From Saprospiraceae bacterium (GTDB taxonomy: Bacteria > Bacteroidota > Bacteroidia > Chitinophagales > Saprospiraceae): a stretch of 34,465 bases of DNA. The stretch lies in the NCBI GenBank assembly GCA_026989035.1, contig JALSKB010000008.1, positions 1 through 34,465 of the forward strand, given 5' to 3'. Below the pieces are notes generated by a model, which was not told the DNA's origin, made no database searches, and saw only the letters and a program-made list of their open reading frames with translations. Made by a program: the position numbers and the translations under genes. Shown here in pieces: positions 1 to 34,465 of the stretch; position 1 is the first letter of the stretch; every line of letters begins with the position of its first letter.

Positions 1-506
1 GTGATTTTGCTCATGGTGGTGTTGTGTTTTGGGTCGATGAAACAGGTGAGCATGGCTTAGTATGCGCAAAGGAAGACCAAGATGACGGTACCGGAATAAG
101 GTGGTATGCAGGTACTTATGGAGCTACACGTGCCTATGGAGACGGCCCTTATGCGGGAGAAGCAAATACGACAATAATCATTGCTGCACATGTTGCCATA
201 GGAGATGATGGCAATACTTATGCAGCGAGAATATGTAATGAGCTGCAAATTACCGAAGGGGGAAAAACTTATGGAGATTGGTATTTGCCTTCGAAAGAAG
301 AATTATACCTTATGTACCTGAACAAAGCCATTATTGACGCAACGGCGGTAGCACATGGCGGCACAGCTTTTGAAGCTTCCTATTATTGGTCTTCTACCGA
401 GGACTCCTTCTACTATGAGGCGCGTGAGATCGACTTCAGTGACGGGTACGTGGACTCCGCTTCAAAATATGCTAAATTACACGTTCGTGCGATTAGGGCC
501 TTTTGA
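1..506 (+). CDS. DUF1566-like (Lcl C-terminal) surface protein, 3' part only
   Basis: The reading frame is open at the left edge (first full codon at base 3) and ends at a TGA at 504-506, so the true start lies outside the window; 167 codons are visible. The visible part has the typical pattern of Bacteroidota DUF1566/Lcl-type domains: an AHGGVVFWVDETGEHGL entry, then YAGE-NT, a GKTYGDWYLPSKEEL block, a YWSSTE block and a C-terminal VRAIRAF. In related proteins this domain follows collagen-like or other repeats on secreted or surface proteins, and a lectin-like or adhesive role is usually assumed but unproven. The missing N-terminus prevents any call on signal peptide or upstream repeats. An ATG/GTG inside the visible part should not be taken as the start. 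Confidence 0.8.
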   Translation, partial: DFAHGGVVFWVDETGEHGLVCAKEDQDDGTGIRWYAGTYGATRAYGDGPYAGEANTTIIIAAHVAIGDDGNTYAARICNELQITEGGKTYGDWYLPSKEELYLMYLNKAIIDATAVAHGGTAFEASYYWSSTEDSFYYEAREIDFSDGYVDSASKYAKLHVRAIRAF

Positions 507-644
507 CGACTTTGTCTTACAGGCCGAATCCTCTCGGGACGACAGAGGTTTAAGCTCTTTCGTGTGTGGGGCACCGGCCGACTGAGGGTGGCTGCCTGCG
601 AATTAGACAGAGAAGGTGATATCATGCCGAGCTGCCGGTTCCTT

Positions 645-1154
645 TTATTCGTCGTGGCTGTGCAGCAGCTTGATGTCCTGCAGCAGTAGAGGGAGAGCGT
701 GCGAAGGATCAAACTTCTTTTTGAGGTTGGTTTCTATTTCCAGGGAAACGAAGGAGTCTCCTCGCACGGTGAGGAGGCAATAGATGGTGATGTATTCGAC
801 TTTGAAAGTGGCTTCTATGCCCTCTGCGGTTTGGTGTTGTGAGATCAATTCGAGTTTTGAGCCGTAGCGGTCTTTTAAGGCGGCTTTGAAGTCTTCCATT
901 TCTTCGGCGGCACTCCAGCCCATCACGTTGTAGTAGCCGGATACGCGCATGCGCACATCTCTGTCGGCCGACATGAGCACCAGGCCGTCGTCGTTAGTCG
1001 AGCTGTGTTTTTCTGCAAAAACAGCTTGCGGGTATTCCAGGCAAAAATCGTATCGCGGGTTGCAATAGCGGTTGGGCGGGTTGAGCAGCGGGTTTGCATT
1101 GAGGAGCAAAGGCGTGGTGTAGGCGAGTAAGAGCGTCAAAAGATAGGGTTTCAT
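645..1154 (-). CDS. Small secreted protein of unknown function
   Basis: 169 aa. The open frame extends upstream to 1229, but the ATG at 1152-1154 is preferred because it begins directly with a signal peptide (MKPYLLTLLLAY, hydrophobic to about residue 20, then NANP). The mature part has a conserved-looking YDFCLEYP segment, then alternating beta/alpha stretches and a Lys-rich region near residue 145. Two Cys (CNPRYDFC) near the mature N-terminus could form a disulfide. I do not recognise a family. It is transcribed toward the DUF1566 gene and stands alone, with tRNA genes upstream. No clear TAnnTTTG box is visible directly before it. Confidence 0.7.
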   Translation of the reverse strand: MKPYLLTLLLAYTTPLLLNANPLLNPPNRYCNPRYDFCLEYPQAVFAEKHSSTNDDGLVLMSADRDVRMRVSGYYNVMGWSAAEEMEDFKAALKDRYGSKLELISQHQTAEGIEATFKVEYITIYCLLTVRGDSFVSLEIETNLKKKFDPSHALPLLLQDIKLLHSHDE

Positions 1155-1300
1155 GTTCCTTTCCGATTGGTTAAACGGCAGAATTGCCTTAGAAAGCGAA
1201 CGGCATTTGGGAACTTTCGGTGTTTTCACCGTAAAGAACGGAAAAATACCGGACTTTGTTCGGTCAAAGAAGCAAGCCGTTTTGTTTGGGCTTTGGTCAT

Positions 1301-1313
1301 TTTGCCGAAAGGC
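1301..1313 (+). repeat. Dispersed 13-mer TTTGCCGAAAGGC, copy 1 (intergenic)
   Basis: The only exact copy outside a gene, in the 240-bp gap between the secreted protein and tRNA-Arg. The core GCC-GAAA-GGC could fold into a 3-bp stem with a GAAA loop. The exact copies in the window are at 1301, 7353, 10019, 15474 and 30595 (+) and at 4461, 9211, 19244, 25417, 30403 and 31674 (-). The base before the 13-mer is A in 7 of the 11. Confidence 0.85.
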
Positions 1314-1395
1314 TTCTGCTTTTTTGACGCTATGAAACGGATGATGGTCACCGGGATGGTGCCTGCAAGGCGTGTATTAACGAAACATTTAGAGG

Positions 1396-1470
1396 TGGTG
1401 ATCCCGCCAGGAATCGAACCTGGATCTTAGGTTCCGGAGACCTACGTACTATCCATTGTACTACGGGACC
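1396..1470 (-). tRNA. tRNA-Arg(CCG), CCA encoded
   Basis: On the minus strand the acceptor arms GGTCCCG and CGGGATC pair with one G-U. The anticodon stem TAGGT/ACCTA closes the loop CTCCGGA, so the anticodon is CCG (reads CGG). The T arm is CAGG-TTCGATT-CCTG. The discriminator A and CCA are encoded at 1399-1396. It lies just after a terminator-like hairpin that follows tRNA-Lys. Confidence 0.95.
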
Positions 1471-1485
1471 TCTGGGAAAGTTTTT

Positions 1486-1524
1486 CCAAAAAAGCCTTAC
1501 GCAGCAAAAGTTGCGTAAGGCTTT
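1486..1524 (-). terminator. Rho-independent terminator after tRNA-Lys
   Basis: Perfect 13-bp inverted repeat, AAAGCCTTACGCA (1491-1503) and TGCGTAAGGCTTT (1512-1524), with an 8-nt loop. On the minus strand it is followed by a T tract, which is what an intrinsic terminator needs. It is 12 nt after tRNA-Lys and 20 nt before the 5' end of tRNA-Arg(CCG), leaving almost no room for a separate promoter for that tRNA. Confidence 0.8.
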
Positions 1525-1536
1525 GTTCTTTTTGGG

Positions 1537-1609
1537 TGATCCGGCCGGGGCTCGAACCCGGGACCCTTTGATTAAAAGTCAAATGCTCTACCGACTGAGC
1601 TACCGGATC
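1537..1609 (-). tRNA. tRNA-Lys(UUU), CCA not encoded
   Basis: Minus strand. The acceptor arms GATCCGG and CCGGATC pair fully. The anticodon stem TTTGA/TCAAA closes the loop CTTTTAA, so the anticodon is TTT (UUU). The T arm is CCGGG-TTCGAGC-CCCGG. After the discriminator A the DNA reads CCC rather than CCA, so CCA would be added after transcription. Confidence 0.95.
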
Positions 1610-1665
1610 TTCATCAAAAAGGGAGGATTTCCCACTCTTGAACGGCCCTTTTTTCAAAGGCTCCG

Positions 1666-1673
1666 CAAAGGTA
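1666..1673 (-). promoter_or_regulatory. Promoter -7 box TACCTTTG for tRNA-Lys
   Basis: A full match to the Bacteroidota box TAnnTTTG on the minus strand, 57 nt before the tRNA-Lys 5' end. The upstream TTTG element is not well spaced (about 16 nt), so the -33 part is uncertain. Confidence 0.55.
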
Positions 1674-1724
1674 TAAACTTTTCCCAAGACAAAAAAGTTT
1701 TTGAGGTGTTTTTTTATTTTGAGT

Positions 1725-3206
1725 TCAATTTAACTTGGCAAAGAGGGCTACGCCTTCTCTGCGGGCATCTGCTGCGGCTATAAAGCGATTGTTTTCTATG
1801 GCTACGGCATTGACTCCACCGAAATAGAGGGATTTTTTAGACCAGGGGCGGAGGTTTACTTCGGGGAAGTCATCGGGATGTACCATTTCGAAACCCTTTT
1901 CCAGTTCGAAAAGGCCACGATGGAGATAGGTGCGAGCGGCGTTTACCGCTTTGACAAGGGGCGTAGGGTAGTCCAGCATAAAGTGGATGACCTGGGCGAT
2001 GGCGAAGGGGATTCGACCGGCTCCGGCGCTGCCCAGGGCGCTGTGTAATTTGCCGGAAGGCAGACAGACTAGAGTCGGACACATCATGGAAGGCAGGCGT
2101 TCGTCGTTTTGCCAGCTGTGCAGGCCTTCGGGCAAGAGGGCAGGTTCGCCCATCATGTTGTTGAGTTGGATATCGGTGTCGGGGATGAAGAGGCCGCAAC
2201 CTTCGCCATTGGAAGAGGTGAGGCTAATGGCCATGCCTTTGTGGTCGAGTATGCTGATGTGCGTGGTATTGCCCCAGAGTGAGGTGTTTTGTAGAGCTTG
2301 GTAGAGGGCCTGGCGGTCGTGTTTTAGCCGGCTGATGCCGCGAAGAGCTTCGAACAGCCAGCGGGCATGGGTGGGGCTGTGAGAAGGTTGGGGAGGGGGT
2401 GGCCGATGGTGCATGCGGTGGAGTAGCAGAGTTAGCAAGGGGCCTCCCATGTTGGGGGGTGGGAAAGTGGTGATGTTCAATCCGCGATGTTGCAAGTGCA
2501 GTGGGTGGCGTGTTCTGCTGCGGTAGCCGGCCATGTCTTGTGTCTTGATTTGCCCTCCATTTTCCTTTTGCAGCTGGACCAGCTTTTGTGCAGGTTCTCC
2601 CAAGTAAAAGAAATCGCGTCCTTCTCGGGCCAGATTGTCGAAGAAGTTGCACATTCGACTCATTCTGAGAGGCTGCTCCGGGCTTAAGATTTGTTTTTGT
2701 CGGTAAAACAAGCTCCGGCCCGTTTCGCTTTGCGATAGCATCTGGTCGAGCAGGCTGATGCAGTAGATTTGGAAAGGATTGAGTTTGACGCCTTCTCTGG
2801 CTAATTCGCAGGCCGGGCGCACCAGCTCCTGCATGGGCAGGCTGGCGTAGCGGTGATGCAGGGTGAAGAGGCCGTCTATGAAACCGGGTACGGCCGTGGT
2901 GCCGGCTCCAATGTAGAAGGTTTCCGTGGTGTCGCCGAAATGGATGTCCAAAGGGCGGATGTCCACTTCTTGCCAGGCTCGCTTTTCCCGGGGTGTTTGC
3001 ACGAAGAAGTCGAGAAAAAACTGTTTTCCATTGGGCAGGTGAATGGCGGCAAATCCTCCACCGCCGGCGGAAGTCATGAGGGGTTCTGCCACCCAGGAGG
3101 CGAAGGCTGCGGCAATGGCTGCATCAGCTGCATTGCCACCTTGGAGCAGCATTTCTTCGGCTGCGCGCGCTGTGGCTTCGTGTCCGGCGGCAATGGCGTA
3201 CTTCAT
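1725..3206 (-). CDS. Gamma-glutamyltransferase-like Ntn hydrolase
   Basis: 493 aa. It matches the GGT family along its length: AAGHEATARAAE and GGNAADAA at the N-terminus, SAGGGGF near 46-52, PPPNMGG near 249-255, the TTH nucleophile motif at 314-316, LNNMMGE at 348-354, PSMMCPTLV and the GSAGAGRIP loop. Family members cleave themselves before the catalytic Thr; here T314 would give large and small subunits of about 313 and 180 residues, a normal split. Two oddities: there is no signal peptide, although classical GGTs are periplasmic, and where E. coli GGT has DFREMAP (the Arg holds the glutamyl carboxylate) this protein has DFFVQTP near 66-72. The true substrate may therefore not be a gamma-glutamyl compound. 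A His/Pro-rich stretch at 263-280 is unusual. It begins 45 nt after the DUF4403 gene and is probably co-transcribed with it. Confidence 0.88.
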   Translation of the reverse strand: MKYAIAAGHEATARAAEEMLLQGGNAADAAIAAAFASWVAEPLMTSAGGGGFAAIHLPNGKQFFLDFFVQTPREKRAWQEVDIRPLDIHFGDTTETFYIGAGTTAVPGFIDGLFTLHHRYASLPMQELVRPACELAREGVKLNPFQIYCISLLDQMLSQSETGRSLFYRQKQILSPEQPLRMSRMCNFFDNLAREGRDFFYLGEPAQKLVQLQKENGGQIKTQDMAGYRSRTRHPLHLQHRGLNITTFPPPNMGGPLLTLLLHRMHHRPPPPQPSHSPTHARWLFEALRGISRLKHDRQALYQALQNTSLWGNTTHISILDHKGMAISLTSSNGEGCGLFIPDTDIQLNNMMGEPALLPEGLHSWQNDERLPSMMCPTLVCLPSGKLHSALGSAGAGRIPFAIAQVIHFMLDYPTPLVKAVNAARTYLHRGLFELEKGFEMVHPDDFPEVNLRPWSKKSLYFGGVNAVAIENNRFIAAADARREGVALFAKLN

Positions 3207-3251
3207 TTCAGGGTTTGGGCTTTGCTGTAGGCTGTGTGACGAGCGGTTTTT

Positions 3252-4616
3252 CTATTGCTTGTCGGCTTTATCGGACAAAAAAACTTCCATTTGGCCGCGC
3301 ATGTCGATCCACAATCGAATGCCCTGGGTCGTGATGTCGGCACTTTTGATTTGGAGGTAGGGCAATTGGCCTTTGGCGACAAAGCCCTGTCCCAGGTCCA
3401 TTTGATCGAATTCTTCCTGTAGGGAAGACTTAAAGTAGTTTAGGTAGTAGTCCATGTAGTATTCGATGCTTTTTCGGATTTGCTTTTTGATGGGGCCTTT
3501 GAGCAGCCAGCCTGTGCCTTTGAGCAGGAGGTTTCGGGTTTCGAGTTTGTAATCGAGCTTTTCGAAGGTGATTTGGGTGGAATCGGGGGTGATTTCGGGT
3601 TTGCCGGTGAGTTGGATTTTACCTTCGTAGCTACCGCTCAGATCGAGCTCGACCAGTAGTTTGTTGCCTTGTCCGCTGAGATAGACGCTGTCCACTGTAA
3701 TTTGTTTGCGCCCTTCTTTGTAGGTATAGCCTTGTAAGTTTTCATTGGCCATGCTTTGGGCTTCTTCGAAGGGGATGTCTGTGCGGATGAGGAGTTTGAA
3801 TCCTCGTTCGGCGGGGCTGTAGGAAAAGGGAGGCAGGCTTGTGGTGTTGTGGGTTTCCGGGGGTTCACCGAGGAAAACGCGGGGTTTGGCTTGCAGCAGA
3901 AAAGCCGTATGCAGGGTGTCGTCGATCATTTCTATGGGGCTGAGCTGTAGTTTTTGCGGTTGTAAGAGCAGCCAGGAGTGATATTCCTCGGAGAGCAGGA
4001 TGGGCTGTTGCATACTTTGCCAGATGCTGTCCACCATAGCGGGCAGGTTTACGGAGGCTTCGATTTGTTGGTCTATGGCCTGGCAGAGTTCTTCTTTGCT
4101 GCGTTTGAGCACCATGTTGGCGATGCCTTGGACCGGCATGTTGAGTACGCCCATTTTTGCCCGGGGTTTTTCCACCCATTCGTGTTTGAGGATGCTGGTT
4201 TGAGTGTGTAACTTCCACTTTCGTGAAATGTCGTATTCCGTAGCGAAGTAGAGGGTCAATTTGCCTGTGGTTTCCACGTCGGCCAGCATGTACTCCTGTC
4301 GTATTTCCAGTTCCAGCGGCACTTTGTACAGCAGTCGGTTGCCCTCCAGGTCAATGACGACATCTTCGGTGCGCGTGGCTTTCATGTAGTAGCCCTCTTC
4401 GGGTAGGTCTTCTTCGTAAACGACTTGCCCCATTTGCTCGTTGAGCATTTTTTCTACGGCGCCTTTCGGCAAATGAATGGGCAGGCTCAGTTGGGAGCTT
4501 TCGCTTTCAAATCCTGTCAGATTTTCGCGTTGGACAAATGGCATGAGGCTGTTTTGGGCCAAGCTGCGGTGCAAAAAACAGCAGCAAATGAGCAGAAAGA
4601 GGGGTGTTTTACACAT
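3252..4616 (-). CDS. DUF4403 family exported protein
   Basis: 454 aa. The frame is open to 4712, but the ATG at 4614-4616 starts straight into a signal peptide (MCKTPLFLLICCCFLHRSLAQ) and sits 25 nt after a good -7 box, so it is preferred. The mature protein shows the DUF4403 pattern: SLPIHLPKGAVEKMLNEQ near the start, repeated amphipathic beta stretches, and a helical C-terminal part (KKQIRKSIEYYMDYYLNYF). DUF4403 proteins are envelope proteins of unknown function, thought to resemble lipid-binding tubular folds; the role here is unknown. It leads a probable operon with the GGT-like gene. A copy of the 13-mer repeat lies inside (4461-4473) and encodes LPKG. Confidence 0.85.
   Translation of the reverse strand: MCKTPLFLLICCCFLHRSLAQNSLMPFVQRENLTGFESESSQLSLPIHLPKGAVEKMLNEQMGQVVYEEDLPEEGYYMKATRTEDVVIDLEGNRLLYKVPLELEIRQEYMLADVETTGKLTLYFATEYDISRKWKLHTQTSILKHEWVEKPRAKMGVLNMPVQGIANMVLKRSKEELCQAIDQQIEASVNLPAMVDSIWQSMQQPILLSEEYHSWLLLQPQKLQLSPIEMIDDTLHTAFLLQAKPRVFLGEPPETHNTTSLPPFSYSPAERGFKLLIRTDIPFEEAQSMANENLQGYTYKEGRKQITVDSVYLSGQGNKLLVELDLSGSYEGKIQLTGKPEITPDSTQITFEKLDYKLETRNLLLKGTGWLLKGPIKKQIRKSIEYYMDYYLNYFKSSLQEEFDQMDLGQGFVAKGQLPYLQIKSADITTQGIRLWIDMRGQMEVFLSDKADKQ
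4461..4473 (-). repeat. Dispersed 13-mer, copy in DUF4403 gene
   Basis: Exact copy; the coding strand reads TTTGCCGAAAGGC in the register that gives Leu-Pro-Lys-Gly. Confidence 0.85.
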
Positions 4617-4641
4617 GAGGTGTGGGTTCTTTTTGGGAAAA

Positions 4642-4649
4642 CAAAGATA
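4642..4649 (-). promoter_or_regulatory. Promoter -7 box TATCTTTG for DUF4403
   Basis: Full match to TAnnTTTG on the minus strand, ending 25 nt before the ATG at 4616. It lies downstream of the terminator at 4662-4700, so the gene appears to have its own promoter after an upstream transcript ends. Confidence 0.6.
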
Positions 4650-4661
4650 GGCAAAGTCCAT

Positions 4662-4700
4662 AAAAAAGGCCTTTAACACCAACTTATTGGTGCAAAGGCC
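4662..4700 (-). terminator. Intrinsic terminator in the divergent intergenic region
   Basis: On the minus strand GGCCTTT (4700-4694) and CACCAA (4692-4687) pair with TTGGTG (4682-4677) and AAAGGCC (4674-4668), with a small internal loop and a 4-nt apical loop. A run of six T follows (4667-4662). It ends a transcript that starts upstream in the gap; no protein gene lies there on this strand. Confidence 0.75.
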
Positions 4701-4797
4701 CGTAAACTGCACTCCAAATAAATCCTCTGCCTTTTACGGCACGGGATTTACAGACTGCAGCTTGCTTTATAGTTCTTCAATACGCTAAAACCGTGCC
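4662..4797 (-). ncRNA. Candidate structured small RNA or leader
   Basis: Between the divergent genes the minus strand can form three stems in a row: GGCACGG (4797-4791) with CCGTGCC (4744-4738) enclosing 46 nt, CGTAAA (4738-4733) with TTTACG (4706-4701) enclosing 26 nt, then the terminator. The first two stems share one base at 4738, so one of them would lose its end pair. The whole would be a transcript of about 135 nt. No protein frame fits, and the DUF4403 gene has its own -7 box downstream. I do not recognise a known RNA family (it does not look like SRP RNA, tmRNA or RNase P). No convincing TAnnTTTG box is visible before 4797. It could instead be a regulated leader for DUF4403. Confidence 0.35.
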
Positions 4798-4852
4798 AAA
4801 AGGTTGCTTGAGCTTAAAAAATGTTTTTGCGCTTTGGTTTTTTAAGGTTTGG

Positions 4853-4884
4853 TTTGGTCGTTCAACCAAAACCCCTTTAATTTG
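4853..4884 (+). promoter_or_regulatory. Possible promoter of the YqgE gene
   Basis: TTTG at 4853-4856 and TTAATTTG at 4877-4884 are 20 nt apart, close to the Bacteroidota TTTG / TAnnTTTG arrangement with one mismatch. The start codon follows 11 nt later, so the leader would be very short. Confidence 0.35.
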
Positions 4885-4895
4885 TTTTGGATTAT

Positions 4896-5465
4896 ATGAA
4901 AAGTCCGATGGAGCAAACAGAGATAAAAAACGGTCTGGTTCTGCTGGCGGAGCCATTTATGAGGGACCCCAATTTCACCTCTGCAGCTGTTTTGCTGTGT
5001 GAGCACACTGAGCAGGGGAGTACGGGTTTTATTCTCAATCGTCCATTGGATATCAGCGTTCGGGAATTGCTGCCCGATTTCCCCGATTTTAAAGCTCCGG
5101 TTTTTTTGGGTGGGCCGGTAGAAACCGATACTTTACACTTTTTGCATCGCTACGGGCACATCTTAAATGATGCGGCGGAGGTCATTCCTGGTATTTATTG
5201 GGGAGGCGATTTTGGTCAACTTCACGCTCTGGTGGAGCAGGAGCTCATTTCTCCCGACGGCATTCGCTTTTTTGTGGGGTATTCGGGCTGGGGAGAAGAT
5301 CAGCTGCGCAGAGAGTTGGAGCAGGGTTCTTGGATTGTAGCCGACATGCATCCGAATTATCTGTTCAAATCTCGCCCCACGGGTTTGTGGAAGGAAATTA
5401 TGCGCAACAAGGGCGACAATTACGGGGTATTGGCCGAGATGAATACGGTAGGCATGTGGAATTGA
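4896..5465 (+). CDS. YqgE/AlgH family protein
   Basis: 189 aa from the ATG at 4896; another ATG follows at 4908 and a TTG precedes at 4887. The family pattern is clear: GLVLLAEPFMRDPNF, AVLLCEHTEQGSTGFILN, a FLGGPVETD block, the GIYWGGDF segment, a FFVGYSGWGEDQL motif and the C-terminal WKEIMRNKGDNY. YqgE/AlgH (DUF179) proteins are small cytosolic proteins of about 185-200 aa; AlgH was linked to alginate regulation in Pseudomonas, but the molecular role is not settled. The gene is divergent from DUF4403 and ends 9 nt before the convergent M23 peptidase gene, with no terminator between. Confidence 0.92.
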   Translation: MKSPMEQTEIKNGLVLLAEPFMRDPNFTSAAVLLCEHTEQGSTGFILNRPLDISVRELLPDFPDFKAPVFLGGPVETDTLHFLHRYGHILNDAAEVIPGIYWGGDFGQLHALVEQELISPDGIRFFVGYSGWGEDQLRRELEQGSWIVADMHPNYLFKSRPTGLWKEIMRNKGDNYGVLAEMNTVGMWN

Positions 5466-5474
5466 GGCGATTTG

Positions 5475-6914
5475 TTATCGCGTACTGACGGCCGGTTCTT
5501 CCCAACAGTTTTCCAAGGCATGTAAGGCTTCGAGGTATTTGTCACGTAATTTGAAAAACTCCGGCAATTCTTCTTCCGGCAGGGGGTCGGGAGGGGGGAA
5601 TTGGAGTTTGGTGTGATCTACCGCTTTACCGTCTTTGAGGAATTCAAAATGGACATGTGGGCCTGTAGCCAGGCCGGTAGAGCCTACGTAGCCGATGAGT
5701 TGCCCTTGTTTAACAGCGACACCCGGGCGTATGCCTTGGGCAAATCTTTGCATATGCAGATAGCGCGTGGTGTAGTGTTTGTCGTGCTTGATTTTGACCA
5801 TGTTACCTCCGCCTTTGGAGTAGCGAGCTTCAATTACTACGCCGTTTCCAACGGCATAGATGGGTGTGCCGTAAGGTGCTGCATAATCGGTGCCCAAATG
5901 TGGCCGGTGGCGTTTGAGTATGGGGTGCAGCCGGCTGGGGTTGAAGCGAGAAGAAATGCGTGAGAATTTAACCGGAGCTTTGAGGAAGCCCTTGTTCATG
6001 GGGCGTCCTTCGAGGTCGTAGTATCCTTGTAGTTTTTCGTTTTTGTCGTACCAGATAGCATAGAAATCGTTGTCGGCCGTTTGGTAGCGAGCCAGATGCA
6101 GACGGCCGATACCCACGGGTTTTCCATCGATGTATTCCTGTTCGTAGAGCAACTCGAAGCGGTCGCCTTTTTGGAGGTGGTGAAAATCTACCGACCATTG
6201 GAGAGCATCTTCCATTTTAGCCGCCAAAGCGTAATCCAGGCCCTGGCCGGTCATGGCATTCCACAGGGAGCTTTCAATGGTGCCTTGGGCTGTTTTTAAC
6301 TCTTTTTGGATGGGGCGATCTACGCGGCGCACGCTTTGGGTTTTCAAATCAAAGACGTAGTAAACGTAAACGGAGGGTTCGTAGATGAAGTAATCCGGTT
6401 TTTCTTTGCCGGCTTTGGCCAAAATGGTATATGGCTTTCCTGCTCGAAGCAATTTGATGTCAAAGATGCCCTTGGCATTTTCGACGATTTGACCGATTTT
6501 TTCAGGGTTTAGTCCCTGGTTTTGCAGTAAGGTGCCCAGAAATTCATTGGGTTGGATGATGCCTTCATGGACCAGGAAGGTGTCTAAGGCAAAGCCGTAT
6601 TTCAAATGAGGTACGGTGATGGGAAAGGCTCCCAGCTCTGTTTTTGCGCTGCCGGCCAAAGAAGCTTGCATGCTTTTGTTTCCCGGGGTATAGTTTAGGA
6701 GCAAAGCTACAGCGCTAAAGAAAAGCAGTATGCTGCTCCAGAAGAAGATTCGCCGCTTATTCCACGCTTTGATTTGGTGTTTTAGGTGTGTAATGCGTTG
6801 GCAGAGGATGTCTTTATAGCGTGAGCTTCTCACAATTTTTGGTTTTATTTTCGGGTCAAAGGTAGTGGACTTTGATGGTACGGAAGTTATTTTTTGCTTT
6901 CGAATTCTTCCCAA
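5475..6914 (-). CDS. Membrane-anchored M23 family metallopeptidase
   Basis: 479 aa. A basic cytoplasmic stretch (residues 1-55) is followed by one membrane segment (about 56-74), then a periplasmic region with an OapA/LysM-like N-terminal portion (about 100-300) and a C-terminal LytM domain. The zinc and catalytic residues are all present: H339 and D343 (HLGTD), H387 (YLHM) and the HVH motif at 420-422. This suggests an active endopeptidase that cuts peptidoglycan cross-links, acting in cell growth or division. The start overlaps the end of the thioredoxin-like gene by 28 nt; the next ATG falls after the membrane segment, so the long form is preferred. The two genes are probably co-transcribed. 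Confidence 0.9.
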   Translation of the reverse strand: MGRIRKQKITSVPSKSTTFDPKIKPKIVRSSRYKDILCQRITHLKHQIKAWNKRRIFFWSSILLFFSAVALLLNYTPGNKSMQASLAGSAKTELGAFPITVPHLKYGFALDTFLVHEGIIQPNEFLGTLLQNQGLNPEKIGQIVENAKGIFDIKLLRAGKPYTILAKAGKEKPDYFIYEPSVYVYYVFDLKTQSVRRVDRPIQKELKTAQGTIESSLWNAMTGQGLDYALAAKMEDALQWSVDFHHLQKGDRFELLYEQEYIDGKPVGIGRLHLARYQTADNDFYAIWYDKNEKLQGYYDLEGRPMNKGFLKAPVKFSRISSRFNPSRLHPILKRHRPHLGTDYAAPYGTPIYAVGNGVVIEARYSKGGGNMVKIKHDKHYTTRYLHMQRFAQGIRPGVAVKQGQLIGYVGSTGLATGPHVHFEFLKDGKAVDHTKLQFPPPDPLPEEELPEFFKLRDKYLEALHALENCWEEPAVSTR

Positions 6915-7426
6915 GGAGTGTTGATGTAGTGTTCTTCGGCGATATACTTCATTTCTTTGATGAGTTGGGCCACGTCTTTATAGCCGGGAGAAATGGTGAT
7001 GCGGGCCAGGTTTTCGTCCAAATAGACCAGAGAAGGAAAAGAGAGGCGTCCGTCGAGTAGAGCGGCGGCCAGTTCGTGGTATCCCCGGCGACCATTGGGC
7101 ACCCATTTAAATACTTCTCCCCGGAAATGCAGTTCTTCTTTTTGTTCTGCATTGAGTTTTACAGCATAGAAGTGCTTTGCGATGTACGCTTGTACTTCGG
7201 GATTGCTGAAGGTGTTTTCGTCCATGCGTTTGCACCAGCCGCACCAGTTGGTATAGACATCTATCAGGAGTTTTTTGGGTTTTTTCTTTTGAGCTTTAAG
7301 GGCTTCTTCCCAGCTCATCCACTGCAAGGTATTTTTAGTGGCCTGGTTTTTGTTTGCCGAAAGGCAGGAAAGAGAGTATATGGTAATGGCTATGCCCAGT
7401 AGGAGAATAAGTGGGTAGCTTTTCAT
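6887..7426 (-). CDS. Exported thioredoxin-like protein (WCGWC)
   Basis: 179 aa from the ATG at 7424-7426, chosen over the longer frame (to 7489) because it starts with a membrane-directing segment MKSYPLILLLG and a possible lipid-attachment Cys at residue 21 (SLSC, a loose lipobox). The thioredoxin-fold active site is WCGWCK (C62, C65), preceded by KKLLIDVYTNW and followed by the cis-Pro region SFPSLVYLD. It resembles the thioredoxin_7/DUF255 group, which reduce disulfides or hold folding clients in the periplasm. A copy of the 13-mer repeat lies in the signal region (7353-7365). It precedes and overlaps the M23 peptidase gene. Confidence 0.85.
   Translation of the reverse strand: MKSYPLILLLGIAITIYSLSCLSANKNQATKNTLQWMSWEEALKAQKKKPKKLLIDVYTNWCGWCKRMDENTFSNPEVQAYIAKHFYAVKLNAEQKEELHFRGEVFKWVPNGRRGYHELAAALLDGRLSFPSLVYLDENLARITISPGYKDVAQLIKEMKYIAEEHYINTPWEEFESKK
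7353..7365 (+). repeat. Dispersed 13-mer, copy in thioredoxin-like gene
   Basis: Exact copy on the strand opposite to the gene; the coding strand reads GCCTTTCGGCAAA and gives Leu-Ser-Ala-Asn. Confidence 0.85.
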
Positions 7427-7456
7427 AGCGTAGTGATTTGGTTTTGAAGAGGGCTG

Positions 7457-7475
7457 TAAAGGTAATAAACCTTTA
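7457..7475. promoter_or_regulatory. 7-bp inverted repeat and weak -7 box before the thioredoxin-like gene
   Basis: TAAAGGT and ACCTTTA flank a 5-nt centre, a perfect palindrome just after the stop of the HTH gene and 31 nt before the thioredoxin-like start. On the minus strand it contains TACCTTTA, one mismatch from TAnnTTTG. It may be an operator overlapping a promoter. Confidence 0.35.
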
Positions 7476-7476
7476 T

Positions 7477-8502
7477 TTATTCCAGCCATTTCAAGACTTT
7501 TTCTTTAGAGTTTTGAATGTCTCGGATAAATTTGGCCAAAACCTCGTTGCGCAGGCCCATATTGATTTTGGAGAGTTGTGAGCTGGAGCTAATGATGTAT
7601 TTAAACCACAACAGGGTGTATTTTCCCAGCCAGGGGTCTTCGCTCATTAAGAAATTCGGGCTGTCGAAGATGCAGAAAGTTTGGCTTTTATGAGGAGCTG
7701 TGGCCAGCAAGATGGTGTTGATTTGGATAATTTCGTTGTAGTAAACCGTGAGGTTTTGCGGTTTGTCGGGGCCTTCTGCCAGGGGTTTTTGCCCGTTGGT
7801 GATGTATTGGTTAAATATTTTTGTGATCAGTTCTTCGAAGGCCTGATATAAGCGTTGGATATCATCCAAATTTTTGAAGCGGTGTGTTCGGGCATAGAAC
7901 TCCAGTTGATTGAGGGTGTTGTCCAGGATTTTAGCCGGCCAGATTTCGATGGAGGGGTAATTTCCGTATTCCCGAAGAGCTTCGTGAATGACTGAGAATT
8001 CGGGTTTGAGTCGTGAAAAATTCTGTAGAGAGAATTTTTGTTGTCTTTGTTTTTCCGAATGGGGCATGGCTATGCCCCAGGCGAAGATTTTGAAGGCCAG
8101 CAATTCAGGGGCCAGGGCGTAGTAAAAAACGGGTAGGTCGTTGCTAGCATAGTAAAAAGTAGCTCCGACCAGATTTTCTTTCATCTTGAATTGTTCTGCG
8201 ATGAGATGCAGGTAGTCTTCTACGCCCTTTTTGGGGTCAAAAGCCTGGGCACTGTGGCGGGCGATGATAAATTTTTTGTCGAGCAGCAGGCTATCCAGAG
8301 AAATGCCGTACTTTTGAGCAAGCAAAACAGCTTCTTCCAGCAAGAGCGGGGTACTTCCGTTGATGCGGTTGTACAGGGCGGTACGGCCAATGCCCAACAG
8401 CTGTTGGGCTGCGCTTTTCCAGTCGCCGCCCTTGTGCTTTTCCCGTTTTTTGATGGCCTCAAAAAGCTGTTGATTGAGGTTATTTGTTCCCCCGTTGTTC
8501 AT
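7477..8502 (-). CDS. HTH transcriptional regulator with uncharacterised C-terminal domain
   Basis: 341 aa. Residues about 9-75 form an XRE/BetR-like helix-turn-helix: NQQLFEAIKKRE, then WKSAAQQLLGIGRTALYNRING, then LLLEEAVLLAQKYGISLDSLL. The remaining 260 residues are helical and soluble, rich in aromatic residues (YLHLIAEQFKMKENLVGATFYY style), with no known ligand-binding fold that I recognise. Similar HTH proteins are common in Saprospiria. It is divergent from ubiX, with repeated TTTGG half-sites in the shared intergenic region that could be its own operator. Start at the ATG 8500-8502; an alternative is not obvious. Confidence 0.7.
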   Translation of the reverse strand: MNNGGTNNLNQQLFEAIKKREKHKGGDWKSAAQQLLGIGRTALYNRINGSTPLLLEEAVLLAQKYGISLDSLLLDKKFIIARHSAQAFDPKKGVEDYLHLIAEQFKMKENLVGATFYYASNDLPVFYYALAPELLAFKIFAWGIAMPHSEKQRQQKFSLQNFSRLKPEFSVIHEALREYGNYPSIEIWPAKILDNTLNQLEFYARTHRFKNLDDIQRLYQAFEELITKIFNQYITNGQKPLAEGPDKPQNLTVYYNEIIQINTILLATAPHKSQTFCIFDSPNFLMSEDPWLGKYTLLWFKYIISSSSQLSKINMGLRNEVLAKFIRDIQNSKEKVLKWLE

Positions 8503-8559
8503 AAAGAAGTTTGTGTGCTTTTCTTACTTGGTATAATCCGAAATGTGCTCAGGACAAAG

Positions 8560-8640
8560 TGGTTTGGGGGCCTCCGCCTTCCAAACTCCTCATCTTTCGC
8601 TCGTTTTAGAGTCGCAGCTATCTCAAACCATTTCGGTTTG
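8560..8640. promoter_or_regulatory. TTTGG/CCAAA half-sites between HTH regulator and ubiX
   Basis: GTTTGG at 8562-8567 faces CCAAAC at 8581-8586, and CAAACC at 8624-8629 faces GGTTTG at 8635-8640 with a 5-nt centre. The two inverted pairs lie in a 179-bp divergent region, a usual place for the operator of a divergent regulator. Confidence 0.3.
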
Positions 8641-8681
8641 GATACAGATGAATCGGGGGCAAGATAAAAAATAATTGTGTT

Positions 8682-9254
8682 ATGAAACGGATGAAGGTAG
8701 TCGTAGGAGTAGGTGGTGCCAGCGGGTCTCTTTATGCATCGGTTTTGTTGGAGCGTTTGCGTGCTTTGGAAAAGGAGGTGTCTGTAGGGCTTGTGCTTTC
8801 GCCAAATGCCCGTTTGAATTGGGAAATTGAGATGGGCAGGGTTTTTGACGAAAGTCAATATCCCTTTGATTTTTATGCTGCGGATGACTTTATGGCGCCT
8901 TTTGCCTCCGGTTCAGCGGCTTACGAGGCTATGATTGTTTGCCCTTGCTCCATGGGTTTGTTGGGTAGGATTGCACAGGGCATTTCTACGGATTTGATTT
9001 CACGAGCCGCTGATGTGATGCTGAAAGAACAAAGGCGTCTGGTCTTGGTGCCCCGAGAGACGCCTTATAGCCTCATTCACTTGGAAAATATGCGCCGCAT
9101 CGCATTGGCCGGTGGCATTATTTGTCCGGCCTCGCCCTCTTTTTATTCCCGTCCGAAGACCTTTGAGCAATTGGCCGCTACCGTGGTGGACAGGGTCTTG
9201 CAATTGATAGGCCTTTCGGCAAAAGACATGTACCGCTGGGGGGAGAAATTTTGA
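8682..9254 (+). CDS. ubiX: UbiX-type flavin prenyltransferase
   Basis: 190 aa. The enzyme joins a dimethylallyl group to FMN to make the prenylated flavin used by UbiD-type decarboxylases. Diagnostic segments: VGVGGASGSLYA near the N-terminus (phosphate and flavin binding), IVCPCSMGLLGRIAQGIS in the middle, then RAADVMLKEQRRLVLVPRETP and CPASPSFYSRP. The length is standard for the family. No ubiD lies in the window. It is divergent from the HTH regulator and 149 nt before tpiA on the same strand. A 13-mer repeat copy lies near its 3' end. Confidence 0.95.
   Translation: MKRMKVVVGVGGASGSLYASVLLERLRALEKEVSVGLVLSPNARLNWEIEMGRVFDESQYPFDFYAADDFMAPFASGSAAYEAMIVCPCSMGLLGRIAQGISTDLISRAADVMLKEQRRLVLVPRETPYSLIHLENMRRIALAGGIICPASPSFYSRPKTFEQLAATVVDRVLQLIGLSAKDMYRWGEKF
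9211..9223 (-). repeat. Dispersed 13-mer, copy in ubiX
   Basis: Exact copy; the coding strand reads GCCTTTCGGCAAA and gives Leu-Ser-Ala-Lys. Confidence 0.85.
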
Positions 9255-9403
9255 TTTGACTAAAAAGCCTTATTTTAGCACCGAAAAACCTTCATGTACT
9301 ATGCCTAAGCCCAAGATCGGGGATGAGTAAAACCTGCAATGGCTGAAGAACAGTCCGGTGGGGTCGTTTGGGTAGGCCGAATTGTTTCAATACCGTACAA
9401 TAG

Positions 9404-10168
9404 ATGCAAAACCAACGCAAACAAATCGTTGCCGGCAACTGGAAAATGCACAAGACTTTTGAAGAAGGCTTGGAATTAGCCGGCCAGATAGTCTCCGGTT
9501 TTGAGGGAGATAAGGGAGTGGAAGTGGTCTTAGCCCCGCCATTTATTCATCAAAAAGCCGTGGGGGAATTGCTCGCCGGAGTGGAAGGTATGTCTTTGGC
9601 GGGGCAGAACTGCCATCAAGAGGCTTTCGGCGCTTATACCGGCGAGGTGTCTGCCGAGATGTTGCGCTCCGTGGGTGCCCGGTACGTGATTTTGGGGCAC
9701 TCGGAGCGCAGGCAATACTTTGGTGAAGACGACGAGCTGCTGCGCGCTAAGGTCGATCGGGCTTTGGAGGCCGGTTTGGATATCATCTTTTGCTGCGGAG
9801 AAAGTTTGGAAGTGAGAGAGGGTGGAGATTTTTTGTCTTTCGTTACAGGGCAGGTCGAGGCAGCTCTTTTCCATCTGGAAGAATCCTCCATGGCTCGTGT
9901 GGTTTTGGCTTATGAACCGATTTGGGCTATTGGAACCGGCCGGACGGCTTCCCCGGAACAGGCGCAAGAGATGCATGCTCATTTGCGCAAGAAGCTGGGA
10001 GAACGCTATGGGGTAGCATTTGCCGAAAGGCAGACCATCCTTTATGGAGGAAGTTGTAAGCCGACAAATGCTAAAGAACTGTTTTCTCAGCCTGATGTGG
10101 ACGGAGGTCTCATTGGCGGGGCATCTTTGGTGGCGGAAGATTTTTTGAGCATTTGTCGCTCTTTTTGA
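9404..10168 (+). CDS. tpiA: Triosephosphate isomerase
   Basis: 254 aa, normal for the family. It interconverts dihydroxyacetone phosphate and glyceraldehyde 3-phosphate in glycolysis. The catalytic residues are in place: N12 and K14 (GNWKMHK), H99 (ILGHSERR), E171 (AYEPIWAIGTG), the flexible loop after it, and the phosphate-binding GLIGGASL near the C-terminus. Start at the ATG 9404 directly before QNQRKQIVAGNW. It stands alone between ubiX and the S24 repressor. A 13-mer copy is read in-frame as Phe-Ala-Glu-Arg. Confidence 0.98.
   Translation: MQNQRKQIVAGNWKMHKTFEEGLELAGQIVSGFEGDKGVEVVLAPPFIHQKAVGELLAGVEGMSLAGQNCHQEAFGAYTGEVSAEMLRSVGARYVILGHSERRQYFGEDDELLRAKVDRALEAGLDIIFCCGESLEVREGGDFLSFVTGQVEAALFHLEESSMARVVLAYEPIWAIGTGRTASPEQAQEMHAHLRKKLGERYGVAFAERQTILYGGSCKPTNAKELFSQPDVDGGLIGGASLVAEDFLSICRSF
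10019..10031 (+). repeat. Dispersed 13-mer, copy in tpiA
   Basis: Exact copy in the coding orientation, giving Phe-Ala-Glu-Arg; followed by CA, which would extend the stem to TGCC/GGCA. Confidence 0.85.
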
Positions 10169-10321
10169 TGTACTTGAATGGTATGGTAGCTGTTTGGGCT
10201 TGCCCGGATTGCTTGCCTTCCGTTTTGGGAAGTGATGCCTTAAAGCTCTTCGGTTTGAAAAGGGGGAGGATTGTTTGAGTTTTTTATGTTTTGCCCAATC
10301 AAGGAGGAGTCGGTATTTGGC

Positions 10322-10335
10322 CTGCTACCTGCTAC
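10322..10335 (+). repeat. Tandem CTGCTAC pair before the S24 repressor
   Basis: CTGCTAC occurs twice head to tail, 31 nt before the repressor start. The 197-bp gap 10169-10365 holds nothing else I can name. It may be a repressor binding site or a chance repeat. Confidence 0.25.
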
Positions 10336-10365
10336 TGACGGATTTGGGCGTAAAGGAATACGACA

Positions 10366-11178
10366 ATGGGCTTCAGAGTTCTGGATAGCACGAAGCGTTT
10401 CCTGCATTGTTTGGGCGAATTGCTGAACAATGGCGGGGTGAAATCGCAAACCGAGTTTGCGGAGCTTTTGGGCATTCAGGCTCAGGCTATTAGCGAGATT
10501 AAGCGTGGTAGGAGAAATGTTACTTTGGGGATGCTGGAAAGGGCTGTGGAAGTTTTTCGATTTAATCCTTGTTTTTTGTTTTGGGGAGAGGGTGCACCTT
10601 TTTTGCAACCGGAGGAAATGGCGGGCTTGCGCATTTTGTCGGTTGTCATCAATGAAGATGGGGAGGAGCGCATTTTACACGTACCTGTGCCGGCTCAGGC
10701 AGGTTATGCCAGTGGCATGTTGGAAACGGAATATATTCGCGAGCTGCCTACTTTCACTTTGCCCGACGAAACGTTTAAAATGGGTACACACCGCTGTTTT
10801 GATGTAGCTGGCGAGAGCATGGAGCCTACCTTGTATAGAGGAGATCGAGTGGTGTGTAGTTTTCTGGAGCCGGATGCCTGGAAAGAAGGCATCAAAGACG
10901 GCGATATCTATGTGATTGTAACCTATAGAGATGTCTTGGTCAAGCGAGTAGTTAATCTCATTACTCACAATGGCTGTTTGGAATTGCGCTCCGACAATGC
11001 CGTTTATAAGCCGATCACTTTGCCCGTGGTTGAGGTTAAGGAGTTGTGGCGTGTTCGCTTAAAGATGAGTAGTGTGTTGAGTCAGCAAATTTCGGAGCTG
11101 GAGCGCATTGAGCAGCAATTGCAAGAGTTAAAGCATCTAATTTTGCGCAAGCAAGGCGATGGAAATAGGCCGGTTTGA
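10366..11178 (+). CDS. S24/LexA-like repressor with HTH domain
   Basis: 270 aa. N-terminal XRE-type HTH at about 26-62 (SQTEFAELLGIQAQAISEIKRG), a linker, then a peptidase S24 (LexA/CI-like) domain. The catalytic Ser is S151 in GESMEPTL and the Lys is K193 in DVLVKRVV. An Ala-Gly pair at 112-113 (PAQAGYA) is in the right place for self-cleavage. The C-terminal tail (about 230-265) is a coiled-coil-like SQQISELERIEQQLQEL segment, unusual for LexA and possibly an extra oligomerisation element. Such proteins are common in Bacteroidota as stress-responsive repressors, both chromosomal and phage-derived; no phage genes surround this one. Confidence 0.88.
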   Translation: MGFRVLDSTKRFLHCLGELLNNGGVKSQTEFAELLGIQAQAISEIKRGRRNVTLGMLERAVEVFRFNPCFLFWGEGAPFLQPEEMAGLRILSVVINEDGEERILHVPVPAQAGYASGMLETEYIRELPTFTLPDETFKMGTHRCFDVAGESMEPTLYRGDRVVCSFLEPDAWKEGIKDGDIYVIVTYRDVLVKRVVNLITHNGCLELRSDNAVYKPITLPVVEVKELWRVRLKMSSVLSQQISELERIEQQLQELKHLILRKQGDGNRPV

Positions 11179-11315
11179 TTCCTAAGGAGATGATTTAGAC
11201 CTGTTGTTTACGGAATTAGCCCTATTTGTTCTTTGGGCTCTATGTGCAGTTTAGAGGTGTCGGATGTCTGTTCTCCATGGGAGTATATTTTTATTAACAG
11301 GAATATCAAAGAGCG

Positions 11316-11600
11316 ATGTCAGAACAAATTCTCACCATGGCCCCGACGGGCAAAAACGGAACGCTCATGCCCTTGGATGTTTACGAGCAGTTGAAAGAGG
11401 CTATTGTCGAGCACTTTCTCTTTCAGCCGGAGATGACGGAGGAGGAAATCCTGCAGAATCTGGCAAAGCACCCCGTAGCATCTGTTCACATCGAAACCTG
11501 GTTTAGGCCCATGTTGCCGGATATGGTTGCACGGGATTACCTGGAGGTGGTGGAAGGCAGTCAGCCGGCCGTTTACCGCCTGAAGGTCATTCGTTGCTAA
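11316..11600 (+). CDS. Small winged-helix-like protein (DUF6958-like)
   Basis: 94 aa. It starts MSEQILTMAPTGKNG, and has a helical region with MTEEEILQNLAK and a C-terminal ARDYLEVVEG-VYRLKV beta wing. This order resembles the small DUF6958 proteins, but I give that only as a likeness. It ends 8 nt before the ATG of the next gene and is probably co-transcribed with it. Confidence 0.55.
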   Translation: MSEQILTMAPTGKNGTLMPLDVYEQLKEAIVEHFLFQPEMTEEEILQNLAKHPVASVHIETWFRPMLPDMVARDYLEVVEGSQPAVYRLKVIRC

Positions 11601-11608
11601 AGAAGTAT

Positions 11609-12739
11609 ATGGGACAAGACATAGAGCTTTCCGATAGTTTGTTGAGGAATCGTGCTCTTGCGGCTTTGCAGTGGTTGCGGCGAAGCATAGAGGTGCAAGG
11701 TGGTCGGGGTTCTTCGGCTTTCTATTCTTTTTGGCGGCATCCTTTGCAAAGGGGCTGGGCGCCGGCTTATCCGGAAACGACGGGTTATCTTTTACCCACT
11801 TTGGCGCGTGCCGAGGACCGTTTTGCTCTGCCTTGGATTGCACCGCTGCTGGATAGCTGTGGCGAGTGGCTTTTGGACGTAGCTTTGGATGAGGGGGCTT
11901 TTCCCGAGCTGTATGGGCATACGGGCAAGCCCTCTTTGTTCAATACCGGGCAAATTCTTTTGGGGCTGGCAGTCATGTGGCAACGCAGTCGGGACGTTCG
12001 CTATCGACGTACTATGGAACGAGCTTTGGAGTGGATGCTGGCCGTGCGCTGGTTACAGCAACCGCACCCGACTTACTACAGTCGTGCCTGGTGGGCGGCT
12101 TTGGTGGCGGCACGCAGCTTGGGCAATCAACAAGCCGAGCTGGATGTAACGGAGGTGTTGGACGAGTTGGCCGGCCGCTTTCTTTCCCATGGGGCTTTGC
12201 GTGCCTGGGGCTTTGAAGCTCGTTCGCAGGCTTATACCCACACCATCGCTTATAGCCTGCGGGGTTTTTATGAAGCGGGAAAATTGCTTCGGCGCATAGA
12301 TTGGGCGGATAAGGTATGGCATAGCCTACAGCAACTGGAAGCCTTGTACCGGCGCCATGGCCAATTGGCGGGTATGTACGACGAAAACTGGAAAGGTCGC
12401 TACTCCTTTATCTGCGTGCCGGGGCACGCCCAACTGGCCCTGCTCTACGCTCTTGTAGCTCGTGATTTGCGCACAGATTTTGCTGATTTCTATCCCCCAG
12501 GAACTTCGCCTTCAGCTACTCCGGATACCGCTCACTTGCCCCTGGAGCGAATGAGCCGCCAGTTGCTCCTGCCTCTGCTCAAGGCACAGCGCAAGCGGGG
12601 CGGGAGGAACTTGCGGGGTGCCTTGCCGGGCTCTGTGCCCTTCTGGGGGCCCTACCAGCCGCTGCGTTATCCCAACTGGGGAGCTAAGTTTTTTGTCGAT
12701 GCGGTGCTGTGTGTGGGGGCCGCAGGGGCCGCGGGTTGA
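11609..12739 (+). CDS. Helical toroid (six-hairpin/terpenoid-cyclase-like) protein
   Basis: 376 aa from the ATG at 11609; a TTG at 11594 overlapping the previous stop is the alternative. The sequence is a series of paired helices with Trp- and Tyr-rich inner faces: GSSAFYSFWRHP, YPETTGYLLPTL, a LFNTGQILLGL motif, then YYSRAWWAAL, YTHTIAYSLRGFYEAG and a PGHAQLALL block. This is the look of (alpha/alpha)6 barrels found in glycoside hydrolase-like and cyclase-like proteins, and related proteins often sit in polysaccharide loci, but no such genes are next to it here. There is no signal peptide. Substrate unknown. The tail from about 310 is basic and low in complexity and ends in an Ala/Gly run. 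Confidence 0.6.
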   Translation: MGQDIELSDSLLRNRALAALQWLRRSIEVQGGRGSSAFYSFWRHPLQRGWAPAYPETTGYLLPTLARAEDRFALPWIAPLLDSCGEWLLDVALDEGAFPELYGHTGKPSLFNTGQILLGLAVMWQRSRDVRYRRTMERALEWMLAVRWLQQPHPTYYSRAWWAALVAARSLGNQQAELDVTEVLDELAGRFLSHGALRAWGFEARSQAYTHTIAYSLRGFYEAGKLLRRIDWADKVWHSLQQLEALYRRHGQLAGMYDENWKGRYSFICVPGHAQLALLYALVARDLRTDFADFYPPGTSPSATPDTAHLPLERMSRQLLLPLLKAQRKRGGRNLRGALPGSVPFWGPYQPLRYPNWGAKFFVDAVLCVGAAGAAG

Positions 12740-12751
12740 TACCCGCGCTTA

Positions 12752-14182
12752 CTAAGGGCGCAGGCGTTCGCTTTCGCGTTGATAGAGAAAGAGTGCGGAG
12801 AGAGCGGCTAAGTGAGCGAGCTTTTTTTCTTCTTCGAGGAGTAGCTCGGGGCGGAAGTACTTTTTGACGAAGCTCGTGTCAAAGTGGCCGGAGCGGAAGG
12901 CCGGGTGCTGTAGGGCAAAGCGGCCGAAAGGCAGGGTTGTGGGTATGCCTTCGATGCGGTATTGCTTGATGGCTTGCAGCATGCGGTAGATAGCTTCGTC
13001 GCGATCTTTGCCGTAGCTGATGAGCTTGGCTATCATGGGGTCGTAATAGATGGGGATGTCTTGCCCCTGCTCGTAGCCATCGTCGAGGCGAATGCCTTCG
13101 CCTTGGGGGCGTTCATAGACTTCCAGCTTGCCCGTTCCCGGTAGAAAATCGTTGTAGGGGTCTTCGGCATAGACGCGCAGTTCGATGGCATGACCGTTCC
13201 GAAGGATGTCTTCCTGCCGAAAGGGTAGGGCCTCTCCTCGAGCTATGCGTATTTGCCACTCTACCAGGTCAAAGCCCGTGATGAGTTCGGTTACGGGGTG
13301 CTCAACCTGGAGGCGCGTGTTCATTTCTAAGAAGTAGAAATTGTGCTCTGCGTCGAGTAGGAATTCTACGGTACCTGCTCCGTGGTACTTACAGGCTTTG
13401 GCAACTTTTACTGCGGCCTCGCCCATTTTTTGGCGCAAAGCTTCATCCAGGACAACACTGGGAGCTTCTTCAATGACTTTTTGATGTCGTCTTTGTATGC
13501 TACATTCCCGTTCGTAGAAATGCAGGGTGTTTCCTTCCTTGTCAGCCAGGATTTGAAATTCGATGTGGCGGGGTTTGCTGACATATTTTTCTATAAAGAC
13601 GGCCCCGTCACCAAAGGCCGATTGGGCCTCGCTGATGGCGCGCTGCATTTGTTCTTGCAGTTCTTCGGCTTTTTCCACGATGCGCATGCCCTTGCCACCG
13701 CCCCCGGCCGAAGCTTTGATGAGAATGGGAAAGCCGATTTCCTCAGCGATGCGGATGGCTTTTTGCGGGTCGTCGATGGCCTTTTCCGTGCCCGGTACCA
13801 AGGGGATGTCGTAGCGGCTTACGGCCTCTTTGGCAGCCAACTTGCTGCCCATGATTTCTATGCTTTCGGCTGAAGGGCCTATGAAAATCAAGCCTGCAGC
13901 TTCTACGGCTTTCGCGAAATCTGCCTGCTCGCTCAAAAAGCCATAGCCGGGGTGGATGGCATCGGCACCGGCTTTCAGGGCGATTTCGATGATTTTGTCT
14001 CCCCGCAAATAACTCTCGGTAGAGGGTGCAGGGCCAATGAGGTAGGCTTCATCGGCCATGCGCAGGTGCAGGGCCTGACGGTCTGCTTCAGAGTACACGG
14101 CTACGGTTGACAATCCCATGCGTCGGGCTGTGCGAATGATACGACAAGCAATTTCGCCGCGGTTGGCTATGAGGAGCTTCAT
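12752..14182 (-). CDS. Biotin carboxylase subunit of an acyl-CoA carboxylase
   Basis: 476 aa from the ATG at 14180-14182, which gives the classic MKLLIANRGEIACRI start; the frame extends nine residues upstream. It carries the ATP-grasp motif GGGGKGM (160-166), the ERECSIQRRHQK block (224-235) and the EMNTRLQVEHPVTE motif (286-299). These subunits carboxylate biotin with ATP and bicarbonate. The C-terminal GHFDTSFVKKYF plus a 25-residue helical extension fits the propionyl/acyl-CoA carboxylase type better than E. coli AccC (about 449 aa). There is no biotin-carrier domain and no carboxyltransferase gene in the window, so its partners must be elsewhere. A 10-nt core of the dispersed repeat (GCCGAAAGGC) lies at 12923-12932. 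Confidence 0.93.
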   Translation of the reverse strand: MKLLIANRGEIACRIIRTARRMGLSTVAVYSEADRQALHLRMADEAYLIGPAPSTESYLRGDKIIEIALKAGADAIHPGYGFLSEQADFAKAVEAAGLIFIGPSAESIEIMGSKLAAKEAVSRYDIPLVPGTEKAIDDPQKAIRIAEEIGFPILIKASAGGGGKGMRIVEKAEELQEQMQRAISEAQSAFGDGAVFIEKYVSKPRHIEFQILADKEGNTLHFYERECSIQRRHQKVIEEAPSVVLDEALRQKMGEAAVKVAKACKYHGAGTVEFLLDAEHNFYFLEMNTRLQVEHPVTELITGFDLVEWQIRIARGEALPFRQEDILRNGHAIELRVYAEDPYNDFLPGTGKLEVYERPQGEGIRLDDGYEQGQDIPIYYDPMIAKLISYGKDRDEAIYRMLQAIKQYRIEGIPTTLPFGRFALQHPAFRSGHFDTSFVKKYFRPELLLEEEKKLAHLAALSALFLYQRESERLRP

Positions 14183-14325
14183 CAGCGTTGAGGCTTTTGT
14201 TTTGTACAAGGGCTTATGTCAGCCGGTTGCGCTGTATTTTGCTGCCGCTAAAGTACAAAATCCTGGCAATCGAATGAATCCCCCTTGAGTGTCTTCGCTA
14301 TGCGTAAATTTTACCGCAAGTTTTT

Positions 14326-14868
14326 CTAATGGGCTCCCTCGTTTGGTTTGGTTTCTTTTTGTAGTTTTAAGTCGCTGTAAGAGGTGGCGACCAACTCGCT
14401 TTCGGAAATGCCGAAGAGCTTGAGGTAGTGTTCACATTGTTGTAACAATTTTTTTTCTCCGATGCTTCCGTCTTTGTCTATGGCTTCGATTTCGACAAAA
14501 GAGCCTAAACCCTTTACCGCATCCAGGTGAAATTTGACGTTGTCGATAAAGTAAATCTCTCTTTTTTTGTCAATGATTGTTAGGATTCCGTTAGCGGCAA
14601 CCAACAGTTCTTTCAGCGTAGAGCCGGGCCTTGTTTTGAAGAGCATGACTTCAGAGCGTTTGGGGCCTTTTTGGTTTTCTCTTGCGTAGTAGATTAAGTG
14701 GTTTTCAATCGCTCCTTCTCTGAGTTTTAATCGACCGTTGTGCACCTTAAAATAAGTGTCGATTTGGTGGTCAAGCCCCTTGTATTTGGCATTTTTTGTT
14801 TTTAGTATGTTTCTGATTTTAGCCGGTTGTTTTGTTCGGGCCTTGATTTCTATGTTGAGAATTTCCAT
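14326..14868 (-). CDS. CYTH domain protein (class IV adenylate cyclase-like)
   Basis: 180 aa from the ATG 14866-14868; a GTG two codons upstream is possible. It begins with MEILNIEIKAR, the usual CyaB-like N-terminal variant of the CYTH signature (NxEIK). Alternating charged beta strands follow: DTYFKVHNGRLKLRE, LIYYARENQ, EIYFIDNVKFHLDAVKGLG and FVEIEAIDKDG, as expected for the triphosphate tunnel fold. Family members are adenylate cyclases, thiamine triphosphatases or inorganic triphosphatases, and the sequence cannot tell which. It follows the T9SS gene on the same strand but a strong hairpin separates them. Confidence 0.85.
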   Translation of the reverse strand: MEILNIEIKARTKQPAKIRNILKTKNAKYKGLDHQIDTYFKVHNGRLKLREGAIENHLIYYARENQKGPKRSEVMLFKTRPGSTLKELLVAANGILTIIDKKREIYFIDNVKFHLDAVKGLGSFVEIEAIDKDGSIGEKKLLQQCEHYLKLFGISESELVATSYSDLKLQKETKPNEGAH

Positions 14869-14948
14869 GAACACAATTTTTGTGAGGACGATTTGTGTTT
14901 TTCGTTTGTTTGTCGTCGGTTTGTGATGGAGAACCTATAGGCTTACAT

Positions 14949-14984
14949 GCAGACAGGGACACAGCTTGCTGTGTCCCTGTCTGC
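14949..14984. terminator. 16-bp perfect stem-loop after the T9SS gene
   Basis: GCAGACAGGGACACAG (14949-14964) and its exact complement (14969-14984) flank the loop CTTG. It lies 20 nt after the stop codon of the T9SS gene. There is no T run on either side, so it is not a textbook terminator; a 3' end stabiliser or a terminator lacking a U tract are the options. Confidence 0.6.
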
Positions 14985-15003
14985 GCGATGGGGGGAGGCT
15001 TTT

Positions 15004-16806
15004 TTATTGGGCTTTTAGCAACTTGCCGAGCAAAACACCTTGGGGGGTGCGAATGCGCAGCAAGTACATTCCCTGAGGAAGTCCGCGGGTTTGTATTTCT
15101 CGTTCTTGGGAGCCGGAGGGGAAGGTCCAGTTGCCGCGAAGGAGTTCTCGGCCGTCGATTTGGAGCAAACTCCAAGCCCACTGTCCGGCTTGCGGGCTAT
15201 TCCAGCGGATGAGCAGCCTGTCGGCAAAGGGGTTAGGCGAGATGTTGAAGTTGTACTGCTCTTCTATGGAGGTTGTTGAGACATTACAAGGCATATCGGG
15301 ATTGTACTCCTGATATGCGCTAAAGAAGCTGGTGCAGCCAGTTTCGGAATTGGTAGCCAGCAAGCCGTAGGTGCCGGATTGGAGGATGCAGAGCGAGTCT
15401 TCGGTTTCTCCTTCCAGTGCTTGGTCTTCGTAATACCATTGAAGTTCGATTTCCGGTTCGAGATTTGCCGAAAGGCTGAGCCAGTTGTCGGTGTTGTCAA
15501 AGACGGGTGTTTCGGGCAGTGGATAGACGACGACCTCTACCACTTCCGAGTTGGCGGAGCAGCCGTCCGGTGAGGTGTAAACCACCCAATAGGTTCCGCT
15601 TTCGTGTATGGTGATTTCCGCTAAGGTGTCTCCTTGTAGCGGTATGCTGTCTCGGTACCATTGGAGGCCGGTTTGGTAGTCGGCGCCAAGGATGAGGCTG
15701 TCTCCCTGGCAGAAATGCGTATCACCGAGCCAGGACAACTGGGGAGCTTCCGGTTGTTCATAGACGATGACCTGGCCGTTGGCTTCTACGGTAGTAATGG
15801 GGTGGTAGATGTTGATTTCTATGGACAAGGCATCGTCGTAGAGGGTGCCGGTGGTGGTTTGGTTGAAGTTGACATTGCCGCAAAATTCAGTACCTATGAG
15901 CTCGTCGTCCCAGACTTCAATGGTGTAGTTGCCGGTGGTGATGGGCAGGTAGAGGGAGAAGTAGGCTGGCAGGTCGGTGTTTTGCAAGACATCGGAGGTG
16001 TAGATTTCGTTGTTTTGCGGGTCGAAGATTTTGATGAAAAGGTCGGGCTTGTCGGCCGGGGGGATGTTGAAGTCGCTGCAGTCCGTGCCGAAGATGACGA
16101 CCTGGGTGAGGTAATAACCGGCGGTGTCTATGGTTGCCGTATAGTTTACGGTGTAGGTGCCTGCTTCGTCATAGGTTTGTGGGGGTGGGTTTTCCTGGGT
16201 GGAGGTGTTTCCATTGCCGAAATCCCAGAAGTAGGTATAGCCCGGGTTGCCGTTGGAGGGGATTTCGTTTTGGAAGCTAACGGTAGCCGAGCCGCAATCC
16301 ACATTGCCCGTCATGGAGAAGCCTTCGGTATTTGCCATAGCGGGGGCGATGTAGATGGGAACGGAGAAGGAAGCCGGATTGGGAAAGCCCAAGACTACGG
16401 CTTCCACTTCTACCTGGATGGCAAAGCTGTCGCTGACCAGGGGTGTGCCGCAGATTTTTACACAGCCGTCGGTTTCCATCTCTCCGGTATTGAATACCAG
16501 TTGGCTGGCTTCCCAGGATAAGCCCGGGGGTAGGTTGCTCACATTGGTGATGCTCATTTGGCTGATGGGCAGGCCGGGAGGGGTGGTGCTGTCGATGGAA
16601 GCTACCGGTGTGGTACTCATCGGCATGCGAAAGCTGAGGTCTTCTTCGTAATATTGCAGCACCGTGCCATCGGGGGCATCGGAGATGAAAAGGGTGTCGT
16701 CTTGTAAGCCTGCCGGCAAACTGATGAGGCAGCCGGGGCATTGGGCTTGAAGTGCCGAAAAACTTAAAAGGGCGATGCAGCTGAGAAAGAAGGTATATCT
16801 TTTCAT
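15004..16806 (-). CDS. T9SS-exported PKD-domain protein
   Basis: 600 aa from the ATG 16804-16806, which gives a clean signal peptide (MKRYTFFLSCIALLSFSALQAQ); the open frame runs upstream to 17070 across the divergent promoter and that part is not coding. The N-terminal half has an Ig-like region, then a PKD-type domain at about 170-230 with the YFWDFGNGN motif and GTYTVNYTA. A C2-like or jelly-roll region follows, then two Ig-like segments with SGTYWVVYTSPDGC and SGTYGLLATNSETGC. The C-terminal 80 residues (from about 519) are a type A sorting domain: ISPNPFADRLLI, ELLRGNW, LPQGMYLLRI and LLGKLLKAQ. It should be exported through the type IX system and attached to, or released from, the surface. 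Function unknown. Confidence 0.9.
   Translation of the reverse strand: MKRYTFFLSCIALLSFSALQAQCPGCLISLPAGLQDDTLFISDAPDGTVLQYYEEDLSFRMPMSTTPVASIDSTTPPGLPISQMSITNVSNLPPGLSWEASQLVFNTGEMETDGCVKICGTPLVSDSFAIQVEVEAVVLGFPNPASFSVPIYIAPAMANTEGFSMTGNVDCGSATVSFQNEIPSNGNPGYTYFWDFGNGNTSTQENPPPQTYDEAGTYTVNYTATIDTAGYYLTQVVIFGTDCSDFNIPPADKPDLFIKIFDPQNNEIYTSDVLQNTDLPAYFSLYLPITTGNYTIEVWDDELIGTEFCGNVNFNQTTTGTLYDDALSIEINIYHPITTVEANGQVIVYEQPEAPQLSWLGDTHFCQGDSLILGADYQTGLQWYRDSIPLQGDTLAEITIHESGTYWVVYTSPDGCSANSEVVEVVVYPLPETPVFDNTDNWLSLSANLEPEIELQWYYEDQALEGETEDSLCILQSGTYGLLATNSETGCTSFFSAYQEYNPDMPCNVSTTSIEEQYNFNISPNPFADRLLIRWNSPQAGQWAWSLLQIDGRELLRGNWTFPSGSQEREIQTRGLPQGMYLLRIRTPQGVLLGKLLKAQ
15474..15486 (+). repeat. Dispersed 13-mer, copy in T9SS gene
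   Basis: Exact copy opposite to the gene; the coding strand gives Leu-Ser-Ala-Asn. Confidence 0.85.
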
Positions 16807-16825
16807 ACAAATCGGTTTTGATGAC

Positions 16826-16833
16826 CAAAGATA
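16826..16833 (-). promoter_or_regulatory. Promoter -7 box TATCTTTG for the T9SS gene
   Basis: Full match to TAnnTTTG, ending 19 nt before the ATG at 16806, in the 34-bp gap to the divergent yhhQ. The upstream element would fall inside yhhQ. Confidence 0.6.
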
Positions 16834-16840
16834 AGTATTC

Positions 16841-17629
16841 ATGAGCAATATCCTTGAACAAAAGCCTTTGCGTCTGTTTCTTTTGCTGGGCGGTTTCTTC
16901 ATCACCAATGCCTTGGTGGCCGAGTTTATCGGGGTGAAAATCTTTGCCCTGGAATCCACTTTGGGTCTCGAACCCTGGAATTGGCGCTTGTTTGGCCAGG
17001 AAGGCTCTCTTTCCTTTACGGCCGGCGTTTTGCTGTGGCCCGTGGTTTTTGTCATGACGGACCTCATCAACGAGTATTACGGGCGTCGGGGTGTGCGCTT
17101 TTTGTCCTTCTTGGCCGTAGGTCTTATTGCTTATGCCTTTGCCATGATTTTTCTGGCTATTCGTTTAAGCCCGGCCGATTGGTGGGTGGGGATTTATACT
17201 GAACAGGGGGTGCCCGATATGCAGCAGGCCTTTGCTTCCATCTTTGGCCAGAGCAACTGGATTATCGTTGGTTCCCTGGTAGCTTTTCTGATAGGGCAAC
17301 TGGTAGATGTATTGGTTTTTCACCGCATTCGCCGGTGGACCGGGGAGCGTTGGATTGGACTGCGAGCTACCGGCTCTACGCTGGTTTCTCAGTTTATCGA
17401 TAGTTTTGTGGTGCTGTATATAGCCTTTGTGTTGGGGCCCCAAAAGTGGAGCCTTTCTCTGTTCTTGGCTGTGGGCACGGTTAATTATGCGTACAAATCG
17501 CTGATGGCTGTCGTGCTTACGCCTGTTATTTACTGGGCTCATTTGCTCATTGACAGTTATCTGGGCGAAGAAACTGCCGAGCGTCTAAAACAGGAGGCGG
17601 CATCTATGGATTCGGTGCCGGGGGTGTAG
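16841..17629 (+). CDS. yhhQ: Queuosine precursor transporter (YhhQ/DUF165)
   Basis: 262 aa integral membrane protein with about six hydrophobic segments. Family markers: TNALVAEFIGVKIF at 22-35, PVVFVMTDLINEYYG near 67-81, STLVSQFIDSFVV near 184-196, and the TVNYAYKSLMAVVLTPVIY end. YhhQ-type proteins take up queuosine precursors (preQ0/preQ1) for tRNA modification. No queuosine biosynthesis gene is nearby. The gene is divergent from the T9SS gene and is followed 48 nt later by ctlX on the same strand. Confidence 0.92.
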   Translation: MSNILEQKPLRLFLLLGGFFITNALVAEFIGVKIFALESTLGLEPWNWRLFGQEGSLSFTAGVLLWPVVFVMTDLINEYYGRRGVRFLSFLAVGLIAYAFAMIFLAIRLSPADWWVGIYTEQGVPDMQQAFASIFGQSNWIIVGSLVAFLIGQLVDVLVFHRIRRWTGERWIGLRATGSTLVSQFIDSFVVLYIAFVLGPQKWSLSLFLAVGTVNYAYKSLMAVVLTPVIYWAHLLIDSYLGEETAERLKQEAASMDSVPGV

Positions 17630-17677
17630 CTGCCCGGCTTGCAGAGCAAAAAGCAAAAAACAGGATGTAATTTTCTT

Positions 17678-18610
17678 ATGCAAACGACTTCTCATCTTCT
17701 CATGATTCGACCGGCTCATTTCGGTTACAATGTCGAAACAGCCGGTAATAATGCTTTTCAGCAAGAGCCAAAAGGAGGGCAGGCAGAGGCTGTGGCCATA
17801 AGCGAAGCCGCTAAGCGGGAGTTTGACGGTCTGGCCAATGAACTGGCCAAGGCCGGTGTGCAGCTCCATGTGGTTGAAGACACACCTCAGCCGATTAAGC
17901 CGGATGCCGTTTTCCCAAACAATTGGGTGAGTTTTCATCAGGACGGTAAGGTGTTTACCTGGCCTATGTTTTCTCCCTTGCGTCGAGCCGAGCGGCGAGA
18001 AGAAATTATCCATGAACTGGCCCGGCAGTTCGAGCTCAGAGAGCGCATTCATCTGGAGTACTTTGAACAGAAAAACCTCTTTTTAGAGGGCACTGGCAGT
18101 TTGATTCTAGACAGAGAACATAAAATCGCCTACGCCTGTCGCTCTGTGCGAACAGATGAGCAGGTGTTGGACGAGTTCTGCCGGATACAGAGCTACCAAA
18201 AGTGCCTCTTTGACGCAATAGATGCCAGGGGTGTTCCTGTTTACCACACCAATGTTATGATGGCTTTGGGCAACAGGCTGGCAGTGATTTGCCTGCAGGC
18301 TGTTAGAGAAGAACAACAGCGGCGGAATCTTCTTCAACTTCTGGAAGAGACAGGTAAAGAGCTGTTAGATATCTCTCTTGAGCAAATGGGGTATTTTGTC
18401 GGTAATATGTTGGAAGTAAAGAATACGCGCGACGAGCCGTTTTGGGTCATGAGCCAATCGGCCTGGAACAGCCTCCAAAACAGGCAGCGAAAACTCTTAG
18501 AAAATTCGGGTCAGATTCTGTACGCCGATTTACACACCATAGAAGCTTATGGCGGAGGCAGTGCTCGTTGCATGCTGGCCGAGCTGTTTTGTCCGATTCG
18601 CTCGGTTTAA
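17678..18610 (+). CDS. ctlX: Citrulline utilisation hydrolase CtlX type (guanidino-group enzyme family)
   Basis: 310 aa from the ATG 17678, giving MQTTSHLLMIRPAHFGYN; the TTG frame upstream overlaps no gene but adds an unlikely extension. Conserved blocks: DAVFPNNWVSFH near 76-87, LEGTGSLILDR near 136-146, VYHTNVMMALG near 188-198 and GGGSARCMLAE near 292-302. H190 and C298 are the expected catalytic His and Cys of the arginine deiminase-like fold. The family acts on citrulline or related ureido/guanidino compounds; the exact substrate here is inferred. The gene is convergent with the copper ATPase, 45 nt away. Confidence 0.88.
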   Translation: MQTTSHLLMIRPAHFGYNVETAGNNAFQQEPKGGQAEAVAISEAAKREFDGLANELAKAGVQLHVVEDTPQPIKPDAVFPNNWVSFHQDGKVFTWPMFSPLRRAERREEIIHELARQFELRERIHLEYFEQKNLFLEGTGSLILDREHKIAYACRSVRTDEQVLDEFCRIQSYQKCLFDAIDARGVPVYHTNVMMALGNRLAVICLQAVREEQQRRNLLQLLEETGKELLDISLEQMGYFVGNMLEVKNTRDEPFWVMSQSAWNSLQNRQRKLLENSGQILYADLHTIEAYGGGSARCMLAELFCPIRSV

Positions 18611-18655
18611 ACCCCGGCTGTCTTACCTCCAAGTCATTGCGTTAGGCGTACATGC

Positions 18656-20788
18656 TCATGGCAGCTTTCGAAATCGCAGTCTGAGGGAATTGCCGATAAC
18701 CACTACATCCGAAAAAGCCATAAACAGTGCTCCCCACATAGGGCTGAGAAAGCCCATCGCTGCCATGGGAATGGCTACGATGTTGTAGGAGAAGGCCCAG
18801 AACAAATTTTGCTTAATGGTTTGTAAGGTACCTTCGCTGATGCGTATGGCATCGGCCAATCGGTGTAAACGCCCTTCGAGCAAGACAATTTGGGCAGATT
18901 GTATGGCGACACCGGAGGCACCACTCAGCGAAACGCCTATGGTGGCCTTGGCCAAAGCCGGGGCGTCGTTGATGCCGTCGCCGACCATGGACGTGGGAGC
19001 TTCATCGGCAAGGCGCTCGATCAGGCGGAGTTTTTCTTCGGGGAGTTGCTCGGCGAAGTATTTATCTATGTGAAGGACTTCTGCTATTTGTCGGGTTTTT
19101 TCTTCCCTGTCTCCGGAAATGATGAGGGTTTTTTTGCCGCGCTTTTTTAGGAAGGCAATGACTTGTGGAGCGTCGGGCCGCAGTTCGTCGCCCAATTCTA
19201 TGGCGGCGAGTATTTGGGTTTTGTCGAAGAGGAAGATGTTGTAGCCTTTCGGCAAATGTTGCCCGGTAAGTTCTTTGGCCCATTTGGCAGAACCCAAGAA
19301 ATAGCTTGTGCCGTCGGCTTCGGTTGCTCGCAAACCGGACCCCGGCACTTCTTCTATCTCAGTGAGTTGCGGACCCCATTTGGCGAAAGCCGAAAAACTC
19401 GCTGCCAGCGTGTGGGCGAGAGGATGAGAAGACTTTTGTTCCATAAGAGCTATCAAACCCTTGATGAAGTTGTCTTCTTTTGAGCTAAGGTTTTCAAAGC
19501 GTTGCAAAGCAAAGGAGCCGGTGGTGAGGGTTCCCGTTTTGTCAAAAGCGAATTGCCGAATGTGGGCGAAAGTTTCCAGGGTTTGTCCGCCTTTGATGAG
19601 GATGCCGTTTCTGGCCATGCGGCCTACGCCTACGGTTACGGCGGTGGGCGTAGCCAGCCCCATGGCACAGGGGCAGGAGATGACCAGCACGGCAATGGCA
19701 TTCATCAGGGCTTGTGTGAAAGAGAGTTCAAAAGCAAAATGTCCGATGAGTAAGGTCAATAAAGCTATGCCGATAACGGCGGGTACGAAGATGGCACTGA
19801 TTTTGTCTGCCAGGCGCTGGATGTTTGGTTTTTCTCTTTGTGCTTCCTGCACCAGGCGTATCATGCGCTGGAGAACGGTGTCTTTTCCCACTGCCGTGGC
19901 TTTCATGTTGAAATGCCCGCGCAAGACCGTTGAAGCACCGATGACTTCATCGCCTTTTTTCTTGCGTACGGGCTGGCTTTCGCCGGTGAGCATAGATTCG
20001 TCCACTTCGGCTTCTCCTTCCAGGATTTTGCCGTCGGTGGGAATGCTGTCGCCCTCATTGACCTGGAGGATATCGCCCAGCCGGATGTCGTCGCCATCTA
20101 TGGTTACCAGGGTGCCACTGGCTGTGATTTTTCGCGCCTTTTGCACTTGGAGTTTGCTCAGCTCTTCTATGGCGCTGGTGGTTTGCTTAATAGAGCGTTT
20201 TTCGAGCAGGTTGCCGAGAAAAACCAGGGTGATGATGGTCGCGGCGGTTTCGTAGAAAATGTATTTGGGTTCGTGGGTGAAGGTGCCAATCAGACTGTAT
20301 ATAAAAGCGGCGGTACTGCCGGTGAAGATGAGCACATCCATGTTGGGCAAGCCACTTCGCAGAGAGCCCAAAGCACTGCTGCCAAAGTGCCAAAAACCCA
20401 GTGTGAAGACGGGCAGGCAGAGTGCCAGCTGCCACCAGGGATTGTGCAGAAAGGGCAAGAGGCTGCCGCCCAGCATCATGGCGATATGCTCGAGCAGAAG
20501 GGGTAAGGTGAAAACCAGGCTGAAAAAGAATTTGCGCTCCAGCGTCCAAAAAGGTTCTTTGCTTTGGGGTTCTACTACGGTGTATCCCAGTTTTTCTATT
20601 CCACGCTTGAGCTGTTCGAGCTCTGCTTCTCTACCTGAAGGAGGGAGTTGAAAGCGCACCTGCCCCGAGGCAAAATCTACAAAAATGTCTTTCGCTCCTT
20701 TGCGCTTGAGGTAGCGTTCGATGCCACTGGCACAGTTGACACAGTCCATACCCTGGACTTGCAGCTCTATCGTTTGGTTTTTTACCAT
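18656..20788 (-). CDS. copA: Copper-translocating P1B-type ATPase
   Basis: 710 aa from the ATG 20786-20788; the frame runs on to 20929 but the shorter start gives MVKNQTIELQVQGMDC, the normal entry to the metal-binding domain. One HMA domain with GMDCVNC (C16, C19), a membrane domain from about 88, TGES at 268-271, the metal-binding CPC at 372-374, the phosphorylated Asp D416 in DKTGT, HP at 455-456 and GDGINDAP at 603-610. This pattern is that of Cu(I) exporters; Ag(I) would also be moved. A 13-mer copy lies at 19244-19256 and a related variant at 19379-19391. An inverted repeat at 20796-20827 lies just before the start. Confidence 0.95.
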   Translation of the reverse strand: MVKNQTIELQVQGMDCVNCASGIERYLKRKGAKDIFVDFASGQVRFQLPPSGREAELEQLKRGIEKLGYTVVEPQSKEPFWTLERKFFFSLVFTLPLLLEHIAMMLGGSLLPFLHNPWWQLALCLPVFTLGFWHFGSSALGSLRSGLPNMDVLIFTGSTAAFIYSLIGTFTHEPKYIFYETAATIITLVFLGNLLEKRSIKQTTSAIEELSKLQVQKARKITASGTLVTIDGDDIRLGDILQVNEGDSIPTDGKILEGEAEVDESMLTGESQPVRKKKGDEVIGASTVLRGHFNMKATAVGKDTVLQRMIRLVQEAQREKPNIQRLADKISAIFVPAVIGIALLTLLIGHFAFELSFTQALMNAIAVLVISCPCAMGLATPTAVTVGVGRMARNGILIKGGQTLETFAHIRQFAFDKTGTLTTGSFALQRFENLSSKEDNFIKGLIALMEQKSSHPLAHTLAASFSAFAKWGPQLTEIEEVPGSGLRATEADGTSYFLGSAKWAKELTGQHLPKGYNIFLFDKTQILAAIELGDELRPDAPQVIAFLKKRGKKTLIISGDREEKTRQIAEVLHIDKYFAEQLPEEKLRLIERLADEAPTSMVGDGINDAPALAKATIGVSLSGASGVAIQSAQIVLLEGRLHRLADAIRISEGTLQTIKQNLFWAFSYNIVAIPMAAMGFLSPMWGALFMAFSDVVVIGNSLRLRFRKLP
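19244..19256 (-). repeat. Dispersed 13-mer, copy in copA
   Basis: Exact copy in the coding orientation, giving Leu-Pro-Lys-Gly. Confidence 0.85.
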
Positions 20789-20795
20789 AAGGCAG

Positions 20796-20827
20796 GGTGT
20801 TTGACCTTTGTATGTAATGCAAACACC
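20796..20827. promoter_or_regulatory. Inverted repeat before copA, possible metal-responsive operator
   Basis: GGTGTTTG (20796-20803) and CAAACACC (20820-20827) form an exact 8-bp inverted repeat with a 16-nt spacer, 7 nt before the copA ATG and 67 nt before lipB. The position suits an operator that covers the copA promoter. It does not match the CopY or CueR sites that I know. Confidence 0.35.
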
Positions 20828-20894
20828 TGAGTAAGGCTTGGGTTGAAAACTTTTTGTGGCGTTTTGGGGTTTGCGTAGAGTAGAATCTTTTGCG

Positions 20895-21596
20895 ATGGAG
20901 AAAGTTGTATTTCGAGATCTTGGCCGCATTTCTTATGCTGAGGCTTGGGCTTATCAGGAGGAGCTGCATCGCGGGCTCATTTTGCGAAAGCGTCAGGGCG
21001 GGGCAGCTGATGAGCGATGTCACCATTTGCTTTTTTGTGAACATCCGCACGTTTATACATTGGGTAAAAGCGGTAGTCTCGATCATCTTTTGTTGGACGA
21101 AGAGAATCTCCGTGCACGCGGTGTTGAGTTTTACGCCATCAATCGCGGAGGCGATATCACCTATCACGGTCCCGGGCAATTGGTAGCCTATCCCATTTTT
21201 GATTTGGATGGCTTTTTTAAGGATGTACATCGCTATGTGCGTTATTTGGAGGAAGCTGTGATACGCACTTTGGCTGAATACGGTATAGAAGCCGGGAGGG
21301 TAGAGCGTTATACCGGTGTGTGGTTGGCGGCCCGGGGTTTTTTGCCGCAGCGAAAGATTTGTGCCATAGGCGTTCACCTCAGTCGATGGGTTACGTTACA
21401 CGGCCTGGCTTTGAACGTCAATACGGATTTGTCGTTTTTCGGTGGGATTATACCCTGTGGTATTCAAGAGGAAGGCAAAGGCGTAACTTCCATGCAGCAG
21501 GAGTTGGGCGAACAGGTGGATATGGAGGAGGTTAAAGTGCGTTTGCGCAAGCACTTGGCCGAACTGTTTGGGTTTGAGTTTGTTTCATTATCTTGA
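20895..21596 (+). CDS. lipB: Octanoyltransferase LipB
   Basis: 233 aa from the ATG 20895. LipB moves octanoyl groups from acyl carrier protein to lipoyl domains. Diagnostic segments are RGGDITYHGPGQ (84-95), TGVW near 140-143, K154 in KICAIGVH and the catalytic C188 in IIPCGI, with HGLALNVNTDL between. The length is standard. It is divergent from copA. The promoter is not clear; GACCTTTG at 20803-20810 is one mismatch from the -7 box. Confidence 0.95.
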   Translation: MEKVVFRDLGRISYAEAWAYQEELHRGLILRKRQGGAADERCHHLLFCEHPHVYTLGKSGSLDHLLLDEENLRARGVEFYAINRGGDITYHGPGQLVAYPIFDLDGFFKDVHRYVRYLEEAVIRTLAEYGIEAGRVERYTGVWLAARGFLPQRKICAIGVHLSRWVTLHGLALNVNTDLSFFGGIIPCGIQEEGKGVTSMQQELGEQVDMEEVKVRLRKHLAELFGFEFVSLS

Positions 21597-21646
21597 GCAA
21601 GACTTGATTTTCAGGGCAGCAGAAGCTCGGAAGTAGATCGAAAAAG

Positions 21647-22054
21647 ATGAAGAAAGACATTCCCATTAAGAAAGTAGAAGACGTAGTCATGGCCATTGTT
21701 CCTCGGGAGGATTTGACGGAAGGAGAGGATATCTGGGATGTGTACATCATCAATCTGAAAGACACGCCTATTCTGAGTGTTTTAATCAATTCTACCGGTT
21801 ATGGAGAGATAGATGGGGAGCGTAGGCGCAGTTCTACTTTTCGGCATTTTTTTGAAGAGATCGGCCCTTTGGAGGTGCGTCAGGTGGAGGCCATTCATTC
21901 CGATTTGTTTTGTCTGACCAATCAGTTTTGGGTGAGTTTCAGCCATGGCGATTATCTGTATGACAAGAAGTTTATTTTCTTGCCCGGCAGCATTCGGGAA
22001 GAACTTTTTACGGACATTCCCTTTTTGCCGAGAAGAGGCGTTATGATCAAATGA
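21647..22054 (+). CDS. Small conserved protein of unknown function
   Basis: 135 aa. It starts MKKDIPIKKVEDVVMAIVPRED and shows IWDVYIINLKDTPILSVLI, a Gly-containing turn, SSTFRHFFEEIGPLEVRQVE, FWVSFSHGDYLYDKKFIFLP and a C-terminal PRRGVMIK. The pattern suggests a compact alpha/beta protein, without signal peptide or membrane segment. I recognise it only as a type found widely in Bacteroidota with no established role. It ends 8 nt before the thioesterase gene, so the two are probably one operon. Confidence 0.65.
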   Translation: MKKDIPIKKVEDVVMAIVPREDLTEGEDIWDVYIINLKDTPILSVLINSTGYGEIDGERRRSSTFRHFFEEIGPLEVRQVEAIHSDLFCLTNQFWVSFSHGDYLYDKKFIFLPGSIREELFTDIPFLPRRGVMIK

Positions 22055-22062
22055 GATGAGAT

Positions 22063-22587
22063 ATGAGTAAGCGAGCTAAGAAAGTTTCCGATTCGGAAAC
22101 CATAATGACGGAAATCGTCATGCCGGACGATACCAATCCGACGGGTAACCTGATGGGGGGCAATTTGATGAAGTGGATGGATATTGCTGCCAGCATTTGC
22201 GCCGGCAGGCATGCGGAGTCGTATGTGGTTACGGCTTCTGTGGACAACGTCTCTTTCCAGGGGCCTATTCCGGTAGGTAATGTAGTTACGCTAAAGGCGA
22301 GAGTAACGCGGGCTTTCAACACTTCGATGGAGATCTACGTTGAAGTATTTGCTGCCGATTTAAAGGGGCACAATTCGCGCCGTTGCAACGATGCCTTTTT
22401 TACGTTTGTCGCGGTTGACGAAAACCTGCGGCCGGCGGGTAAAGTGCCTGAAGTGATTCCGCTGTCCAAAGAGGAGCAGCGCATGTACGAGGGGGCTTTG
22501 CGTCGTCGAGAGCTGCGGCTCATTATGGCCGGTCGGATGAACCCCAAAGATGCTCCTGAAATTCAGTCTTTGTTTTTGGACAGTTGA
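22063..22587 (+). CDS. Hotdog-fold acyl-CoA thioesterase
   Basis: 174 aa. It matches the YciA/BACH type acyl-CoA hydrolases: TEIVMPDDTNPTGNLMGG near 16-33, then WMDIAASICAGRHAESYVVTASVDNVSF, PIPVGNVVTLKARV and FFTFVAVDE. The Asn and Asp in the first block are the usual catalytic region. A C-terminal helical tail (about 135-174) is longer than the minimal hotdog. It hydrolyses acyl-CoA to free acid and CoA. It is convergent with the TIR-TPR-SDR gene, the stops being 7 nt apart. Confidence 0.9.
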   Translation: MSKRAKKVSDSETIMTEIVMPDDTNPTGNLMGGNLMKWMDIAASICAGRHAESYVVTASVDNVSFQGPIPVGNVVTLKARVTRAFNTSMEIYVEVFAADLKGHNSRRCNDAFFTFVAVDENLRPAGKVPEVIPLSKEEQRMYEGALRRRELRLIMAGRMNPKDAPEIQSLFLDS

Positions 22588-22594
22588 GGGTCTT

Positions 22595-24973
22595 TTACCT
22601 GCCGCTGCGGTCCAGGAAATTGCTTCCGGCCTGTTGTTTGGCCATGACGAGTACGTCCTGGATGTTTACGTGCTCGGGTTGGGTTGTGAGCAGGTAAATC
22701 AATTCGGCCACGTCTTCGGCTTGCAGGGGCATGAAGTCTTCGTAGATCTTGGCCTTTTCTTCATCTCCGTCGAAACGCACTTTGGCGAATTCCGTTTCTA
22801 CATGCCCGGGGCAGACCTGCCCGACTTTGATGCCGTGTTTGTAGAGGTCGATGCGCATGCCTTTGGTCAGGGCATCGACGGCAAATTTGGTGGCACAATA
22901 GACGTTGCCATTGGGGTAAACCTCTTTTCCGGCCGTGGAGCCTACATTGATGATATGCCCGTGGCCCCGTTCGACCATGCCCGGGCTGACCAGGCGGGTG
23001 ATGTACAGCAGGCCTTTGATGTTGGTGTCTATCATGGTGTCCCAATCTTCAATGCGCCCCTGGTGAATGGGGTTTAAGCCCCGGGCCAGGCCGGCATTGT
23101 TGACCAAGACGGAGATGTTTTGCCATTCGCCTTCCAGTTGTTCATAGGCTTTTTTGCAAGCTTCATACTGACGCAGGTCAAATGCCAGGCTGATGGCTTC
23201 TATGCCGTAATGGTCTTCCAGTTCTTTTTGCAACAATTTGAGGCGGTCTTTGCGGCGTGCACAGAGGATAAGTCGATAGCCGGCTCGGGCAAAGCGCCGT
23301 GCCGTTTCCCGGCCAATACCGGAGCTGGCTCCGGTGATAAGGGCGATGGGGCTGACTTCCGCCTTTTCCTTTTCGGGGCTTTCGCCAAATGCTTTTTCCG
23401 GTTTGTCGTTTTGTTCTTTCGGGTCGGGTTTGCGGGTTTTTTCCTCCTGTTGCAAAAAGCTTTTGTCGTTTTTTTCGTTGCGCAGTTCGGGTTGTAGGCG
23501 AGAGGCTATGAGGTAATGAGCCTGGGCCTTGTCTTTTTTGCCCTTTTTGAGGTAAATACGTGCCAGCTGAAAATGAGCTGCGCCGTGTTGTCGGTCGCGG
23601 TGCAGTACTTCTTTCAGGGCTTTGATGATTTTTTTCGTTTTGGCTCCTTGGGCCAGAAGGTGTTGGGCATAGAGGTACTGGAGTTCGGCGTCTTCGGGCT
23701 TGTATTTGGCTGCTTGTTTGTAGGTGATTCCCGCTTTTTCTTTTTCAGGGAAGAAGTTGGCATATAGGAGTGCGAGGCGATGCCAGGCTTCGGCTTGTTC
23801 GGGTTCTTGTCTTACGACAATTTGGTAGTGTTTCAGAGCCTTTCGCCTTTCGTCCAGGTATTCGAGCAATTCGGCCAGGAGGAAATGGATATCGGTGCGT
23901 TGCGGTGCTGCTTTAACGGCTTTTTTCAGTTGTGCGCAGGCTGTTTGGGCATCTTTGCGGACAGAGATGAGCAAGAGGGCATATTGATAGCGTAGTTCTG
24001 CAGATTCAGGTTGCTGTTGAATGCCCTGTTCAAGAACTTGCAAGGCTTCTTCCATGGCATCGCGTTCGCGCAATTCGCGGGCTTTTGCCAGGAGTTCTTC
24101 TACGCTGTATTCTTTCTGTTTGCTTTCTTTTGTTTCGGGTGTTTCTGTGCTGCTTTCGGTATCTTGTCCTTCTTTAGCGGAATGTTCCTTTTCTTCGTTT
24201 TCGTTCTCGGTTTTGGGGCTGTGTTCGCTCTCTTCTTCCGGCTCAGAATCGACTTCTCCTTGTAAGACTGCCTGGAGGCCGGGTATTTCCTCGGGGCTTC
24301 CCGGCATTTCTTCCGCTTCATCGGTTTGCTTCACAGGGCCTTTGGGATCTTCGTTTTGCGTTGTCTCGGTATCGTGGCTTTGCAGTTTTTTGGCGAAAGC
24401 CAGGTGCTCTTCCTCTGTTTGGTGAAGTGCGTTAAAGAGTTTCTCGTAGCTGTTTTGGCGAAGTTCTTCGGGCTTATATATTTCTTGCTTTCTCAAGAAA
24501 TTGAAGAAGCTTCCCATGTTGGTGGATATGTTGCGGACGCTTTTGAGTTGTTCTTCTATTTGTTCTTTTTTATCAGGTGGAGCTTCTCGCTTTTGCTTGC
24601 GCAATTCCAGGTAGCGCTCCTGCCAGTAATTGATGTAATGGATAAAATCTTTGGTTCGGCTTATTTCTGTCTCTTTGGTCTTGATTTGGCCGTCTTCGGT
24701 TTGGTAGATTCCCGGAGTAACGACTGTGGTGAGCCGATTGGATTGGGCAAAACGGGAAAGCAAGTCGGGGGCATGCATCATGCAATTCAGCTCGTATAAG
24801 AAATTGCTGCTGATGAGGACGAGCAAATGGGAGGTGTCGGGGACATCTTCCGGGCAGTGATCGGAAAGGAGTACCCGAAAAGGAGCAAGTCGAAGTTCTT
24901 CGGCTATATGTTGAGCTTGTTGTTTTTGAGCCGGATGATGAAGTATGATTAAAGTTTGATCGTTGTTTTTCAT
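22595..24973 (-). CDS. TIR-like / TPR / short-chain dehydrogenase fusion protein
   Basis: 792 aa in one frame, no signal peptide. Domains in order: a TIR-like alpha/beta domain (about 5-90) with TLIILHHPAQ and a LVLISSNFLYEL strand-helix; a helical extension (about 100-185, KDFIHYINYWQERYLELRKQK) as seen on TIR domains of Saprospiria; an acidic low-complexity linker (about 195-288); about six TPR repeats (289-498); a charged linker; and a complete classical SDR (542-792). In the SDR, TGASSGIG is at 547-554, NNAG at 625-628, and the catalytic S679, Y692, K696 (YCATK). This is a YdfG-like NADP-binding type. In the TIR part the WCxxE-type position reads NCMMHA, so the catalytic Glu of NADase TIRs is not visible. 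It follows the redoxin gene by 45 nt on the same strand. Confidence 0.8.
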   Translation of the reverse strand: MKNNDQTLIILHHPAQKQQAQHIAEELRLAPFRVLLSDHCPEDVPDTSHLLVLISSNFLYELNCMMHAPDLLSRFAQSNRLTTVVTPGIYQTEDGQIKTKETEISRTKDFIHYINYWQERYLELRKQKREAPPDKKEQIEEQLKSVRNISTNMGSFFNFLRKQEIYKPEELRQNSYEKLFNALHQTEEEHLAFAKKLQSHDTETTQNEDPKGPVKQTDEAEEMPGSPEEIPGLQAVLQGEVDSEPEEESEHSPKTENENEEKEHSAKEGQDTESSTETPETKESKQKEYSVEELLAKARELRERDAMEEALQVLEQGIQQQPESAELRYQYALLLISVRKDAQTACAQLKKAVKAAPQRTDIHFLLAELLEYLDERRKALKHYQIVVRQEPEQAEAWHRLALLYANFFPEKEKAGITYKQAAKYKPEDAELQYLYAQHLLAQGAKTKKIIKALKEVLHRDRQHGAAHFQLARIYLKKGKKDKAQAHYLIASRLQPELRNEKNDKSFLQQEEKTRKPDPKEQNDKPEKAFGESPEKEKAEVSPIALITGASSGIGRETARRFARAGYRLILCARRKDRLKLLQKELEDHYGIEAISLAFDLRQYEACKKAYEQLEGEWQNISVLVNNAGLARGLNPIHQGRIEDWDTMIDTNIKGLLYITRLVSPGMVERGHGHIINVGSTAGKEVYPNGNVYCATKFAVDALTKGMRIDLYKHGIKVGQVCPGHVETEFAKVRFDGDEEKAKIYEDFMPLQAEDVAELIYLLTTQPEHVNIQDVLVMAKQQAGSNFLDRSGR

Positions 24974-25018
24974 TGGGGGCGTATTTTGTGTCGGTTTTTA
25001 GCCATCAACGGCTTATTG

Positions 25019-26332
25019 TTACTGGCCCAACTCTTGTACATACCTGTCGAATTCTCGGATAAACTCCTGGTATTCTGCTGTTGCAGGACCGTAAAAACCC
25101 GTGTGTATGCGCAAAACGCGGTTGTCTTTGTCCAGGAAAATGAGGGTGGGGTAGGAGACGATTTTTTGCAGCATGGGTAGGGCTTGTGCAGCAGGCGGGC
25201 CGGGTGGGCCGGCATACAAGACGGGGTAAGGCACGTTCATTTTTTCTTTGAAGGTGCGGATGAGCCGAAAAGCCTTGTTTGTATCTTGGCCTTTTTCAAA
25301 AGACAGCCCAATGATGGCCGGTTTAAAATCGGGATGTTCTTGGAGATATTCGACCAGAAATCGGGTCTCGTCTCTGCAGTTGGGGCACCAAGTCCCCATG
25401 ATTTGAATGATTTTGGGCCTTTCGGCAAATTGAGGGTCGTTTAGGCTGAGGGTATCTCCTTGAACGGGATCGAAAAAAGCGAAGTTGAATTGTTGATAGC
25501 CTGGCTTGAGGAAAGTCAGGCTGTCGGGATGTCTCAACTGAGCCCGGGGGTCGCGCCGTGCTATCCAATTGGTTTGGTAGTGTATGCCTGATTGGAAACT
25601 ACCGCTGAGGCTGCTGTCCGGCATGATTTTGGCTTTAAAGAGGAAAGCATGGCTACCGTCGAAGCAGGATAAATACATTTTGTCAGCTTGTACGGTGCCT
25701 TCCAGGAAGCGAAAATCTCCGGTTTCCGTGGCAAAGGTGCCTTTGAGGTGGTTGCCGTTTTGTTGGAATTCGCCGATGGCGGCAAATTCGTCTTCCGTTC
25801 CCGGGGCGAAGGTCGTTGCCCAACGCCCGCTGAGGTTTGCCAGGGGTTTTTTGCGCACAGTGGTGAAGCGATGGTTTTGGCCGAATTCCGCTTCAAAGGG
25901 TATGCTGTATTTCCCACGGGAAGGAACGTACCATTGGCCCTGTATGATGCCCTCTGCAAAACGGGCGAGGATGTAGGTGTCGTAAATGGGGAAGTCTATG
26001 CGTATGCTGTCGTGGTTTGTCGCTTTATCGTGCCAGGTTTGTATGTGATCCACCCGAATGCGTTCATCGCCATTGATGATTTCAATGTAAAAGGTGCTGT
26101 CTCCGGTATAAGTCAAATCAAAGAGGAAAGGCAAGACCCCTTCCGTTACGTCTTCTATGTTGGGCACGGGTTGTTCTTGCAGAGCTTCTTTGGAAGCCGC
26201 CGGTTGCTTTTGTTCCAGATAGAGCAAGCCGCGCCAGCGCCCGGGAGGTAGGAGATTGTAAGAGTTGATCTCTTCAATGCAGTTGGAGAAGAGGGTAGCG
26301 ATCAGCAGGAGTAGGAGGAAATTTTTAGACAT
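25019..26332 (-). CDS. TlpA-like redoxin lipoprotein
   Basis: 437 aa from the ATG 26330-26332. The signal MSKNFLLLLLIATLFSNC ends in a likely lipidated C18. The middle (about 40-270) is beta-rich, including a SGRWATTFAP stretch like the barrel-type domains fused to Bacteroidota redoxins. The C-terminal thioredoxin-fold domain has GTWCPNC (C316, C319) with the cis-Pro P395 (SYPTLIFLD). It should reduce disulfides, or act in cytochrome c maturation, at the periplasmic face. A 13-mer repeat copy lies inside, read Phe-Ala-Glu-Arg. The gene is upstream of the TIR-TPR-SDR gene. Confidence 0.88.
   Translation of the reverse strand: MSKNFLLLLLIATLFSNCIEEINSYNLLPPGRWRGLLYLEQKQPAASKEALQEQPVPNIEDVTEGVLPFLFDLTYTGDSTFYIEIINGDERIRVDHIQTWHDKATNHDSIRIDFPIYDTYILARFAEGIIQGQWYVPSRGKYSIPFEAEFGQNHRFTTVRKKPLANLSGRWATTFAPGTEDEFAAIGEFQQNGNHLKGTFATETGDFRFLEGTVQADKMYLSCFDGSHAFLFKAKIMPDSSLSGSFQSGIHYQTNWIARRDPRAQLRHPDSLTFLKPGYQQFNFAFFDPVQGDTLSLNDPQFAERPKIIQIMGTWCPNCRDETRFLVEYLQEHPDFKPAIIGLSFEKGQDTNKAFRLIRTFKEKMNVPYPVLYAGPPGPPAAQALPMLQKIVSYPTLIFLDKDNRVLRIHTGFYGPATAEYQEFIREFDRYVQELGQ
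25417..25429 (-). repeat. Dispersed 13-mer, copy in redoxin gene
   Basis: Exact copy in the coding orientation, giving Phe-Ala-Glu-Arg. Confidence 0.85.
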
Positions 26333-26454
26333 TGCTTTTTTCTTATTTCCGAGAAGGTTGGAGTACCATATTTTCCTTTGCGTCAAAAATGTGACCTTAG
26401 TTTAATTTTTAGACGGGTCGGCTTGGAAACTCCAAGGGGCTTCCAAGCGCTTTT

Positions 26455-27750
26455 TTAGAGGTTGTCGTCCCACTCTTTGGGTTTAGGGTCTCCGAGTTTC
26501 CCCATACTTTGGGCCACGAGCATAGATACGGTGGCATCTCCGGTAACGTTGGCCATGGTTCGGCACATGTCCAGGGGCCTGTCCACGGCAAAGATGAGAG
26601 CCAGCCCGGCCTCAGGAATGCCGGCTTGCGCCAAAACGATGACGAGCATGACCATGCCTGCACCGGGTACGGCGGCAGAGCCTATGGAAGCCAGGGTTGC
26701 CGTGAGGATGATACCGAGTTGGGCGCTGAGGCTGAGTTCCATGTTGAAAGCCTGGGCAATGAAGACAGCCGCTATGGCTTGGTACATGCTGGTGCCGTCC
26801 ATGTTGATGGTAGCACCTATGGGCAACACAAAGCTGGCCACCTCTTCCTCCACGCCCAGGTGCTCCTCCACGCGCTCCATGGTTACGGGTAGGGTGGCAG
26901 CACTGGAGCTGGTGGAAAAGGCCAACAATTGAGCGGGAGCAATACCGTTGAAAAAGAACTTATATCCGCGTTTGGTGAAAAAGCGCACCAGGCTGGGATA
27001 AAAGAAAAAAATGAGCATACTCAAGCCGATTAAGACGCTGAGTGAATATCCGATTAAGGCTTTGAAAAGATCCCAGCCCGGAGATTCCGCCACCAGAGCA
27101 GCCAAGAGGGCAAAGACGCCTATAGGAGCACTCAACATGATGAGGTCAATCAGTTTGAGAATGACCTCATTGACTCCGTCAAAAAATACTTTGACCGGTT
27201 GAGATTTATCGTCAGGCACCAAGATCAAACCCACACCGAAGAAAATGGCAAAAAAGATGACCTGCAGCATTTTGCCGTTGTTGGTCATGGCCTTGAAAAT
27301 GTTGTCGGGCACCAAATCCACTAAGGGCTGCAGGGGGCCCTGGGCTTTGGTTTCTTCGGCAGCTTTAGCTTTGCTCTCGGCTTTTTCCGCATAATTGAGC
27401 AGCAACTCTTTACGCGTTTCTTCCTTGAGGAGCTTGCCGGGTTGAATAATGTTGACAACCAACAAGCCCAGACTGATAGCTACTATCGTTGTGATGAGGT
27501 ATAGCATTATGGTGCGGCCTCCCATGGCAGATAAGCTCGACAGATCTTTTAAGTCGGATACCCCTTTAATCAGTGATGCCAAAATAAGTGGAATGGCAAT
27601 CAACTTCAGCATGTTGATGAAAATGGTGCCAAAGGGCTTGATCCAATCTACAATGAAATTTTTCCAGCCCATCTGGGAGCCTAACAGGCCAAAGAATACC
27701 CCCAGCAACATACCCAGGAGAATCTGCCAATGCAAAGGAATTTTTTTCAT
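26455..27750 (-). CDS. Dicarboxylate/amino acid:cation symporter (DAACS family)
   Basis: 431 aa from the ATG 27748-27750; the frame runs upstream to 27969 through the promoter and that part is rejected. It starts MKKIPLHWQILLGMLLG. Substrate and ion sites are present: SSSAATLP at 281-288 (re-entrant hairpin 1), NMDGT at 316-320 in transmembrane segment 7, and DRPLDMCRT (390-398) with NVTGD (401-405) in segment 8. These transporters bring in glutamate, aspartate or C4-dicarboxylates with H+ or Na+. An Ala/Lys/Glu-rich insert at about 106-136 (ETRKELLLNYAEKAE) is a hydrophilic loop longer than in GltP. No partner gene. Confidence 0.93.
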   Translation of the reverse strand: MKKIPLHWQILLGMLLGVFFGLLGSQMGWKNFIVDWIKPFGTIFINMLKLIAIPLILASLIKGVSDLKDLSSLSAMGGRTIMLYLITTIVAISLGLLVVNIIQPGKLLKEETRKELLLNYAEKAESKAKAAEETKAQGPLQPLVDLVPDNIFKAMTNNGKMLQVIFFAIFFGVGLILVPDDKSQPVKVFFDGVNEVILKLIDLIMLSAPIGVFALLAALVAESPGWDLFKALIGYSLSVLIGLSMLIFFFYPSLVRFFTKRGYKFFFNGIAPAQLLAFSTSSSAATLPVTMERVEEHLGVEEEVASFVLPIGATINMDGTSMYQAIAAVFIAQAFNMELSLSAQLGIILTATLASIGSAAVPGAGMVMLVIVLAQAGIPEAGLALIFAVDRPLDMCRTMANVTGDATVSMLVAQSMGKLGDPKPKEWDDNL

Positions 27751-27817
27751 GTTCTGCTTGTGTAAGGGTTGAAAGGCTTTTTTCGTTTTGCTCTGATGAA
27801 AACCGAACGAATGAGGA

Positions 27818-27825
27818 CAAAGATA
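27818..27825 (-). promoter_or_regulatory. Promoter -7 box TATCTTTG for the symporter
   Basis: Full match to TAnnTTTG, 67 nt before the ATG at 27750. A GTTTAA stretch about 19 nt upstream may serve as the -33 element. This is the third identical TATCTTTG box in the window. Confidence 0.6.
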
Positions 27826-28040
27826 GACATTTCGGGCTTTTAAACGGCATAACAGCCCGGCTCTGAATCTGTACGGAATGGTAAGGCTTTTAAATTGCGC
27901 AAAAAAAGTGCACCTAAAGGGCAGCGAAGAGGGCAGCGAAGGCGTTTTCCTTTGCAAAAGGAAGGCCATAAACTTCTTTTTTGAGGTAAAAAGCTATGTA
28001 ACTACAGATTTACTTGGTTTTTAGTTGGTTTTGTTTGTAT
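27826..28040. other. Gene-free stretch with small hairpins
   Basis: No credible protein frame in the 474-bp gap 27751-28224. On the plus strand there is a CGGGCT/AGCCCG stem (27833-27838 with 27854-27859), an 11-mer GGGCAGCGAAG repeated at 27919 and 27931, and a tight hairpin TTCCTTT-GCA-AAAGGAA at 27947-27963. These precede a plus-strand terminator with no gene for it. Confidence 0.4.
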
Positions 28041-28078
28041 GAAAGGGACCGGCCAGGACAAGGTCCCTTTCTCTTTTT
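28041..28078 (+). terminator. Orphan plus-strand intrinsic terminator
   Basis: GAAAGGGACC (28041-28050) and GGTCCCTTTC (28062-28071) pair perfectly with an 11-nt loop, followed by TCTTTTT. The T run exists only on the plus strand, yet the genes on both sides run on the minus strand. It may end a small RNA from 27830-28040. Confidence 0.7.
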
Positions 28079-28224
28079 GCTCCGAGTGATACCCGAAAGC
28101 CAGGTGAACTCTTTTGGTATAACCCAAACCATATTTTGTGCCAAGTATATTTAGTTGAGAGGCAAAAGCCGAAAAGTCGGGGTTCTTAACTTTGGCGGAT
28201 TGCGGAGCCGGTTATTCGGGCAAT

Positions 28225-29427
28225 CTACTCTCGGGTGTAGCTACCCTTCCAGATACCCCATGCCGCCAAAAAGCATAAACCCATACTGAGGTACCAAAGA
28301 GCGTCAAAACCCCAGTGGTCAGCCACATAAAGGCCACCAGTAGGAGCTAGGACAATTCCAATGCCCCAGCTAATGGAATACCAGCCCATATACTGCCCCA
28401 ATTGTCGTTGGGGCGCCTTCATGCCGATGAGACTGGAGGTGAAGGGCATGTAAAACATTTCACCTATGCTGATGAGAAAAATGTACAATACAGCAGCCCA
28501 AACGGCCGGAAGATTCGTCAGTAAAGCGGCATAAGACAACAGGAAGAGCAAAGCCCCTCCGGTTATGGATATTCGCTTAGAGATACGATGCTCCAATTGA
28601 TGTAGCAAGGGCATTTCTATGAGCACGATGAGCAAGCCGTTTAAACCCATCAAAAGACCAATCTCAAACTCGGAAAACGAGATTTCCTTTTTCCAATAAG
28701 CCGGTATGGCTGAAATGAGTTGAAAAAATCCGGTTACTGCAAAAAGGTTGAAGAAAAGAAATCTCAGGTAAGGCATATTCTGCCAAGGCTTGTGCACAGG
28801 CGGACATTTTTCCTTTTCTACAGTTTTGCCTTCTTTGAGTAAGGTTTCGGGGGGCGCGGGCAGCAAGAGCCGGAGCAGAAAGAAGGACAACAGATAGCCT
28901 AAAGCACTCATGTAAAAAATGGCGTTGTGTCCAAAGCGCACCATCAGTAAACCAGCCAAAGCAGGCCCTATGGAATAGCCCAAATTGAAGGCCAGACGTT
29001 GTAAGCCAAAAGAACGGGTCAAGCTCTCCGGACGACTGTACGATACAATAGCAGCTTGATTTGCAGGCCGAAAAGATTCTGCAACAGTGCTCAAAGCAAA
29101 TATTTCTAAAATGTTGATTGTGAAGCTATTAGCTGATGTTAATAGTATAAACATTACGCCTGTGAGCAGCAGAGACCACAGCTGCACATTGTAAAAGCCC
29201 AAGCTGTCGGTCAGTTTCCCGCCCAGCCAGGATCCCAGGATAGAACCCAGGCCGAAAGCACTCATCAGGTATCCGGCCTGGGCCAGGGTAAAACCCCGGC
29301 CTTCCGTCATGACGATGCTCAAAAAGGGCATGAGCATGGCTCCGGTGCGGTTTACCAGCATGACCAGAGCTAAAATCCACACCTCCGGACTTAAACCGGA
29401 ATAAGCTCTTCTGTATAGATTCAGCAT
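28225..29427 (-). CDS. Major facilitator superfamily transporter
   Basis: 400 aa with about twelve hydrophobic segments, split by a hydrophilic loop near 195-215 (KEGKTVEKEKCPPVHKP). The loop between segments 2 and 3 (GSWLGGKLTDSLG) is the MFS motif A-like sequence. The early part MLVNRTGAMLMPFLSI and the later GQYMGWYSISWGIG resemble drug or peptide exporters of the MFS, but substrate cannot be named. It begins 9 nt after the T run of the terminator that follows tRNA-Arg(CCU), so its promoter must overlap that terminator, or it depends on readthrough. Confidence 0.9.
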   Translation of the reverse strand: MLNLYRRAYSGLSPEVWILALVMLVNRTGAMLMPFLSIVMTEGRGFTLAQAGYLMSAFGLGSILGSWLGGKLTDSLGFYNVQLWSLLLTGVMFILLTSANSFTINILEIFALSTVAESFRPANQAAIVSYSRPESLTRSFGLQRLAFNLGYSIGPALAGLLMVRFGHNAIFYMSALGYLLSFFLLRLLLPAPPETLLKEGKTVEKEKCPPVHKPWQNMPYLRFLFFNLFAVTGFFQLISAIPAYWKKEISFSEFEIGLLMGLNGLLIVLIEMPLLHQLEHRISKRISITGGALLFLLSYAALLTNLPAVWAAVLYIFLISIGEMFYMPFTSSLIGMKAPQRQLGQYMGWYSISWGIGIVLAPTGGLYVADHWGFDALWYLSMGLCFLAAWGIWKGSYTRE

Positions 29428-29435
29428 GGTGTCAT

Positions 29436-29475
29436 AAAAAGAAGACCCACCGAACTTAAACGGCCGGTGGGTCTT
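29436..29475 (-). terminator. Intrinsic terminator after tRNA-Arg(CCU)
   Basis: AAGACCCACCG (29442-29452) and CGGTGGGTCTT (29465-29475) are perfect complements; on the minus strand the hairpin is followed by CTTTTT. It lies 12 nt after the tRNA 3' end. Confidence 0.85.
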
Positions 29476-29487
29476 TGCTTTTCCCTG

Positions 29488-29559
29488 TAGCCCCGCCAGG
29501 ACTCGAACCTGGATCTAGAGTTTAGGAAACTCCTATTCTATCCCTTGAACTACGGGGCC
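29488..29559 (-). tRNA. tRNA-Arg(CCU), CCA not encoded
   Basis: Minus strand. Acceptor arms GGCCCCG and CGGGGCT pair with a G-U at the first position. The anticodon stem GGAGT/ACTCT closes the loop TTCCTAA, so the anticodon is CCT (reads AGG). D stem GTTC/GAAT and T arm CCAGG-TTCGAGT-CCTGG are intact. The DNA after the discriminator A reads CAG. Confidence 0.95.
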
Positions 29560-29572
29560 TTGAAAGATGCAG

Positions 29573-29580
29573 CAAAGTTA
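29573..29580 (-). promoter_or_regulatory. Promoter -7 box TAACTTTG for tRNA-Arg(CCU)
   Basis: Full match to TAnnTTTG on the minus strand, 14 nt before the tRNA 5' end. No clear TTTG element upstream. Confidence 0.6.
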
Positions 29581-29650
29581 AAAAATAACGCTCATTGTAG
29601 AGCCAATGCGGCTTGTATGATGAATAAAAATTTGGCAGCTCTAAAAAGCG

Positions 29651-29658
29651 TATCTTTA
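29651..29658 (+). promoter_or_regulatory. Possible -7 box TATCTTTA for the MmcQ/YjbR gene
   Basis: One mismatch from TAnnTTTG and only 4 nt before the ATG at 29663, so the transcript would be leaderless or nearly so. A TTTG lies 16 nt upstream, shorter than usual. Confidence 0.3.
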
Positions 29659-29662
29659 GGCC

Positions 29663-30019
29663 ATGGATATTCAAATGCTCCACGAATTTTGCCTCGGCTT
29701 ACGCGGCACTACTACATCTTTCCCCTTCAACAAAACCACCTTGGTCTTTAAAGTGGCTGGTAAGATGTACGCTTTGGCCTCCTTGGATAGCATCCCCTTG
29801 CAAGTCAATTTGAAGTGCGAGCCCGGCTATGCTCTGTCTTTGCGTGAACAGTGGCCGGAAGACGTTTTTCCCGGCTATCACATGAACAAAAAGCATTGGA
29901 ATACCGTCGTTTTTGAGGGTGCTCTACCGGACACCTTGCTTCGCGAATTGGTGCTGCATTCCTACGAGCGGGTGGTGCGGGGCTTGCCCCGAAAACGCAG
30001 AATAGAGCTTGGAGTATAA
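29663..30019 (+). CDS. MmcQ/YjbR family DNA-binding-like protein
   Basis: 118 aa. Family pattern: CLGLRGTTTSFPFNKTTLVFKVAGKMYAL at 10-38, a NLKCEPGYALSLRE block, PGYHMNKKHWNTVVF and a C-terminal HSYERVVRGLPRKRR. MmcQ/YjbR proteins are small CyaY-like-fold proteins with a suggested DNA-binding role; function is not established. It is followed 110 nt later by the FAD oxidoreductase on the same strand. Confidence 0.9.
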   Translation: MDIQMLHEFCLGLRGTTTSFPFNKTTLVFKVAGKMYALASLDSIPLQVNLKCEPGYALSLREQWPEDVFPGYHMNKKHWNTVVFEGALPDTLLRELVLHSYERVVRGLPRKRRIELGV

Positions 30020-30129
30020 TCCTGTTTTCAGCAAAGTGCTTAAGCGTTCTCTTTTTTCGAGCTTTTATTTTGGCCTAATCGAATTTAAAGCCGAAGTGCT
30101 CGAGATAAACAGCTTGAAAGTTCCGGTAA

Positions 30130-31224
30130 ATGAAAGTCGATTGTATTATCGTAGGGGGTGGATTAGCCGGCACACTCCTGGCGTGGAAGTTGGCCCGGCG
30201 AGCTGCCAAGGTGCTGGTCTTGGATCCCGAAAATTCGCACTCTTGTTCGAGGCTGGCTGCAGGTATCATCAACCCCGTTACGGGCAAGCGCTTGGTCAAG
30301 TCCTGGCACTTCGATCAACTTTTTGACTTTGCCAAAGAGACCTATCGGGAGATGGAATCTGAATGGGGGGTGCGCCTGCTCTATACCCAACGCATTTTTA
30401 GGGCCTTTCGGCAAATGGAACTCACCAATCAGTGGAACTTTCGCCTGGGTGATCCGAGTTATGCCTCCTTGCTGGAACCTCCTCAGCAGTCCCCTCCGGA
30501 GCCAGAACTGTTTCGCCAGGCCTTGGCCTATGGCTGTATCAAAAAAGCCGCGCGCCTGGATGTTCCACAACTGCTGGCTTCCGTTAGGAAGGCCTTTGCC
30601 GAAAGGCAGCAATTTAAGGGCAGTGCTTTTCTTCGAGAGACTTTTCGACCTGAGGCTTTGGTGTTAAGCTCAGAGGGTGTGATCTATGGAGAATATCAGG
30701 CTTCCAAGCTGGTCTTTTGCGAGGGCTGGAAGTTGAAAGATAACCCTTGGTTCGGATATCTGCCTTTGAATCCTGCCAAAGGCCATGTCTTGCATTTGCG
30801 TTTGGCACAGGAGCTTTATGCCAAGCGTTATATCTATAAAGATGCGCTCTACTTCGTGGCCTTGGACGAACAAACAGTCTGGTGTGGTTCCGATTATTTG
30901 TGGGATTTCCGGGACGATAAGCCGGAATCGGAGCCTTTGTCTCTGTTGAAAGACAAAGCCGAACAGATTTTGAAAAAGCCCTGCCAAGTTTCGGGACGTT
31001 TTGCTGCGGTACGTCCTACGGTTAGAGATCGCCGCCCCTTGTTGGGGCAACATCCCGAATATCCACAGCTCTTTGTTTTTAACGGCCTGGGTACCAAAGG
31101 CTCTTCCCTGGGGCCTTGGTGTGCCGCACAAATGGCCGAGCTGTTGCTGGAGGGGAAAGCCGTAGATGAGGAGCTGGATATTCGCCGATTTGAAGGGCGA
31201 GAACAGCCCCTTGAAGCCAAGTAA
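30130..31224 (+). CDS. DadA-like FAD-dependent oxidoreductase
   Basis: 364 aa. The dinucleotide-binding motif is GGGLAG at 9-14 with the acidic end VLVLDPE near 33-39. Next come SRLAAGIINPVTGKRLV, a central substrate domain, then GRFAAVRPTVRDRRPLLG and the C-terminal FNGLGTKGSSLGPWCA loop that closes on FAD. The family (glycine oxidase / D-amino acid dehydrogenase / tRNA mnm5s2U-type) oxidises amines; the substrate here cannot be set. Two copies of the 13-mer repeat lie inside, only 192 nt apart. It ends 24 nt before the LigD-type polymerase gene. Confidence 0.87.
   Translation: MKVDCIIVGGGLAGTLLAWKLARRAAKVLVLDPENSHSCSRLAAGIINPVTGKRLVKSWHFDQLFDFAKETYREMESEWGVRLLYTQRIFRAFRQMELTNQWNFRLGDPSYASLLEPPQQSPPEPELFRQALAYGCIKKAARLDVPQLLASVRKAFAERQQFKGSAFLRETFRPEALVLSSEGVIYGEYQASKLVFCEGWKLKDNPWFGYLPLNPAKGHVLHLRLAQELYAKRYIYKDALYFVALDEQTVWCGSDYLWDFRDDKPESEPLSLLKDKAEQILKKPCQVSGRFAAVRPTVRDRRPLLGQHPEYPQLFVFNGLGTKGSSLGPWCAAQMAELLLEGKAVDEELDIRRFEGREQPLEAK
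30403..30415 (-). repeat. Dispersed 13-mer, first copy in the FAD oxidoreductase gene
   Basis: Exact copy; the coding strand reads GCCTTTCGGCAAA and gives Ala-Phe-Arg-Gln. Confidence 0.85.
30595..30607 (+). repeat. Dispersed 13-mer, second copy in the FAD oxidoreductase gene
   Basis: Exact copy in the coding orientation, giving Phe-Ala-Glu-Arg. It is preceded by GGCC, so GCCTTTGCCGAAAGGC holds two GCC arms for one GGC. Confidence 0.85.
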
Positions 31225-31248
31225 AGACTTGAAAAAAACAGAGCTTTT

Positions 31249-32115
31249 ATGTCTGAGCTTACGAAAATGGTTAGGGGCAGAGCCTTGTCGGTTCATCATC
31301 CCGATCGCCTCTATTTTCCGGAGAGCGGTTGGACGAAGATGGATGTGATGAATTATTACGAAGCGGTTTGGCCTTATTTGCAGCCACATCTGCAAAAGCG
31401 ACCTGTAACTTGGCGGGTTTTTCCTCAAGGCATTCACGGCTTTTCTTTTTATCGGCGCGATGCAGGCAAAAACAGTCCGCCTTTGGCGCGCAGCTTTCCT
31501 TATCGGGAGCGCAGCAAGGAGAAGACCATTCGTTTACTCGTGGTGGAAGAATTGTACACTTTACTTTGGTTGGTTGCGCGGGGTGGGCTTGAGTATCACT
31601 TATGGGCTTGTACGATAGAGGATTTGGAGCATCCGGATTGGGCCGTTTTTGACTTGGATGTTTCGGAGGGTACGCCTTTCGGCAAATTGCTGGAAGTGAG
31701 TTTGTTGTTGAGGGAAGAGTTGGAAGGGCAAGGGCATCTCGTTTTGGCCAAAACTTTCGGAGGTACGGGCATGCACTTGTACGTACCTCTTTCGTCGAAA
31801 CGGCCTTTTGAGGAAGTTCGACTGTGGGTGAAAGGGCTCGCCGTGAAGTTGGCTGATAAGCGGCCTGATTTGATTCTCTCACCGGACTTGCAGAGAAAGA
31901 CGCATTGGGGGGATAAGGTCGCCATAGATTATGCCCAGAATGCCCGCGGAAAGAATACTGCGGCACCCTATACTTTACGTGCTCGTCCGGGGGCGCCTGT
32001 ATCTACCCCCCTGTCTTGGGAAGAGATCGAGCAAGGAGGATTTGTGCCCTCGGATTTCAATTTGAGCACTTTGCCTGAGAGGCTAAAAAAAGTTGGAGAT
32101 TTGTTTTTGGTTTAA
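31249..32115 (+). CDS. Stand-alone LigD-type polymerase domain (PrimPol)
   Basis: 288 aa, the size of the polymerase domain alone. Family markers: RLYFPESGWTKMDVMNYYEAV near 20-40, the metal-binding D135 and D137 (FDLDVSEG; most LigD proteins have DLDP), the KTFGGTGMHLYVPL motif with H176, D227 in VAIDYAQN, then RGKNTAAPYTLRARPGAPVSTPL. In NHEJ this domain adds nucleotides, including ribonucleotides, at broken ends next to a ligase and Ku; here neither a ligase domain nor Ku is in the window. The stop codon overlaps that of the convergent gene by three bases. A 13-mer copy lies at 31674-31686. Confidence 0.92.
   Translation: MSELTKMVRGRALSVHHPDRLYFPESGWTKMDVMNYYEAVWPYLQPHLQKRPVTWRVFPQGIHGFSFYRRDAGKNSPPLARSFPYRERSKEKTIRLLVVEELYTLLWLVARGGLEYHLWACTIEDLEHPDWAVFDLDVSEGTPFGKLLEVSLLLREELEGQGHLVLAKTFGGTGMHLYVPLSSKRPFEEVRLWVKGLAVKLADKRPDLILSPDLQRKTHWGDKVAIDYAQNARGKNTAAPYTLRARPGAPVSTPLSWEEIEQGGFVPSDFNLSTLPERLKKVGDLFLV
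31674..31686 (-). repeat. Dispersed 13-mer, copy in the LigD-type polymerase gene
   Basis: Exact copy; the coding strand gives Pro-Phe-Gly-Lys, right after the catalytic DLD motif. Confidence 0.85.
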
Positions 32116-33881
32116 GATTCCAGGCATAGGGCGACGTCTTCTTTGGATCTGATGGTGAGTTCTACGGGTTGAAGCACAAAGGTGAATTGGCCCGGCAATT
32201 GTTGTTTGGGTTGGTTTTGCACGGCATCTTTAAGGCGGATGAGTTCTTCTTTTGGAAGTTTAGCGATTTGGCCGTCCGGCGTAAGCGCCCAGAGCAGATT
32301 GTCGGACAGCAGGTCTATTTCCAGGCGGGTGTTTTTTGTTGCCAGGAAGCGTTGTAAGGTGTTGCGGTTTTTGTCAGCCAGGTAGAGGGTGGTGTTTTCC
32401 AAGGGGCTGCCGTCGGGTAGAATGAAATTGGCTTTCAGGGCGATCATTTGCGGCCGTATGGGGCGGTCACAGTTCCAGATGCCGAGTTCGCGGATGAGGA
32501 AGCGGTTGACGACGGGGGTAGTTTGGATGGCAGTATTAGCCAAGCTTTCCGGTTGTTTCTGGGCGAGCTGTTGTATTTGTCCTTCCAATTTTTGGACGAG
32601 CATCTCTTCTTCTTTGCGGTATTTGTCCAGCAATTCGCTTTTTTGTTGAGCCAGGCGGGCGTCGCGCTCTTTGCGAGCTGTTTCATAGGTTTGCAAGCGT
32701 TGGCGATAGCGTTCCATGGCTTTGGCATAGTCGGATTGAGGGACAACGGGTGTGATGAGCACTTCCAGCTGTTTGTTTTCATTGAAAAGAGAGAGCAGAT
32801 AATCTCGCTCGTTGACCTTTTCGAGTTCGGCGTTTTGCCAGTGCTGATTGAGCTCTTCTTCGGATGCCGTTTGTCTCGGGCTGAGTTGCCAAAGAACCTG
32901 GCCATAGGCTTCTTGCAGTTTTTGGAGTTCGGGATGTTTGGCGAAAGCCGGTTGGTCTTGACCCGGCAAGCGGAAATTGAGGTCAAAGACCAATTGGTTT
33001 TCATCGGGTTGAACGGGCTTGAGCGGTTTTGCCGGCAGGGGGTATCTGTGTTCCAGTTGTTGAATTTCCTCTTCACGGAAACTCTGGAGGGCGGCGATTT
33101 GCTTTTTGAGCTTTTCCTGTTCTGTGTAGAGCGGATGATCTTTATCGAACATTTGAAGCTGGCTTTTTTTGATTTCCAGCTCGCCTTTGCCTCGGTATTC
33201 CCAGCGGCGCTGTTTGAGATTGAGTTTGTAGAGGTTGTACTCGGGAGGAGAGATAAGGCTATGGGTCTGGATTTTTGCCGGCAGTTCTACGGAGATGGCC
33301 TTGTCGTGTCGCAATTCCAGGCGGTGGCCGTCTTGTTCGGCATAGACTTCGATCATGCCGGCGGAGGCCAGGTGGTATTCGATGCCGGCGGAGTCGTACA
33401 TCATGGGGATGCCTGTCAGGAAAAAGTCCACATAATCCGTCATTTCGCGAAAGCGAATATTAACCTTACCTTTTACGGCTTCTCCTTCAGCTGTTTGAAA
33501 AGCTCGGGCCGGGATGTTGAGGCGTGTGCCCGAGGGGGCGATGTATTGAGTTTCTTCTTCGTTGTCTATGCTGTAGGAGGTAAAGGGGATTTGTACGTTG
33601 GTCAAAGGGGGATGGACGTATTCCATGGCGGCGAAATAGGCTTTTTCGCGTACTTCATAGGCCGGTTGGGCGAGCCAGAGGGAGTAGGTCAGCCAAGCCA
33701 GGAGCAGGGCTGCGGCTGCAGCTGTACTCCACCACAGACGACGGGAACGCGAGGGGTAGACTTCCCGTTCCACTTCCCATTGGTGATAGCGTTCGAGCAG
33801 ATGGTCAAAATCCTGCTGTTGGGCAATTTCTTCGCTATCGGGTTGAGGCGGATTGATGCGTATGTCGTATTTGTTTTTCAT
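32112..33881 (-). CDS. Membrane-anchored protein next to the sigma factor, putative anti-sigma partner
   Basis: 589 aa. A cytoplasmic N-terminus of about 48 residues (DFDHLLERYHQWEVERE, acidic) is followed by one membrane segment (about 50-70) and a large outer part. The outer part begins with a beta-sandwich-like domain (GTRLNIPARAF, KGKVNIRFREMTDYVDF, GIPMMYDSAG, SAGMIEVYAEQDG) seen in many Bacteroidota surface proteins. A long coiled-coil region (about 385-465) and a C-terminal beta part follow. It starts 12 nt after the sigma-factor stop, so the two are co-transcribed. The topology fits an anti-sigma factor, but no zinc-binding anti-sigma motif is present and it is far larger than usual. 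Function is inferred from context only. Confidence 0.6.
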   Translation of the reverse strand: MKNKYDIRINPPQPDSEEIAQQQDFDHLLERYHQWEVEREVYPSRSRRLWWSTAAAAALLLAWLTYSLWLAQPAYEVREKAYFAAMEYVHPPLTNVQIPFTSYSIDNEEETQYIAPSGTRLNIPARAFQTAEGEAVKGKVNIRFREMTDYVDFFLTGIPMMYDSAGIEYHLASAGMIEVYAEQDGHRLELRHDKAISVELPAKIQTHSLISPPEYNLYKLNLKQRRWEYRGKGELEIKKSQLQMFDKDHPLYTEQEKLKKQIAALQSFREEEIQQLEHRYPLPAKPLKPVQPDENQLVFDLNFRLPGQDQPAFAKHPELQKLQEAYGQVLWQLSPRQTASEEELNQHWQNAELEKVNERDYLLSLFNENKQLEVLITPVVPQSDYAKAMERYRQRLQTYETARKERDARLAQQKSELLDKYRKEEEMLVQKLEGQIQQLAQKQPESLANTAIQTTPVVNRFLIRELGIWNCDRPIRPQMIALKANFILPDGSPLENTTLYLADKNRNTLQRFLATKNTRLEIDLLSDNLLWALTPDGQIAKLPKEELIRLKDAVQNQPKQQLPGQFTFVLQPVELTIRSKEDVALCLES

Positions 33882-33893
33882 AAGGCTCGGGTT

Positions 33894-34465
33894 CTAAGGT
33901 TTGGGGCTTTCTTCTTCGGGCCGATAATTGTTGAAGTGCTTTTTGAGGCGATCTAAGGCCCTGTAGGTGCGAACCTTGGCATTGCTTTCGGTAATGTCAA
34001 GCATGTTGGCTATTTCTTGAAAAGGGCGATGTTCGAAGAACCGCAGTTCGATGACCTCCAAATCGCTTGGTTTGAGTTGGTTAAGGGCATAGAGCAAGGC
34101 AGCTCGAGGGTTCGGTTCTATTTGGGTTTGGATTTCTTCGCCGAGGTTTTTCAAATCGGCCAGCTCTATAGAGACGACTCGTTGTCGCTTGTTTTGGCGG
34201 TGGTGCATGGCCAGTTCATTGGAGGCAATGCGATAAAGCCAAGCCGAAAACGGTACACCTTTGAAGGTGTAGCCATCTAGTTTTTGCATGGCTTTTAGGA
34301 AGACCTGTTGGCAGAGGTCGTTGGTCAATTCGCGATCGGCAGTGCGCTTGAAGAGATAGCGGTAGATGGGTTCAAAATAGCGCTCGTACAGCGGCTTGAA
34401 GTAGATGCGGTCTCTCTGGGCGGCCTGAATCTCAAGCCATTCTGCCTGGATTTGCTCTTCGGATA
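33894..34465 (-). CDS. ECF-like RNA polymerase sigma-70 factor, 5' end outside window
   Basis: Open at the right edge; 189 residues visible, the true start lies beyond. Region 2 is clear: PLYERYFEPIYRYLFKR, LTNDLCQQVFLKAM, FSAWLYRIASNELAMHHR. After a short linker comes region 4 (LKPSDLEVIELRFFEHRPF, QEIANMLDITESNAKVRTYRALDRLK), a helix-turn-helix for the -35/-33 element. The lack of regions 1 and 3 fits the ECF group. A TTG at 34328 is inside the gene and is not the start. The stop is 12 nt before the putative anti-sigma gene. Confidence 0.9.
   Translation of the reverse strand, partial: SEEQIQAEWLEIQAAQRDRIYFKPLYERYFEPIYRYLFKRTADRELTNDLCQQVFLKAMQKLDGYTFKGVPFSAWLYRIASNELAMHHRQNKRQRVVSIELADLKNLGEEIQTQIEPNPRAALLYALNQLKPSDLEVIELRFFEHRPFQEIANMLDITESNAKVRTYRALDRLKKHFNNYRPEEESPKP

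Follow-up and report, generated by a model that had tools for sequence, protein, structure and literature searches.

Iterated DNA mini-hairpin words in Saprospiraceae genomes and their possible reading during DNA transfer

The genome of a Saprospiraceae bacterium was found to carry, throughout its length, a family of DNA mini-hairpin words, with sites on both strands, in genes and in spacers. The word has the layout 5'-W-TTT-(1-3 arm bases)-C-GNAA-G-(complementary arm)-A-rich-3'. Selection seems to preserve the fold of a small DNA hairpin and not any single sequence, the paired bases changing together over thousands of sites. Such paired-base covariation is classic evidence for structure and is found here in coding DNA regardless of transcription. 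The best reading, to which we assign a probability of about 0.4, is an uptake-like self word that is read as a single-stranded hairpin in DNA transfer.

The window (the whole stretch of 34,465 nucleotides that was analyzed) had been described in a sequence-only reading as containing 11 exact copies of a 13-mer, TTTGCCGAAAGGC, on both strands. A recount agreed, and the coordinates were right except for a copy placed at 15474, which lies at 15464 to 15476. Ten copies were located inside nine open reading frames and gave the peptides already listed (LPKG, FAER, LSAK/N, AFRQ, and PFGK); the ten-base core at 12923 and the one-mismatch copy at 2049 were also present. When up to two mismatches were allowed, 19 matches were detected in the window, compared with a mean of 2.13 and a largest value of 8 in 100 dinucleotide shuffles. 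Four of the two-mismatch matches, missed in the earlier reading, were TTTGGCGAAAGCC, a compensatory hairpin variant, and 17 sites in the window fitted the pattern TTTG(C/G)CGNAAG(G/C)C and had paired arms. The description of the 13-mer as a highly iterated genomic word was borne out by 660 exact copies in the 3.12-Mb genome (326 forward, 334 reverse), with none for the reversed-word control. In the genome's own 561-kb sample, 138 copies were found and 0.26 were expected under an order-4 Markov model, so that the word is neither near the Markov expectation nor absent from the rest of the genome.

Of these 17 sites, six aligned without gaps to same-genus relatives (70 to 80% identity) and four required gaps; for the other seven there was no aligned relative, the queries having started at 8600. 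Four of the six were perfect in both relatives, a count that leaves out the gapped and unaligned sites, compared with a background of 3.4% of 13-base stretches. The conserved sites were TTTGCCGAAAGGC at 10019 to 10031 (+) in a triosephosphate isomerase gene (this site being absent from the other genera compared) and at 25417 to 25429 (−) in an AhpC-TSA-like gene; TTTGGCGCAAGCC at 26623 to 26635 (−) in a dicarboxylate symporter gene, perfect including the loop base; and TTTGGCGAAAGCC at 32937 to 32949 (+) in an open reading frame without a Pfam match. The remaining two, copies of TTTGCCGAAAGGC at 9211 to 9223 (−) in a flavoprotein gene and at 31674 to 31686 (−) in a LigD prim-pol gene, were not conserved within the genus and differed in the relatives by substitution without gaps. 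Insertion of a mobile unit was, therefore, unsupported at these two positions. Sites present in relatives and not in the window were detected at 30968 (both) and 30325 (G303).

Gapped alignments were obtained for TTTGCCGGAAGGC, with a GGAA loop, at 2049 to 2061 (+) in a gamma-glutamyltranspeptidase-like gene (to G303) and, to G375, for TTTGGCGAAAGCC at 23377 to 23389 (−) in a TPR/short-chain dehydrogenase gene and for two copies of TTTGCCGAAAGGC on opposite strands in an FAD oxidoreductase gene, at 30403 to 30415 (−) and 30595 to 30607 (+). The other copies of TTTGCCGAAAGGC were at 1301 to 1313 (+), outside the listed genes and close to two tRNA genes; 4461 to 4473 (−) in a DUF4403 gene; 7353 to 7365 (+) in a thioredoxin-like gene; 15464 to 15476 (+) in a PKD/Por-secretion-tail gene; and 19244 to 19256 (−) in an E1-E2 ATPase gene. 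The compensatory variant TTTGGCGAAAGCC was also located at 19379 to 19391 (+) in an E1-E2 ATPase gene and at 24389 to 24401 (+) in a TPR/short-chain dehydrogenase gene. Most sites were inside genes; at most 22 of 153 were intergenic, this being an upper bound since two genes with Pfam support (at sites 9211 and 31674) escaped the simple gene finder.

Over 541 kb, TTTGCCGAAAGGC had 7 single mutants when changes at loop base 8 were set aside (5.0 expected), and only loop base 8 gave single mutants above background; the compensatory swap to TTTGGCGAAAGCC was present there in 63 copies. One-mismatch forms of TTTGGCGAAAGCC numbered 23 (4.7 expected). Paired arms were above all 2,000 shuffles in 10 of 11 enriched genomes; counts were 294 of 380 in G000 (shuffle mean, 124), 47 of 62 in G344 (14), and 127 of 173 in G489 (20), the last with 15 stems. 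Stems of two base pairs were paired in 49 of 49 cases in G343 (shuffle mean, 24) and 77 of 85 in G117 (33), were weak in G000 (36 of 72, reached by 6 of 2,000 shuffles), and showed no excess over shuffles in G017, G363, G298, and G155. Three non-enriched relatives had paired arms in 0 of 8 cases. Arms in the source genome were mostly GCC/GGC or GGC/GCC, and certain other genera in the family used many complementary arms. An earlier remark that the core could fold as a tiny GAAA-loop hairpin, hence, turned out to be the key to the word, arm pairing being what is kept. Methylation or an ordinary duplex-binding site was disfavored because neither predicts kept arm pairing with changing stems. The uptake, nucleoid, segregation, repair, and methylation roles suggested from the sequence had been conceived for fixed sequences; an uptake-like role, differing in form from known uptake sequences, is still the best guess.

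GNAA loops dominated (933 paired of 1,343), as did C-G closing and the TTT prefix (649 of 986). The GNGA loop, a good RNA loop, was paired in 25 of 104 cases, no higher than unrelated loops. A slight increase was observed for the loop GNCA (62 of 230) and for the prefixes TTG, TTC, and ATT (62, 55, and 37 paired). Downstream A was above the genome average in 11 of 11 genomes, and A or T preceded TTT in 79 to 96% of sites in ten genomes and in 62% of 16 sites in G017. A further A-rich hump, located one turn downstream, appeared possible in 102 sites and weak in 257, and no claim is made for it. A DNA folding model predicted the hairpin at −3.6 kcal/mol and scored a GACA loop at equal energy; the model did not, therefore, explain the loop choice, a point against the uptake-like reading. 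DNA mini-hairpins that combine a loop of the GNA or GNNA type with two or more G-C pairs are described in the available part of PMC4686876 as nuclease resistant and as shielding 3' ends, and sites that have a GNAA loop and GCC/GGC or GGC/GCC arms conform to the sequence rule given there. Judged by its letters, C-GNAA-G with at least two G-C pairs fits this extraordinarily stable, nuclease-resistant class, to which d(GCGAAGC) belongs and with which it has in common a C-G-closed GNNA loop. The class is known from chemistry and aptamers, and the same part of PMC4686876 describes no genome-wide biological use.

Copy numbers in the source genome and scattered relatives ran from hundreds into the thousands, with copies on both strands and mostly in genes. 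Enrichment was patchy across the Saprospiraceae, even inside genera: in genus g11, four genomes (G117, G343, G405, and G476) were at 11 to 14 times the control and G445 at only 1.3. The 38 genomes termed enriched spanned about 1.8 to 14 times the control, the weakest overlapping the values of up to 2.1 in f37, a family that is unrelated, and enrichment elsewhere in the phylum sample was at most about 2-fold. Named Bacteroidota loci, which include Saprospiraceae and so form no pure negative, had 12 paired of 99, a slight increase over the 5.9 expected that was reached by 24 of 2,000 shuffles.

No bias was detected relative to gene strand (69 sites same, 61 opposite) or to local GC skew (123 versus 105), the latter being only a proxy for the leading strand, and no lean of sites toward gene ends was seen. 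Density in the source genome was one site per ~4 kb per strand. Neighboring sites in this genome alternated in strand (139 versus 82; P = 1.5 × 10−4), and spacing on the same strand was more even than by chance (coefficient of variation of 0.79 versus 0.95). Alternation was also observed in pooled data from eight other genomes (276 versus 218; P = 0.010). G000 and G155 showed clear within-strand evenness and G489 and G344 a borderline degree of it, whereas it was not evident in G349, G117, G343, G298, or G273.

Under the uptake-like reading, the word would be read in single-stranded DNA, where TTT lies beside a C-GNAA-G hairpin of high stability, and its reader would be a putative factor patchily spread among the Saprospiraceae. 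The most likely setting would be transfer of DNA between cells by natural transformation without a type IV pilus. Hairpin-bearing strands may be preferred, or may outlive nucleases, during transfer, and this preference would push each strand to keep one site every few kilobases. The word would then act like a DNA uptake sequence recognized by shape and a few fixed bases, not as one duplex string. Of the same phylum, Riemerella anatipestifer and R. columbina are reported to transform, with pilus homologues detected in neither, and R. columbina to favor its own DNA, in the available parts of PMC8459023 and PMC7965970. The nuclease resistance of the hairpin class and the presence of comEC and an adjoining helix-hairpin-helix gene in the source genome also favor this reading.

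These genes were rejected as discriminating enriched genomes, being nearly universal. Of the 38 enriched genomes, 36 had comEC and 36 had HHH_3; among the 42 non-enriched genomes, the counts were 39 and 42 (totals of 75 and 78 of 80). Neither gene was found in the strongly enriched draft G375, and HHH_3 was not found in G303. As enriched and non-enriched genomes carry them alike, they do not explain the patchiness, and this counts against the uptake-like reading. In the comEC neighborhoods of G000, G344, G117, and G445, no widely shared neighbor was present beyond comEC and the HHH gene, other neighbors being common only to a same-genus genome or to one single other genome. Some match to the pilus ATPase (PF00437) was obtained in 73 of 80 genomes, with nine passing the cutoff. 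Nearly complete matches were obtained in two genomes, the enriched G478 and the non-enriched G527, and a fragment in G371. The pilus ATPase is, therefore, missing from nearly all enriched genomes, making pilus-based uptake unlikely for the group.

Uptake sequences of Neisseriaceae and Pasteurellaceae occur as genus dialects, with an A/T-rich flank in some, and share with the hairpin word these features and over-representation on both strands. Known iterated words, such as uptake sequences, Chi, and HIP1, are fixed strings. Known uptake receptors meet duplex DNA, and hairpin readout would require single strands at the receptor step. An uptake sequence has one fixed core with a tail of near misses, whereas the hairpin word has covarying arms and interchangeable stems, and its uptake role is putative. 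The available part of PMC1939737 gives 947 one-mismatch forms (86 expected) beside 438 perfect copies for the Actinobacillus pleuropneumoniae uptake word and an excess of such forms for Escherichia coli Chi; TTTGCCGAAAGGC lacks this excess, and that of TTTGGCGAAAGCC is smaller. HIP1 of cyanobacteria is also a very frequent word, with perfect copies (5,648) exceeding one-mismatch forms (1,830) in Synechocystis (PMC1939737, available part); HIP1 is, however, one fixed loop-free palindrome, whereas the hairpin word has variable stems between a constant prefix and loop. Reading frames of Pasteurellaceae and Neisseriae favor a single orientation of their sites, and Pasteurellaceae sites lean toward gene ends (PMC2346458, available part). 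The hairpin word has neither property, and this and the uneven occurrence of within-strand evenness among enriched genomes also count against the uptake-like reading.

The main rival, though doubtful, is a Chi-like site at which the hairpin stops or switches a helicase-nuclease or exonuclease on one strand at broken DNA. Since such a nuclease follows one strand, each strand would need its own sites, and the density, strand alternation, and within-strand evenness in the source genome resemble the strand-wise arrangement of Chi sites for RecBCD/AddAB. Nuclease resistance of mini-hairpins would suit this role too. Known Chi words, however, are 5 to 8 bases long and form no hairpins, whereas this word is a hairpin of ~13 bases without GC-skew bias, and its patchiness inside genera such as g11 is ill suited to a core repair function; the one-mismatch excess of E. 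coli Chi is a further difference. It is improbable that the word is a self-mark, with a defense system attacking single-stranded or broken DNA that lacks the hairpin. The patchy distribution, near absence of single mutants, and per-strand arrangement would agree with such a mark, yet a lethal self-test needs a genome marked beforehand and counts grade from tens to thousands. Slightly less probable still is a nucleoid, segregation, or replication protein binding the duplex as a dimer: inverted-repeat arms, genome-wide spread, and within-strand evenness are in its favor, but base readout does not predict that complementary arm pairs are swapped (G489 has 15 stems) or that TTT and GNAA are one-sided, and patchiness inside genera is also against it.

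Little weight is given to a mutational by-product, in which quasi-palindrome correction favors stable mini-hairpins. Perfect arms and a very stable loop class would result, but TTT is fixed without having to pair, stem choice is lineage specific, sites are kept within the genus, and the effect is missing in most related genomes. Y1 (HUH) and RAYT enzymes recognize a hairpin and a short adjacent 5' sequence, and a REP-like footprint of such a transposase would resemble the word. REP/RAYT and IS200/IS605 terminal hairpins, however, depend on a Y1 transposase and are mainly intergenic, whereas the present sites are mostly in genes, and PF01797 was found once in G000 and not in the strongly enriched G344, G017, G155, G303, and G375. 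Although drafts may hide genes, this transposase was rejected as the necessary reader, and with the gap-free substitutions at the two unconserved in-gene sites such a footprint is very improbable. The least credible explanation is an RNA element or terminator. The loop is GNRA-like, but GNGA loops were not enriched; the strand symmetry and a downstream side rich in A rather than T led to the rejection of this role, and no Rfam family matched the window sites at gathering scores.

We consider the odds about even that the word represents a previously undescribed type of signal in genomes: a structure-defined self-recognition word, read single stranded in pilus-independent transfer or strand processing, spread by substitution at ~1 site per 1 to 4 kb, with stems re-coded between genera and TTT and C-GNAA-G kept. 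If true, this would be genomic evidence that cells read a DNA hairpin at loci numbering in the thousands and would give a handle on DNA choice by Bacteroidota without type IV pili; the dialects and the within-genus gains and losses would offer a route to the reader protein.

Rarer stems with paired arms were also observed in the window. TTTTGACGAAAGTCA at 8843 to 8857 (+), TTTCGCGAAAGCG at 33443 to 33455 (+), and TTTCACGAAAGTG at 4216 to 4228 (−) may be due to chance here. The TGC/GCA stem variant TTTTGCGCAAGCA was located at 11141 to 11153 (+), and 12 copies with a TG stem were present in a 558-kb sample.

Iteration of the 13-mer TTTGCCGAAAGGC was evident at every scale. A recount confirmed the 11 exact copies claimed for the window, on both strands, by the sequence-only reading, as well as the location of ten of them within nine ORFs, where they specify five different peptides; the listed coordinates were correct apart from a copy assigned to 15474, which lies at 15464. 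In the whole source genome (G000), the word was present 660 times (326 on the forward strand, 334 on the reverse), and the reversed word was absent. For a 561-kb sample of this genome, 138 copies were detected relative to an expectation of 0.26 under an order-4 Markov model.

Variants of the word in this genome were restricted in type. In a first 321-kb sample, single mutants were confined to base 8 in the loop, where A was present in 78 copies, G in 12, C in 8 and T in 4, with one further mutant copy at base 9, and the sole double mutant present in more than three copies was TTTGGCGAAAGCC (42 copies), in which the middle pair is swapped. A 541-kb sample contained 134 exact and 63 swapped copies, and only 7 copies in total of the 36 single mutants at positions other than base 8. 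Using expectations derived from a set slightly above 541 kb, single mutants of TTTGCCGAAAGGC were close to chance (7 seen versus 5.0 expected) and those of TTTGGCGAAAGCC exhibited a modest excess (23 versus 4.7), ten of the 23 in the 541-kb count being changes of the outermost base. The iterated unit is a hairpin and not a string. Its form is W-TTT-G-S-C-GNAA-G-S'-C, in which S and S' pair, and an A-rich stretch comes after it.

Covariation of the arms was also observed in other genomes. Samples of 11 enriched genomes were scanned for TTT-N(k)-C-GNAA-G-N(k) without requiring pairing, and paired arms were compared with 2000 shuffles of the 3' arms. For k=2, arms were paired at 294 of 380 sites in G000 (shuffle mean, 124), 47 of 62 in G344 (14), 28 of 50 in G349 (6), 24 of 27 in G155 (9), 20 of 31 in G273 (5), 127 of 173 in G489 (20), where 15 different stems were present, 46 of 124 in G117 (12), 25 of 58 in G343 (6), 15 of 21 in G363 (4), 17 of 48 in G298 (7.5) and 6 of 12 in G017 (2.3), the observed count being reached by 11 shuffles in the last of these and exceeding all 2000 in the other 10 genomes. 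When each distinct word was counted once, no shuffle reached the observed value in eight genomes; one did so in G155, 52 did in G298 and 57 did in G017. Stems of two base pairs were frequent in G117 (77/85 paired) and G343 (49/49), and four-base-pair stems were also used in G155. In three non-enriched relatives, none of the 8 sites with k=2 and one of the 6 with k=1 had paired arms.

The loop and prefix were strict. With k=1 and k=2 pooled, 933 of 1343 sites with GNAA loops were paired, as compared to 62 of 230 for GNCA and 25 of 104 for GNGA, the latter being about the share of unrelated loops; the signal for TNTC (122/263) was taken to be a reverse-strand image of GNAA hairpins where the flank is T-rich. 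A TTT prefix was associated with 649 paired sites out of 986, other prefixes with fewer (TTG, 62; TTC, 55; ATT, 37), partly as longer-stem forms, and closing pairs other than C-G gave little signal when tested. In each of the 11 genomes, A was more frequent downstream of the sites than in the genome overall, and the base preceding TTT was A or T at 79 to 96% of sites in ten genomes and 62% in G017.

The element probably acts as DNA rather than RNA. In the source genome, 69 sites shared the strand of the gene and 61 were on the opposite one; sites were evenly spread along genes and were intergenic in at most 22 of 153 cases, with noncoding DNA amounting to 15%. The two stem types each had a predicted DNA folding energy of -3.6 kcal/mol, and two versions with one arm broken had -0.2 and -1.8; the same model also gave -3.6 for a GACA loop, and hence does not explain the choice of loop. 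In PMC4686876, extraordinarily stable DNA mini-hairpins are ascribed to a loop of the GNA or GNNA type on a stem containing two or more G-C pairs, a form shared by the main words here, and are said there and in PMC10527192 to withstand nucleases and shield 3' ends.

Adjacent sites in the source genome alternated between strands more often than expected by chance (139 on opposite strands versus 82; p=1.5e-4), and same-strand spacing was more even than in strand shuffles (CV of 0.79 versus 0.95, sd 0.05). A broader site definition gave 171 versus 114 and a CV of 0.85 versus 0.94. Alternation was also detected in eight other genomes when pooled (276 versus 218; p=0.010). Of these eight, G155 had clearly even same-strand spacing and G489 and G344 were borderline, with no evident evenness in the remaining five. 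These patterns hint that the two strands are served independently. Within the source genome, sites exhibited no preference with respect to local GC skew (123 versus 105) and no overdispersion between contigs (chi-square of 12.1, 19 degrees of freedom).

Some sites were conserved in two same-genus genomes, the comparison covering parts of the window. Gap-free alignments were obtained for six sites and gapped ones for four more, and no relative aligned at the other seven. Four of the six gap-free sites (10019, 25417, 26623 and 32937) were perfect in both relatives amid 70 to 80% identity, including the rarer loop base C at 26623, relative to a background of 3.4% perfect 13-base stretches (1657/48116); as protein constraint adds in genes such as triosephosphate isomerase, this contrast is not purely due to the word. 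The sites at 9211 and 31674 differed by substitutions only, and the relatives had extra sites at 30968 (both) and 30325 (G303).

The distribution of the word was patchy. Iteration of the exact word was restricted to f1, the family of the source genome, with three copies or fewer elsewhere among 248 genomes sampled from the order, and copies of TTTGSCGNAAGSC ranged from 0 to 1631 among 398 f1 genomes. Ratios of the stem-free pattern TTTNNCGNAAG to its reversed control were highest in G117 and G343 (both 14), G344 (12.7), G476 and G489 (both 12) and G405 (11.5), followed by G155 (9.4), G298 (8.6), G000 and G349 (both 7.7), G363 (7.3), G371 (7.2), G303 (6.9), G375 (6.3), G381 (5.4) and G017 (5.0). 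Enrichment was absent in sister species of the same genera (G445, 1.3; G509, 1.0; G337, 0.7). Outside f1, inspection of 395 genomes across the phylum detected no ratio above ~2.1. Several members of another family, f37 (e.g., G637, G918, G625 and G953), had ratios of 1.3 to 2.1, which may be due to composition or to a faint relative of the word.

We infer that the word is read as a single-stranded hairpin by a dedicated reader, with a role in DNA transfer as the favoured but tentative explanation. This role was preferred over a Chi-like one in repair, which is ranked lower because of the within-genus patchiness, the graded copy numbers and the lack of strand bias, the last being a feature that uptake sequences have in common with this word according to PMC1939737. 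Two published properties count against transfer: a surplus of one-mismatch forms accompanies uptake, Chi and HIP1 words (same paper), and uptake words prefer one orientation in reading frames (PMC2346458). Reading as a hairpin could explain the missing one-mismatch surplus, since a single arm change breaks a pair. No description of such a word was found among the listed titles and abstract openings of open-licence literature on Bacteroidota or Saprospiraceae uptake, hairpin words and competence; this silence is weak evidence of novelty.

Candidate machinery was searched for across 38 genomes with enrichment (about 1.8 to 14 times control) and 42 without. comEC was present in 36 and 39 of these, respectively, and HHH_3 in 36 and 42; the enriched draft G375 yielded neither and G303 no HHH_3. 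A Y1 transposase was found in 55 of the 80 genomes but not in G344, G017, G155, G303 or G375, and a near full-length PF00437 ATPase in one enriched (G478) and one non-enriched genome (G527), with a fragment in G371. None of these four genes separates enriched from non-enriched genomes. In the source genome, comEC adjoins a ComEA-like gene with repeated helix-hairpin-helix domains (G000:C52:49697-51616; locus L289), and relatives of this pair are present in many of the fetched neighbourhoods. Transformation of Riemerella anatipestifer, as described in PMC8459023, requires ComEC, DprA, ComF, RecA and four proteins without assigned function, one of them predicted to be in the outer membrane, and pilus homologues were not detected. 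PMC7965970 describes a preference of R. columbina for its own DNA and frequent words including AAAAATAAAA, whose role its authors left open. Competence that dispenses with a pilus and discriminates between DNAs is therefore found within the phylum.

Other features were noted alongside the hairpins. Words from apparent tandem repeats of 7 to 8 bases (CCTCAAA, CTCCTAAA and AAACTTT types) were among the most over-represented 12-mers in samples of G363 (L141-L145), G117 (L164-L168) and G344 (L131-L135). Another family of 8-mers was over-represented in the 321-kb sample of the source genome (GGTTTGGG, 87 versus 19.8 expected; GTTTGGGA, 71 versus 15.5) and appears to have no relation to the hairpin. 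Within the window, a gene at 31249-32115 has a LigD primase-polymerase domain, with no further Pfam domain, and contains a hairpin site, and minus-strand genes for tRNA-Arg(ccg), tRNA-Lys(ttt) and tRNA-Arg(cct) are located at 1396-1609 and 29487-29559.
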